DNA of 64,000 bases, from assembly GCA_015179025.1 (NCBI GenBank), contig WHUX01000185.1, forward strand, positions 39,698-103,697. The letters are read 5' to 3'. Shown here one piece after another: positions 1-64,000 of this stretch. The stretch is from Terfezia claveryi. Taxonomy: Eukaryota; Ascomycota; Pezizomycetes; Pezizales; Pezizaceae. The notes under the pieces are model-generated. The model made no database searches and was not told where the DNA came from. It saw only the letters and a list, made by a program, of their open reading frames with translations. Numbering within the stretch: the stretch's first letter is position 1; every line of letters starts with the position of its first letter. Made by a program: the position numbers and the translations under genes.

Positions 1-100
1 GGAAACCGAGACCGTTGCGCCATGGGGGGTTTGGTGATTGGGAGTGAGAGGGAGGGGATTATGAAGGCGATTAGCTTTAGTGTTATCTTAAGCTACAACT

Positions 101-690
101 GGCAGGCCACGCAACAGCAGCATTCTAGGCAGAGGACCGCCACGACAACCCGTCAAGCACCATGGCAGATACCAAAAGACAAGCAATCACCCTGGCTCTA
201 TGAGAACATAAGAACAACGAGATGCAAACCCTGATTCCAGACCCCGAAGCAGCTATCCAAACGACGCTACAGGACATCCCTCTCCCTCGGCTATGGAGGC
301 CGAGTTACTGAAATAAATAGAACACCGACAACAATACACCACAATCTCATGGGTCCGCGAACATATAGGAATTCCAGGCAACTAACGCGCAGACAGGAAA
401 GCAGCCTTGGAATCGGCTCTGGGACAGATGGCAGGTAAGCAACGAACAGCTACCGAAGGAGGTATCCGAGCTTGGTCGTAACGATATAGGAAGGAGGCTC
501 GTGAAGATCCAGGGTTCGGCATTAGGATAGTTGTATGGAACAGACAGGATCCCTCCGCGTGCACCTGGCTTCACCACATTAAGAAGTCCACGTCCAGCAC
601 TTGCGACTACTGTCAATACCCTGAGAGGATGACGCCCACATCGTGTTCAAGTGTCCAGAATATGTACCACTCAGAACACACTTGAGGGCA
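101..690 (+). pseudogene. LINE C-terminal relic (RNase H tail and zinc knuckle)
   Basis: A decayed end of a non-LTR retrotransposon ORF2. Around 344-420 the plus strand reads like the last motif of a LINE RNase H: SWVREHIGIPGN, then a stop where the family has E or K, then RADRKAALES. Around 602-660 a C-x2-C ... H-x4-C knuckle (CDYC, HIVFKCPEY) follows, as at the C-terminus of Tad-type ORF2. Frames change several times, so no protein can be made. The intact-looking homologue at 53612-54229 has the same order of motifs. Assignment to Tad/I clade is by resemblance only. Confidence 0.6.
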
Positions 691-741
691 GCTAGCAATT
701 CTTATTTATACAGACGCGTGGTAATCAGGGGAGGCAACGAG

Positions 742-1271
742 TTTAAGAGATAAAGGAGGGAAGTGCAGCAGTGAGATCCAAATGTCCACTGAAGGATAAT
801 ACGAATGAGCGAAGTGAGATTGTCACGTAGAGATATGAAGAAGTGAGAGCTGTATTGCAGCGAAGAGATGCGTTGTTCTGTTATTCTTCTCCTCTATCCA
901 ACAGGAAATGAACGAGATATATATACATGAATGAACGTACATAAGAAAGTGAAGAAGAAGAAGGACATATGAGTAGCACGCAATGCCTGTGAAGGCCGAA
1001 GCACGTAATGCCTGTGAAGGCCGATGCTTGCCATATGATCTGCAGGCCAGAGCACGCCAATGCCTGTGAAGGCCGAAGCACGCAATGCCTGAGAAGGCCG
1101 TTGCTTGCCATAAGATCTGCAGGCCAGAGCACGCAATGCCTGTGAAGGCCGAAGCACGCAATGCCTGAGAAGGCCGTTGCTTGCCATAAGATCTGCAGGC
1201 CGAAGGTCGCTGCGTGTGGAATAGCAAGGCATGGGCGGAATGAATGAATGTACGGCATTCAATCACTAACA
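742..1271 (-). repeat. Copia 3' LTR
   Basis: 530 bp, almost identical to 6363-6866 except in the number of internal repeat units. The inside (about 965-1210) is a run of variants of ATGCCTGTGAAGGCCGAAGC and ATGCCTGAGAAGGCC separated by CTTGCCATAAGATCTGCAGG; this copy holds an extra unit, which explains the 26-bp length difference. Three overlapping open frames in it are only by-products of the repeats. The polypurine tract GAGGAGGGG (minus strand, 1272-1280) touches its inner edge. Confidence 0.9.
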
Positions 1272-1280
1272 CCCCTCCTC
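1272..1280 (-). other. Polypurine tract of Copia element
   Basis: Minus strand GAGGAGGGG immediately before the 3' LTR start TGTTAG. This is the expected position and composition for the plus-strand primer of reverse transcription. Confidence 0.8.
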
Positions 1281-1422
1281 AGCTCATACTTGCTAGACTC
1301 AAGCCCCTCCTATCTTCCTAAATGTACGCAATCAAGTCAACCTCATTAAAAAACCTATAAAAAACCATGGATATGGAAAAAAAAAAGATGTATAGGGAAA
1401 AGAGTGTTGAATTTGATTGTTT

Positions 1423-2969
1423 TTATGACTTGCCTAGGACGAGATCTCTTAGCAGAGAGAGTCGTGGCTGGGGAAATGGTTTAGTGCATAAGTCAGCTAA
1501 ATTATCATGGCTAGGAACGTATAGGACCGTGAGTTTCCCGGACTCAACAAGGTCTCGCACATGATGATAAGCCACTTCGATGTGTTTGCTCTTATCACTG
1601 ATTCGAGGATTAGATGTCAGATCAATAGAGCCATCGTTATCAGCGCTTAGAGCAGCTGGGGCAGTAATTCTGAGCTCATTCAGAGCGAACTGTAGCCACA
1701 CATGGTGCTTGGCGGTTGTTGAGAGAGCAATGTATTCGGCTTCGACTGTGGAAGTAGCGACACAGCGCTGTTTAATAGCCCGCCAGCAAATGGTGTTAGT
1801 TGCTATCTGGAAGATGTAGCCCGTGGTAGATTTTCGGTCGGATCGATCACCTGCATAATCTGCATCTGAGAAGCCAGCTAAATGAATAGGGTTTGGGGTA
1901 TATGAAAGCTTAAGGTTGCGAGTGCCTTTGAGGTATCGCAAGACCTTGCTTGAGTGCCCTATATGAGCTGTTGTCGGTTTCGAAGAGAATTGAGAGAGTG
2001 CCGAGACCATATATGCTAAATCAGGTCATGTGCCAATCACAAGGTACATTAGAGAGCCTATAATTTGCTGGTATAGGGAGACATCAGCAAGATCATTGTC
2101 TCCTTCATCAGCCTTTACCAGCTTGTAGTGAGGATTGAGAGGAAGAACAACCGGGTTGCAAGAGTCCATCCCAAATTTTGCCAGTAATTGGTCTATATAT
2201 GTGTGTTGGGACAAGGTCACCGAATCTTGATGTTGCCATTCTATTTGAATCCCAAGCAACCAGTTTAGAGGGCCCATATCGCTGAGATCAATTCTCTCTT
2301 TAGCGATTCCTTTAGCTCCTGTCTAAGTGGACTGGATCCAATATAGTAATATCATCAACATAGATTGTGATAATGATATTATGACCGGTATGTACTAAGA
2401 CGCAAGGGTCAAAGTTGGTTGCTTTGTAGCCCAGCGGTATGAGGAAGCCAGTCAGCCTAGCATACCACTGCCTTGGACTTTGTTTTAGTCCATATATAGA
2501 TCGTTTTAATAGAGCGCATGAGTCCAGCTGATCTTCGAAGAAACTGGAGGAAGTCGCATATAGACTTCTTCATTGAGATAGCCATATAGAAATGCGCCCT
2601 TGATATCGAGCTGATCTGGGGTTGGCCAGTTTGAGCAAATTGATAGAGCAATGAGCAAGCGGAGTGAGTCATATCTGACAACTGGGGTGAAAACCTCATC
2701 AAAATCCGTACCGGGTTGCTGAGAATACCTTGTGCCACTAATCTTGCTTTATACCGGCTGATATTGCCAGCAGCATCCCGTTTAATCTTATAGACCCATT
2801 TGGAACGGACAATATTACGGTTTGAGGGTGTAGGCACAACGTCCCAGACATTTTGGTCGGCTAAAGCTTGTAGCTCTGCTTGCATTGCCGCATACCATTT
2901 GCAGGAATCAGGCCCTTTAGAAGCTTGTAGGTATGTTCTGGGTTCGTTGGTTATGTTGGCTGCTAGCAA
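1423..2969 (-). pseudogene. Copia reverse transcriptase and RNase H (interrupted)
   Basis: Encodes the end of a Copia polyprotein that would copy RNA to DNA and remove the RNA strand. The reverse transcriptase start (2457-2969) shows KWVYKIKRDAAGNISRYKAR, and the catalytic YVDD box is readable at 2351-2362. The part 2026-2277 has the LLGIQI and YIDQLLAKFGM motifs. The RNase H (1423-2010) has SDADYAGD, KSTTGYIF and ATSTVEAEYIA and ends with HIEVAYHHVRDLVESG. A TGA at 2026-2028 interrupts GT-RPDLAY, where Copia has an arginine, so a CGA to TGA change is likely. A frameshift lies between 2278 and 2456. Confidence 0.88.
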
Positions 2970-3082
2970 GGCTAGCTCGTATGGGATTGCCTTGGGTAGC
3001 TGGGTGGGATTGCTAGATTGAGCTTCAGCAAGAATAGCTATTTTTGCCTTTTTCCTTGGTCTGAGATCATACCTCGACGCTG

Positions 3083-3385
3083 GAAGCTTGCTTGATTGCT
3101 TGCGCTTGCTGGTAAGCTTGCTTGTGTGCTTGCGCTTGCTGGTAAGCTTACGCTTGCTGGTAAGCTTGCTTGTGTGCTTGCGCTTGCTGGTAAGCTCGCT
3201 GGTAAGCTTGCTTGATTGCTCGCTGGTAAGCTTGCTTGATTGCTCGCTGGTAAGCTCGCTGGTAAGCTTGCTTGATTGCTCGCTGCTGGTAAGCTTGCTT
3301 GATTGCTCGCTGGTAGCTTGCTTGATTGCTCGCTGGTAAGCTCGCTGGTAAGCTTGCTTGATTGCTTGCTGGTAAGCTTGTGCTC
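3083..3385. repeat. Short tandem repeats inside Copia coding region
   Basis: About 300 bp made of 12-24-bp units built from GCTTGCTTGATTGCTCGCTG and GCTGGTAAGCTT. The block lies between the integrase and reverse transcriptase parts. On the minus strand it stays open as a run of A, S, Q, L and P residues. It is probably an expanded version of the low-complexity linker found there in Copia elements. Confidence 0.8.
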
Positions 3386-3447
3386 ATTGGAGAGAATGAG
3401 CAAGAGCTGCTCTTATTGTCTTAATATGCTTATTTTTAAGCTGTATC

Positions 3448-4122
3448 CTATATATAGAAGTACGTCCGTATAACCAACAAATATCGCACTTTCTGCCCGT
3501 GGGAGAAGCTTGCTGCCACTTGGTCTATTTCCTCGTAGATGTGAGCAAAGCAATGCTGTCCAAAAGGGTGTAAATGACTAATTGATGGTTTTGCCTTATA
3601 CAGGGCTTCATAGGGTGTTATCCCTTGGAGATGTGAATGTAAAGGCGATTCTTCAAATAACAGCGGTTGAGCATGCTTCCGCCCACAACCTCTTATCTGA
3701 GATATTGGTGAGCATGCCTCTGACCATTGTCTGTATTGTACGGTTAAAGCGTTCCGCAACACCATTCGATTCATGAGAATAAGGTGGTGTCCTTATATGG
3801 CGTATGCCTTGTTGTTTGAAGTAAGTATCAACCTTGATATATTCTCCACCGTTATCAGTTAAAACAGCCAGAATAGTGGTATTGTACTGCTTTGGATAAA
3901 GGTGATAAAATCAATAATTACTTGGTTTGCATTGGATTTGGCTATTAGATAGTGCATCCATGCCATGCGGGTAAAATGTCTATAAACGTGATGTAATAGA
4001 GAGAGTTTACCATAAGATGCGATAGGCTGCTTGCCACTTAGATCGCTATGTATGAGTTCAAATGCCCTAGTAGAGCGAGCATAAGCAAGAGCGAATGGGG
4101 TATTATTAGTTGATTTTGACAT
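3448..4122 (-). pseudogene. Copia integrase core (interrupted)
   Basis: The DDE integrase that would join the DNA copy to the host chromosome. All three acidic motifs are visible on the minus strand: ELIHSDLSG within 3859-4122, LTDNGGEY near 3842-3870, and ESNGVAERFNRTI near 3750-3785, followed by the typical TPYEALYKAKPSISHL. The motifs are in different frames, so at least one frameshift separates them. Confidence 0.85.
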
Positions 4123-4234
4123 AATACACGCATTGCAAGCGAAGTTGGCGGGTGCCTTAGGTAAGAGCTCGCCGTCAGCATATGCAGCTGGGTATATATT
4201 GGCTGCATGCCAAATGCATTATGCCAATGAATAT

Positions 4235-4705
4235 ATGAAGAAGAGCTCATAAGGTCGGTATGAGCATTAGAGCTGCTACAGGCTTTATGAGGTTGCGAAG
4301 TAAGCGAAGAGCTCATAAGGGATTGAGCATTAGAGCTCATAGGGCTTATATGAGGTTGCGAAGTAAGCGAAGAGCTCATAAGGCCGGTATGAGCATTAGA
4401 GCTCATAGGGCTTATATGAGGTTGCGAAGTAAGCGAAGAGCTCATAGGGCTTATAAGATTAAGTAAGGTTGCGAAGTAAGCGAAGAGCTCATAAGGCCGG
4501 TATGAGCATTAGAGCTCATAGGGCTTATATGAGATTGCGAAGTAAGCGAAGAGCTCATAAGGCGGTATGAGCATTAGAGCTCATAGGGCTTATATGAGCG
4601 AAGTAAGCGAAGAGCTATAGGGCTTATATGAGATTGCGAAGTAAGTGAAGAGCTCATAAGGCCGGTATGAGCATTAGAGCTCATAGGGCTTATATGAGTT
4701 GCGAA
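4235..4705. repeat. Tandem repeat block in the Copia gag-integrase interval
   Basis: About seven imperfect units of roughly 66 bp containing GAGCTCATAAGGCCGGTATG, AGCATTAGAGCTCATAGGGC and TTGCGAAGTAAGCGAAGAGC. Units differ by small deletions. The block sits just before the integrase on the minus strand, where the protease and zinc-binding region would be expected, and no such motifs remain. Confidence 0.8.
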
Positions 4706-5053
4706 TTCGCAGTTTCTCGCAACCAGGGAAGCTTGTCCCTAATGTCTGCAACTAAGATCGGAGTCTGAAGATCACTTTTATTGAAATATGAATAACATTA
4801 TCCCTAGCGACCATAACAACCTTAAACTTAACGACATCCCAGGCAAACAGACTATGACTTAGAGTAGGCACATATAAACATTTTTAAGAACAGACGGTTG
4901 ATTGTGTTGTTGGGTAGAGAGGCATGTATTATCACAGTGCCTTTCTCCTCCACAGGAAGGAGGTTGTTACCCCCAACTTCACAACTCTGTGATGCGGGTA
5001 GATGTGGTAGAAATGACCTATATCAGATGTCATGTGAGCTGTTGCACATGTAT

Positions 5054-5691
5054 CTAGTTTCCAGGTGTATATTGTACTAACCTGTGGGTTGGTCTGAATA
5101 GATTCAGAGACAAAACCGGAGGGATCGAGTTGTTGGGAGACAAGCGCTTGAGAAACTTGGGCTTCAGAAATGGAGGCTTGCGCAACTTGGCAACAGCAGC
5201 TTGGGGCTGTGCTATTTGTTTCTTACTAGCTTGGTCATGTTTTAGCTTCCGGCAATCTTGCCAGACATGACCTTTGAATCGATGTCCGTGTCGTTTGCAG
5301 TAGGTACAAGACCGAGTGCCTGGATCTGCAGAGGCTTGCGAAGCTTGTGAAGCTTGCTGGGATTGAGATTTTGTGGCTTGTTGCTGGGATTGCGCAAATT
5401 TCTTCCTTCTAGCCTTATTCGGGTGACCGTTGGCTAGTAGCACGTGTTGGTCTGGTTTCCGCCATTGTAGCTAGAGAGTTGGTTATTGATCGCTAGACCT
5501 ACTAGCCTCTCCTTCAAATCATCATACGAGAGATTTTCCTTAGTAGTCAGGTTATCTACCACATTGGGGTAGTGAGTGACTAAGGAAGCGAGGAGGTATT
5601 CGCGCTTAGCTTCTTCAAGTTCTAGCAAAGTCCTATACACAGCCTTGAAGCTGCCAGGACGTGCATTCGAGGTCAATTGGTGCAACCGCAT
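5054..5691 (-). pseudogene. Copia gag remnant with zinc knuckle
   Basis: Two overlapping open frames. 5434-5691 resembles the gag helical region (LELEEAKREYLLASLVTHYP, then NLSYDDLKERL). 5054-5443 is rich in Q, S and K and has CTYCKRHGHRFKGHVWQDC, a CCHC-like knuckle with an enlarged gap before the last cysteine. The frames do not join, so the gag is broken. The product would have packaged element RNA. Confidence 0.7.
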
Positions 5692-6362
5692 CCATCGAAT
5701 CTCAAAAGTGTCAATGAACTGAGAAATTGATTGCGAGGTATCAAGTGTGGAAGCAAGCGAATTAAGGCATGAATCTCATGTACAAAGGACAGCGGGTATC
5801 TTTGTAGTATGTTTTGCGGAGATATGCAGATCTTATTTGCAGACTATGCCTACCAATCTGCAGTATGATTTTTGCGAAACAACTTGAATAAGGAGCAGAG
5901 AGATTCTGTCTCTATACTTATGATGTTTATTTCGCAGCTGTTGCTGTGAGTGGAGAATTAGCCGTTGACAACTACTGTGTAGCTTCTAGAGCGTCAAAGA
6001 TCATCAGCATCTGTTGTGACCAAAGATCATAGTTCTTGCGCCTTCAGAATTGCTAGCTTTTCTAGCTTAATACTAGACCTGAAGTCCCGATGGAAGGAAT
6101 AGGTACTGCCGCTTGCGGTGCTTGTGCAGCAAGCGCTAAAGCCGGTTGAACTTGGGGTGGTGTAGCTTCAGAGCTAGAGGTTGTGGTTGTGGAATAGCTA
6201 GAGGTTTGGTTGCGAGAGTACAACGGTTTCGAGGATTTCTTCTTCGCTATCAGGCAGATTTTGTTGAACTCTCGAACGGGTTCGTGGTTGCCTTGATGGT
6301 CCTGCTTCGGAAGACATGTTGTGCTTGTTCGTAGAGAGTCAAAGCGTAGAGGGCTCAGAACC

Positions 6363-6866
6363 TTTAAGAGATAAAGGAGGGAAGTGCAGCAGTGAGATCC
6401 AAATGTCCACTAAAGGATAATACGAATGAGCGAAGTGAGATTGTCACGTAGAGATATGAAGAAGTGAGAGCTGTATTGCAGCGAAGAGATGCATTGTTCT
6501 GTTATTCTTCTCCTCTATCCAACAGGAAATGAACGAGATATATATACATGAATGAACGTACATAAGAAAGTGAAGAAGAAGAAGGACATATGAGTAGCAC
6601 GCAATGCCTGTGAAGGCCGAAGCACGTAATGCCTGTGAAGGCCGATGCTTGCCATATGATCTGCAGGCCAGAGCACGCAATGCCTGAGAAGGCCGTTGCT
6701 TGCCATAAGATCTGCAGGCCAGAGCACGCAATGCCTGTGAAGGCCGAAGCACACAATGCCTGAGAAGGCCGTTGCTTGCCATAAGATCTGCAGGCCGAAG
6801 GTCGCTGCGTGTGGAATAGCAAGGCATGGGCAGAATGAATGAATGTACGGCATTCAATCACTAACA
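6363..6866 (-). repeat. Copia 5' LTR
   Basis: 504 bp, partner of 742-1271. It would carry the promoter for the minus-strand element. The sequence just inside (minus strand GGTTCTGAGCCCTC, about 6349-6362) is where a primer binding site should lie; I cannot match it to a particular tRNA with certainty. Confidence 0.9.
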
Positions 6867-6871
6867 ACGAG

Positions 6872-8228
6872 CCACCTTATTGAATTTTTCATAAAAAGTT
6901 ATACTTGCATTAAGATTTCATATCCATCCCAGATCCTGTTCATTCGTTCGATACAAATTCTAGAGCTCTCTATTGTCCTAAATCCATTCAGCTTCAGGGT
7001 CGCTCATCATGCCCCCTCCCTTACTGGGGCCACAAATGAGTAATGAATTTTTCAAATAAAATAAAACCGGGTAGCCATCTTTATCTTCCCTCGAAGTACA
7101 CTCGATGAAGAGGAATACTGACCGGGCAATTGACCCCAAAGTTCAGACACGGCATGAGGGCAAGGGGGGACAAAAGACAGATTAATGGGTATTCAGGTCA
7201 GCATGGTTCTTGGATCCATGTGTGATAGAATGCAAAAGACTGTTATGAGTCTACAGCAAAGAGGGAACATATTCATTGTGGTCTGATTTGTATATGCCAA
7301 TGGAATAGGAATTATGTTTCATATGAAATTTTTGGATTGCATCTGATTCGATGGGAGGCATGATTAACAAGTACTTGAGCGGTAATCCGTTTCATGCTCA
7401 AATTCCCGTTATGTATTTCTCCTTCATAATCTTGAACTATATCTCTAGAAATCTGCCTTTTCACCTTCCTCACCATCGGAGATTTACCGAGAGGCGGGAA
7501 GCCCTTGCCCAATTTCTGCTGACAAGTCCTGCTGAGCCTGGATACAAACTTCGGAAAAGTTTATAGGTCACTGGTCAATACTACTGCCCTGGTCCTCCAT
7601 CCCCTACCCCTATACCCTCAAATATCCAACAATTCGCAAGCCATAGTAGCCTCCGGGATACTAAAGGTACTGGAATGCGTCAGCACGATGTCATAAGCTC
7701 TAATTGGCAACGAAGTTGCCAATTTCAATTGGAACGGAGTGTATTTTATTTCCCTTGGTTTCGTTTCGTTTCGTTTCGTTTGTAGAGGTAGACTCTGATT
7801 GCTTAGCGCTGCCAAGATTGACAGATTGCGTGACCTTGTACACGTGACTCCCTCTTACGCGCAGCTTGCTTGACTACTTTACAACTGTTCTCGCTAATAA
7901 TTAATTCTTCACTCCTAACTATAACTGACATCTACTCATGGATCCAATTTGCCTCGCCTGTTGTTATCGTAATATGACCCAGCTCTTTGGACACTAACTC
8001 AGAATGGCGTACGTATGTATGTAGGAGGAAGAAAATTTTGAAGATGACAGTAAGGACTCCATATAAAAATATAGAATATTGGTCTAACTAACCACTTTGC
8101 ATTGGAAAGAGAGGAGACTTTGAGAGAGTAGGGCTTGAGAGTGGAGAAATTGAGAGAAGAGACCCGATCAAACGCCACCTACAACTTCCTTCTTACAAAC
8201 CTGAGGGTATTTTCTCTACCGACAGTTT
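6872..8228. other. Intergenic, no gene recognised
   Basis: Only short chance frames. About 6990-7060 weakly resembles a worn LINE 3' end (CTTACTGGGGCCACAAATGA then an A-rich stretch). A short TTTCG microsatellite lies at about 7756-7781. Confidence 0.6.
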
Positions 8229-9823
8229 ACTACATTACCATCCATCTTCGGGATGCCGATCACCACCGGGATGCGGATCACCCGGCTATTTATGCATTTT
8301 CAACGATTTCGAGCTCTATACATAATGAAATAAGCCCAGATTCTGGGATCGTATTTGAGATATATAGTACTTTGCAAAATAAAGTATCGCAGGCCCAAGG
8401 TATACTACAGCTTAAATGATGCTGAGAGAAATACCGGGGATTACCGGGTAGGTTTAGCCAAAAGATATATGAATAGATAATGGCGGAGAAAGTTTCAATG
8501 ATCAGAAATTACTGTTTCCACTTGGTACTTGTGGTTTGCGCTCACTATATATGCAATTTCATATAATATGCCCATACAGAAGGATCGGTCCGAAATGGTA
8601 GCTTAGCCGGGAATGCAAATGAAGCTACTTTTTGTCGTAGCTCAACCAAACCAGGCCTAATTCGAAAACCAGATAGGTCAAAAGCAAGCACATGGGTAGG
8701 GAAATACTCTCAGGTAGCTTATACAGGATATCTGAGCAGAACCGGGCAACGTCATGCCCCCAAACGAAGGCCTAGGGATTGTGCATAGAATATATTCACT
8801 ATCATAATTCAATCAAACTAGGTCCAAATCAAATACCTAATGGCACGAAAGTATGCCAATAGGCAGGCCTGTCAATTAGTACTCTACACATGATATCTGT
8901 TAAAAATTGAGTGAGGACATATCACTAATGAGCGGTTCAGCAGGAGGGCATATAAAATATATCTATGTTATAAGTTAATGAAACCAAGCCAAATCAAGCA
9001 AATACTGGCTTATATAAATGCTTGTAGAGACTAGACACTTGTATACATGCTATACAGTAGCTTTGACTTGACTAAAGTGAAGTCATCTTGTAAAGGCCCT
9101 TCTCAGAAACAGGCCAACAGGTGGTAGATTTTGGGATACCACTTTCAAGCAAGTACAGGATCAGGTATTTAATATCTTAAAAGCATTAATGTATGGAGGG
9201 CAATCTTTTGAACCTATTGCACATATGATTTAGCCTAAATTGATGTAGCTTAGCGTCATAGCCTTTTTGGGAAGAAATATAAAGTCTTAGTATATGTCAA
9301 TCTCTATCTACCTAAAATATATATTTAGTTGCTGAGACAAGCTCGTCTGTTCTATTTAGCTATGTGTATTTGTTTGAGCTATAGGGCGATTGATCTGGGT
9401 CTGGTTTGGTTGAGCTACGACAAGAAATACCTTCATTTGCATCTCCGGCGAAGCTACCATTACGGACCGACCCTTTTGCGTGGGCATATTATATGAAATT
9501 GCATATATAGTGAGTATAAACCACAAGTACCAAGTGGGAACAGTAATTTCTGATCATTGAAACCTTCTCCACCATCATCTATTCATATATCTTATGGCTA
9601 AACCTACCCGGTAATCCCCGGTATTTCTCTCAGCATCATTTAAGCTGTAGTGCACCTTGGGCCTGCGATACTTTATTTTGCAAAGTACTATATATCTCAA
9701 ATACGATCCCAGAATCTGGGTCTATTTCGTTGTGTATAGAGCTCGAAATTGTCGAAAATGCATAAATAGCCGGGTGATCCGCATCCAGGTGGTGATCGAC
9801 ATCCCGAGGATGGATGGTAGTCT
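8229..9823. mobile_element. Large foldback inverted-repeat element
   Basis: Two arms of about 420-440 bp, 8229-8667 and 9408-9823, are reverse complements with roughly 90 percent identity by eye. Both carry GGATGCGGATCACCCGGCTA next to the outer end and GTAGCTCAACCAAACCAG at the inner end (one or both as reverse complement). The 740-bp middle is AT-rich and non-coding. No transposase is seen, so this is either a foldback-type non-autonomous element or two copies of one repeat facing each other. Outer boundaries are accurate to about 10 bp and no target duplication was found. Confidence 0.75.
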
Positions 9824-10679
9824 ACCTTCGGGTTAGCTGAGGATTCTGAAGAATAAATCCGGTTCTGGGAAATTCTCACCTGGTAGAGATGGTACTTGGT
9901 CTCGAGAGGATTCTTAGTATGAATTCAGGCTCGTGTTCTACGCAGCCTCCCAATCTAAGAAAGACAGCTATTCGGTTGGGCAGCAGGACTCATGGGCACT
10001 CGGGAAGAGGTGAGGGACATAATAATAAACAACTACTGTTGATGAGGTCCCCAGTATGCCGAGTACTTGCCCCACCTAATATTCTATCTATGGTTAGGAA
10101 GTTGAAATTAGAAAGTGCAGGAGATTTATCCCCAGCATTACTATTGAGTGCCAGAGCCCGTGTGACAATGACAAAAAATCTCTGAGTAGGGGCGGGAATA
10201 GTTAACAGTTCTATAGGGATTATTCGTAGACTGGTGATGGGAGAATGTCTAAACGGGCTTCGGGCATGCATTCTCGTGGAGTTAGATAACTATTTAGGCC
10301 CTCCTTTTATAGCAGCATATCTTCGAGTAATCCTCATTGGTCCCTTCATAGGTCGTTTTGACTATCAGAGGAATCCATGTTCCCGGATTCAGTTCCCAAT
10401 AGTCCTAGCATGGCTTTAACAATTCAAAGAACACAAGGCTTACCTTACCTTACCTAAGGTGATCGTTGAGTTAGGACCAAAGGAAAGAATTGGAAGATCT
10501 AGCATTCATGAATCCCTTTCCCCTTACTTGGGTTTTCCAATATCACCACCTTAAAGAATACTATGGCTCGTTTAGAAAAGGAATACAAGCTTAATTTCAT
10601 AGATATTCTAAGATTTTTGTGCATATGAAATGCTGATGATTTCTAATACATTATCACTATCCAACTCCATATTGTTATA
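9824..10679. other. Intergenic, no gene recognised
   Basis: Short frames only, on both strands, with no known motif and no consistent splice pattern. Confidence 0.5.
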
Positions 10680-11299
10680 CAGTGAACTCTCGATATAAGA
10701 ATATTTGATATAAGAATATATTTGATATAAGAATATCCCCCTTGCCCCCATACAAAATAAGAATATATTTGATAGAAGAATATTTATATTTTCTCGAGGT
10801 TGTTTAGTACGGTATTCTTATAGCAAGAGTACCTGAATGGGTAACGTATAAACAGCCTAACTGGAATAGGAAGGCTTATCGATAAGAAATACCCCGCAAC
10901 CAACAACACCGCCAAAGACAACGCTGCCAAATACAACGCCGCCAAACACAATACTGCGACCACGATACCGCGACACACAATACCGCGACACACAGTATTG
11001 CTACACCTACAATACTACCTCCGAACCCCGAACTAATTCGATATGCCTGCTAGTGGTGTATTGAAAAGTCAAGGTTGGACGGAAGAAGAACGCAAGTAGA
11101 TATATGACTATGCACATGCGTACTACCTTCTTCACGTCATCCGGGGCAGTTCCTGGTTCTCCTATACCTAGTTCTTCCTCTAATTCTCTTTTTTGATGTA
11201 TGCCTTTAGTAGTTACCCTGACATTTGATATACGAATATATTTGATATAAGAATATTAACCCCCCCGCCGGACGATATTATTATATCGAGAGTTCACTG
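10680..11299. mobile_element. pogo/Tc1-like MITE
   Basis: 620 bp bounded by inverted ends CAGTGAACTCTCGATATAA, with TA at 10678-10679 and 11300-11301 as a target dinucleotide duplication. Subterminal GATATAAGAATAT units are repeated at both ends. The interior contains ACGCCGCCAAACACAATAC-like triplet repeats and no transposase, so it must be moved by a Tc1/mariner/pogo enzyme from elsewhere. Confidence 0.85.
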
Positions 11300-12540
11300 T
11301 ACTAAGGGGTGCTTAGGTTAATATAGCTTGTATCATATGCATTCTTATTATAATTCATCATCATCATCATGTCCAGGATTGGGTTTATCTAGTCAATCTT
11401 TGTAGTTTTGGTCACCTGGCCCTTTTAAATTTTGCAAATACCTACCAGAAATGAATATGCGTGATTATCTAATCTAGCTGCTGGTTTGAGCTTCAATACC
11501 TGGCTCCTGGCGTCATATTTTCTTTTTCTTTGCTCTGGAGGTTTCGAGATACCAACAGGGGTGAAATCGTGTTCGTGAAACAATGCACAAGACAAAGTTG
11601 GCCCTGGTAAACAATAAAAAATATTGAATCTAGGTCGATATTAATCTGGTTGCACAACCTCTCGTAGGGGGGTCGATATGTGGTTTAATGCACTCGTCGC
11701 TATGTGTAAAACTCCTTATCGTTCCGGTCGGCGGGAAGTATCTCCAGTTCCTCAAAGAAGCAGCAGTACCGTACCGTGTGAGAAGTCTGGTTGGTGTTGT
11801 GCCAACCAGAGTCCCGTGTGAGGTAAATTTTTTAAGTGCAACTAGACTCCATTTATAGTTATTCTCGTGTTATTTTTTCTGTCTAGTAACCCCGCAGCTA
11901 AACCTTATGCATTTACGTATATTATGTGTCCCTTTCAATCATCCACCTGTACCGCCGTTTCGCCCGATAAGCAATCAACAGCAAAGGAAAACAACTATCT
12001 AGCCTTCATTTTGGGCGTGGTCTCAAACCTCCGCCTCCACAGTCCCTCTTCCTCCTGCATTTTATTTATCCGACACCAGGTCCTTCCAGTCCTTCCAACA
12101 CAAGCGAGGTTGTGTCCTTTCTCTAGTCTGTCTTCTTTTTCGAATGCTACCCTAAGGCGAGGCCCCAACAAGTTCCCGCGCTACCGAACAGTATATTCGC
12201 ACCCCGAGAAATCCAGCTCAGGAAACAGTGCTAATGGCGCGAAACGCAAAACAATGGCAATCGATCGGACAATTGTGAAGGCATTCCCTGGATAAATAAA
12301 GCACAGTAGGTAATATTGACAGACAGGAAACAGGGTGAGGATATCGTCAATAATGCAAAATATCTTGGTGTGGAACTTGGCATTTGGTGCAAATATTAGA
12401 CAAGGCAAATTTTTTTTTTCAACTAGAAGCTCAGGAGAAGAGGTAACCCGCAATTGACAAAAGGGATTATTTTAAGAACGTTAGAGAGAGCAGAGGAGGT
12501 TGCAAGGCTCGACCCAGCGAAAGAACTTGGGCGATGAAGC
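11300..12540. other. Intergenic region downstream of the 12.5-kb gene
   Basis: An open frame of 142 codons (11867-12295, plus) has no domain, unusual composition and no clear start context, so it is not called a gene. The region also holds the micro-insertion at 11783-11813. Confidence 0.5.
11783..11813 (+). mobile_element. 31-bp TAGTCTGG-family micro-insertion
   Basis: A nearly palindromic 31-bp insert (AGTCTGGTTGG, then TGTTG, then TGCCAACCAGA) sits between exact 9-bp direct repeats CCGTGTGAG (11774-11782 and 11814-11822). It contains both a head-on and a reversed copy of the family core. Confidence 0.75.
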
Positions 12541-15432
12541 CTATGCCCTCTTGAAATTTCCATGTCTGTGCAGTCTACCTCTAGAAATGCCCCTCAATTG
12601 CTGTTCGCCGTCTGAATCCACATACTGCACAGCCAAACTCGCAAGAGCCTGTGAGCCTTTACCTCTACCAAGAGTATTCCTCTCGCCGAAAGCCTCATCG
12701 GGTCTGATGCAGCGCTTCTTCCGCTCTCTCCTCCGCGTACTGCTTGCGTAAGCGTTGAGCTGCGCGGCAAACAAATCATCGAATGCACGATCGCATGCAG
12801 ACTCTGGTCTGGGGGGTTGGGCTTCGAAGATTTCACCCTCTTCAAGATCCATGGGGGGTGCAAGATCCATGGGGGGTGCAAGATCCATGGGGGGTGCAAG
12901 ATCCATGGGGGGTGCAAGATCCATGGGGGGTGCAAGATCCATGGGGGGTGCAAGATCCATTTGGGGTGCAAGATCAAGGGGGGGGGCAATTTCCCCTTCT
13001 TCAAGGTCCTGAGGGAGATGTTGCCCTGCTGGATTCCCCGGGGAGTCCTCGCCAGTGACTAGATCAAAGGCTGCAACCAGGCAACCGTCGACTGCTGTAG
13101 GGATATGAAGGATCTCCCGAACCATGACTTCGAGTGAGGGGAGATTGATGGCGGGCCCGGGTTCTTGTTCTAGAACAATACTCTCAATTGAGGGAAACCC
13201 AAGGTGGGGCTCGAAGACCTGTTCGAAGATAATGGGGACCTCCGACGGGTGCATGATAGTGGGTTGTTCCGTATTCTTTGTGGGAAGGAGATTGCCCAGG
13301 GACCCCATTGCCCTTTGAACGGATGGCACGCTCCCAATGGTGTTAACCCACAATTGCCAGGCTTGCCAGGCTTGATCGGTGGAAAGTATGCCGATGTCAG
13401 ATCCATCATGTGCAACAGCCTCCTGTATTGGTGCTCCTGTATCATCACATGAGGCAACACTAACGAAATCAGTGAACGGCGGTTCCTCTAGTACCCAATT
13501 CAAGGAAGGGATCGGCTCTGAGAACAACATCTCTGTGTACGTCAGGCTAGTGGGAGAGGTACATTCAGCTTTGATTTCATGCACGTGGGTGTGTTCCTGC
13601 GGGTGAATGGTTTGGATAATTTCAGAGGCATCAAGTGGAGCAGGGGTTGTGGCGGGTGGGTTGTGGTTGTGAACTCTCAGGATGACCTTCTTGGTTTTCA
13701 CGTTCGTCCTCTTGCTAGTTTGGGCCTGTGAATGGGGCTGGGAATCTCCATCAGTTTGAGGAATTGCTTCGTCTCCAGGTTTGGCAACTGGCGTACAGCT
13801 ATCCAAGTTTCCAACGTCCAGCTCCAGGCTGGCGCTAGTGCTGGTCCGGCGTTTGCTATGTTTCTTCTTTGTTGGTTGTGTGTATCGAGAGTAGGCATAA
13901 CTGACGCCATCAATCCAGTACACATTATCGTTGTGGAAATCGGGGGAATGGAGCTTTGTAACTTCTTCCAAGCTCAAAGGAATATATTTGTCTTGGGCCG
14001 ATGCGGATATGATCAGAGCTGCCTCTGGCTTAGGAGTTGTGACCGAATATTGCGTCGGTGGAGAGTCCTGTGGTTGGGCAACGCTCATGTCACATGAGGC
14101 TCGAGACTTGTTCCAGGTATCTATAGCTACATCCATTCGAGTATTAGTGGCCTCTTCGCTAGAGCTAAGGCCTTCAACGTCTTGTCCCAGGCTGTCGTCA
14201 ACGGGATGTTTTGCTTCAGCCTCCATTAGGACCGGTGTGTACTCCCAGCCCTGTAAACCCATGGCCTGTTCGAATTGAACCCAGGTCCACTTTTCATCCC
14301 AGCAGCGTTTCATGAGTTCGTCATCGTTCAACAGAGGATAGCGAGCTTCCTCCTTTATATGACCAATGGATTTGAGAGCGGAACAGTCTGTAACAATGAC
14401 GCTAGGGGAGCCAAAACGAGGTGGTTCTTGCACTGAATTCTCCCACCTAGGCCCATGGGTGAGAATTTGAGATGCATTGGCAAGCTCCCATCCTTTCGCA
14501 TCTTCAGTGATATTCTCACTAGACAGGGATAAAGTGGTGTGTGCCATTTCCGGAGGGTAAGTTCGTTTACCACTATGAACTACCTTCATCTCCCGGTTTG
14601 GTGTCTCTAATGTGGTTGCTGAGCGAGACACATGTTGGGGGCTCATGTGAGGATTCTGGCTCGCTGACAGGCTTGAGAACTCCTTATCATCACCACGAAA
14701 GTAGGGATTAGAAATGACAGACTCAGGTCTAGTCACTTTAACACGAGTCCTTTCCTGAAACATCGTTAGTGAATGACTTAAGAGTGAGGTAGTTCTTGTT
14801 CATACCTTCCTGTGCTTTCTGTCTCCTGGGTAGGTTGATGGGAGGATTGGATCTTTCCATATGGTAGCAGTTGGGGCTCTGGGTGCTCTGATGTCTGCCT
14901 CCTTATCGTTCTTCTCCAGGTCTGCTAGAGAAACGGTTGGAGTGTTTCCTGGAAGGGTTGTACAGGATGGGCCGGAGTAAGGTCGGAGAATGGAATACTT
15001 CATGCCCTTGCGAAGCGTACGCCCGACACTCGCAGTATGCTGCGGCGTGTCGGAGTCAAAGGCTGAAGCCTTCTGTGAGTGCATGGGAGTGATAGGGTAG
15101 ACAGGGGTACTCTGGTCCTTGCTGGCATCTGCCGGATTTCCTGTGGACTGTATTCGACTCCTTAGGGACGACTGGGAGGTCTGCACACTTTGTGATGGGC
15201 GTAAGGTGGATCGTTGTGGGTTCGCATGGGTCATGCCCCCTGTCGCACCCCTCTGCCCTGATTTGCGTAGCCCCACTTCGTCAGTGGTGAAAGTCTCGGT
15301 GGTGACGGTAGGTGCAGCCTTAGAGCCCCTCTCCACTTCTCCCCTGGCAGACACTGGAGCGGCTGTCCCGTCTCCTATATTTTTTGTTTCCGGTTCTCTA
15401 GGATCACAGCAATTAGTGTGCCATACATCCAT
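12541..15432 (-). CDS. Unknown disordered protein with APPMDL repeats (two exons)
   Basis: Exon 1 is 15432-14806 and exon 2 is 14754-12541. The 51-nt intron (14755-14805) starts GTATGA, ends TTTCAG and holds the branch site CACTAAC; it joins codons in phase 0. The product would be about 946 residues. It is rich in S, T, P, E and D and has no membrane segment or signal peptide. It includes a tryptophan-containing stretch (WDEKWTWVQFEQAMGLQGWE) and, near residues 800-845, six APPMDL and one APQMDL hexapeptide between two EEGEI motifs. The basic C-terminus has RRRERKKR. I do not recognise the family. The frame stays open for 57 codons upstream of this ATG without another ATG, so an earlier exon is possible. 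Confidence 0.6.
12851..12976 (-). repeat. 18-bp coding minisatellite
   Basis: Seven tandem copies of AGATCCATGGGGGGTGCA, the last with one changed triplet region. Each encodes one hexapeptide APPMDL or APQMDL. The units are nearly identical in DNA, so expansion is recent or kept even by slippage. Confidence 0.9.
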
Positions 15433-16031
15433 TTCAAGGGATAGAAGCTCTCTACCTGCAGTCCCAGGGGGTAAGACCTGAGCCTGCTCTCCCTCCGGCT
15501 CCAGACATGTCCGACTGAGGATAATGCGTATGTAAGAGCCTTTGTTGGAGTTCTTAGTTAACAGGTGGAGAAGGAGAGTAAAAGTGGGGTAGGTGACAGG
15601 AGATTAAGTGTCAGCCGAGAATTCCACTGGATGGGAATTGCGACAACTAGGATCAAGAATTGCCGGTAACAGAAGGTGGCTACGTCTAGCCCATATTACC
15701 AATCGTGGGATTACCCCAGATTAGGGATTACCAGTAGCCGCTGTTGCAGAAACACAAGAACAAGCCCCCGCAATCAACTGAATTGTATGTGCTCAACTGG
15801 TCGTCTTAACTGGCAGTGGTTCATCGGCAGTATGCCGCCCACTCCGAGGAGTTGTTTATGAAGGAATATGGCTCGATTCACCTTGTAATTATATGGCATC
15901 CTACTCTGGAAAGCCCTTAGTTAGAAAGCCCGTTCTCCGTCCGCGTAGCACATGTTTTTTTTTTTTTTTGCAACTCAGTGCTCGTAGTAAACAGAGACAT
16001 ATACCACGTATCACATTCACATCGAGCGGCC
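15433..16031. other. Upstream region of the 12.5-15.4-kb gene
   Basis: Presumed promoter side of the minus-strand gene. A T-run lies at about 15957-15970. No TATA box stands out. Confidence 0.4.
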
Positions 16032-16171
16032 TAGGCCTGGGCACGAGCCGAAAGCTCGAGCCCGACCGGGAAAAGCCCGAGCCAGCTCGTAGAAAGGCTC
16101 AAGCCCCAAAATATATTGTAAAAGCTCGAGCCTCCTTGGAAAATGATGAGCCGGCTCGAGGCCAGGCCTAG
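16032..16171. mobile_element. Short hAT-type MITE
   Basis: 140 bp with ends TAGGCCTGGGCACGAGC and its near reverse complement GCTCGAGGCCAGGCCTA. The inside repeats GCTCGAG/CGAGCC motifs. The flanks GAGCGGCC and TAGCGGCT share six of eight bases, a worn 8-bp duplication typical of hAT insertions. The same ends bound the element at 32170-32603. Confidence 0.7.
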
Positions 16172-17177
16172 TAGCGGCTCGATTCGAGCCTCTACCATTG
16201 CCCCTTGAATACAAGATTCCCAGAACCCCCTCTAATGCCATATGCAATGGGGCAGTATGGCTCACTGACATAATCTCATTCTGCGTTGGAGGAGCCGTAG
16301 CGGAGTGTTTCTGCAACTCTTTCATCTTGAGTCTGGAACTCCAAAGTTGACCAGCAGCTCTCCAACCTGTCAGCAGTCGTGGGGCCAGCTAAGGAGCCAC
16401 GTCTATCTGCCTCTTCACTGAACTGAAACCTATGGCTATGGAAGGAGTACCTGCATCCGCTTATTTAATTGGTACACCTCCTATACACATTGATAAGTTG
16501 CCTTTCTTCTCATCGGGCTCGGCCACAAGCATCTCATCGATGGAGCTCACGCCTCGAAAACGGTTCCCTGCTCGTCTCTCCTATTAGAAATGTTGGTCTG
16601 TAAGTATCATCGCTCCTTTAACGACCATACGTCGTGTTCAGCATTGGTTTGTGTTGTTGCAAAGCCAATCCGGTTTGCCCATTCTCAATATGTCTAGGTG
16701 GCCGGGGAGGTGATTGTAGGCTTTCTTTGGGCTGCGAACCTGTTGAATGGAGAGGGGAACCAGGTGGGGAACTAGGTAGGGCTATGTAGGACACTGTTTT
16801 TTCCTAAGGAAGAATCGTACTTCAGTCAGTGCCCGCAATACGATTAGGTCAAGGGAGTTGAGTATAGTTCCTACCTGTAACAGAATCTCGGACACGGATT
16901 GACTGTCAATGGGAATTCACGAAAGTTGTCAAATCAGAAATATTACGAGAAGATTGTAGAAAATAATGAGAGGGGAAGCGTCATTGCCATGGTAGAACTC
17001 GCACTCAGTGGGGAGGAGCAGCGCGTCGTTGGAGGTTTGTTGACGTCAACAAGGAAAACAAAACACGGATACCAATACTTACTTGTTAGGCTAGTGCCTC
17101 TTGACGGTTGCACGTGCATCCTTGCAGGAAAGCACTAACAGTTTTCCAATACATGCCGTACTTCAGGTATGTAGTTA
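16172..17177. other. Intergenic, no gene recognised
   Basis: A short plus frame at 16899-17138 has no support beyond being open. Nothing else seen. Confidence 0.5.
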
Positions 17178-17815
17178 CAGTGGTGTCGCGTTATAAGAAA
17201 CGATGCCCCGGCCCCGTCAAAATTTGTATGGGAAAATAATTAACTCTCGTATAGGCAGGTTTCTTAAATCTTTGTTTAATAACAAATAGAGTTTCTTATA
17301 ACGAAGTTGTGGTTAGTCCGCATTGTGCAAATTGTTCCTCCACCAGTTTACGTGAAATTAGTCTGGTTGGCACAACAGCCCCGCCTAAACGTGAAATAAA
17401 GTAAATAAAGTCTCATTCTACTTGCCGAAGTTGCCTCTAGGAGCGAGAGAATATTTGGCCCACCATATGCTACACCTCGACCATGACTATCAAGAAAATG
17501 TCCCAGATGTACCTGTTATTTCCTGTAAATAGAAGACCTTGAACTTCTTCGTCTCTTTCGTCTTCAAAATCCTCATATCAATCTACCGAAAGGCGAGCAG
17601 CTGGAGGGTCTCTTATATCTAGAACAGCGGGATATTGAGGGTCTAAAAGGTATTGCTCGCAGGACACTTCATCAGACAGCCATTACCGGGTTTTTCACCC
17701 CTCACTCGGACATTTCCTAAATTTTGTGTATACAGTATATCTCGTAATAAGAAACCTCACTTTATAAGAAACCCAGTGGTGGTCCCGAACAGTTTCTTAT
17801 AACGTGACGCCACTG
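17178..17815. mobile_element. pogo/Fot1-derived MITE, copy A
   Basis: 638 bp with ends CAGTGGTGTCGCGTTATAAG and CTTATAACGTGACGCCACTG, flanked by TA (17176-17177, 17816-17817). The subterminal TTTCTTATAACG motif recurs inside. The sequence at 17490-17720 matches the reversed copy at 55798-56499 and keeps traces of the C-terminus of a Fot1/pogo transposase, so the family is an internally deleted transposon. It carries a later micro-insertion at 17359-17388. Confidence 0.85.
17359..17388 (+). mobile_element. 30-bp TAGTCTGG-family micro-insertion with empty site
   Basis: TAGTCTGGTTGGCACAACAG followed by CCCCGCCTAA, between exact 9-bp repeats ACGTGAAAT (17350-17358 and 17389-17397). The other copy of the surrounding MITE (55798-56499, reversed) reads straight through this point at about 56275-56282 with one target copy and no insert. 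This shows directly that the 30 bp plus one 9-mer were added. Confidence 0.88.
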
Positions 17816-18566
17816 TATACTATTGTTGGGGAAAGAAACCTTGATGCAAATATGCTATGTATTATTCCAATATACACCCCAGGAGATGTGGGAACGGGTA
17901 TATACGAAAACCGATAAAAGCGCGGATACGTAGTTTAGCAATGAGGCCTGGACGTTTATACCCTCACTTAATATGTATTTCGTTCCCTTCTGCGATAAAT
18001 TTCACTGCTGTTCTTACTATCCATAGGCTTTAATCTCAATTTGTGGTCAATCTTGTATCTCTCCGTCCAGAAGCACATTGGGGGCAATATTTAAAATATG
18101 TCAATCCTTGGTTGCAAAAGTATGTGAAATCCCTAACATTGCAATACTAATATTTTGATGCTCATATACACTGGCAAGGATTACTACAGGCCTTGAGGTA
18201 CGTTTCATTATGAGTACATCCTGAGTTCTACCATTATATGAAAGAAAAGGGTGTACCAAAACGGAAGAGGAGATGTTTCATTTGAAAAAGAAAAAAAAAA
18301 AAAAGAAGAGGAGATGTTCACGTCAACCCAAAAACAAAAACCAACAAACGATTTCCCCGAGTAAAAAAGGAATCAAGTTCCCGTTAAAATAGTAACTAGG
18401 TGAGAAAAATCACACAAGATTACCCCAGAAATTGAATTGCAAAAAGAAAAAAGAAAGAAAGGGGTTATATCACTACCCTCATAAGAAAATTCGATACTCG
18501 TTCTGATTTCATCTGACCCACATACCAGGATCACAGTCGTCGACACGACTACCTAGAGTTCAGCCA
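17816..18566. other. Intergenic, with a tiny poly(A) insertion
   Basis: No gene seen. The notable item is the 27-bp insertion listed at 18278-18304. Confidence 0.5.
18278..18304 (+). mobile_element. 27-bp poly(A) micro-retrotransposition
   Basis: TCATTTGAAAAAG plus a run of 14 A lies between exact 14-bp repeats GAAGAGGAGATGTT (18264-18277 and 18305-18318). An A-tailed insert with a target duplication of this length is the product expected from a LINE-type reverse transcriptase that copied little more than the tail. Confidence 0.75.
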
Positions 18567-19748
18567 TTAGCCATCCATCACTGCGTCTTCCTCGCAAATA
18601 GTGCTGCATTCGTCTACTGGCAGATTATTCTTGCGAACGCGCTTGAGGATTGGGAACCTCTCATCATATCCTACAGACCTCTTAATGCCGTTGATAACGG
18701 TGGTCTTCTGCGGGATCTTATCGTAATCAATCGGAGTTTGAGTATACTTTACGAACCTCGACTCAGGTGTCATGGGAGCTTGAATCCTTGGCATGAGAGG
18801 CGACGGAAGTTGAAAAGGGGAAATGAAGCTATTAGCGGCCGTCGTGACCGATTTACTCTTCGGGGTAGCTGGCCATGCAGGCTGGTACTTGCTTGTGCGA
18901 TTGTAAAGCCCGGCGGGGGAGTTAGTATTGGTGCTATTGTTATTCGACATCTTGGCACGGTTGCCGTGGGTGTTTGCAGGTTTTGCCATCTTAGGCAGAC
19001 GCTTCCCTCGCGTCTGGAGTGGCGTGCTCAGGCCGGCATAGTAGCCAGTCCCCAAGTCGGTATTGGGCGAGGTAAACATGGTACCTGAACCACGCATTTG
19101 GTTTTTAGGCAACAGTCTGTCTGGAGTATGTGCCATGTCGGCAGTGTATGCATCGCGGAGCTCGTAGGTAGACTTTGGAGTCTTCATGGTGTAGCTGCTT
19201 GGAAGTGGAAGTCTCGTTCTGCCACTGCAGCTACCTGAGTCTTCGATGCGACGATATTTATTATTGATTGCCATGCCATCAGCAATTTCTTCGTTGCGAG
19301 GGTGCTTTTTCTGAAATTCAACAAATTCCTCAAATCTCTCGTACTTGCTGTGAACCGTGGTGGTGTCAAAGGGTTGGGTTGCGTTGACAGCAGAACTCGC
19401 AAAGCTCTCACCAGCCCCGGTCGAGGTGAATAGGGTGCTACCTCTCCCCGTCGATTTAACCGGCTTCGTTGAATTTGCCTTCCTGAAGGTTGCAAAGATG
19501 TTGGACTGGGCAGTATTCTCGTGTGTCGTTGCGGTCGCTGCATTGTAACTAGGGAGCTTTCCCCTACTCGGAGCCCCCGGGCCAGTAGTAGCAACCGCTC
19601 TTGCCTGGGTCTGTGGAGTCACAGGCACTGGAAGGCGAGTTGTTCCAGGGTGCTTTCTAGGTGTCTCAGGGATTACAGTGGCAGAAGGGGTAGGTGTACC
19701 TGACCGTGGAACCCCAGTGAATCTGTAATGAAGAGGAACTGATGACAT
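18567..19748 (-). CDS. Unknown Ser/Thr/Pro-rich protein
   Basis: 393 codons from the first ATG at 19748 (MSSVPLHYRFTGVPRSGTP). The frame is open about 9 codons further upstream but without an ATG. The protein is rich in S, T, P and N and has many TP pairs (GTPTPSATVIPETP, AMTPE-like and TPIDYDKIP sites), so phosphorylation by proline-directed kinases is possible. A mixed stretch KYERFEEFVEFQKKHPRNEE lies near the middle, and the C-terminal part is basic (FPILKRVRKNN) and then acidic. No domain, signal peptide or membrane segment is recognised. It is divergent from the gene at 20422. Confidence 0.55.
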   Translation of the reverse strand: MSSVPLHYRFTGVPRSGTPTPSATVIPETPRKHPGTTRLPVPVTPQTQARAVATTGPGAPSRGKLPSYNAATATTHENTAQSNIFATFRKANSTKPVKSTGRGSTLFTSTGAGESFASSAVNATQPFDTTTVHSKYERFEEFVEFQKKHPRNEEIADGMAINNKYRRIEDSGSCSGRTRLPLPSSYTMKTPKSTYELRDAYTADMAHTPDRLLPKNQMRGSGTMFTSPNTDLGTGYYAGLSTPLQTRGKRLPKMAKPANTHGNRAKMSNNNSTNTNSPAGLYNRTSKYQPAWPATPKSKSVTTAANSFISPFQLPSPLMPRIQAPMTPESRFVKYTQTPIDYDKIPQKTTVINGIKRSVGYDERFPILKRVRKNNLPVDECSTICEEDAVMDG

Positions 19749-20421
19749 CGTAACTTTCCTGAATTCTAGATTCACTTAGCTGCTTTGCTCGTGAAGGACC
19801 TGCCGAGATTTTACTCACGATCTGTAAATATTTTACTAAGGATAGATGCTAGCAAGAGACGAAAGAAGATACGAAGCTTATTGATTATTCTGAATTCTTG
19901 ATTCTTCTGAACACGATTCGATGGGGCTTCTGAATCCGAAGGCAGTAAATTGGATCGAAAGTTTGTAGTCTGGTTGCTAGGAAATTTGTTCTGTTTACGT
20001 TGGAGAGATCTTGTAACAACAAGAATCCAAATAGTGGACCTTATTTATTGTCAAGTCCCAGGGCTTTAGTAAGCACAACGTAGAACGTGACCTCAATTCA
20101 ACTTCTTATTGGGTGACATAACAATAAACAAACGCTTTACATACTGGACATGTAAGCTAGATAGTATATCCGCTCTTTTTTGTTGACAATTGTCTGTCTT
20201 CTCACACCATCACCACCTACAATTTGCCTGATACTGCACTTCAGTTTAAACAGCAACTCGCATTGCTCATCGAGGCTAATCAATCTTCTAATACCTGAGC
20301 ATCGCTCTTATTACACCTCTTGGTGAAGCATTCACCACTATACAGTTGCCACACCTTGTTGATCAAACCTCAATCACCAGCACAATATACTTTGTATATA
20401 CTGCTCGACAGCCTCTCCGAT
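19749..20421. promoter_or_regulatory. Shared upstream region of two divergent genes
   Basis: About 670 bp between divergent starts at 19748 (minus) and 20422 (plus). It should hold both promoters. Pyrimidine-rich stretches precede the plus-strand gene (about 20180-20400). No specific binding site can be named. Confidence 0.45.
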
Positions 20422-21284
20422 ATGGCCTTCCAACGCTGGTAAGCTCCATAAACCCTTCTTATAACCTGAATGCATTGTTGTATCTTGTAGGCAGCATGAG
20501 ATTAACGGTTAATCAAATCTCACAGGATTACCCGCCTCATCCACCGTACCAAGCCTGACACGAACACCAATACAGAAAATGAAAATTCTGATACCCATCC
20601 AATTAAGAGATTGTAAGCTAGACAAGATACTTCCTGGCCAATCAACTTTCGCTGACTCTGGGTCCTAGGGTTCATATGGTTTATAAGAAGCCACAGGCCA
20701 AATCTAAATCTACACGTGCTTCAAATGACAGTCAGTCGGTCATTCCCGAGTCCAAAAGGGGAACAACTGCTGGCATCGTCGCCGAGCAACACCGGAATAC
20801 TGTCCGGCTCGGTGAGCTTCCCAGTATCAAGGAGCACAGGCCTCCTGTTACCCCGCCTCCTGGCTCTCGGAGAAGGGATTGTTCTTTCACCCTTGATACT
20901 ATGCATGACCCAAGGAGCCCTCGCAGGAGCATTAAGTTCCCCTTTCATGCCAGAGCTCCCACTGAAGCGTCTTTGCACCTCGTGCCTACACGAAGCTCGG
21001 ACTATCTTGTCCTCGACAGCAATCATATGTTCTTGCCCGCAACTCTACCAGAGCCTGTTCTCGGGAATGAATGCATTGCTCGACCGGATTCTCCTACGTT
21101 GGTGCCCATTGGAGAGTGCCCCATTGCTGGATGGCACCACCCCATGAGCTCTCATCGCCGATCACGGATTGACCTGCCTACGCTGACAGGGCGACATGTC
21201 AGATCCAACAGTGAGAACTGGGTGTCATACGAATTGGATGGTGAGCATGAAGTTGCGAGCTGTTCCCACTTAGGAAGAATGTAA
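20422..21284 (+). CDS. Unknown small protein, three exons, one frame problem
   Basis: Proposed exons are 20422-20438, 20491-20612 and 20669-21284. The introns are 52 nt (GTAAGC...TTGTAG) and 56 nt (GTAAGC...TCCTAG). The second junction keeps the frame: HPIKRL|VHMVYKKPQAKSKS. In exon 2 the codons before about 20518 and after it differ by one base, so as given the frame meets TAA. Either a base is missing, or translation begins at ATG 20676 (202 residues) and the rest is leader. The third exon product is basic and rich in S, R and P, with PPVTPPPGSRRRDCSF and RSPRRSIKFPF, and has no known domain. Confidence 0.45.
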
Positions 21285-21621
21285 GGAGAGGGAGGGCATG
21301 TGCGGATATACTCGAGTGTCCTCGTTGCCAATGTTCTAGTAATCTTCTTATTGTTGACATTAACCGGCTTTTCTCACCGGGTATCTCCACTCATGTTTTA
21401 GGTCATGTGTTTGCCTATTGTAGAAAATGACAGGAAGTCACTTTCTTTCGGGGTTGTAGCGTCCTAAAAATAGTTAATAAAATGGGATAAAATCTAAGTA
21501 CTTGATTCTCTCGCTACTCTTGCTCCGTGAAGTACTGTCACTTCATGCGGCTGAAACATCTTTGTGTGCGCTACCCACAGCCCCCCGATTATTTTGACCC
21601 ACATTTACTCTTCTGTGTTGC

Positions 21622-21696
21622 TTCCGGGTGGATCTTCATGGTCCCCTTACTGGGACCGCAAAAGAGTAACAAGTATTTAACAAAAAAAAAAAAAAA
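21622..21696 (+). mobile_element. 75-bp LINE 3'-end insertion
   Basis: Only the last bases of the Tad-like LINE 3' end (CCGGGTGGATCTTCATGG ... GAGTAACAAGTATTTAAC) and a poly(A) tail of about 15. It is flanked by exact 13-bp repeats TCTTCTGTGTTGC (21609-21621, 21697-21709). Confidence 0.88.
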
Positions 21697-21709
21697 TCTT
21701 CTGTGTTGC

Positions 21710-23888
21710 ATACTCACGGAGTCCATTCTGGCCCCAACGCAAATAGCTTAGGTACCACCTTCGTCAGCTTCCGCTTTGTGAGCCAACGTTGTGCGTCTAT
21801 TTGTGTTACTTTTTTCGGCCTTCCTTGGGCTTTAGCCTCTATCGACCTCATCATGGAAGTCCCACTATTACAAGGCTTTTATACCCTGCTTAGTGGCCAT
21901 CCAGAACATTCGACGAGGTTGGAGAGTAGGTGTATAGTGCAACAAGAGGAACCCAATTTGTATGCAGTCGGAATCATATATCCTGCGCCTGTAGTTACGA
22001 TGGGTCGATGAAAAGCACTGACCAAATCACGGGTTAAAAGTTGTATATGTCGCTATATATGATAGGCATCGCTGTGTAAAGTGTCTCCTTTTTGGAGGTC
22101 TGTACTCGCCGTCAGTCTTAGACGATGACGAGGCCTGGAAGCCTTTCATAGAATCTTAATAGAGCACCCTGTGATACCGATGTGGTGCCGGTTATTTCTC
22201 TAATACTGTACAAACAAATTGTACACTGTTAGCCCTAACCCAATCTAAACTGTATGAAATACCCAGAGGATGTAATAGGGAAAGGTGAAACGGCCATATA
22301 CCTATATTGTCCACTACCAATCCGGGGTCACTCCCTATTCCTGTCTCTGTCCAAGTCGTAAGTATGCCTCAATTGGAAGCGAGCGGCCCCTCAACTTCAC
22401 ATGGCTCCCGAGCGCCACCTTCCCAGTGTCCTGTAAAGTGCGTAGGCTCCAGCTAATATCATAGAATCTGAAGCAAACTGTGATACCGCTGAATAAAATC
22501 CTATCCCCGTCCACTACGGTACTCTAATTGTAGTGTTATACTTTTACACCCGAAACCATACTTTAACTTTAATCAACCCGACCAACTTTAATCTAGTCTG
22601 GTCCTTCCGCGGGAGGTTTAATTTGAATGCCTAACCCAGAAAAGATATGAAATTTCTATGCGAGACTTAGCTAGACCAACCAGACTAATTCTAGGTGGCG
22701 CATGTTTCAAACATCACACCAAAGATAAAGACTTATCTGATTCTACCTGCAAGTTTGCTGGGACCTCAAATTTTCACATGGTATGATGTGGACCCCGGAG
22801 ACTGGCTTCGGAGAGATAGAGCCCAACCATCCGTGACACGAAGCCTTCAAAAGTCCGTAGTTACAAAAACATGCGGACTCCAATGAGAAAATCGCGCACT
22901 AGGGAGGCGGCAGCAATTCATGCGTTTTTCTTCGCAAGGCTGGTTGCACAGGTATGTGCACGCGCAGTGTTTGTTTTGTGCAAGCACCCGGCATACGAAG
23001 GGTGGTGTCGTTGCCATGTAAACAAATGGCGGGTGGTAGAATCAGATAAGATGGAGAATAGGTGACAAGTTCCCTTGCAGTAATTGTCACTGGGGAGTGT
23101 GTGAGAGTACTTGGATCCAGGCCAGGCAGTTGGAGTCACTGTGTTTTTTTAGTGTCTTGTTGCCAGATATGTTCAGAGGTACAGCGCTAGACTAAAGCGC
23201 GATTTCCTGACTTTGAGGATCAGAGGTTCATCTTCAGCTGTTACCCTCAACACTATTGTGTTTCCTCTTTCTAGGAACTTATTAGGATATTCAGATTTTT
23301 TACCTATAATGAAATAGCGATCCCCACCATTTAGTAGTCATATACGTACGGAGTATACAATGTCAAATCCAATGGGGCAGGGAGTTGGAAAATCCAGCAG
23401 AGTAACTACGCTCGGATACGCTCCTTTGTCATAAACTAGCTAGTTTGAATACTTGTACAGAATTTCAAGAATGAAAAAGAAAGGCCATAATCCAATGTTA
23501 TAATCCATCAGGTCCGGCGTATGTGTACAAATAAATTACAGCAACAAGTAATCCAAGTGTCATGAAGTGTCAAAATTAAAACAGAGAAGGAAAATGACCC
23601 GAGTGTGAGCAGACTAGTGAAGAAAAATCGCAGAACTTCCATACTGTCATTAACCGGGATTTCCATATAAAACCGGCCCGTAACACCGTCAGAGGTAAGA
23701 GAGCGAGGAATACCCGAACCAGGTCTGGCCCTTTTTGTTGCAACTCTCTTTGATTCTAGCTAGTGCGAGGTGTGTACTGAAGGGGAATAAAGAGGAACGC
23801 ACACTCAGAATAAAACTCCACTCACAACCACCGGTGAGGAGATCTGACGGTGTGTATATCTATGGACGAAGCTCTATCGATGTATCTA
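21710..23888. other. Intergenic, no gene recognised
   Basis: Several frames of 60-100 codons occur, but none has a domain or splice support. A small MITE lies at 22594-22687. Confidence 0.5.
22594..22687. mobile_element. 94-bp MITE with TAGTCTGGTC ends
   Basis: Starts TAGTCTGGTCC and ends GACCAACCAGACTA, so both ends carry the core shared with the micro-insertions. No 9-bp duplication is found directly outside, so boundaries are tentative. Confidence 0.45.
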
Positions 23889-24160
23889 TGTGATCTATGA
23901 AGAAGACAAGAACAAGACGAGGCTATTATATAGAACAAAACCACCTGGGTGCCAAGCCCGACATATTCCCTTTTCGAGCAATTCACAATTCTAAGCGCGT
24001 CAGATCACCCCAGTTTTCCTCGCCATGGTTCACCAAGCTCTGGCACAGGGGAAATATAAGAGAAAATATCACCACAACGCACGCAATATCAACACCCCCC
24101 CCCCCCAAATAAAACAAACTGATATTTATGAGGCTCAACAAAGGGCGGTTAACAGAACGG

Positions 24161-24246
24161 CCATTCCTTCACCCCACTCAGAATATCAAGACCGTGCATT
24201 CCTTCACCCCGCTCGGAATATCAAGACCGTGCATTCCTTCTTCCAA
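24161..24246. repeat. 38-bp tandem repeat
   Basis: Two and a half units containing ATTCCTTCACCCC(A/G)CTC and GAATATCAAGACCGTGC. A run of 13 C lies just before, near 24096-24108. Confidence 0.75.
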
Positions 24247-24409
24247 TAATACCCATCCCCCTAGATCTCCTTCCCAACACTAAATCCCCCAAGACCCTTG
24301 ATCTCCCTTTATTATCCAACACCCCGCTTATTCAATAAGCAACTCCCCAATATATATTTAGCAAATCGAAAACCATCTGTCTCTTTCCTAGGAACAAATG
24401 TAGTTCTCG

Positions 24410-25562
24410 CTACCCATGAGGAAGATCCTCTGGCTCAATTGCCCCCTCCATAGTTGGTAGCTTCTCCATCTGCAAGCAAATCTCATCCATCACATAATTA
24501 GGATCTTTTGTTCGATGAGGACAGGTGTTAGGATAGGTTGGGATTGTGTAAACAAGAGATAGCTCATGTCCAATCTTGATTGCAGACACTGTGAACCAGT
24601 CCACTTGTTCCTTCAACAAGGGTAGATTTGAGAGAAGTTTTCGGTGAAATTGAATAAGTCTTCTCTTTTCAGGTTCATCCACAGGCCACTTAATTTCTCG
24701 CTCCTCTTTGTCCCTATTCAGCTCATCTTCAGGCCTCTTGCTCTCTCGCTTCTCAGCTTCATCTCCGTTTAACTCATTCTTAGGCCTCTTGTCCTCTCGC
24801 TTCTCTTCATCCCCGTTTAGCTCATTCTCAGGCCTCTTGTCTCCTCTCTTCTCTTCGTCCCTATTCACCTCATCTTCAGGCCTCTTGTCTCCTCGCTTCT
24901 CTTCGTCCCTACATAGTATTCAGCTCATTTTCAGGTCTCTTGATTTCTCGCTCCTCTTCGTCCTTATTCAGCTCATCCTCAAACCTCTTCTCTCCTCGCT
25001 TCTCTTCTTTTTTCTTCACCCCATGGACGGCAAAAATCGGAAATGGAAGTTGATACTGCCAATTGTGTAGTTTATCTTGCTCCTTTGGTTTTTGGGAGGC
25101 AGTCTTCGCCCGGCGGAGAGACTTGATGTATTTCTCATTTACTCGGATCATCTCCTGAAATCTATAAACCTCATCAAACTGAGTATCAATTATAATCCTC
25201 ATGGACATATCGATGATTCCGTTGACAAACTTAGTGGCTAGCACTGAGGAATACTCAATTCCCAGTACCGTAAAGATCCCGTTTGCCTTCTCCACATACT
25301 GTGCACTTGTAAGACCGCCTTGACACAGGTTATTCAAGTCAGTAATGGCTTGGGCTTTTTCTGCCCATTCATCAAGGTCTTCTATTTGTGCAGAGAACCG
25401 TTGTTTCAAGGCATCAGAGGCAGCTACAAACGTAGCCTTTTTATCAGCTTTCAACGTCAGCAGAGCTGGGCCCTGACTGTACAGAGTTAGTACCTTTGTC
25501 CTCTCCTCCCTTTTGGCAACATCTGGGATTGATTCGAAGCACGGGAATGTCAGTTCGAGCAT
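24410..25562 (-). pseudogene. Retrotransposon gag-like protein with charged repeats, frameshifted
   Basis: 25562-24909 encodes an alpha-helical region resembling a retrotransposon gag (ALLTLKADKKATFVAASDAL, ALKQRFSAQIEDLDEWAEKA, NLCQGGLTSAQYVEKANGIF), then KKKEEKRGEKRFEDELNKDE. From there down to about 24700 the DNA is a set of 42-54-bp repeats encoding DEEKREDKRPKNELNG-type units. The first frame stops at 24909 and the second (24868-24410) goes on in another frame. The cause is visible: one unit (about 24905-24925) has CCCTACATAGTATTCAGCTC where its sisters have CCCTATTCACCTC, a 7-bp insertion. No protease or polymerase follows. Confidence 0.55.
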
Positions 25563-25865
25563 GTCTAGGAAATCCTCGACTCCGATTGTGTTCTTTTCCC
25601 CACTGAAATGTTTTGGTTTGAATAGTTGAAGAAAGACATTCCGAATCCAGATCGATGCACCTGAGATTTGCTGTAGAATTCAAAAGTCATTCTTGATATC
25701 GGCGGAGATTTGCTAAAGTATTGCAAGCACAATAGAGCAGAGAATATGAGAGCTGAGAAGACAAGACAATGATAAACAGACGAAAGAAGAGTATCTCGGC
25801 TAAAAACGATGCCAGTGGGTCTGCCTCGACAGATTCCCAAGATCTCACCGCAGTGACCACATTTG

Positions 25866-26437
25866 TTTTTTTTTTTAATACTTGTTACTCCTATGCGGCC
25901 CGTTAGGGGGCCATGAGGAGCCACCCGGAAGCCCGGGTGGGTTCAAGGTTGAGGCAAGTTAATCTGCCAAAACCACGCTAAATAGATACAAATATAGGGA
26001 CGAGACCCCGTGCTGTCATTAACGGACTAGTCGATGACCTGCAGGCCTGACTGAGCCTCGTCTCCGAAAGGAATGAACTGAGGAGGAACGGAATGAACTA
26101 AGTGAACTAACGAAAGAAATGAACTGAGTGAACTAATAATAATAACAGACTGGAACCAAGGGGATTCGTAAACGTAACTCCTCCTTATCGCCTTCTCGAA
26201 GTGAAACTGGGTGATGCTCGTGGGTGCAACTCAGTAGGCTTGCTAGGTGAGCTCGTTGTATAGCAGCCCGAAGAAGGCCTCCGTGGCCTCGTATCTGTCC
26301 TCCTCCTCTTTCCTCCACTCTGGCTTGTCAAGTTCTTCCCAACTATGCTTCCCTCCTAATAGGTCCCTCCGGAGGTGGTTGAAACGTGGACAAGCGAAGA
26401 CTATGTGATCCCCTGTCTCCGAGGGATGGCTGCATGC
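25866..26437 (-). mobile_element. 5'-truncated Tad-like LINE copy
   Basis: Reads as poly(T) at 25866-25876, then the LINE 3' untranslated region (ACTCCTATGCGGCCCGTTAG reversed) and the end of ORF2: SHPSETGDHIVFACPRFNHL, then DLLGGKHSWEELDKPEWRKE and YEATEAFFGLLYNELT. The last part matches 53612-54229 closely. It lies inside a 69-bp repeat array that continues on both sides (CTCACCGCAGTGACCAC before the T-run). No clear target duplication. Confidence 0.85.
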
Positions 26438-26446
26438 GTATAGAAC

Positions 26447-26722
26447 AAGAAGTAAGAAAATAATGCTACCGCAGCAGTCGTAACCGATTGTCACCGCAGC
26501 GACCACAGAAGAACAAGAAGTAAGCAAAGAAGACTACCACAGCAGTCGTAATCGATTGTCACCGCAGCGACCACAGAAGAACAAGAAGTAAGCAAAGATG
26601 ACTACCACAGCAGTCGTAGACGAATGGCACCGCAGTGACCACAGAAGAACAAGAAAAGAATAACGAATCTCAGTAGGAACTACCGCAGCAGTTGCAGCCG
26701 AATGTCACCGCAGCGAACCACG
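26447..26722. repeat. 69-bp tandem repeat, four copies
   Basis: Units contain CTACCACAGCAGTCGTAATC, GATTGTCACCGCAGCGACCA and CAGAAGAACAAGAAGTAAGC. They belong to the interior of the broken LTR element. Part of one further unit lies beyond the LINE insertion at about 25848-25864. Confidence 0.8.
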
Positions 26723-26918
26723 GCTTAACCAGAGGGATGAAGTAAGAGTCTTTCTAGTACCTCTCTGGAGGGTCTGGGCACGAGACTATTCTAGTACCGC
26801 CACACTGAAGACAAGAACAAGACGAGGCTATTATATAGAACAAAACCGCCTGGGTGCCAAGCCCGACATATTCCCTTTTCGAGCAATTCACAATTCTAAA
26901 CGCGTCAGTACATACATA

Positions 26919-27056
26919 CGCGTTAGTCTTCCGTGTGTTGAAAAGCACGTGAGTCTTATGATATCGAGGACATTCCCACATGATGTTGTGGCTGTTACCA
27001 CTCATGTCATTGCGACGGCCACTCACGTATCTCCAGCATTTCCTGCTTTCCAGCAA
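26919..27056 (-). pseudogene. LINE zinc-knuckle relic
   Basis: Minus strand CWRYVSGRRNDMSGNSHNIM then WECPRYHKTHVLFN resembles the C-terminal knuckle of LINE ORF2 (HIVF-CPRF type). The surrounding frame is short. It belongs to an older, different LINE from the copy at 25866. Confidence 0.4.
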
Positions 27057-27854
27057 TACCTGTAACGGCAGTCATTAGCATTATCCCTTCGTGTATATAG
27101 AGCTCGCCTGATTGTCTCTTCTTTAGAGGTAATAAGACAGATATACGTTCTCACTCATACGTTCTTATACTGGTGAAGTGACTCTTCATTGATCATTAGC
27201 TATCTTATCTGCTCGCTAGTGTTGCTGTCCCTACTGGTCATTCCAACACTGTGGATTCATATGCAGAAATTTCTTACGAGGGTCTGGGCATGAGACTACG
27301 CATATCTAACACGGTAAAGCTTACGTCAAGCACCACATGGGTTGGATTCTTATGACGAATATAATTATGGATTAAATGCCGACAAATATAAGTAATACAA
27401 GACATTTTCATATTATCTTCACTTTGCACTGTTGGTAATCGCCAAACCCCAATATTGTATTTTCCAGGGCTTTAATGGACTGCAGGCAGAGATAGGCCCA
27501 GGGGTTGGATTACGACCCGGAGTGCGGTCTCTAGTCAGAGGTTAGATAATCTCGAATATTACAAATAGGAAAAAAGACCCGTCTACATACATTGGAAATA
27601 TCCATTGAGAGAGATCCCATGAATGCCTTCAATTCTGTGTGCCTCTGCCGACTCTTTCCAACCCTTTGTGCACCGTAAACTCGTCGTTATTGCATATAGA
27701 GTCGCGGCAGTGGGCCGAACCAGTTGTTCCGGGTTTAAAGAAGGCCAGAGTTTCAAATTTGTGTAGTAAAGGAACTTTAGCTCCGACAAGGAAGCATTCT
27801 ACTTCAGGCTTAGATATTATCAGGAGAAGTTGATGGAGTCAATAGACGTCCTAG
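27057..27854. other. Intergenic, no gene recognised
   Basis: Contains GGGTCTGGGCATGAGACTA near 27282, like the sequence near 26767 (GGGTCTGGGCACGAGACTA). Both resemble the hAT ends seen at 32170, but they face the same way, so they do not bound one element. Confidence 0.45.
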
Positions 27855-27863
27855 ATGTGGAAC

Positions 27864-27968
27864 TTTTTTTTTCTTATATAGATACTCATTACTCCTATTC
27901 TGTCCCAGTGAGGAGCCACCCGGAAAGTGCCAACCAGACTAACCCGGCAACGCAAAGTAAATATTTAA
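27864..27968 (-). mobile_element. 105-bp LINE 3'-end insertion
   Basis: Poly(T), then GATACTCATTACTCCTATTC and GAGGAGCCACCCGGAA of the LINE 3' end on the reverse strand. It is flanked by ATGTGGAAC (27855-27863 and 27969-27977). It contains a later micro-insertion at 27927-27941, which lengthened it. Confidence 0.8.
27927..27941 (-). mobile_element. 15-bp TAGTCTGG-family micro-insertion
   Basis: GTGCCAACCAGACTA between ACCCGGAAA (27918-27926) and ACCCGGCAA (27942-27950), one mismatch. It sits in the LINE 3' end, where other LINE copies in this window lack it. Confidence 0.8.
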
Positions 27969-27977
27969 ATGTGGAAC

Positions 27978-29800
27978 TGATGTGGTCAGCTAGGCAGCTT
28001 GCTCTCATAAGTACAGTGGGTGAACGATGAATCGAACGGTCATTCTCTGAGCGTTTTGCCTGCACGAGGTACTTCGGTTGTATTCCTTCTTTGAATCCAC
28101 AAGTCCCGAGGTTTTAGGAAGTTAACCTTGCTTTTTTATTAGTTTCTAAGAAAAAAACCCTTAAAGCTCCAGTCAATGCCTTCGATACTGTCAGTCATGT
28201 TTCAGCAGATCATTACCATACCACGAGGGGGCGATGACACGCCGATAGAAAAGCAGGCACTAGTGAAAAATTCCCATTGCAGAATTATACAGCTCCCACT
28301 AAGGCTTAAGGTTATACAATATGCAAGCGAGATAAATGAAAGAAAAGAAAAAAGATAAAGCCTAAAGTTCAACATTAAGGAAAGGAGAAAAGTCAATTTA
28401 GGGACAGCCCAGCGACTATATATAAGCGCACTTAGCAGCCAGTCCCGTTGGGCTCCTTGGAATTTATCAAACAAATGAATAAACAAATATCTCCATCCAT
28501 AGCCCCACGAACACACACGAAAAAATAGGACGAAATAGACGGAAGATAACAAGAGCAAAAGCACACAATTCAAGAAAGCCAAAAAACGTTGCCATCAACA
28601 CCCTCACGAAGTCGATAGAAGGAATAAAAGGCTGCGGCAGACATTAGCATCAGACTGATAAACTGCGGAAAATTCATAGGTACTTACATCCTCGCCCAAC
28701 AACTCTCGGTATTGCTCCCCTTAAGGTTTCGAGGCTATCTTGTTGGTAGGATAAAATTGCGATGGAGTTGCATCTCGTGAACGAATCTTGCTAATTGAAA
28801 AGACAGTCGATATATTTCCAGAATTTGCCTCGTTCGGTATTTGTCCATCCGCTTATTTTGTATTGCTGGTCTTCCAATTGTGCCCCTCCACCGGCTGCGC
28901 ATCACAGAACCGAATTCCCGGACTCGCTGCCCTTCCTTCCCTTGTGTCTCTTAGCCCAAGGTCATACCTGACCCTGCCAGGAGTAGACATCCCACCGCTC
29001 AACACCATAACACCAACGGAAAGGCAGCAAAGCTCCAGTCCTATATGAATGCTATACTGACCGTTTGACCGAGTCAGTTGTGTGAGAAGCATCGTTATCC
29101 AAATGCTACATCTTTGTAGTCAGGAGTCACTTTCCATAGCCACAAGCGGTTTATACTTCTCGCGAAGAGACAGTAGACTGTGAGTGTTCCCTATCTTGCG
29201 ATAGAGACTGCGGGGAGCGAAAGTTAAGTCATCTGGTCCTGCTACACTGCATCTCAATAAACGAGCCCTTGAAGAGGAATATTGAAACAAGTTTCAACAA
29301 GAAACTATGCAACACGACTTCCCGAGATAAATCTCAAAACCCTATATGAGTAGAGCACCAACGCTTTCCTAAGGCAGTTGGCTGTGTAGGGATTGCTTCA
29401 GATGAGCACGCAACATTCTACTTGGGTTTAGTAGTGTTGCTTTGCACAGTACATGCGGTTGTGCAGGGAAGGGAATACTTGCCATTGAACGAAAGACGGG
29501 AGGGAGGCGCTGGGTTTTTGGTGCCTTAGAAAAGTTAGCAGTCGCCTGATAGTATCTCGGGGTGAGCACTAAGTTACAACCTGTTGTTCATTTGGGCCGA
29601 ACTGGGACCCAATTGTAGACACTGGAGTTCCTGGTGCAGGGTGCGAGCTCCATTGATATCTTTCAGAAAGCGCTGGTAGTCTGTCCGATTTGGGGACTTT
29701 GACGCCTCCGCAATCTAGCATCGGATATATATTAGCCATCAGTATCTTCGTTTGGGCGGTTTCGTTTCAGGTGTTTGTGCTCACATAGTTCTTTTCCAGT
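27978..29800. other. Intergenic, no gene recognised
   Basis: A hydrophobic frame at 28202-28582 (minus) and short frames at 28788-29092 are open by chance as far as can be seen. No domain or introns. Confidence 0.45.
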
Positions 29801-30759
29801 TCTAGGTAGACATCCTGATGGTCATCTTCCGGATGGCATTGTCACCATGCCCCGCGCATTCGTTAACTATCCTCCCAGAGCTTTGCTGCTGTCTGCCGTT
29901 TGAGTCTCCAGGTCCGCTCGCTCGGCCTCCCTCTGGTTCGTCCTTTCGGCACGGTAGCTCCCTTTCCTCTATCTCAGCCAGCTTCACGTTCCATCCTTCA
30001 CGCTTCCAGTATCGAGTAGCTGCGAACCAGTGGGACTTTGGGACTTGTGGTATTGTTCACGGGAGCCGCGGAGACGTTGTTGTTGCACTGGTGGTGGTGA
30101 TTGTGGGAACCGCGGTGGCTTCCTAGTTTGATTCCGCGATTGCCCTCAAGAGCATTCCTGCAAATTCCGCCTCAAGTAATTATCTGGTTGTTCACAACCA
30201 TGTGAGGACCGGGTGAGGCGCTGTTGGAGCTTTCTGGCTCACGAATGTCCCCAATGTTGTGGTTGACCGGTGTTGGCGTCAGAATGCGGCGAGGGTGCCC
30301 TTGCGGAATGCATAAAGCTGGTAGATTTGCCCTAGGTCTGTTGAAGTAGTTTCTGGGCAACCTGGGCGGGGGAGGCATCGCATTCGCATCGACCATGACC
30401 TCGTCGACTGCTTTCTCAACTTCGATGTTAGCGTCGTTCATTTCCACATTTACCTCGGCAGTGGTCATTGGGAATCAACAGGTGGGGAGTTTTCTGTAGG
30501 ATTAGGAACCCCCTCGCGAAAAGAGTTGGGTCGTCCTCTATAGCCTGACTGATTTCTGCACACAGGCTCTGAAACTCCGCATCAGTCATTTCACAATCCA
30601 TACTACCTACCCAAGTCCAGTGGGTCTGGAAGCGAGCCACTGGTCTGGAAGCGAGATCGGTGCTGGGGTTAAATCCATTGCCGTTTCGATAACGGGGTAC
30701 GTTGGCACTGGAGCGTTGCCAACTGGGAGGTTGAAGTTAAAGTCTGTGGAGGCTGGAAC

Positions 30760-31502
30760 TTTTTTTTTTTTTACATACTTGGTACTCCTATGCGGCCCCG
30801 TTAAGGGAGCCGCCCGGAAGCCCGGGTGGATTCAAGGTTAAGGCAAGTAAATCTGCCAGAACCACGCGAAACTAAATACAAATATAAAGGAATGTGAGGC
30901 TCCATGCTGTCATTAACGGCGGAGCCGATGACCCTTGGGCCTGACTGAGCCTCCCCTCCTGACCTTCTGAACTGTGAAACTGAAATGAACAGAGATAGTA
31001 AAAGGAGATGTAAGGTGAACTGGAACAAAAGGGACTCGTAAAAGTGAACATGATAATCCGCCGACTCCTCTCGCTACAAACCAAGAACTAGGTGAGCTCC
31101 TGGTATAGTAACCTGAAAAAGGCCTCCGTGGCCTCATAGCATTCTCCTCCCTTCTGGCTTGTCGAGCTCCTCCCATCGGTGCTTTTCCCCTATTTTTTTT
31201 TTTTTTAAATACTTGATACTCCTATGTAGCCCCGTTAGGGGGGCTATGAGGAGCCACACGGAAACCCGGTGGATTCAAGGGTGAGGCAAGTTAATCTGCC
31301 AGACCCGCGCAGAATAAATACACAAGCCGGGACGAGCCCCCATGCTGTCATTAACGGACTGGCCGATGACCCGAGGGCCTGACTGAGCCTCAACCCCTCA
31401 ACTGCTGAACTGAATGACTCGCGGAAAAGAGATGAACTGAAATAAACTGACTAGGACTAAAATAAAGGGAACTCGTAAATATGCTTTTCCTCTAAGAGGG
31501 CT
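30760..31502 (-). mobile_element. Tad-like LINE copy interrupting a reading frame
   Basis: Poly(T) at 30760-30772, LINE 3' end, then the end of ORF2 (RWEELDKPEGRR). Target duplications are CTGTGGAGGCTGGAAC (30744-30759) and CTCTGGAGGCCGGAAC (31503-31518), two mismatches in 16. It is itself split by a second LINE at 31192-31481. Confidence 0.85.
31192..31481 (-). mobile_element. LINE copy nested inside a LINE copy
   Basis: 290 bp with poly(T) at 31193-31206 and the same 3' end. The flanks TGCTTTTCCCCT (31180-31191) and TGCTTTTCCTCT (31482-31493) are a 12-bp duplication of the outer LINE ORF2 sequence (the GGKH codons), so order of insertion is clear: the outer one first. Confidence 0.85.
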
Positions 31503-32169
31503 CTCTGGAGGCCGGAACAAATGATCCTCCAAATGTATGAGCCGGCAAGTTAACTGGTGCGGCGCTAGGCAGTGTGGTATTGACAGGGCTGAATTGGAAG
31601 CTAAACTCGGAGGTGGCCGGAATGCCCTGAGCAACCAATGCTCACTGGCTCTGTTGGCTCAACTTGAACTCCCTGATAAACCATTATCGCCATAGCTGGC
31701 TGTGGTGTCACTGGCTCTGTCTCAACTCCCTGATAAACTGTAATCCCCATACCCGGTTGTGGTGTCATCGGTTCTTCCGTCTGGGTAGAGGTGGCCTTTC
31801 ATAAACGCCTGTTAGCAAATTCCAAGTCTTCCAATATAGGGGATTGGCAAGCACACGCAGTATACAGGTTGATCTCACGGTGAGGAGAAGATTCCAGATT
31901 TAGTGGGTGTAGCGACCGTGGTACTGGAATCGCGGCTTGTTGGAGTCTTCTTCAGTGTTGACCTTGCAACAGCTGATGCTCTGTGCGGAACCATTGATGT
32001 TGGTTCGGGAATACTTGTAGTAATCTCTGGCTCGGTCTGAATCTCGGTATTAACCATAGTTACCACTGCAACTTGTGGAATAATTGCCTCAAATTCACTG
32101 GTTAATTTAGTGCCTAATCTTATGAACTGATTCCCAAGGCTAAGGAACTGGTTTGAAAACCACCCAGAC

Positions 32170-32603
32170 TAGGCCTGGGCACGAGACGAGACAACTAAAC
32201 TTCAGTGGCTGCGAAGATCTTTTCATGGATTGCGACAATCAGTTTAGCAGCCTACGATAGCCTTCGCTTGTAAATATGTGTTATTCGGTACTGAAAGGTA
32301 GAGATTCCTTCTTCTCTTTCTCCCTTCATTATACTCTTTCTCCGCTCATTATCCGCACTTCCTGTACTACATCTACAATAAGCACAATGAGCCAAATTTC
32401 TGTGTCGGCTGCTCATACTCCGGATGATTTTAGAGCGAGGTTTAGTGGAAGATGGTATAGAAGAGGAAATTGACGTCGAAGGCGAAGATGATGATGACTG
32501 ATAATAACTAGGTAGCTAGCTAGCAAGTTCGAATATAGTTATGATTGTGTTGGCTGGTGCTCGATATCCAAAAGTCTCGAGACGTCTCGTGCCCAGGCCT
32601 AAG
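32170..32603. mobile_element. Internally deleted hAT element (MITE)
   Basis: 434 bp between TAGGCCTGGGCACGAGAC and GTCTCGTGCCCAGGCCTA, 18-bp perfect inverted ends. The flanks ACCCAGAC (32162-32169) and TCCCAGAC (32604-32611) form an 8-bp duplication with one mismatch, the hAT size. The inside has an ATG frame (MSQISVSAAHTPDDFRARFS) and then, in another frame, an acidic terminus EEEIDVEGEDDDD with stop. This looks like the first and last codons of a hAT transposase with the middle lost. Confidence 0.8.
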
Positions 32604-33522
32604 TCCCAGACAGGCTTGATGGTGAGGCTGCACGAACCACGAGAATGATGCGGTGCCCGTCTGAAATAATGCGCACCCAGGATGGACGAAGTATCTGCTT
32701 GATTGCCTTGAACAAAGAAGTCAACTGGTACCACATCAATGGTAAGACTTCTGGCTCGACATCCCTGCAATGGGTGAAGGCGAAAAAGAATAGCAACAGG
32801 AGACAAAGCGGGCCAAACACCATGAAAACCGAGACGAAGATAGCAATAACCCCGTTAAGGTTAGCTGCGGCAACGTTCCGATAGTGAAGGCACTGGAGAT
32901 CATGCCACACAGGGAGAGCAGCGCGGCAATGGTCCAAAAGAATTTTCGGAAGGATCTCTTGCACACGTTGAGAATGGGATTCAAAATCCTCGATTCGAAA
33001 TAAAATCCGGGCCAGTCTTCTCCATCAAGGGCTTGACGGACCACTGCTATATCATGTATATTACCATATTAGTCCCTGGACATTACCAGCAGTCTAGGGA
33101 TGAAGCATGCTTACCTTGTTCTGGTGCCCTAGGAAGATATCCAAATGGACCGCTTGGCTGCATCACGGCACCACGAGTCTTAGCTGCGAAGGGGCGTAAC
33201 GATCTTTGTAGTGGATATGATCCTGAAAATGTCCGTGGGGGGAACGATTGTAGTTAAACATATCGTTGCCTGGATAGGATTCCTTCAATTATGTTAGAGT
33301 TGAGTGAGTACAGGTGCAGTTGGATTGACAGGATATCTAAGTACCTTTAGTTTAGAAATGGAAACTTGAAGAACTTAGAGAGCGCAGTGGCTCAGAGTGA
33401 GTATAGGGTCTTAGAGTGAGAGCGCGGCCAAGAGGCAGCAAGCGGTTTGATTAACAGTAATGTCGGATGAGGTAGGATACCTGCGTCGACAGAAGGTTGG
33501 AGTAGTAGAAGAAGCTCAACAA

Positions 33523-33553
<31 letters not shown>

Positions 33554-33767
33554 ACTTGATACTCCTATGCGGCCCCGTTAGGGGGGGCATGAGGAGCCAC
33601 CCAGAAACCGGGGTGGATTCAAGGTTAGGGCAAGTAAATCTGCCAGAACCACGCAAAATACATACAAATATTGGGATGAGGCCCCATGCTGTCATTAACG
33701 GATTGACCGACGACCCGGGGGCCTGACTGAGCCTTGACCCCTAACTGAACAATAACCGGTGAAACTA
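33523..33767 (-). mobile_element. 245-bp LINE 3'-end insertion
   Basis: Poly(T) of about 27, then the LINE 3' untranslated end only. Flanks AGAAGCTCAACAA (33510-33522) and AGAAGGTCAACAA (33768-33780), one mismatch in 13. Confidence 0.88.
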
Positions 33768-34170
33768 AGAAGGTCAACAAGCAGTGGCTTGGAATGCGTA
33801 AATACGTAGAGGTAGGCAGCACAGTGGCTGAAAGTGGGGAGAGTATCTTAAAGTAAAAGGCCGAAGGGCAGTATCAGTTTTGTCGACAGTGCTGTCGGTT
33901 GAGCAGTTGGAAGGGATAGAGTTAGGGGAAGAAGATGAAGAAGATGGAGAAAGCGCAGTTGCTTTAAAAGAGTATGCCAAGCGGCTCTGGCAGTTTGTGG
34001 GTTGTCGTATGATACCGACGTGACTGTGGAAATAGTCTCGTGCCTACTGTGGAAAGGGATAGGTGGTGAACAAGGTGGGCAGAGGTAGGTAGAGTAGTGC
34101 CTCAATCTGGCTATAGAAGCTTGAAGTAAGTGAAAGGCCAGAAGGCAGTTTGTTTGAGAGTAGGTATTGC

Positions 34171-34330
34171 TAGTCTGGTGGATTAGTCTGGTTGGCACAA
34201 GCCCCCCGCCAAAACAATAAAGCATGTTTTCGGTCACAATTTGTCAAAGAAAAGAGCACAGCGCTATTTTGGCTGCCAAACTAGCGGAAAACTACTTACT
34301 TAGTCTGGTTGGCACAAGCCCCTCGTCGAG
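34171..34330 (+). repeat. Cluster of longer TAGTCTGG-family copies
   Basis: TAGTCTGGT at 34171, then TAGTCTGGTTGGCACAAGCC at 34184 and again at 34301. Between the last two lies a segment (34213-34290, GAGCACAGCGCTATTTTGGC) that recurs reversed at 46632-46705. These copies have no 9-bp repeats on both sides and may be ends of a larger parent element. Confidence 0.55.
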
Positions 34331-34365
34331 GTACCTAGTCTCGATCCGTAGAGGGCGGCAAACCA

Positions 34366-34376
34366 CAACCAGACTA
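34366..34376 (-). mobile_element. 11-bp TAGTCTGG-family micro-insertion
   Basis: CAACCAGACTA between exact repeats GGCAAACCA (34357-34365 and 34377-34385). Confidence 0.75.
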
Positions 34377-34469
34377 GGCAAACCACCTCAAATATGATAG
34401 TACCACCCAATTGGGAAGGTTAGACTTCGAGTGACGTCCTTAGGTTAGATTTAGTTGTAGGAGCGGGGA

Positions 34470-34479
34470 TAGTCTGGTT
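34470..34479 (+). mobile_element. 10-bp TAGTCTGG-family micro-insertion
   Basis: TAGTCTGGTT between exact repeats GAGCGGGGA (34461-34469 and 34480-34488). Confidence 0.75.
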
Positions 34480-34621
34480 GAGCGGGGAAGAACCTCTCCG
34501 AATCCTATAAGGGAATGAACAAAGGATAACCGTTCCATCAAAATAGCGTCATGATGTCGGTTAGCCTAGTTGATTATGCAAATTGTTGGGCTATTTAGCG
34601 ACAAAAGACTATGTAAATAGG

Positions 34622-34632
34622 TAGTCTGGTTG
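34622..34632 (+). mobile_element. 11-bp TAGTCTGG-family micro-insertion
   Basis: TAGTCTGGTTG between exact repeats GTAAATAGG (34613-34621 and 34633-34641). Confidence 0.75.
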
Positions 34633-34750
34633 GTAAATAGGTAGTTTCAACGTCATATTCGTCACTTATGCCATCACTAGTTCTATACTTGTCACTACCT
34701 ATGTATGTAAGATGGGAGCTTCCAGCACATAGAGCATATATTCGCATATC

Positions 34751-34779
34751 TACTGTACCAAAAAGGGGGATGTTATCGC
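34751..34779 (+). repeat. Left terminal inverted repeat
   Basis: Perfect reverse complement of 45911-45939. The first ten bases are TACTGTACCA and the inner part is AAAAGGGGGATGTTATCGC. Confidence 0.9.
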
Positions 34780-34904
34780 ACGAGCAGCGCTGTCGCGTTC
34801 CTATGTTATTGTGGATACTTTAATGTTAGTCGGCAACTCCTATTTATTTCCGTATACATAAGACAAGTTTATTTCAGTGGCGTCGCATAGCACATAGTAC
34901 GCAT

Positions 34905-35070
34905 TGTCTGGAATACTGTTGCTTTAGTAAGTATTGTGGAGACTAAAATGTTCGCCACCGTGTTGTCAAGACTACCGTGGACTTAGTAAGTATTGTCCAG
35001 AATACCATTGCTTTAGTAAGTATTGTGGAGACTAAAAATGGTCGCTATTATATTGTCAAGAATACCGTTG
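34905..35070. repeat. Subterminal tandem repeats of the 11-kb element
   Basis: Three imperfect units of 55-60 bp containing ATACTGTTGCTTTAGTAAGT and ATTGTGGAGACTAAAATG. Repeats next to the ends are common transposase binding regions in CACTA-like elements; the binding itself is inference. Confidence 0.75.
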
Positions 35071-35900
35071 CGATAAGGGTTACCAATCGATGTCGCAATT
35101 AGCCATACACTATATGCACCCCTGATCAAAGCAGTATATCAAACGATATAATACTATGTAGTGTATCGCATGGTTCTCACAGTAATTCAGGACGGTGATT
35201 TTAGTGATCCTGGATGGTTCTTTTAGTTGCTTGGAACCGCATATTGAGGAACACCTCAGCTATGCTGAATATCTTCAAATTTATTCGTCTGTGGAATGCG
35301 CATCCAGGGGAGGATAGTACTGAGCGCAACAATCTACTCTCAAGGACCTAGGGTACCGTGCACTACTGCAATCTATACAGCACACTTTACAGGATATAAT
35401 GTATTGGGCGAGAATAGTGTTGTGGATGTAATTCCCGATTTGGAATGCAGGTATATTCATAGAAGTAATAGTACATATAGATATTTCTTTTCCTCCATTC
35501 CATCTTGCCTGATACCACAGCCATTGCATGAGATAGAACGTATAATATACAGGTATACATGAGGTAGAACATATTGTGGGCAGAACTGCTCTTGAACACC
35601 AGATAGAAATTTGAGAGACATGAAAATGTAGCGAGCAATGCGAGTGAATTGTAAGGGTAAGAGGCGAGTGAGTTGTAGAGAAAGAAGACAAAACAGATGC
35701 AGAGGGCTAGTTCTTATAGTACTTACATGAGAGAAAACGCTCACTCCTTCGGATGAAAGTCCCAATAATCTTCGGTTTGCTATATTGAAGGAATCGTTAT
35801 ACAAATGTCATGGAAGTTAAGATTCAAGAAGCAGTACTTAACTCACTCAGAGATAAAAGCCGTCGGGGAGCAATAAACTTGTGGATCTGTTGAAACCTGT

Positions 35901-36728
35901 AGCCTGTGATGGCCATAAGTCAGTCAATATACAGCTGTCATGAGACTGGAGGGTAGGGATGTGCAAACAAACCCACGAGACTCGTGCTGGCACGAGTCAA
36001 GTTGAGGGTAAGTGAGATCACACACGTAGCGGGCCGTACGTGTGTGATCCTGTTACGCTAACCTGTGATGGTCATAAAGTCAGTCAACATGCAGCTGTCA
36101 TGGGACTGGAGGGTAGGGATGTGCAAACAAACCCACGAGACTCGTGCTGGCACGAGTCAAGTTGAGGGTAAGTGAGATCACACACGTAGCGGGCCGTACG
36201 TGTGTGATCCCGTTACGCCAACCTGTGATGGTCATAAAGTCAGTCAACATGCAGCTGTCATGGGACTGGAGGGTAGGGATGTGCAAACAAACCCACGAGA
36301 CTCGTGCTGGCACGAGTCAAGTTGAGGGTAAGTGAGATCACACACGTAGCGGGCCGTACGTGTGTGATCCCGTTACGCCAACCTGTGATGGTCATAAAGT
36401 CAGTCAACATGCAGCTGTCATGGGACTGGAGGGTAGGGATGTGCAAACAAACCCACGAGACTCGTGCTGGCATGAGTCAAGTTGAGGGTAAGTGAGATCA
36501 CACACGTAGCGGGCCGTACGTGTGTGATCCCGTTACGCCAACCTGTGATGGTCATAAAGTCAGTCAACATGCAGCTGTCATGGGACTGGAGGGTAGGGAT
36601 GTGCAAACAAACCCACGAGACTCGTGCTGGCACGAGTCAAGTTGAGGGTAAGTGAGATCACACACGTAGCGGGCCGTACGTGTGTGATCCCGTTACGCCA
36701 ACCTGTGATGGTCATAAAGTCAGTCAAC
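35901..36728. repeat. 160-bp tandem repeat, five copies and a part
   Basis: Units start at about 35901, 36061, 36221, 36381, 36541, with a fragment at 36701-36728. Units 2-5 are nearly identical; unit 1 has diverged. Each carries CACGAGACTCGTGCTGGCAC, an inverted pair by itself, and one palindrome (36016-36049, 36176-36209, 36336-36369, 36496-36529, 36656-36689). Open frames of 60-70 codons in them are by-products. Confidence 0.92.
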
Positions 36729-37498
36729 GATGTCCATAAAGTCTGTCTGATTTCATTGGAGAGTCACAGAATATACAGTACTTACTTCTTACTTAGTTCT
36801 TCTTCTTACCTCTTGGTTCCTGCTTCTTAGACCTTCGTACGTACTGAAGGTGGTTCTGTTAAGATTGTGCCAACCAGGCTAAAGAGACTGCAGAGATATA
36901 AAAATTATGTCAGTGGGTTTCTAGAGAAGGCCGAGTAGGCATGGCCTTGGTCCTCAGGCAAGGCCACATTCACTATGAAGATCCCCTGTGTGTCAATCAG
37001 TGTTTGCCTATAAGTTGATTAAGTGGGGTAATCTGGTACGAGGGGCTCATGCCAACGAGACGATCAGTAGGGGCCAGTATCCTGGCGAGAGTCTATTCGA
37101 AGCCAGTACCCGAAGCACTTATACAAGTTATGAGGCATATATCTGAGTATCCCCACATGGTATTTGGATTGCATTGTATTGAGGGGTGTAGTGTTAAAGA
37201 TATGGCAATCTCGAGGGACTGAGGATGCGTGGTGTTGAAGTTCGAAGGAGAAGGCACTGGAAGGTTTTATAAAGAGCGCCAAGTTCTACCTGTAGTCTTG
37301 GATTCTGAGAAATCGGTATCGGAGCTAGTTTGAATTGTTGACAGTTTAGTCATACCTAAGACCCCTACTAAGAACAAACTTCTACTGCCCCAGTATCACA
37401 CAAAACATCCATCACTAGGAGAACACTGTTTGTTGGCATTCCTCAACCAACACCACAATCCAAAAGGAATACTATTGCTCAAAGGAAAACTTTGGACG

Positions 37499-38870
37499 AT
37501 GTCTAACTCTCGTGTGCCAAAGCGGAAGTCAAGGGGGATACGGGGGTGGCAGACAGGAGTCCAACGAAGCAAGTTGCAGCAATTTCACAACAACAACAAG
37601 CCATGCTGGCCATGCAGCAAGGCATCAATATGAGGGGAGGTATGGGGTCGTCTCCAATTGGTTCAAAACATATGAATCACTTGGGAGGACGACAAAATAA
37701 CTCAATGAGTTCTTTCAATATTGGAAGGAGTTCACCACCTCGTCAAGAGGATGAGCTAGGTTACAACGACGAGGATGATATGGATGGGAACGAGGACGAG
37801 GACGATGATGGAGGGGATGGCTTTACAATCAAAGGAGAAGAGCTAAATTATTTTCGTCTCAATGTGAGTACTTACTTAATTCTTATCCTTGCCTGGCGGG
37901 ATGTCTACATCTCTATAAACAATGGCATAGGATACTCATCATCTGTATACAGGTCCCTTGTGGTATCAGTGAACAACAACTCCAGCACATAGTCGATTGT
38001 CACTTTTACCCTGCCGGGAACGGGGGTTGTAAACCACCCAATCGCCCGAAACGCCGGCGGTATGACAATACAAAACTGGAAAGAGTCTTCCAGAATGGAA
38101 GTGAGGTTTTTAACTCCCTCATGCGAAACTCTCGAAAACACTTTGCCAGATACTTCTTTATCAAGGACCAGGACGTCGTAGAGCTTATCGACCGTTCTAC
38201 CAATGTGATGGGGGGAGTGGACCGAAATAGCGATGGGTTTCATGAGGCATATTCAAAAGTTACCGAATGGCGGAAAAACTGGCATGCGAAGTTTGCAAAG
38301 GTAGTCGACGAATGTCTCTTAGCGCTCGTCGAAAAACATCCAGAGCTAAAGGATGTGCCAAAGCCAGATCTTCCTTTGGCATATGCCCGCTTCTACAAAT
38401 ACGAGACTATGTATGCGATGCTTGGACAGGTCCAATGTATCGTCGACCTGAGGGCTTGTATGGGTATTGAAAATATCAAGTGGTTCTATGAGACGTTGTT
38501 CTCGTGGTCATTAACATATGCCCATATGTCTAGATTCCTGGCTGGAGAGGAGGGCATTTCTAGAGGGGAATATCTTCGACGCATCCGTCTCATTGGCCAC
38601 CAAAAAGAGTTTGAACACATCCGACTCACCGACATTGTTTTCCTCCCTGATAAGCCAGTTTCTAAACTGAGAAACACACCCAAGAAGAAGGTGAGGGGGA
38701 ATGATGTTTTGGAAGGATTTGCTGTGGTGGCAGGCGGGGCAATTTTATCAAATCCTATAGTAGAACCTAATCAGGATCTCGGGGTTCCTGAGTCAGAATC
38801 CAATCAACAGATGTACCAAAATATCGACCCCGCTCTCTTGTCTGGGGAAAGTGGAACGGAGGGTTCTTGA
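37499..38870 (+). CDS. Accessory protein of the 11-kb transposon
   Basis: Exon 1 ends at 37863; the 89-nt intron (37864-37952, GTGAGT...TACAG) joins in phase 0 to exon 2 (37953-38870). The start is unsure. ATG 37499 gives MSNSRVPKRKSR, basic like a nuclear signal, but changes frame within the run GGGGG at 37533-37537; one more G would join it to GDTGVADRSPTKQ. The next ATG in the main frame is 37603. The protein has a Q-rich start, a very acidic part (DEDDMDGNEDEDDDGG), then CHFYPAGNGGCKPPNRPKRR, possibly metal-binding with a basic tail, and a long helical region with many W, Y and F residues (VTEWRKNWHAKFAKVVDECL). The family is not recognised. Its place in the element suggests a DNA-binding helper of transposition. 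Confidence 0.6.
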
Positions 38871-39309
38871 ATCTGACGACGGGACCATCTCTAGTGTGTT
38901 TTCATACTGGGTTTATGCATTTTCATACTAGCTTTCATACTGGGTTTATGCGTTTTGATACTGGCTTTCATGCTGGGCTTTTATAATGCGTTTTCATACT
39001 GATGGGTTTGATGTATCTGCAATTTTTTTCTTGGCTTGTGGTTTTGTTTGGGAGATCAGGCTTGGCGGTTAAAAAATTACCCGAATAGGCAAATGTCTTT
39101 TAAGCCTCTATACTTACTTCTTTTTAATAATAGAATGAATATCCTCCATTGTCTGAAGTACTTACTAAGTACTTGTTAGCATAAGTGATCACACAGAAGA
39201 TCCTGCTTACTGTCTGAACGACCTCATTTGCCTCCATAGAATAAGATATAACACTCGGGTACTTAGTATATATTAAGTACATGTGTTACGCACTTACATG
39301 TATCAAAGT

Positions 39310-39341
39310 ATCACACACGTAGTAAGAGTTACGTGTGTGAT
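39310..39341. promoter_or_regulatory. Palindrome between genes 1 and 2
   Basis: ATCACACACGTA, 8 bases, TACGTGTGTGAT. It lies 440 bp after gene 1 and 566 bp before gene 2. Confidence 0.7.
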
Positions 39342-39504
39342 AGGGTGTTCTTTTTTCCTACTCGTTGATTACTTCTTACTTGGTCAGTATTATTGTCAAT
39401 TACTTCTTGATATCGGATTCTTAGCGCCGTATGAATCTATTGAATTAATATGTAGGCTGTATGTAGGTTACATTGCTTTAATAGTAAATAATACGTGTTA
39501 TCCC

Positions 39505-39590
39505 TGTTTCATAGCTTAGTGGTTAGTATGTCAGCTACGTGCACATTTATTTCACGAAATGAAGTGTGTTCGATTCCCGACACTTTTTTT
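39505..39590 (+). other. tRNA-like pol III box pair (SINE-like or decayed tRNA)
   Basis: An A-box-like ATAGCTTAGTGGTTAGTA (39512) and a B-box GTTCGATTCC (39569) lie 57 bases apart and are followed by a T-run (39583-39590). The T-arm and acceptor stems do not pair well, so this is not a working tRNA. It may be a tRNA-derived SINE piece. Confidence 0.35.
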
Positions 39591-39906
39591 TATTTCTTAT
39601 TTTTTTATAGTCTGGTTGGCACAACACCCTCCTGAGAATCTTTTTATTTGTCTAGCCTATCCATATCCAGCTAGATTGCCTATAAAACACTAATGCAAGT
39701 GTAGACAGGCTCACCACCTAAGTGAACTTACGAGAGGCTAGTGCTAGCCAGACTGAACCAGACCAAGCTAAACTTATAAGTTTATAAGTTCTACAAGTTC
39801 TCGAGCACAGCAATTGTAAGGAGCAATTTTCCACTCTGACAGTCAATAACTCTGACAGTTAATACAAAACTCGAACAACTTGCAACTTCTATAATCGTGG
39901 GCCAAT

Positions 39907-42900
39907 ATGCGACGAAGAGGAACTTTGCAACCAATCCCTCCTGCAAAGTGCTTTGCAGGTAACTCACCGAGAGAACATCCTTCATTACTACTTCTTAGTT
40001 GATCTCAGCTAACACCAGTTTCGTACAGGACCCGGACGTTGGGCTACAGGCCCTGGTATTCATGAACATGCCCTACAGGAGGCTCCCTATGATGAATTGA
40101 ACATGAACACGTCTTCTTTCGGGGTTATTAATGGTCATCTCGTGGACCTCTGTCCTCGAACAGATCTCGCCTCGGCTGCGGAAGAAGAGTTTGAGGAGAT
40201 GTTGGAAGAGGCAGTCAGCAATCTAAGCACTTCAGACTCTCGGACCCCACGAATGAACGTCTTTGGTAATTCACTAGAAGAAGAAGAGGAGGAAGATGAC
40301 ACCCCTCCGTTGACAGGCCCAGATACGACAGGAACTTCAACGACAGCAAATCCCGATTCTCCAGCGTCAAATGATGGCATAGTCCCATCTCCTGCTTATA
40401 CTGCCAAGCTTGGTGTGACTGCTGAGGACACGGACTTGGATCCAAAATTCATCGACACATCAAAGATCGCAGAAGAGGCCAAGGGATCAGGACAAGTCAA
40501 CTCGTTTATCGTTGCTTTAGGCATATTCGTGACTTCGCTGGACATAAGCACAAGCCAATATTCCGCCCTGGTAGATCTCTTCAATTATGTTATGTTAGAA
40601 CCTTCTGTCGTCAAGCAGTTCCCGAGATCTCTGTCAACCCTCAAGAAGTACATGAGGTCGGTTCTTCCTTTACAGACCATAAAGGCTTACAGCTTCCGTC
40701 CGGACACCGACCAGCTCCCTCCGCAAATGCAGACCCCAGCCAATGCATACTATTTTGACATCAAGGAGATTGCATCTATTTGGCTCTCAGATAGAACAAT
40801 TTCTAAGAACCTCTATACTGGCCTGGGCGAATTTGTTGATGAGTTTCAAGAGTACTGGCACGCAGATGCATGGTTAGAGAGCATACAAACCTCCTCCGGT
40901 GATTTTGCACGACTTCCAAATGGCATACATGTCATACCTTCAGACTGTATGTGGTATACCAACCCCGAATATCCCCAATATGGTGAGATGCTGGGACGTG
41001 TCTATGGTGTTGGCTATGACAGACGATCAAAGGGAACCGGCCAACTCTCATTGGCCATTAATCCCCTACTCTTGTATAAACAGCTCTCACCACAGTGGAA
41101 AGAAATATTCCGAAAGCAGCGAGCAAAGATTCTTCAAAACACAACATGCGAGCACTATACAAAGACCACATTCTTGCAGGATAAGCGAGAGGTGTCCCTT
41201 ATGGAGCATATGACAGAGATTATCCTACTGGATAATATCATTCGTCATGAATCTGTAATCTTTCTAGATTATGATAGTCTCTCGGCCTGCAACCAAATAC
41301 TTCCCCAAGATTCTTCACCATTACAAGAAGAACCCTCCGACCCATCAATACGACGCGTCATCTCTCCCAAATTCTTTGTTGCATGCATTATGTATACAAT
41401 GGAAACCGCCACAAGCACACAGAATGGACTTCGGTCCGTGGAGAAAAGACACCGATTGGTAGCAGAACTCGAATTACTGCATTATGGACGCGATGAACTT
41501 CTAACCGCCAACCAGTCCTTTTATTCTTTACTATATACCACCTTTTTGGATGGCTTTGGTCTATACCGCAACTCATATCATTCTCTAGCTGGAGTCTATA
41601 TTACTCCATCTAATCTGCCTTTACATTTGCGGGAAAAGATTCAAAACATCTTTGTTCTAATGTTAGGTCCCTTTGGAAGTAACGAAACTGACATATCAGC
41701 TGCTCTCCAGCCTGACTGTACAAGAATGGACAAAGGCACCACTATCAGACTGTTGGATGGTTCTGGCACCAAATTTGTACGGATGTTTTGTATCGCACAT
41801 CATGGAGATATGCCGCAACAAAACAAACTCGCCGGAATCAAATCTCATAAAGCTGACCATGGCTGCCGAGGCTGCCTCATATCAAAAGACGAATTTGGTA
41901 ACCTCGGGATTGACACTCAGGCTCAAGGGCGCTACCTCTTCCCTATGTATCAACTGAGGAAGGATGTCACCCAAATCAAAACCAAGGTTGGTCGAGACCA
42001 ATTCTTGCAGAAGGTTGGACTTAATTCCGATGGTCCCCTTATGGCTTTGTGTCATCCATGTCTGGACCCACTCAGGTCAACCCCCCATGACCCATTGCAT
42101 GCGGAATGCCGCATTTGCAAATACTTCCAGGGGTGCCTTGTTGAGGCTTTTAGAACCACTGGGGAAATCGCATATCGACTGGCCTGGGAGAAAATTGAGC
42201 TTCCATACCAATGGGGGTGCCCCCAAAATCCGATATCTCATAAAGGCTCTATGAACTTTAGTGAAAATGCCCGAATTGCATGTCTCAACCCTTTCATACT
42301 GATGCGATTATTCAAACTCCCAGGAGATCACTTCCGACCAAGTGTCGAAAGAGATCTAGCTTCACTTCTGACAGGAACGCCCCCACCTAATAAAACTCCT
42401 CGCCAGCGAGTTTATGATAACTTTATTTTTGCAGCCTATAAACTTGCACTTGCTGTTTCTTTAACATTTAAGCCAAAGATTACAGCAGAAGAGAGAGCCA
42501 TGGTCACTCAAACTGTTTTACAGGCACGTACCGCATTCCAATAGGTTGTGAAAGGCCTTCAATCCTCAGCCAAACTCAAAAATAAGTGGAAAGTCCCGAA
42601 TGTGCACATTCCATTACACTATCATGAAAACATACGGACATATGGGACTACTCGGAACTTGGCTTGCTTCATGGGGGAGCAGAAACACAAGTACTTCAAA
42701 CAGCATGCACCACATACCAACTCCAAGGAGAATGACTTCCAGCTCCTCCAGGCTGTTAACCTCTCACAAACGCTTCGTTATACAATTGATGGCTTGTACA
42801 AGGATCACCCTGTTTACAGTACTATCACTGATACTGTGAATCAAATTATGGAAGCTTGTCCATGAATCAAACATACCATCACTCCGCAACCTGTAGCTCC

Positions 42901-43483
42901 GGTGTTTTCTGCAAATGGACATAAATGCTTTGTGGATTACACTGACAGCCCTTACAATTATGCAAAAGTCGGAAAAAGAAAGACAGCCCGTGACTCCCAA
43001 GACTCACAGGATGTAACTCAAATAGCATTGGCATATGAACGAATATATGGCACAGATCTCCGGCTTTTGCCTAAGTACAACCTCCGATTTTGGGGCTCAT
43101 TTACAGCCATTGTCAATGGGGAAGATCATAAAAAGAACGGTGAACGTCAGAAGATCTATGCAGGCACTACTATTGTTTGAGTACATTTGCCATTGGATCC
43201 AAACACTGTTTCCAAGGAAGGCTTTGCCCACGTACAAAGGATATTTACCGTGGAGGTTGGTCAGCTGACGCGAGTGTTATTCCAGGTTGTCATCCTGCGA
43301 CGAAATATGCAAGAGGAATTCTGGGCTGCACCTTATGAAGTATATACACTAATGAGTGAAAGTGGCCCTATTCCACCAACAATCTTGAACATCGTTGATG
43401 TACTCCCTGGCAGGTATCATTTTGTGAGTAAGATTGATGGCGAATCATGGTATTGGAATAACCTCTTGGTTCAAATTGGCTAA
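39907..43483 (+). pseudogene. Tnp2/CACTA- or Plavaka-like transposase, three in-frame stops
   Basis: Exon 1 is 39907-39958 (MRRRGTLQPIPPAKCFA). A 70-nt intron (39959-40028, GTAACT...TACAG) splits a glycine codon, and exon 2 runs on from 40029. The N-terminus is acidic. The core has GSGTKFVRMFCIAHHGDMPQ, a HGCRGCLI C-x2-C pair and PHDPLHAECRICKYF, patterns of the large fungal transposases related to Transposase_21. TAG at 42542 ends an 855-residue product, but the same frame continues, with TGA at 42863 and 43178, to a TAA at 43481. The part after the TAG holds HYHENIRTYGTTRNLACFMG then EQKHKYFK, where this group has its last catalytic acid. All three stops can arise by single C-to-T or G-to-A changes. 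The product would cut and rejoin the element ends. Confidence 0.7.
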
Positions 43484-43523
43484 GCCCCACCCTCCTCTTT
43501 TTTTTACGGCCTGTGTTTTTTCT

Positions 43524-43703
43524 ATCACACACGTAGGATGGGTTACGTGTGTGATACAGTCTATGTTTTTCTATCACACACGTAGGACGGGTTACGTGTG
43601 TGATACAGCCTGTGTTTTTTCTATCACACACGTAGGACGGGTTACGTGTGTGATACAGTCTGTGTTTTTCTATCACACACGTAGGACGGGTTACGTGTGC
43701 GAT
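43524..43703. promoter_or_regulatory. Four tandem palindromes between genes 2 and 3
   Basis: At 43524-43555, 43573-43604, 43623-43654 and 43672-43703, each ATCACACACGTAGGA(T/C)GGGT plus the reversed arm (last copy with one change), spaced 49 or 50 bp. A spacing near five helical turns would put them on one face of the DNA, which fits protein binding. They could instead act as transcription stops between the genes. Confidence 0.75.
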
Positions 43704-44082
43704 ACGAAGTGTCTTTTGTTTTTGAAGAGGCAAAAAGGTTCTTCTGGCCAAGGCGTTTAAATCAAAAAGAATTGGGGTAATTCTCGCGGAACCTTTCTAG
43801 AAATGTATGGAACGTCTCAACTGAAAAGCAGGCTGAGGGGATGCATCGAAAAGAAAAGACCATGAAAGGAAGGTGTTGGAAATAGTCAAGGACAGAAAGA
43901 AGTTCAGGGTAAGTGATGGAATGGAACTCGATTGTTTGTAGAATGTTTCTACAAGCAACCAGAACGTCGCGAACAACGTGGAACATAAAAGGCAGAGTCA
44001 CCCGGGCCCTCTAGAACCAAATGGGAGCTAGAAAGAATGAAGTGGACGATGCTAACCCACCCAAATTCGCCACACCCTTCAG

Positions 44083-44090
44083 TATAAATA
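44083..44090 (+). promoter_or_regulatory. TATA box of gene 3
   Basis: TATAAATA, 57 bp before the ATG at 44147, with a pyrimidine-rich leader (CCCCTCCATCTTCCTTACAA) between, a common layout in fungal promoters. Confidence 0.6.
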
Positions 44091-44146
44091 CCCCCGATCC
44101 CCTCCATCTTCCTTACAACATTCAAACACCATTTCTCTACACAACA

Positions 44147-45388
44147 ATGTCCACCGAAATCGTCAACATCGCAGGGAAGTTAGTGAAGAGGAGCCAAGGG
44201 CTCCGCGAAAGATATAGAAACGAGCTTGCTAAGCTCGATGGACCAGAAAGGTGGGAGTTAGCGTTGGAAGTTGCCAAGCTAACTCAAGAACAGGCGGAAC
44301 AGATCTCATTTGCAGCCCAGGTCCAGAAGGAGGTGATCGATGCCTGGACGGATGAGGACTACAGAGAAATGCAAGTGGATAGGGTGACTGCTGACGTTGA
44401 GCTCGGCTTCACCTCAACAATCCTGCCCTTAGCAGATATTCATACCGAGTCTGAGCGAAGGAAGGGCAAAGCAAAAGAAAGGCTGGAAGCAACCTGGGGC
44501 GCGCAGTGGGAAGACCAGGTGGGGGACCTTATGCCACCATGGCTGGCCGAGGAGTTTCTAAGGGAGCTTGCAATGTTCTCAAAGAAACACGTGGATTGGG
44601 CAGCAGCAAAACTTATTTTGGAGACAAGTGTCCAAGAGCGGCTGGCCGCTAAGAAGATAAAGAAGGTTGCTTGGTTGACCTCGCGTGATATAGTTGATAA
44701 AGCTATATCAGACAGACGCAAAGCGAGAGGGAAGAAGGCTTTGGCTGGTTCAGAGCTGGAAACCCAGGTTGGGGAAAGTTCCGCTGGTCGGACACAAAAC
44801 CCCGCTGGCCGGGCACCTTTAGACCCCCCAACCTTACTTTCTTCTTCCCAAAATTCTTCTTCTTCTATTACTGAAGCTGCTGCTCAACCTCCAAACATGG
44901 ATCTTGAGAACATTGACAAGGAACTTCCTGGCTCTGAGGTAGTAGTGGAACCGCAGGGGTCGATCCCCCATGAATCTTCTGCATCACTCCCGAAGGAAGC
45001 CAAAGCTGAATCTGGAGCTGAGCCTAGACTGAGCGAAGAGGTGAGAATGGATAAAGGTAAGGGTAGGGAGGTTGACGCAGGAGAAGTGAAGGATGCAGAG
45101 GCTGCCCCTAACCCTCGCAAGCGTAAGAGGGCTACAAATGAGATTGAAAAGAGGAGGAAATACTAGGTAGATATCCCCGTTATTAACTTGGACATGGAGG
45201 AAGGGGTGGAAGAACTAAAGCGTGAGGCGCTTGGTGAAGAAGAGAAGGACGAAGCTTTGGCGGTGGAGCAAGCTGTTAGAGTGTTATTTCAGGGGATGGC
45301 ACGGCCGGATAAGGAAACGGCACGGAGGATGTTAAGGAAAATGATGAAGGTGATGAAGGCTAAAGTCGTAGAGGTGGCGGATGATTAA
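44147..45388 (+). CDS. Charged coiled-coil-like protein of the 11-kb transposon, stop near the end
   Basis: The ATG at 44147 (MSTEIVNIAGKLVKRSQGLR) is preferred over the first ATG of the frame at 44021 because a TATA box and leader lie just before it. The frame reaches TAG at 45164 (339 residues) and continues in frame to 45388 (EEGVEELKREALGEEEKDEA, then ARRMLRKMMKVMKAKVVEVA). The change is probably CAG to TAG. The first half is helical and strongly charged (ERWELALEVAKLTQEQAEQI); the second half is P, S, E-rich, ending NPRKRKR, a likely nuclear signal. No enzyme motif. It ends exactly at the last palindrome. Function unknown; probably a second accessory factor. Confidence 0.6.
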
Positions 45389-45428
45389 TCACACATGTAG
45401 GAATTATACATAGCGTAACGTGTGTGAT
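45388..45428. promoter_or_regulatory. Palindrome after gene 3
   Basis: ATCACACATGTA ... TAACGTGTGTGAT, with a longer loop than the other copies. Its first base is the last of the gene 3 stop codon region. Confidence 0.65.
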
Positions 45429-45910
45429 GGCAACGTGATCGTTATTTTTTGGCGAATTTCGATCTATTTTAAGTACTTAATGCAAATCTTATTCTACCTT
45501 ATACAATCTGATTTCAAAGTGATCTACCTCGTAGTATTAAGAGGGTTAAGAAGTACTTTAAGTAAGAAGTACTAAGAAGAAGAAGAACTTATTACTTGCT
45601 CGTTCTTCGCATGAGATTGGTGAGACATTGATAGCCATCCCATATCTGTAATGTATTCTAATCTACTTGGTGTCTTTGCAATTATTACTGATTCAAACTA
45701 AATACCCTTTACAACATTGTATTAAGATCGTACCGCTATTTTATTTAACCAACTTCGGGTCCCACCAAAGTACAGATTTAATGCGATCCGGGATTGCTGT
45801 GGCATTCTCGGAAATATGTGGTATAACATAACTTTATTCGCTAGGCCGATAAAGTTCAGCCACCCGGACAGTGCTCTTGGTATTCATAGAGAAGCGGAAT
45901 CACCACCCGA

Positions 45911-45939
45911 GCGATAACATCCCCCTTTTTGGTACAGTA
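45911..45939 (-). repeat. Right terminal inverted repeat
   Basis: Perfect reverse complement of 34751-34779; reads GCGATAACATCCCCC inward to outward, ending GGTACAGTA. Confidence 0.9.
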
Positions 45940-46194
45940 TACATTTGCATGTCTAAACTGTACATTCGCACCTGTAACCAGACTATAAAAAGGTGATTTG
46001 GCAACTCAGTTTTTGGCTACGACTACCTTTAACTAAACTAACAACTACCCTTAACTAATTTGAAATAGGGTACTCACCCTAAAACAAAAAAGCGATTCAG
46101 CGACTCAGTTTTTAGCTACCTTAACTAACAGAGCATTTAATAATGATTTTGGAGCTAAACTCTTGTTCCGCTCGCGGAGTTATAACCCTCTTGT

Positions 46195-46450
46195 TTTGCC
46201 CTATACAGATATCCGAATTAGCACATGCTCGTGATAGCTGTATTAGGATATGCTCGCAATGGCTGTATTAGCTTATGCTCGAGTTGTCTGTAATAGTTTA
46301 TTACTCGACTTGTCTGAATTAGCTTATGTTCGAGTTGTCTCTCTTAGCTTATGCTCGAGTTGTCTATAATAGTTTATTACTCGAGTTGTCTGAATTAGCT
46401 TATGCTCGAGTTGTCTGAATTACCTTATGCTCGAGATGTCTGAATTAGCA
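46195..46450. repeat. 25-28-bp tandem repeat
   Basis: About nine units of the type TTATGCTCGAGTTGTCTGAA or ...GTCTATAATAGT. Non-coding, just outside the 11-kb element. Confidence 0.8.
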
Positions 46451-46589
46451 TATATTTGAGTGTGGTTGAGTATATGTAAAACAGGCAAGTGTCAACAAGC
46501 GAGTGCCGCCACATTCATCAAAGTATAGCTACCATTCGCTTCATACTCGTCACTCAACGTTATACGGCATAACTTTGGTGTATATAATA

Positions 46590-46720
46590 TTAAAATAAAA
46601 ATTGCGCCAGACCCTCTGCGAGGGGTAGTGCAACCAGACTACCGAAATAGCGCTGGGCCGCCAAAATAGCGCTGTGCTCTTTTGCTTTGACAAAGAATAA
46701 CCGAAAACCTTAATTGGAGG
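46590..46720 (-). repeat. Reversed copy of the 34.2-kb repeat
   Basis: The reverse complement reads GGTTTTCGG ... TTTGTCAAAG, GAGCACAGCGCTATTTTGGC, then GGTAGTCTGGTTGCACTACC, matching 34213-34315. So the 11-kb element is flanked, at about 0.5 and 0.7 kb, by the same repeat in opposite directions. Confidence 0.6.
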
Positions 46721-46729
46721 TACAGTCGA

Positions 46730-46999
46730 ACCTATGACTTTGCATCCGGTATAAGCGCATATCCTCATAACATTGCATGCATACTTGTTGGCGCCTTCCC
46801 AAAATTTAAATTAGTGTGTACAGGCACTCTGAGATCGCATACAGGGTATGAGTTCAGCCGAAAACATCAGATATTCTACCCTGATCAACAGCGGGTATTC
46901 GGATTCAGTATTATAGCTTAAAGAGCAGAAGTCCCACATCTTGTCTTTTACTCTTTCTTCTCTTTCCATGGGTAGTGCACAATGGCATCTGTACTATAT
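46730..46999. other. Intergenic, pogo-like remnant
   Basis: ACAGTCGAACCTATGACTTT near 46722 and later GGTATAAGCGCATATCC resemble worn Tc1/pogo ends. No gene. Confidence 0.35.
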
Positions 47000-48440
47000 A
47001 TACCAACTTGCAGTCCAATAGACAGTGAGTATGCATAGCTCTATCGCTACCATTTAGCAAACAAATTCTTAAACCAGCAGGAGCTTGCATAATAGTATAA
47101 AGCCTACATAGTTATGGAATAAGATGCTAAATTAATAATAGATTTGAGTACTCCTTTGACCAATCTATTAACCAAAGTACAGTTTCATGAATTCTCTGAA
47201 AATTTAATAAAGATCTGGATTTACTTCTTATAGTAGAGACAACATATAAATCAACTAAGTATAAGTAAAAAGTCTTATATTCTAAGTTGGAATCAGTATT
47301 ATTAGAGTAGTTCTTACAACATAAATATAATAAATCTATTAGTAGAAAGCTTCTTTGAGAAAAAGTAAAGAAATTGTATACTTTATTATATCTAAAGTAT
47401 GAAGCTTCTTAATTGAAGTTTTCTAATAGATAGCTTAGTAGATTTAAAGAAAGATATGAGATTAAAGAGTATAAATGGCATGGTAAGTCTTAGAGTGTAG
47501 ATATGAATATAGTTAAATAATAATAACTTAAGATTGTAAAGAATTTAGTATCTTATAAGTATAAAGATATTTATAATATAGATAAAATAAGTACATCTTA
47601 AATATTTTTAATAAAGATAAATAAATTTACTAATATTTTTAGTAGAATATTTCTAGAAGTAATAGCCTAATTAAAGCCTTGCTACTAAGAAATATAAAAG
47701 ATTCAAGAAAAATAAAAACCATCTTACTATTATAGTTTATATAAATATAGATAGCTTAGATAAAGTACTTTTTTAGATTATAAGAAAGTTTACTGAATTA
47801 AGATACTTTAATAGAGTTAATCTCTATCATCTTCATATATAATACAAAAGTAATGCTAATATTTAGGTTATTATAATTATATTTCTTAAATAGTTTAGCA
47901 AGTGACTTCATCATAAATGCAAAGTAGTATTGATTTTGAACAACTTTTCTAGATATAAAGTACCTAATACAAATATCTCATTAAATATCTAAATTTATTT
48001 TCTTCCCCTTTATACTACTTTATATTTTCAACTATACAATTAAAGAATTATTACTATATTGAAAGCACATTAGAGACAACTCTATTGTCAAGAACTTTTA
48101 ACCTAGCTAGAAGTATATTCAATACTAGAATCTCGAATTAGTATCTCCTCTAATAGATAACAAAAATCTTTTTAATATAATCTTAATGTTCTAATAGAAA
48201 TTCAGATAGTATTATAAGTATAGTCAAAAGTTTCTGCTGAGACTATTTGTCATTATTAGAACAAGGCACACCTTCATTTGAAAGGTCCTATAGAACTCTT
48301 TTGACTTACTAATAGCCATCCCCATTATGAGTCTATCTGAGTACAATTGCATGCAATTCCATTTGTGCCAAGACCATCGCCAAGATTGCGTTAGCGTGCA
48401 AGATGTCAAGTATATAGAAATAATAGCACACTTCGTTCCA
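47000..48440. other. AT-rich block, RIP-like decay
   Basis: Roughly 75-80 percent A+T by eye, full of TA steps and stops in all frames. Composition becomes normal abruptly near 48440. The right end (48224-48440) has faint Copia integrase resemblance in plus frames, so the block may be a heavily mutated retrotransposon. Confidence 0.6.
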
Positions 48441-48540
48441 ATTTAAAAATTGTCAACTTCGTTGCCAATTACATTCTAAGTCTTCCATATAACAATTAAT
48501 GAGAACTGGGTAACGTCCAATCTCGATCAGACCCTAGGAG

Positions 48541-48850
48541 TTGCATATCCCGGTCGTGTTGCAATATCCCGTTGCATGCAGTAGAGCTGCAGGGATTACT
48601 CTCTGGCTGCTAGAGAAGACGCCAGGAACACGGAATACAAGGAGAGCCCCAGATATTGTCATAGGTACTGAACGACGACCTGCAGGCAGTAAACTCCAAC
48701 CACGGGCTGAGAAAGGTATATTCATCGGTTACACTAATAGCACAGCTATCTATAAGGTCCGTGTACCTTCTAGAAAGCTTACCTACACAGTACTACGAAT
48801 ACGTTCTCTGCTCCTGCTTCACCCTTAGAAGAAATTCCATACACTAGCTC
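48541..48850 (+). pseudogene. Copia integrase C-terminal relic
   Basis: The frame contains ERRPAGSKLQPRAEKGIFIG then YTNSTAIYKVRVPSRKL, the well known Copia stretch that follows the integrase core (K-L-x-PRA-KG-FIGY). No other Copia parts are in frame. It continues the AT-rich block on its left, so both may be one old element. Confidence 0.75.
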
Positions 48851-48911
48851 AGAATTCCCAAAACGAATATCTCTGGCAACAATGGTGTATCCGGAACAAT
48901 CCTGCCTATAA

Positions 48912-48990
48912 CGATAATTTCTTATTTTCCCATACAAATTTTGACGGGTCGAGGGCACCGTTTCTCATAATGCGACACCTGCAAAGCAGT
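48912..48990 (-). mobile_element. End fragment of the pogo MITE family
   Basis: TTTCTTATTTTCCCATACAA then TTTTGACGGG and AATGCGACACCTG match the end of 55798-56499 (56403-56499). Only this one end is present. Confidence 0.7.
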
Positions 48991-49040
48991 AGAAGTTCTG
49001 TGGAGCAGTTCGTAGGATGTGTCCTTATGGCTGGCTGGGG

Positions 49041-49055
49041 GCTAGGTAGTCTGGT
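49041..49055 (+). mobile_element. 15-bp TAGTCTGG-family micro-insertion
   Basis: GCTAGGTAGTCTGGT between exact repeats TGGCTGGGG (49032-49040 and 49056-49064). The repeats are G-rich, so chance is somewhat more likely here than at other sites. Confidence 0.6.
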
Positions 49056-49524
49056 TGGCTGGGGCGTGCATGACAGTGGGGTTACCACACCTGGACTATA
49101 TAGGTGCACGCTGAAAGCCTAAGCCCAGTCAGTTTGCGCACTTGTGTTTGGCGGCTTCATCACTTGCACTGAGAACTCCAACTTTAAGATTTTAATACTA
49201 TTAGCAAAACATATAAACTAACGATAAGGTGCTCTCAAATTATATTTTGCTTGATTTCCTTAGATGCGGTCCGATGCTACCCCAATCATACTCCCCTCAT
49301 ATCTCCCGCCAAACTACCTCATCCTACCCCAGACCCCGTGGGTTATACCCCCTATTACCCATGCCATTTCATTTGCTCCCTTGTTCCAAAGATAAATTCC
49401 CTCCCTTGGGCATCTTTGCCTATGGCACGCCCGTCCCATTCGTATCGGGAGACCTTAATGCCTCCCCAGACCTCAGGCTCGTCTCGCTGCCTCTTTTCCC
49501 CTCTAGTCGCTTGAAACAGTGACC

Positions 49525-51303
49525 CTAGCTCGGGGGCAGGTCCTGGAGTTGGCTCTTTAACGCCGCGCCCATATACATGTCCTCCATTGGCCCCCCACGC
49601 TTGGGAAGCTCGCAATGTCCGATACCGAAAGGATCTTGTGGCGCTGTGTTATCCACGAGTGGGCTGTTTGCCTGAGTAGATTCCCGTCCACGAATTGACC
49701 AATGTGCGCTGGGTGTCTCATCTTCATATGAATAATGCTCCAGAGGCCGCATGTGCTCTGGGTAGTAGCGTAGTCTGAAAAGTGGTATATCCTGCTTATA
49801 TTGCGTTTTTGCATGGCTGACTGGCGATCCAGTACGTTCAGCATTGACTGTAGTGGCAATTTGGGACCTGCGACCAGTGGTGATTTGGGGCATGAAAGTT
49901 CCAAACATTGGTCCCCGTTTGGTATTTGATTCTCTCTCATGGTGACGGATATCTTCGGCTTTGGGGCCGCTACGTTGTGGATGCTCGTTTTCGCTATGGA
50001 TGTTTTCTCCATGTGACATTTTCTCTTTATAACCTCCACCATAGCGCCTTTCGTTGTCTTTTGGCTCAACGTTCTTTTTCTCAGAAGTATACTCCCCAGC
50101 ATTGTAGTGATGCCCTCCATACTGTTTATCTGGCTGACTGACCTCGTACTGCTTTCTTGTGTACACCTCTTGCACATCGTGCGTCTGCTCATAGTGATAG
50201 TGTTTGGCTCCGTACCGGTAGTACTTTCCTTCATAATTTGGTTGATAAGGTTTCCTTTCTTCGTAGTACTTGCCTTCGTAATGCCTTCGCTGGTACATTC
50301 TCTCTCCATCGTCCTTTCCTTCGTACTGCGTCTCATGGTGTCTCTGCTCGGGCCTCGTTCTATTATAGTACTGGTCATCGTATTGAATTCCACCACGTCT
50401 ATTGTCGTGAGATTCCTGATGTTGATCACTTTTCTGAATGGTGTGGGCACGCCACCCACGCTCTTGGTCGTTGATGTGAGATACCCCCGGATAATTCGAA
50501 ACGTGGGCTTGATGAGACGAAATCGTTGCTTCTTCATCCCTCAAATTGACATTCTTTATATTGTATTCTCCGACTCTCTGCTGCAGTGTCTCATGTTGGA
50601 GTGTATCATTGAGAAAAGGTGCAGCTGCGGGTTGCTGGTTGTATGCGCCTCTCTGGTGATGTAGGTAGGTGGCATTGCTATTCTTTTGACTCTCAACTTG
50701 GGGATCGCGGAATACATATTCCTCTCCTTGCCGATGGTCCTGCCTGCCTGCATTATCTCGACCTGGATTCTGGACGGTGTGATGGGGGGGTTGGTTTTCC
50801 TGGCGCCCGTTATGGTGGTGAAGAGGAGCAGTCTGATAAGTCATTTTTATGGGTTGGCAGGAATTATATGGCTCATAGCGCTTTTGTTCTGCAACTTCGC
50901 GAACAGCTGGTGCTGGTGCTTCTTCGTATTTTGCGCGGTCCCCACATGGAGGTCGCTTTTGCTGACCCTCACTGTCGTGGTGAGATTGTGTATGATATCC
51001 AGATGGGTCTTTGTTGGTCTTGTTTGTTTTGGTAGCCTCTGCCCCAGTAGCCGGTCGTGTGAGACGGCTATGAACCCACTGGCAGGGGCTGATTTCCTCG
51101 ACAGACGACTCTCGAGAAAAGGGCAATGATGGTTGCTCCTGTTTTACGGTGTGCGCTACTACAACATTGACAACAGGGACATGTAGTGGATCATTGGTAG
51201 CAATGCCCTTGGGTTTGCGCTCAGACTCAGCAATTAATGAATGTGCTTCTAAGGGCCAATCTTTTAGTCTGGCCGAACCGGGTAGACCCCGTGTGTCCGG
51301 CAT
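49525..51303 (-). CDS. Unknown hydrophilic protein with YEGKYY repeats
   Basis: 592 codons from ATG 51303 (MPDTRGLPGSARLKDWPLEA). The frame is open 11 codons further up without ATG. It is very rich in H, Q, N, E, Y and R and has no hydrophobic segment. Near residues 320-375 short tyrosine-rich units recur (HETQYEGKDDGERM, HYEGKYYEERKPYQPNYEGK). The C-terminal part has better-defined sequence (IPLFRLRYYPEHMRPLEHYS). Long frames on the opposite strand are shadows. The family is not recognised and intrinsic disorder is likely. An overlapping frame upstream (MKQGQPINAMRERPAQTNKP) may be part of a first exon, but no junction is convincing. Confidence 0.5.
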   Translation of the reverse strand: MPDTRGLPGSARLKDWPLEAHSLIAESERKPKGIATNDPLHVPVVNVVVAHTVKQEQPSLPFSRESSVEEISPCQWVHSRLTRPATGAEATKTNKTNKDPSGYHTQSHHDSEGQQKRPPCGDRAKYEEAPAPAVREVAEQKRYEPYNSCQPIKMTYQTAPLHHHNGRQENQPPHHTVQNPGRDNAGRQDHRQGEEYVFRDPQVESQKNSNATYLHHQRGAYNQQPAAAPFLNDTLQHETLQQRVGEYNIKNVNLRDEEATISSHQAHVSNYPGVSHINDQERGWRAHTIQKSDQHQESHDNRRGGIQYDDQYYNRTRPEQRHHETQYEGKDDGERMYQRRHYEGKYYEERKPYQPNYEGKYYRYGAKHYHYEQTHDVQEVYTRKQYEVSQPDKQYGGHHYNAGEYTSEKKNVEPKDNERRYGGGYKEKMSHGENIHSENEHPQRSGPKAEDIRHHERESNTKRGPMFGTFMPQITTGRRSQIATTVNAERTGSPVSHAKTQYKQDIPLFRLRYYPEHMRPLEHYSYEDETPSAHWSIRGRESTQANSPLVDNTAPQDPFGIGHCELPKRGGPMEDMYMGAALKSQLQDLPPS

Positions 51304-52425
51304 TTTACCGCTACCTTCGGCACCGGCTGTCCCCACTGTGTTGGTGGTTTGTTGGTCTGAGCTGGTCGCTCGCGCATAGCATTGATTGGCTGTCCTTGCT
51401 TCATTACGCAGATATTCCGGCTACGAATTAGCTGAAGTTGTCCGGCAACAGCAACAGAACTGTAGAGTAATAATGATCTGAACGTTTCCTGGCGCAAATT
51501 GAGCTTATGTTACAAATGACTTTTTATAGAAACGTGTTTGGAGTGTTAATCCATTCGTCGGACTATTCCTACCAGAAGTTGCTCAGAAAGAATGACGACC
51601 AAGTACTTTCTTACTATAAATTGTTTACGGCAATTCCTAGGAATGGTTGGCTTGGTGATCGAGATAGCGTCGACCAGGAGGACTGGAAATGTATGACTGC
51701 AGAGGATTGGAACGAAAGAAGATATTGACACGAAGGCCTGAGTAGAATCAGCCAGTGTTAGCTGTGGCATTCAGAGATGTCAAACTATGGCAACCACACT
51801 AGCCGTAGCCGATGACTGCCGATGACAGTTTCGTCGAGACTTACAAAGAGCAGCCTCGGGACAAATTTATACGATCTCCAAGTACGGTAGAGCGAGAGCC
51901 AGGCGGGCAACCGCCGAGATGGGGCTTCAACCTCGTCCGTCAGGCTGGCTAACAGTGAAACTGATTTGTAGACCACGACGCAATGTTATGAACGCAAAGG
52001 AGCTTGATTTTCGTTACTTTGAATCTTTTGCATAGAGCGTGGCGCGGGGAGACTTACTAGGTACTTCGATGTGGAGAGGAATTAATTGCACTACTCCTTG
52101 CCAGAGGCTGTGGAAGAATGATGGCAGACAATGATTGGGGAGAGAATAGGTAGATATACGGAGAGGATGTTTTGACTGGTTCCATCAACAACTCTCATTA
52201 GTCATTCTATTGAGCAAGGTGTGTTCAGTCTCCCTGTTATCCTCACCATACCCTCACCCCAGGCCCCCTTTCCATCACCTTCATCAGCCGAACCCCTTCT
52301 GCGTCAAGAATTTTCATTTCGTGACCCACCAGCACATCCCTCAGTCAACGGGAAATTCCCGATTCTTCAAGTCCAGAGTCTACCAAAAACGATTACAGTA
52401 CACGATACGATGTCTATGCAAAAGT

Positions 52426-52440
52426 GTGCCAACCAGACTA
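52426..52440 (-). mobile_element. 15-bp TAGTCTGG-family micro-insertion
   Basis: GTGCCAACCAGACTA between ATGCAAAAGT (52416-52425) and ATGCAAAGT (52441-52449), one extra A on the left. Confidence 0.7.
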
Positions 52441-52797
52441 ATGCAAAGTGCATCACGAAGACACGTCGAAGAAGAGCTAGGCTCAAAAGCTGACAAGTAT
52501 GCTAGTAATTTCGAAACGATGACGGAGAGAGTCTTCGGGTGGTCAGCGCCTCACTTCAGAGCTCCGTGGAAATGGTTAGCCTGAATCTAGCGCCCATAGA
52601 AACCTACATGATGATCAACCCTCTGGCGAATCCCTCTGTAATTCCCCTCTCGACGCACTGATGGCGATAGATACATGGGCGGAGAAGTTTGTTTTGCGGT
52701 TGGTTGCATTGGCCACCTGCTTCCGAGACTAGTGCCCCCTCACCCGTTGATAAGCCCCTTACCCCACTTGTCACATAACCGGGCCATGTCTCCTTGG

Positions 52798-52880
52798 TGC
52801 AGCTGGATTGATCTCGATCAGTTCACAGCTATTGCGGGTATTGGTCGCAGGTTCGACTCCTGGCATAAACACCTCGTTCA
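52798..52880 (+). other. tRNA-like pol III box pair
   Basis: A-box-like TGGTGCAGCTGGATTGATC (52796) and B-box GGTTCGACTCC (52851) with a four-pair T stem (CAGG/CCTG). No acceptor stem is found. Together with the T-rich stretch after 52908 this could be a SINE head, but the T-rich part has its own target repeats. Confidence 0.3.
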
Positions 52881-52907
52881 AGAAATGGAGGTTGACGACA
52901 GGAGCCC

Positions 52908-52940
52908 CCTTTTTTATTTTTTTTCTTTTCTTTTTAAATA
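52908..52940 (-). mobile_element. 33-bp LINE tail insertion
   Basis: On the minus strand TATTTAAAAAGAAAAG and further A-rich bases, the very end of the LINE (its 3' end is AGTATTTAAAA). Flanked by exact 11-bp repeats GACAGGAGCCC (52897-52907 and 52941-52951). Confidence 0.75.
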
Positions 52941-53611
52941 GACAGGAGCCCGATCCATGTATGTAGCCGTACTTCCAAGAGTCGTATCAGCCCGCCGAAA
53001 AAACTTGCTCCAGGCGAATTTTTTTTTGCTCCTCAGACAGACGTGGTAGGTTGTCTGTACGTAATATTATTTTTATTGTTTCATATTTGTTTGTCTCTCA
53101 TGCATAAAATTCCCGTTATGCCTACAGTTTCTATCGCTCGATGTTTTCCGCCCTGGCTTGTGCCGGCCCAAATCGAATACATTCCTCCTCAGAAAGTCCT
53201 CTCGGTTATTATACCATATAGGTAGAAACGTAAGCTCATGGTATCTAGGTCATGCCACTTGTGATGAGAATTTATTGACTATGGCAGACGATCGTATATT
53301 ACGACTTGTACTTATTCTATTCTAAACTCTGGGTCGGGGAAAGAAGCAGTAAAGGGGAGCAGTAAAGGGGATACAACCAGGGAAAACAACAGCCACCCAA
53401 ACACGAAACGACGACGAAGAAATTAAGACCCTCTAATGTTTAATATATCCTCCTGCATCGTCCCAATTCATCGTCCCAATTGTGTGTCGTGTCATCCCCA
53501 CCCCAATATATTCATCTTTGTTGTCCCCGAAGGACCTGACCTAGGTTGTCAAACTCTCACGACAACTATGCCCCCCACCCAACGCCCTGTGTATTCTAAG
53601 GCTGCCTGCCT

Positions 53612-54229
53612 GCAATTTTATCCGACTCCCAGGCAGCAATACAGGCAGTCCACAATATGAGTTCGGGGTCCCCACCCAGATCTGGCATCGAAAAAGGTAT
53701 CAAATCCCTCATCACGTCTAATCAGCACAGGGACCTTCAGATATCATGGGTCAGAGGCCACCTAGGCATCCCAGGCAACGAGAAGGCAGACCGATCAGCA
53801 AGCCTACAGTCACACCTAGGCGAATTCGTAGGCAAAAAACGCACGATAACGGAAGGAGGACTACGTGCAACCTCCAAAGCCAGGCGGAAAGAATCAAGGA
53901 CCAGAACAGGCTTTGGGTTGAGGAGAGTGGAGTGGAATCGACAGGCTCTGTCAGCTTACACGTGGCTACGCACCAATAGAGGTCCACAACGGAGCTGGTT
54001 ACACCATATCGGCAAATCGGAATCAGCAGAGTGCCCATGCGGCCACCACACCGAAACTGGAGAGCACATAGTCTTCAGTTGCCCTCGCTTCAACCGAATT
54101 CGCGGGGGCCTACTAGGGGACAGGGGGAGCTGGGAAGAGCTAGACGAGCCAGTTTGGAGAGAGGAGGGCGAGGAGAGATACGAAGCTACCGAGGCCTTTT
54201 TCGGGCTACTATATGGAGAGCTAGTTTAA
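53612..54229 (+). pseudogene. LINE ORF2 C-terminus: RNase H and zinc knuckle
   Basis: One open frame, about 205 codons, without a start because the element is truncated. RNase H motifs are ILSDSQAAIQAV at the edge and ISWVRGHLGIPGNEKADRSA, followed by KKRTITEGGLRA. Then come SAYTWLRTNRGPQRSWLHHI and the CCHC knuckle CPCGHHTETGEHIVFSCPRF, and the end TEAFFGLLYGELV. In an intact LINE this region removes RNA from the hybrid and binds nucleic acid. The frame has no stop or shift, so the copy is young. Confidence 0.88.
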
Positions 54230-54560
54230 AAAGTGTCGCCGGATATCACGAGTTCCATTTGTTTTAAAGTCTATAAGATATCATTAGTTCCATTTGTTTT
54301 AATTTTCTTCTCTTGTTTAGTCCTTCTAGTTCTGCGGTTTTATTGGAGTCGAGGCTCAGTCAGGCTCCCGAGTCATCGGCTAGTCCGTTAATGACAGCAG
54401 GGTGCCTCGCTCCTATACATGTATTTATTTCTCTTGCGCAGGGGTTGGCAGATTAACTTGCCTCCCCCTTGAATCCACCGGGCTTCCAGGTGGCTCCTCA
54501 TAGCTCCTCGTTGGGGCTGCATAGGAGTACCCAGTATTTAAAAAAAAAAAAAAAAAAAAA
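53612..54560 (+). mobile_element. Tad-like LINE, 5'-truncated, recent
   Basis: 949 bp. It starts within the RNase H and ends in a poly(A) run (54540-54562). Exact 14-bp target repeats AAGGCTGCCTGCCT lie at 53598-53611 and 54561-54574 (the last As are shared). The roughly 300-bp 3' untranslated part (GAGGCTCAGTCAGGCTCCCG to GCATAGGAGTACCCAGTATT) is the sequence found in all the shorter copies in this window. Confidence 0.92.
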
Positions 54561-54574
54561 AAGGCTGCCTGCCT

Positions 54575-55550
54575 TCAGTACCTTGTGGCCAACGTTTCGT
54601 TGTCTCCCACTTACGCACCTCATGCGTCCGTCAGGCCGTACCCACCGTTGACTCGTTGGCCATTTTCTGCCCTTACAGCCCCAGGGTTCGTAAACAGGGC
54701 GTCAGATTGTCCTTGCGTATGGTCAGTATTGTCTCGTATAGCTCTAGGACCTGTAGTAGGGACTTCCCTTAGACGTTGAAGTTTTTTTTTTTTTTTTTTT
54801 TTCCAGTCTATTACGCCTTAGTCAGTCCACATCTTTGAAGATCTATCGCGGGTATAAGACTTTTAAAAATCTTTTTTAAAATAAAACGGCTTAATCACCC
54901 TGCGGCGGAGACATTGAGTATTGCCAGTGGTGACTAATCAGGGCCCAGGACGGATGATAACGCTCTTGTGGTAGTCTCATGCCAAGACCCTCCTGCCAAG
55001 GGGTCCTCTCACTACTTGTGGTCGCCGCTGCACTGAGTCCCGTGTTGGAAACAAAGCTGATCTGGGTGGTTTTGCTTGCGGTCTCGGTGGGGATTGTTGG
55101 TGGTGGGATTGCTGACATTGGTGATACAGTACATCACAGGGTTATGCAAAATGCAACAGCCCTCATGGAATCCCTGCACCACCCTTGTTGGTGGGGTGAT
55201 GTGTGGGGGGGAAATTCAACAACGCAGATGCCCGGTGGATAGAGTTACGTCCTATACACCTATAGAATCGTCAACAGCTATCGGAATGACGAAATTCAAT
55301 GTCGCAAAGCGGCTGCAGAAGTTGGTGGAAGAGGGAAAGAAGGAAAATCGGATCCAACGTGCCCTGTACAGAATTTAAGGCAGGCAAGCATAAGTCAAGC
55401 ATAAGTCAATACGCGCATCTGCAGCGGCTTTTGGACTCGATCATAGTACTAAACACTCATTACTCCTATTCGGTCCATGGGGAGATCATGGTACCCTGAA
55501 TCGTCGCTTAAAAGGTTTGTACTCTCTCAATTCCTAAAAGACAAAGATAT
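54575..55550. other. Intergenic, no gene recognised
   Basis: A T-run of about 20 lies at 54782-54801 without visible target repeats. A faint LINE 3' end (ACTCATTACTCCTATTCGGT) is at about 55457. Confidence 0.5.
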
Positions 55551-55795
55551 ATGCTCATTGGAAATAGGGCCAATATCCTGAAAATCAGCGCATGCACAAC
55601 AACCTTTGACACCGTAGCAGAAAAGACCTCTGCACGCTGGATCCTCCGCCTGGAGGAATTTTGTATCCCACCTCGTATAGCCTATGTGAAAGAAGCTATT
55701 GTGCTTGTGAAGCATGGGAAAGCTATACGAAGGAAATTGGGGAAAACTAACGTTACCCGATTCTTTAACCGATATCCAGAGGTTGTGACTAGGAT
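55551..55795 (+). pseudogene. Fot1/pogo transposase N-terminal relic, split by a MITE
   Basis: The frame ARWILRLEEFCIPPRIAYVK then KAIRRKLGKTNVTRFFNRYP and EVVTRI matches the DNA-binding start of Fot1-type transposases (two helix-turn-helix parts with GFPPR, VGK-W-F-R-PEL-TR). It breaks off at the TA target of the MITE 55798-56499. On the far side FDLQRMKASD (56510-56537) fits the next motif (YDYQRA--EDP), so the MITE entered this gene copy. A micro-insertion follows at 56540. Confidence 0.7.
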
Positions 55796-55797
55796 TA

Positions 55798-56499
55798 CAG
55801 TGGTGTCGCGTTATAAGAAACTGCTCGGGACCACCACAGAGTTTCTTATAATACGAGGTTTCTTAAAACGAGATATATACATAAAAATGAGGAAATGTCC
55901 GAGGAGGGGGTAAAATACCCGGTAATCGCTGTCTGATGCTGCGTCCGGCGAGCCATACCCTCTATCCCGCTTTTCTCGATATGTATAACGGATCCTCCAG
56001 CTCTGTAAATTGACATGAGGATTTTGAAAAGACGAAAGAGACGAAGAAGATCAAGGGCTTCTAGTGCAGCTTTACAGGAAATAACAAGGACATCTGGAAT
56101 ATTGCGCGTCAGAATCAGATTCATAAATAGGAGCAGGCCCAGAGGTATCCTGGCGAGTTTGAACTGGCTTGGATGACATAGCTAGTATGACTTAGTAGGA
56201 CAACAATCGAATTGAAACACAATTTATCTGAGTAGAGCCAACTTTGGCAAGTTCAATGAGACTTTATTTACTTGATTTCACTGTAAACTGGTGGAGAAAC
56301 AATTTGCACAATGCGGGGTAATCGTGCGGCTCATGCGACATGGAACTTCGTTATAAGAAACTCTATGTGTTGCTAAGCAAAGCCTTAAGAAACTTGCCTA
56401 TAACGAGAGTTTCTTATTTTCCCATACAAATTTTGACGGGACCGGGGCACAGTTTCTTATAACGCGAGGTTTCTTGTTTCTTATAACGCGACACCACTG
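55798..56499 (-). mobile_element. pogo/Fot1-derived MITE, copy B
   Basis: 702 bp, ends CAGTGGTGTCGCGTTATAAG perfect at both sides, TA at 55796-55797 and 56500-56501. Relative to copy A (17178-17815) it is reversed and lacks the 30-bp micro-insertion. Its minus strand retains KAALEALDLLRLFRLFK then TQHQTAITGYFTPSSD, like the end of a Fot1/pogo transposase. Confidence 0.85.
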
Positions 56500-56539
56500 T
56501 AGCACACATTTGATCTTCAGCGAATGAAAGCAAGTGATC

Positions 56540-56554
56540 GTGCCAACCAAACTA
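56540..56554 (-). mobile_element. 15-bp TAGTCTGG-family micro-insertion
   Basis: GTGCCAACCAAACTA between CAAGTGATC (56531-56539) and CAAGTTATC (56555-56563), one mismatch. It lies within the Fot1 relic. Confidence 0.78.
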
Positions 56555-56569
56555 CAAGTTATCCTAGGG

Positions 56570-56860
56570 TTACAGAGGTCTCTCGATACAAAGTATACCG
56601 GATATAAGCATATATTGGTTACAAGGATACATTCACCGATCCCTAGTAAATAAGCATATTTTGGATACAAGAATATTCTTATATTTTTCGCTTTGTCACA
56701 TACATATGCTGGTGTTGAGAGAAGCGCTAAACCACAAATAGGTTCTTATCGATAAGAAATTACCCTGCAGAATTGCACCTCCTGAGACAATCATAATGCG
56801 ATAAAACTGAATCCATGATCGAGGGTCGCCCAATCTTGCACGAATATTTTTGGCTTAGAA
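56570..56860. mobile_element. Worn pogo-like fragment
   Basis: GAGGTCTCTCGATACAAAGT, then ATATAAGCATATATTGG-type units, and CTTATCGATAAGAAAT, also present in the MITE at 10680-11299 (about 10877). It seems to be a relative of that family without clear ends. Confidence 0.4.
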
Positions 56861-58930
56861 CGTTGATTAAGTACAATTTTCAATTTAATTGCTTGATTAA
56901 TTTAAGATTGAATACCTCTATTCATATAGAGTTATTGACTTACAAGAAATTTCAAGAGATACTATAGTTTTGGGATTTAGGGATATTAGTATTAGGATGG
57001 AAGTACTATTACAATCATCTTAGTAGATATAGACAAAATAGAAGTCAAAAAAAATCTACAATACTAGAGATTCCTATATGGTCCCTTACTGTAGTACTAG
57101 TCTAGTAATCTAAAGCTTTGATATGGTAGAGCGAACCAAGATATCTTTTTTTCTTTAGTTTATAGTTATAAATATCAAATGATAATGTACTTTCAATTTT
57201 ATGTTACTTATATACTCTTAAATTAGCTTACTTAGTTTTGTATTAGGCTTAATATTATTGAAAACTATATAACAAACTAAATAATTAGTATTCTGATATT
57301 GTATATACTATAGCTAAGTGCTATAAGAAAATAAAAAAATCTACAATACTAGGAATTCTCATACTATAGCAATTTGGTACTAAATGTATTAGTGTAGTTA
57401 CTACTACTTGTAATCTAGTACTAAGTACTATTAGGATAGCAGCTATATTATAAAAGACCTCTATAATAAAGCTATTTTATTATAAATATAGAGTAGACCT
57501 ATCAGTCTAGATATTGTAGCTAGGTACTAATTTTATCATAAAAAATATTTTAATTTCTTTGTCTTCTAAACTGAGTACTTTAGTAGCTTATAATTTTGAT
57601 ATATTATCTAACTTATTTCATAGAGGTTCTATATTAGCTATTAAGCCTAGCTTTTTAAAGCTATTGCTATAATACTCTTGTATAATTTTTTTATAGTACT
57701 TAATACTTGAGTTTTTGGAATAGTTTGAGTTTATTGACTATATTTAGTCTATTAAAAAGCTTTATACTCTAAGTTAAGATTGGTCTTATTGCTTTGATAT
57801 AAAGAGATTTAAGTATAACTAAGCTACTACTTTTATTTAAATTTCCTAAATAGATAATAATACTAAGTAACTTGGCTGCTTTACTTATATAGTATTTAAT
57901 GTATTTATTCTAGTAGAGGTTATTCCTAATATAGATTAAGTATACAGATAGAGTTATCTTATAGAAGTTGACTCTACTCTCCTTATAGAAGTTTTATATT
58001 AGTTTATATAAGCTTGCTATTTTATTAAATACTAAGTTAATAATCTCAACAATTTGGTTATATTAGTTTACTAATTTATCTAAAACAATTAGCAAGTTAA
58101 TATTATCTATATATAAGAAGAGATAAATCTAGTATAATATTGTATTATTGTTGCTATTAGTATTATTACTATTATTATACTAAAAAGAGTATATATAGGT
58201 AGTAGTAGTAAATAGTATCTAGTTTATATTATATAAGGTAGTTCTTAGTATACCTGCTAAGTAAATAAGCTATATTACTAGAGATAGAGGACTATCCTAC
58301 AAGGTGCTCTTATATATAACTCTATTTTCTCATACTAGGCTATCTTATGAAATTTGAAATTTCTATATTCTTAAAAAGCCTCTAATATATTAGACAAGAT
58401 AAATTAGAGTTTAGTCATTCTTTAGAAGTATAAGTATCTTGTCTTTCTAGACATTATTGAATGCTAATACAATATTCTTCATAAGTAAGATTACCTTATG
58501 CTTGTACTTTGTAGCTTTCTTAGTTAAGAATATAGTAAGTATTATAGTATCAATTGCTGATCTTTCCTTCTAGAACCTATATTAGAGGTTGTAAAAGAGT
58601 GCTAGCTAGGTCCACTATTATCTTCTCTACTAGTTTGCTAACTATATTTGCTAGCACAATTGGCCACTATCTCTTGGCTTTACTATAGTCTTTAGCTGGC
58701 TTTGGAATTATCACTATTAACAGCCTGTACCATGTAGCCAGCATAGGGACCGAGATTGTTGTTAGTACTATATTATTGATTACTACCTTCCCTAGCTTGG
58801 TGTCCTTGATAAGCTTTAGTAACCTATAGCTTATTCTGTCTGGTCCTTGAGCTGATAAGTTGGATGTCCTAGCAAGGGCCTTTCGGACCTGCTCTATGAC
58901 TTCCTCATTCGCCTTACGGTAGGCCATTGG
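56860..58930 (-). pseudogene. LINE reverse transcriptase relic in an AT-rich, RIP-like block
   Basis: The minus-strand part 58927-58667 is still readable: ARTSNLSAQGPDRISYRLLK, then IPKPAKDYSKAKR, the first motifs of a LINE reverse transcriptase (GPD-I and the KP-KD-----RPI region). From 58660 down to 56860, where the rest of the polymerase should be, the sequence becomes about 75-80 percent A+T with stops in every frame. A sharp border between readable and degenerate parts of the same gene fits local C-to-T mutation. Confidence 0.65.
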
Positions 58931-59104
58931 GGATGTGACTATTGTAGGTGGTACTAGATGTGAAGGTTGGGAAGAAGCGGGGTGTTGGTTAATAAATGCA
59001 TCGAGCTTACCCTAATCATCTGTGTGAGTGGTACCATGTGTGTCGGTGATGTCTCCTATGAGAGGTATGCACTTAAAGGGATCTTTTGCAATTCAGACGA
59101 CGTC

Positions 59105-59235
59105 TGTTCTGTCCCATAGAGCGGTGCGTCCCGCCCACGTGTGGGACGTCCCATACGCCTGTGGGACGCTAAAGCTGGGTGGGACGTCCCACCCAGCTTT
59201 GGCACTAGTGACCGTCCCATCCAGCGGTGGAATAA
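59105..59235. repeat. Cluster of palindromes with a perfect 30-bp one
   Basis: 59171-59200 is a perfect 30-bp palindrome with half AAAGCTGGGTGGGAC. Around it, GTCCCGCCCACGTGTGGGAC and GACCGTCCCATCC repeat the same arm letters (GTCCCA/TGGGAC) at least six times. The GC content is high between AT-rich neighbours. Confidence 0.85.
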
Positions 59236-59294
59236 TTTTCTAGCATAATTATTGCAAGCCGGACAAAATTATTGCATACAGAACTATCTATCTA

Positions 59295-59385
59295 TGTAAG
59301 AGAAACAACCAACCGAAACAACCAAGTGAAACAACCAAGCGAAATAACCAAGCAAAATAACCAAGCAAAATAACCAGACATATAT
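59295..59385. repeat. 17-bp A-rich tandem repeat
   Basis: Units like AACAACCAAGCGAAATAACC and AAGCAAAATAACC, about five copies, downstream of the integrase gene. Confidence 0.7.
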
Positions 59386-59458
59386 ACATAAGATACAAAT
59401 AAATAAAACAAGCAGTAGTATGATCTAAAAAAAAAACAGATAAATAAAAGAACAGAAA

Positions 59459-61799
59459 TCAAGTTCTCCGGACTACTATACTATCTATTAAATTATCCCC
59501 ACCAGCTGAATTAGAGACCGAAGCAGTAAGTCGGGAGGAACGACGAGTCATGGAGGTAGAGCCTGAAGGTGCAAGTGTAGAGCGTGAGACTACAGTGCGA
59601 GTATTACGCTCCTCAAGGGCAGCGAGGTTTAGACATGCCCCAGCCTGATCACCCAAGCGGTCCTTGCCCCGGTGGCAATAGTTAGTGCATCTAGAGCCAG
59701 ATTTGAAGCACTTGCACCGTTTGGTTTGACAGGTAGAGCTGTTGCTGCAAGTACAGTATAGAAGCACCTCTGTTATTTGAGAGGCTAGAGTAGCAGCGCG
59801 CCGGAGAGTGATTACTGATGAATTACTTGTGAGATCCAAAGTTGTAGCTGGAGAAAGCATAAGTAGAAGAAAATCAAGCTGACAATAGGGATAAGGCACT
59901 TACCCACAAGCTCAGGAACCCGGTTGAGTTCACCGGTTGGATATAATCGATCCAAGATACCATACTCTGTCTGTAGTTGATATCTACCAGAGTGTGGCTG
60001 GCCTATAACTCGAGCATATAGTCTAGGATGGTCTAGAGTACCCCGGTCTTCTGTAGGAATGCGCAGGGAAACAACTGTATTGGGCTCAAAGGACTCAATA
60101 ATAAATCGTTTATTATAACGATTGGCCATTTGATCCCGAGTCTTTTGGGCAATAGACAGTATTGATTCCTCTGCTTCCGTGAGGAGAATAGTAGGAGGCA
60201 CAGCAGCAGTAGCCTCCAGAGTCGCTATAGCAGTAGCCTCTAGAGTTGCTACAGCAGTAGCCTCTGGAGTCACTATAGCAGTAGCCTCTGGAGTCACTAT
60301 AGCAGTAGCCTCTGGAGTCGCTACAGCAGTAGCCTCTGGAGTCGCTACAGCAGTAGCTTCTGGAGTCGCTGCAGTAGTCTCCAACAATGCTGGATCAATT
60401 GAGAGTAAGCAGCTCTGGGGGGGGTTGCTGTGCTCGGGAGTGTTGTGCTTAAGGGTATTATGCTCGAGAGTCCTGTGCTTGGAAGTGCTGTGCTCGGGAG
60501 TGCTGTGCTCGGGGGTGCTGTGCTTGGGGGTACTGTGCTCGTGGGTTCTGTGCTTGGGGGTGCTGTGCTCGGAGGTGCTGTGCTCGAGAGTACTATGCTC
60601 GAGGGTACTGTACTCGGAGGTGCTGTGCTCAGAGGTGATAGCTAGAAAAAATATCAGTAAAATCTCTAGTTTATACACATGGTATCAAATCCCAGTTCCT
60701 ACTTGAAAAACCTCATCGAAAACCTCATCCTCAATATCATCCAGCTGTGCATTAGGATCCACTGTAACTCGGTCCTCCCATCGAGGCTTCCGGTTATAAA
60801 ATATCTCATAGGGCATTTTGCCACCTAACGATGAGTGGCTTTGTCTGTTCATACCAAGAGCAATATCCGGCAGTGCATCACTCCAGCCCTGGCTATCATG
60901 GTCTGCAAGCCAACAACGTAACTTGGTCTTCATGACTCCATTTGCCTGTTCAACCAGCCCCTGTGTCTGTGGATGTCGTGGCCTACCATTGATTATTTTG
61001 ACCCCATATTTCCTCAATAAATCTAAGAGAATGCTCTTGAACTCAGCTCCATTATCACACTGCAGAATGTAAGGAACTCCAACAATCCCTATCCATTGAG
61101 CAATACACTTAGTAACTCCAGCTGCTGTTTTATCGAGAAGAGGATAAAGAAAGCTATATTTGGAAAAGTGGTCTTTAATATGTAAGATCCAATGGTTCCC
61201 ATTATGAGGTGTGGCTCTCATATCGACTAGGTCGATCTGAACTCGCTCTAATGTATAATGCGACTCAATAGGCTCTAAAGGAGCCCGGGAATTCGAAGGC
61301 CGACTCCGAATACATGTAGTGCAGTATTTTAGTAGCCAAAAAACCTCTTGCCTAGAGATTCCATAAAATTTCTCCTGAACAAGCTGGAAGGTTTTTTTGA
61401 TCCCTGGATGATGACAACGGAGATGGCAGTCCAAAATTGATTGATATACTTCTTCTAGTCTAACAACTTGCCTATAATACTAGAATTAGCTCTTGAACTC
61501 ATTGATAATGCTATAAAGATTTACCGCTGTGGATGTTTATCAACTGCCTTGCGCCATAATTTCCCATCTACTAACTCATAATTGTCAAGTGCATCACCTC
61601 TGGAATTTGACCATTTCTGCCTCTCACGTTTATCTGTCATAGACTCAGGAGCTTTAGTATTGGGATCTAGGGAGGTCAGAATAGATATATAATCATCATA
61701 TTTGTTGCTGGGGAAACGAGCACGGTTGAGGTTTTCATCGGACTGCATCCAAGCCTGGAATGCTTCCTCGGTACCATCAGGAAAAATAGAGGTAGACAT
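59459..61799 (-). CDS. DDE integrase with CXC-type cysteine cluster (KRBA2/Ginger-like)
   Basis: Four exons fit one frame: 61799-61525, 61471-60703, 60627-59904 and 59847-59459, about 718 residues. Introns are 53, 75 and 56 nt (first GTAAAT...TATAG, last GTAAGT...TCCAG; the middle acceptor is the least sure). A HHCC zinc site (H108, H112, C142, C145) precedes an rve-type core: D172 in QIDLVDM, D231 in CDNGAEF, E266 in GLVEQANG, with 34 residues between the last two. Next come repeats of EHSTPEHS and ATPEATAV, then RGTLDHPRLYARVIGQPHSG, SGRYQLQTEYGILD, and finally CTCSNSSTCQTKRCKCFKSG. This order (integrase, then small beta domain, then CXC cysteines) resembles KRBA2-like/Ginger transposases. 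No reverse transcriptase is present. The frame is intact, so it may be functional. Confidence 0.72.
60220..60640 (-). repeat. Two coding microsatellite-like blocks in the integrase gene
   Basis: 60220-60370: about nine 24-bp units coding ATPEATAV or close variants. 60425-60640: 15-bp units coding EHSTP/EHSTL. They would form a flexible linker after the catalytic core. Confidence 0.85.
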
Positions 61800-61894
61800 A
61801 ACAGGTAGGTAGGGGTAAGACAGACTGGGGATCTAAGGAAAGAAGTTGTCGATATCTAGACTTCTTATAAAGCTTTTCTTAGTAGAGGCAATAC

Positions 61895-62045
61895 GTATGA
61901 TTGGGGAATGCGCTGGATGCCCTAGCCAGCAATGCGCATAGTTGGAGAATGCGCTGGACGCCCTAGCCAGCATTACGCATAATTGGGGAATGCGGAATGC
62001 GCTGGACGCCCTCGCCTAATGAGGGAATGAGCTGGATGCCCTAGC
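61895..62045. repeat. 51-bp tandem repeat upstream of the integrase gene
   Basis: Three to four units containing GGGGAATGCGCTGGATGCCC and TAGCCAGCAATGCGCATA. It lies just beyond the integrase start, on the promoter side. Confidence 0.8.
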
Positions 62046-64000
62046 AACACATGAATTCATATATATACGAAAACACATGAATTCATACATATAGAGAGAC
62101 TCGAACCGAAAACACATGAATTCATATATATAGAGAGACTCGAAAACACATGAATTCATACATATAGAGAGACCCGAAAACACATGAATTCATACATATA
62201 GAGAGACTCGAAAACACACCCGAAAACACATGAATTCATACATATAGAGAGACTCGAAAACACATGAATTCATACATATAGAGAGACCCGAAAACACATG
62301 AATTCATACATATAGAGAGACCCGAAAACACACCCCGAAAACACATGAATTCATACATATAGAGAGACCCGAAAACACATGAATTCATACATATAGAGAG
62401 ACCCGAAAACACATGAATTCATATATATAGAGAGACTCGAAAACACATGAATTCATACATATAGAGAGACCCGAAAACCACATGAATTCATACATATAGA
62501 GAGACCCGAAAACACATGAATTCATACATATAGAGAGACCCGAAAACACATGAATTCATACATATAGAGAGACTCGAAAACACACCCGAAAACACATGAA
62601 TTCATACATATAGAGAGACTCGAAAACACATGAATTCATACATATAGAGAGACCCGAAAACACATGAATTCATACATATAGAGAGACCCGAAAACACATG
62701 AATTCATACATATAGAGAGACCCGAAAACACATGAATTCATACATATAGAGAGACTCGAAAACACACCCGAAACACATGAATTCATACATATAGAGAGAC
62801 CCGAAAACACATGAATTCATACATATAGAGAGACCCGAAAACACATGAATTCATACATATAGAGAGACCCGAAAACACACCGAAAACACATGAATTCATA
62901 CATATAGAGAGACTCGAAAACACATGAATTCATACATATAGAGAGACCCGAAAACACATGAATTCATACATATAGAGAGACCCGAAAACACACCAAAACG
63001 AAAACACATGAATTCATACATATAGAGAGACTCGAAAACACATGAATTCATACATATAGAGAGACCCGAAAACACATGAATTCATACATATAGAGAGACC
63101 CGAAAACACATGAATTCATACATATAGAGAGACCCGAAAACACACCCGAAAACACATGAATTCATACATATAGAGAGACCCGAAAACACATGAATTCATA
63201 CATATAGAGAGACCCGAAAACACATGAATTCATATATATAGAGAGACTCGAAAACACATGAATTCATACATATAGAGAGACCCGAAAACACATGAATTCA
63301 TACATATAGAGAGACCCGAAAACACATGAATTCATACATATAGAGAGACCCGAAAACACACCCGAAAACACATGAATTCATACATATAGAGAGACCCGAA
63401 AACACATGAATTCATACATATAGAGAGACCCGAAAACACATGAATTCATACATATAGAGAGACTCGAAAACACATGAATTCATACATATAGAGAGACTCG
63501 AAAACACATGAATTCATACATATAGAGAGACCCGAAAACACATGAATTCATACATATAGAGAGACCCGAAAACACATGAATTCATACATATAGAGAGACT
63601 CGAAAACACACCCGAAAACACATGAATTCATACATATAGAGAGACTCGAAAACACATGAATTCATACATATAGAGAGACTCGAAAACACATGAATTCATA
63701 CATATAGAGAGACCCGAAAACACATGAATTCATACATATAGAGAGACCCGAAAACACATGAATTCATACATATAGAGAGACCCGAAAACACATGAATTCA
63801 TACATATAGAGAGACCCGAAAACACATGAATTCATACATATAGAGAGACCCGAAAACACATGAATTCATACATATAGAGAGACTCGAAAACACCCGAAAA
63901 CACATGAATTCATACATATAGAGAGACCAAAACACATGAATTCATACATATAGAGAGACCCGAAAACACATGAATTCATACATATAGAGAGACCCGAAAA
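62046..64000. repeat. 34-bp minisatellite, runs off the window
   Basis: More than fifty copies of a 34-bp unit, core ACACATGAATTCATACATAT followed by AGAGAGACCCGAAA. Each unit contains the palindrome ATGAATTCAT. Variants are CCC/CTC in the second half, and some units carry an extra 10 bp (ACACCCGAAA). No coding potential. The far end is outside the window. Confidence 0.95.

Follow-up and report, generated by a model that had tools for sequence, protein, structure and literature searches.

The nuclear genome of the fungus Terfezia claveryi carries a dispersed family of tiny inserts that are best explained as ultra-short, DNA-transposon-type insertions; we estimate that about 3,000 of them are recognizable. 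About 4 in 10 of the core copies tested have a constant TAGTCT... end and a 9-bp target duplication whose sequence varies from site to site, and in most duplication-bearing copies the second end varies and is not a transposon end. The phenomenon is solid; its mechanism is unproven. The 72.6-Mb genome contains the core motif, TAGTCTGGTT, 7,569 times, compared with 161 times for a backward control, and a 15-mer of the family occurs 2,885 times, compared with 0 for its control. These genome-wide figures are pattern counts, and the duplication statistics are based on about 0.3 Mb of sampled DNA. In the window, by which we mean the whole 64-kb stretch of DNA that was analyzed, the core with at most one mismatch is found 26 times versus 4.5 expected. 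The original prediction, a family of inserts that duplicate 9 bp of target and fall into discrete size classes, describes something real, and the family extends genome-wide. A scan with controls for an excess of flanking 9-mers had been set beforehand as the refuting test, and the excess is present on the sampled stretches. The second refuting result named in advance was a strain comparison without empty sites; here, empty sites were found among paralogs.

Nine sites in the window had been listed as members, and eight of them are as described. On rereading, the repeats are exact at 11783, 17359, 34366, 34470, and 34622, contain a single mismatch at 27927 and at 56540, and differ by a one-base indel at 52426 (the latter two sites were judged by eye). 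The ninth, 49041-49055 (49032 to 49064, no strand assigned), was rejected as a member: its exact repeat, tggctgggg, is G-rich and does not abut the TAG end. Four further copies were absent from the list, and two of these (26761-26788 and 34033-34046) belong to a sister core, TAGTCTCGTGCC. The remaining exact cores of the window have no clear flanking repeat. The copies and one paralogous stretch are as follows.

11633-11679, plus strand: insert 11642-11670 (29 bp) with the variant start TAATCTGG, between exact repeats ggtcgatat; new.
11774-11822, plus strand: insert 11783-11813 (31 bp) with related ends AAGTCTGGTTGG...CCAACCAGAGTC, between exact repeats ccgtgtgag.
17350-17397, plus strand: one-ended insert 17359-17388 (30 bp), between exact repeats acgtgaaat; its empty paralog lies at 56233-56444.
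26752-26797, minus strand: one-ended insert 26761-26788 (28 bp) of the sister core TAGTCTCGTGCC, between exact repeats ttctagtac; new.
27918-27950, minus strand: one-ended insert 27927-27941 (15 bp), TAGTCTGGTTGGCAC, between 9-bp repeats with 1 mismatch.
34024-34055, plus strand: insert 34033-34046 (14 bp), TAGTCTCGTGCCTA, between exact repeats ctgtggaaa; new.
34357-34385, minus strand: one-ended insert 34366-34376 (11 bp), TAGTCTGGTTG, between exact repeats.
34461-34488, plus strand: one-ended insert 34470-34479 (10 bp), TAGTCTGGTT, between exact repeats gagcgggga; an insert-free paralog lies in stretch L009.
34613-34641, plus strand: one-ended insert 34622-34632 (11 bp), TAGTCTGGTTG, between exact repeats gtaaatagg.
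39599-39646, plus strand: one-ended insert 39608-39637 (30 bp), between 9-bp repeats with 1 mismatch; new.
52417-52450, minus strand: insert 52426-52440 (15 bp), between repeats atgcaaaagt/atgcaaagt, which differ by one indel (by eye).
56531-56563, minus strand: insert 56540-56554 (15 bp) with the core variant TAGTTTGGTT, between repeats with 1 mismatch (by eye).
56233-56444, minus strand: paralogous stretch, 82% identical, that spans the 17359 site without the insert or the second 9-mer.

At 50 of 115 core sites, the 9 bases before TAG recur 8 to 60 bp farther on with at most one mismatch, whereas 200 flank swaps averaged 1.1 and never exceeded 4. When the window was pooled with a further 200 kb, a 9-bp repeat (at most one mismatch) at a distance of 8 to 40 bp accompanied 34 of 68 cores versus 0.42 expected, an expectation obtained by swapping flanks among sites. 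Exact runs that stop at TAG, taken at their longest, are most often 9 bases (34 of 161 core sites); a run of 8 is found at 10 of these sites, a run of 10 at 10, and a run of 11 or 12 at 3. Runs of 10 to 12 make up about the share by which chance would extend a 9-bp duplication. The duplicated targets, taken from 81 exact sites, have no consensus. When we started from 9-mer repeats and ignored the core, TAGTC, with 25 of 218 repeat pairs, was the only insert end to be strongly enriched; AGTCT followed with 9 and is the same end shifted by one. The duplication thus has the fixed length expected of MITEs, with a peak at exactly 9 bp. The MULE family makes duplications of 8 to 11 bp, usually 9, and a duplication of this kind without consensus is what we see here. 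A stagger of 9 bp would fit Mutator without proving it. LINEs and SINEs would give duplications of variable length and a 3′ tail, whereas here the length peaks at 9 and the listed inserts have no tail.

These counts depend on how the DNA was sampled. Stretches L001 to L010 were placed on listed core copies and L011 to L020 at fixed places. The 115 sites derive from 100 listed places, all on C1, with the 8 beyond C1:943000 left out. Also left out were the 11 of the 100 places that lie in L021 to L040, stretches picked largely for facing pairs; since these 11 include the two-ended L021, two-ended copies are slightly undercounted among the 115, in which each two-ended locus counts twice. Stretches L089 to L128 were chosen as facing pairs. 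For subfamily C, 40 places were taken in order from a list of 100, skipping those already sampled and C24:515540.

Three inserts are absent from paralogous sites. A search against the sampled DNA matched 5 of 66 inserts elsewhere across the join. We inspected three, and all three sites were empty, giving insert-free paralogs of 74 to 82% identity for 3 of the 66; the matches of the other two (L025 and L029) fall in further insert-bearing stretches.

Most recognized copies are one-ended: the TAG end is constant, and the opposite end varies. The variable end falls into two size classes, 6 to 16 and 23 to 38 bp, with none at 17 to 22. The 130 copies scored as one-ended include a few that are two-ended or nested on inspection, for example both strands of L098, L102, and L003:8483. 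In the longer class, the variable end often coincides with the tip of a small hairpin or falls within a few bases beyond it; the hairpin is CCTCC-NNN-GGAGG, with other letters in sister subfamilies. Terminal stems of at least 4 bp are present in 17 of 52 long one-ended copies, versus a mean of 4.6 and a maximum of 10 when ends were swapped between subfamilies. The hairpin excess in a first mixed set was modest, with 10 of 42 versus 3 to 4 for swapped ends and 6 with the end shifted by one base. Subfamily C copies, chosen by their first 25 bases, carry the duplication (at most one mismatch) in 27 of 40 cases; all 27 are one-ended, and 3 of them are copies of one repeat. Their sizes are 24 to 33 bp, with one of 37; 10 of the 27 end at 32 to 33 and none at 34 to 36. 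Their loop letters occur in both orientations (ACA in 11, TGT in 4, other or cut short in 12), as expected if stubs derive from either foldback arm. Stubs can be stable once made, since the same one is kept unchanged in three diverged copies of one repeat.

A minority class has TAG at both ends and consists of near-palindromes of 23 to 54 bp. MITE-like terminal inverted repeats at both ends are present in 4 of 59 distinct duplication-bearing copies from stretches not chosen for facing pairs, as counted by a script that misses a few base-shifted ones (L098 and L102 are examples elsewhere). Exact duplications flank 17 of 40 sampled facing pairs. In the window and L001 to L040, facing TAGTCT pairs with matching 9-mers number 2 of 556 versus 0.2 expected, and both are 30 to 34 bp. 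By our own reading, two-ended copies are composed of stub and stub, for example 15 + 10 or 28 + 19. Of the foldback layout, a near-palindrome with long inverted arms, the two-ended copies show the near-palindromic form at 23 to 54 bp; one-ended copies hold one arm, and intact long-arm parents are nearly absent by exact pattern. True micro-elements, one of two origins first suggested for the inserts, do exist in the form of these two-ended copies with exact duplications, but they are the minority and the rest are one-ended.

A MULE whose ends begin with TAGTCTGG had been suggested as the source, and we looked for it. The genome has 21 MULE domain matches, 19 of which fall in the 18 stretches of about 3 kb that we examined (those on C21 and C81 were left out). 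Both ends could be delimited in only two of the 18, L041 and L042; these MULEs have exact 9-bp duplications, and both end in CGGACTGACTC..., not TAGTCTGG. The exact core is missing from 17 of the 18 stretches. It is present in L046, which at first looked like a promising parent, but there it sits inside a long arm of repeats.

We propose, with a probability of somewhat less than one-half (about 0.45), that foldback micro-elements are inserted by a transposase that cuts with a 9-bp stagger and that usually a single arm is left. A DDE transposase, most likely of the MULE type, would act on very short foldback (hairpin-forming) DNA and join its one open end to the target, completing the 9-bp staggered cut. 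Host repair would then open or trim the hairpin near its tip and join the resulting stub to the opposite, filled-in end of the target. One arm would usually be kept; two arms would sometimes be kept, giving short palindromes. We suggest tentatively that the usual product may be a one-ended insert of 10 to 33 bp with a complete 9-bp duplication, so that one real end is needed and the other is the hairpin tip.

Several observations count against this proposal. Terminal hairpins are found in only about a third of the long one-ended copies. In subfamily C, 13 of 40 copies lack a duplication within one mismatch, and L162 among these looks two-ended. No exact duplication is shared by 23 of the 40 facing pairs. 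Three palindromes (30, 40, and 50 bp) have no loop, and by our own reading the two-ended L113 mixes subfamilies, as L106 may. Exact-pattern searches of the genome found an intact subfamily C foldback with a 3-nt loop at 0 places and, with loops of 4 to 34 nt, 5 matches per strand at 3 loci, versus 232 copies of the C arm; subfamily B has 1 intact foldback. The 18 MULE stretches, two of them delimited, yielded no transposase linked to TAGTCTGG ends. To our knowledge, one-ended products are not the normal outcome of any characterized eukaryotic transposase.

A serious but less likely rival to one-ended insertion, and one of the two origins first suggested, is that larger MULE-like or foldback elements with these ends had inserted with 9-bp duplications and later left by cut-and-paste, and that imperfect repair kept 6 to 38 bp of one end, sometimes of both, between the two duplications. 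According to the accessible text of its report, the Aedes MULE Muta1 sometimes left as many as 13 bp of its terminus behind in yeast, at donors without duplications; with duplications, excision was precise in about 90% of cases, so that most excisions would be invisible (PMC5225508). The stub/stub makeup of two-ended copies, as we read it, fits joined remnants. No two-ended element above 54 bp with a duplication was found in the sampled stretches, which are mostly 10 kb, such that longer ones could escape, and the window and L001 to L040 (mostly stretches of up to 10 kb) hold no larger parents with the same ends and duplications. Past about 36 bp, the stubs have no interior sequence in common. 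Two copies joined into a 64-nt query matched many copies but revealed no longer common unit among the 40 of 126 candidates that were scored. Bare tandem duplications of 9 bp show no enrichment (there are 11 with period 9, compared with 15 with period 8 and 6 with period 10), though precise excision would leave none. Thousands of remnants without a parent would be a strained ratio, and the occurrence of loops in either orientation suggests a foldback measuring only tens of base pairs.

Retroposition is improbable. In that scenario, target breaks would have received copies of an RNA about 33 nt long that begins with a hairpin at the 5′ side and finishes 3′ in ...GUGCCAACCAGACUA (also given as ...AACCAGACUA), with 5′ truncation producing the variable end and snap-back copying the palindromes. 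The constant end and the upper limit near 33 for the variable end in subfamily C would fit, as would the variable-end hairpin in part of the copies. Target-primed events, however, give duplications of variable length, whereas here the length is sharply peaked at 9 bp; moreover, some copies have transposon ends on both sides, there is no tail, and no source gene was seen. We give equally little credence to a nuclease or transposase that makes 9-bp staggered breaks, into which repair copies or captures loose transposon-end fragments. Joined stubs of unequal length, once of different subfamilies (L113, our own reading), are in its favor, but the arms belong to the same subfamily in 8 of the 10 two-ended copies with both arms readable (our own reading), and random-ended loose fragments would not give TAGTC as the one strongly enriched terminus in the core-free search. 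Chance repeats around a common motif, of which 49041 is a case and with which the 65 of 115 core sites lacking a repeat within one mismatch agree, are rejected by the swap controls (50 of 115 versus 1.1) and the core-free search, and insert-free paralogs exist.

Known systems resemble these inserts in part. Tn3-type one-ended transposition likewise has one fixed transposon end and one variable end, but it is bacterial and kilobase-sized, whereas the inserts here measure tens of base pairs and lie in a fungus. Yeast GC clusters are short, hairpin-forming, dispersed mobile elements of mitochondrial DNA whose mechanism is unclear. We know of no fixed 9-bp duplication in organelle hairpin elements. 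The term one-ended transposition appears in PMC3189936. Sponge mitochondrial RHE are also short, hairpin-forming, and dispersed, with an unclear mechanism (PMC2800124), but like the GC clusters they are mitochondrial. MULEs and MULE MITEs share an 8- to 9-bp duplication without sequence preference, as described for Muta1 (PMC5225508) and with exact 9-bp examples at the two MULEs delimited here; unlike them, the inserts are 6 to 54 bp and mostly one-ended, and their ends differ from those of the two delimited MULEs. Tm1 Mutator/Foldback elements of root-knot nematodes have foldback-type ends and mostly 9-bp duplications without a target consensus, but they measure 0.17 to 2.5 kb and have a terminal repeat on each side, and one member is putatively autonomous (PMC3169594). 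Stowaway/mariner excision footprints keep both duplications along with a small terminal fragment of the element; those duplications are 2 bp and the footprints short (PMC4561436), in contrast to 9 bp, inserts of up to 38 bp, and no parent found here. The literature that we searched, mostly without subscription papers, contained no report of such inserts, and the accessible text of a MITE review has no passage giving the smallest known size (PMC12595863).

Repeat annotation easily overlooks inserts of this size, which would pass as random indels. If one-ended insertion is indeed the usual product, we know of no smaller mobile DNA units, and these are present in thousands of copies. As a normal outcome, it would bear on the minimal contacts required by a transposase, on the source of short insertion mutations, and on foldback processing. 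The family amounts to a large natural collection of repaired transposition junctions in which the repair step may be read.

To measure target duplication, we sought the 9 bases preceding the terminal TAG of each core (TAGTCTGGTT) again downstream, allowing at most one mismatch, and used flanks swapped among sites as the control. In the window and twenty 10-kb stretches (264 kb), the 9-bp repeat is present 8-40 bp downstream at 34 of 68 core sites, against 0.42 with swapping. With forty stretches of contig C1 added, 50 of 115 core sites have a repeat within 8-60 bp, 31 of them exact; the swap control gives 1.1 expected, with a maximum of 4 in 200. The target duplication is 9 bp long, since over 161 core sites the commonest length of the longest exact run up to TAG is 9 (34 sites, with 10 sites each at lengths 8 and 10). 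No target consensus was found among 81 exact-duplication cases. In a core-free search seeded with 9-mer repeats, TAGTC alone stood out as a strongly enriched end of the insert (25 of 218 pairs).

We counted the core in the whole genome (794 contigs, 72.6 Mb). It occurs 7,569 times, compared with 161 for a backward control; TAGTCTGGTTGGCAC occurs 2,885 times (control, 0) and the sister core TAGTCTCGTGCC 423 times (control, 4). By extrapolation from the sampled duplication share, TAGTCTGGTT alone would account for some 3,000 recognisable inserts. The family is spread unevenly, since seven fixed 10-kb stretches on contigs C4-C10 (L014-L020) hold no exact core where the genome mean predicts about seven. 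A neighbour lies within 300 bp at 30 of 70 micro-insert sites, compared with 13 expected, half of the stretches having been placed on known copies. Clusters occur at window 34024-34641 and in stretches L025, L028, L029, L152, L153, and L174, and some clustered inserts seem to have re-inserted into an existing 9-bp duplication. None of 14 exact cores in the window falls inside an ORF of at least 150 aa; such ORFs make up 24% of it (P about 0.02). Terfezia boudieri and Kalaharituber pfeilii are desert truffles of the Pezizaceae. The ORF at 12541-14763 (740 aa) is 78% identical to a T. boudieri protein over its full length, and for that at 40097-42544 (815 aa) the best named match, of 47% and spanning 48% of the query, is from K. 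pfeilii, with two unnamed proteins scoring higher. The most probable host is therefore a relative. Retroelement remains at 60685-61434 (-) and 53657-54229 (+) include an integrase core accompanied by a zinc-binding domain, as well as a weak match to RNase H that does not reach Pfam's cut-off. Tandem repeats with a unit of roughly 34 bp (cgaaaacacatgaattcatacatatagagagac) fill about 62175-63900 at the right end.

The inserts represent real insertion events. We compared 66 of them with the sampled DNA, and for three a paralogous stretch (74-82% identity) aligns over the join without the insert and without the second 9-mer:

17359, 30-bp insert: empty in window 56233-56444
34470, 10-bp insert: empty in sampled stretch L009
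L012:9842, 11-bp sister-core insert: empty in L016 and two window stretches

In another repeat, an identical 27-bp stub persists unaltered in three diverged copies.

Of the 342 relaxed-core sites in the stretches read, 152 are distinct inserts flanked by a duplication (no more than one mismatch). Our script classes 130 as one-ended: 48 at 6-16 bp, none at 17-22, 75 at 23-38, and 7 longer, although on inspection a few of the 130 and most of the 7 look two-ended or nested. The other 22, mostly sampled as facing pairs of cores, are two-ended; in stretches selected without regard to facing pairs, the share is 4 of 59. The two-ended copies measure 23-54 bp and are nearly palindromic. An exact duplication is common to both sides in 17 of 40 sampled facing pairs; L021, L068, and L078 hold further two-ended copies with an exact duplication, and L002 one with a single mismatch. 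Genome-wide, cores face each other 0-30 bp apart at 178 places and 31-60 bp apart at 124 (control, 0 for both). Of eight places read in the wider class, only L091 (54 bp) has a duplication; the other seven look like neighbouring or nested inserts.

The arm of subfamily C, TAGTCTGGTTGGCACAACACCCTCC, has 232 copies in the genome (control, 0); this subfamily was sampled at 40 places among the 100 matches listed, selected by the first 25 bases only. A duplication is present in 27 (19 exact), and all 27 are one-ended, 24-33 bp long with one of 37; as L152, L153, and L174 are copies of a single repeat, 25 are independent. Among the 13 without a detected duplication, L162 looks two-ended. Stub ends concentrate at 29 (5) and 32-33 (10), with none at 34-36, and five of six 33-bp stubs complete a CCTCC-NNN-GGAGG hairpin and then stop. 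The loop letters are ACA in 11 stubs and TGT in 4, and 12 have other letters or are cut before the loop is completed. Since both ACA and TGT occur, it is as if the stubs derive from either arm of a foldback. Other subfamilies have terminal hairpins with different letters. Across all subfamilies, 17 of 52 long one-ended copies end in a stem of at least 4 bp, where exchanging ends among subfamilies predicts 4.6; in an earlier set that had no subfamily C copies the count was 10 of 42, where swapping the ends yields 3-4 and displacing the end by one base yields 6. Complete foldbacks are nearly lacking in exact-pattern searches, which mutated foldbacks would escape: these searches returned no complete subfamily C foldback with a 3-nt loop, five matches per strand (3 loci) with 4-34-nt loops, and one complete subfamily B foldback.

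The fixed duplication length points to a 9-bp staggered cut by a dimeric DDE enzyme. MULEs make such cuts and occur in this genome, with 21 domain matches, 19 of which lie in the 18 stretches we read. Two stretches, L041 (contig C61) and L042 (C89), each contain a complete MULE whose ends are CGGACTGACTC and which is bounded by an exact 9-bp duplication; small palindromes follow the one in L041. Both ends were delimited in these 2 of 18 only, and among the 18 the exact core is found in L046 alone, within a long arm. There, together with L129 and L130 (C773:253169-260447), a MULE domain is flanked by very long inverted arms of short repeats, and both arms contain the TAGTCTGGTTGG core.

The main rival explanation is that larger elements were lost with imperfect repair, leaving stubs. 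In the yeast experiments described in PMC5225508, up to 13 bp of an end of the MULE Muta1 occasionally remains at donors without duplications. At donors with duplications, the same source gives precise excision in about 90%, so the missing excess of bare tandem 9-bp duplications here is compatible with such loss. However, stub length has a sharp upper limit, and no larger parent was found in the sampled DNA: of 556 facing TAGTCT pairs up to 20 kb apart in the window and L001-L040 (most stretches are at most 10 kb), a common duplication flanks only two, which are micro-elements of 30 and 34 bp. If a 33-nt RNA were retroposed, the truncation pattern would be accounted for, but the fixed 9 bp and the two-ended copies would not.

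A constant end combined with a precise opposite target border implies that the target cut was finished though only one transposon end or arm was retained. We favour a mechanism in which a very short foldback DNA would integrate, its hairpin would be opened or trimmed near the tip, and end joining would seal the insert to the target. We found no report of such micro-inserts in the literature searched. MITEs have two ends and a parent element, whereas most copies here lack the second end and no linked parent was found in the sampled DNA. Nevertheless, the phenomenon works like transposition.
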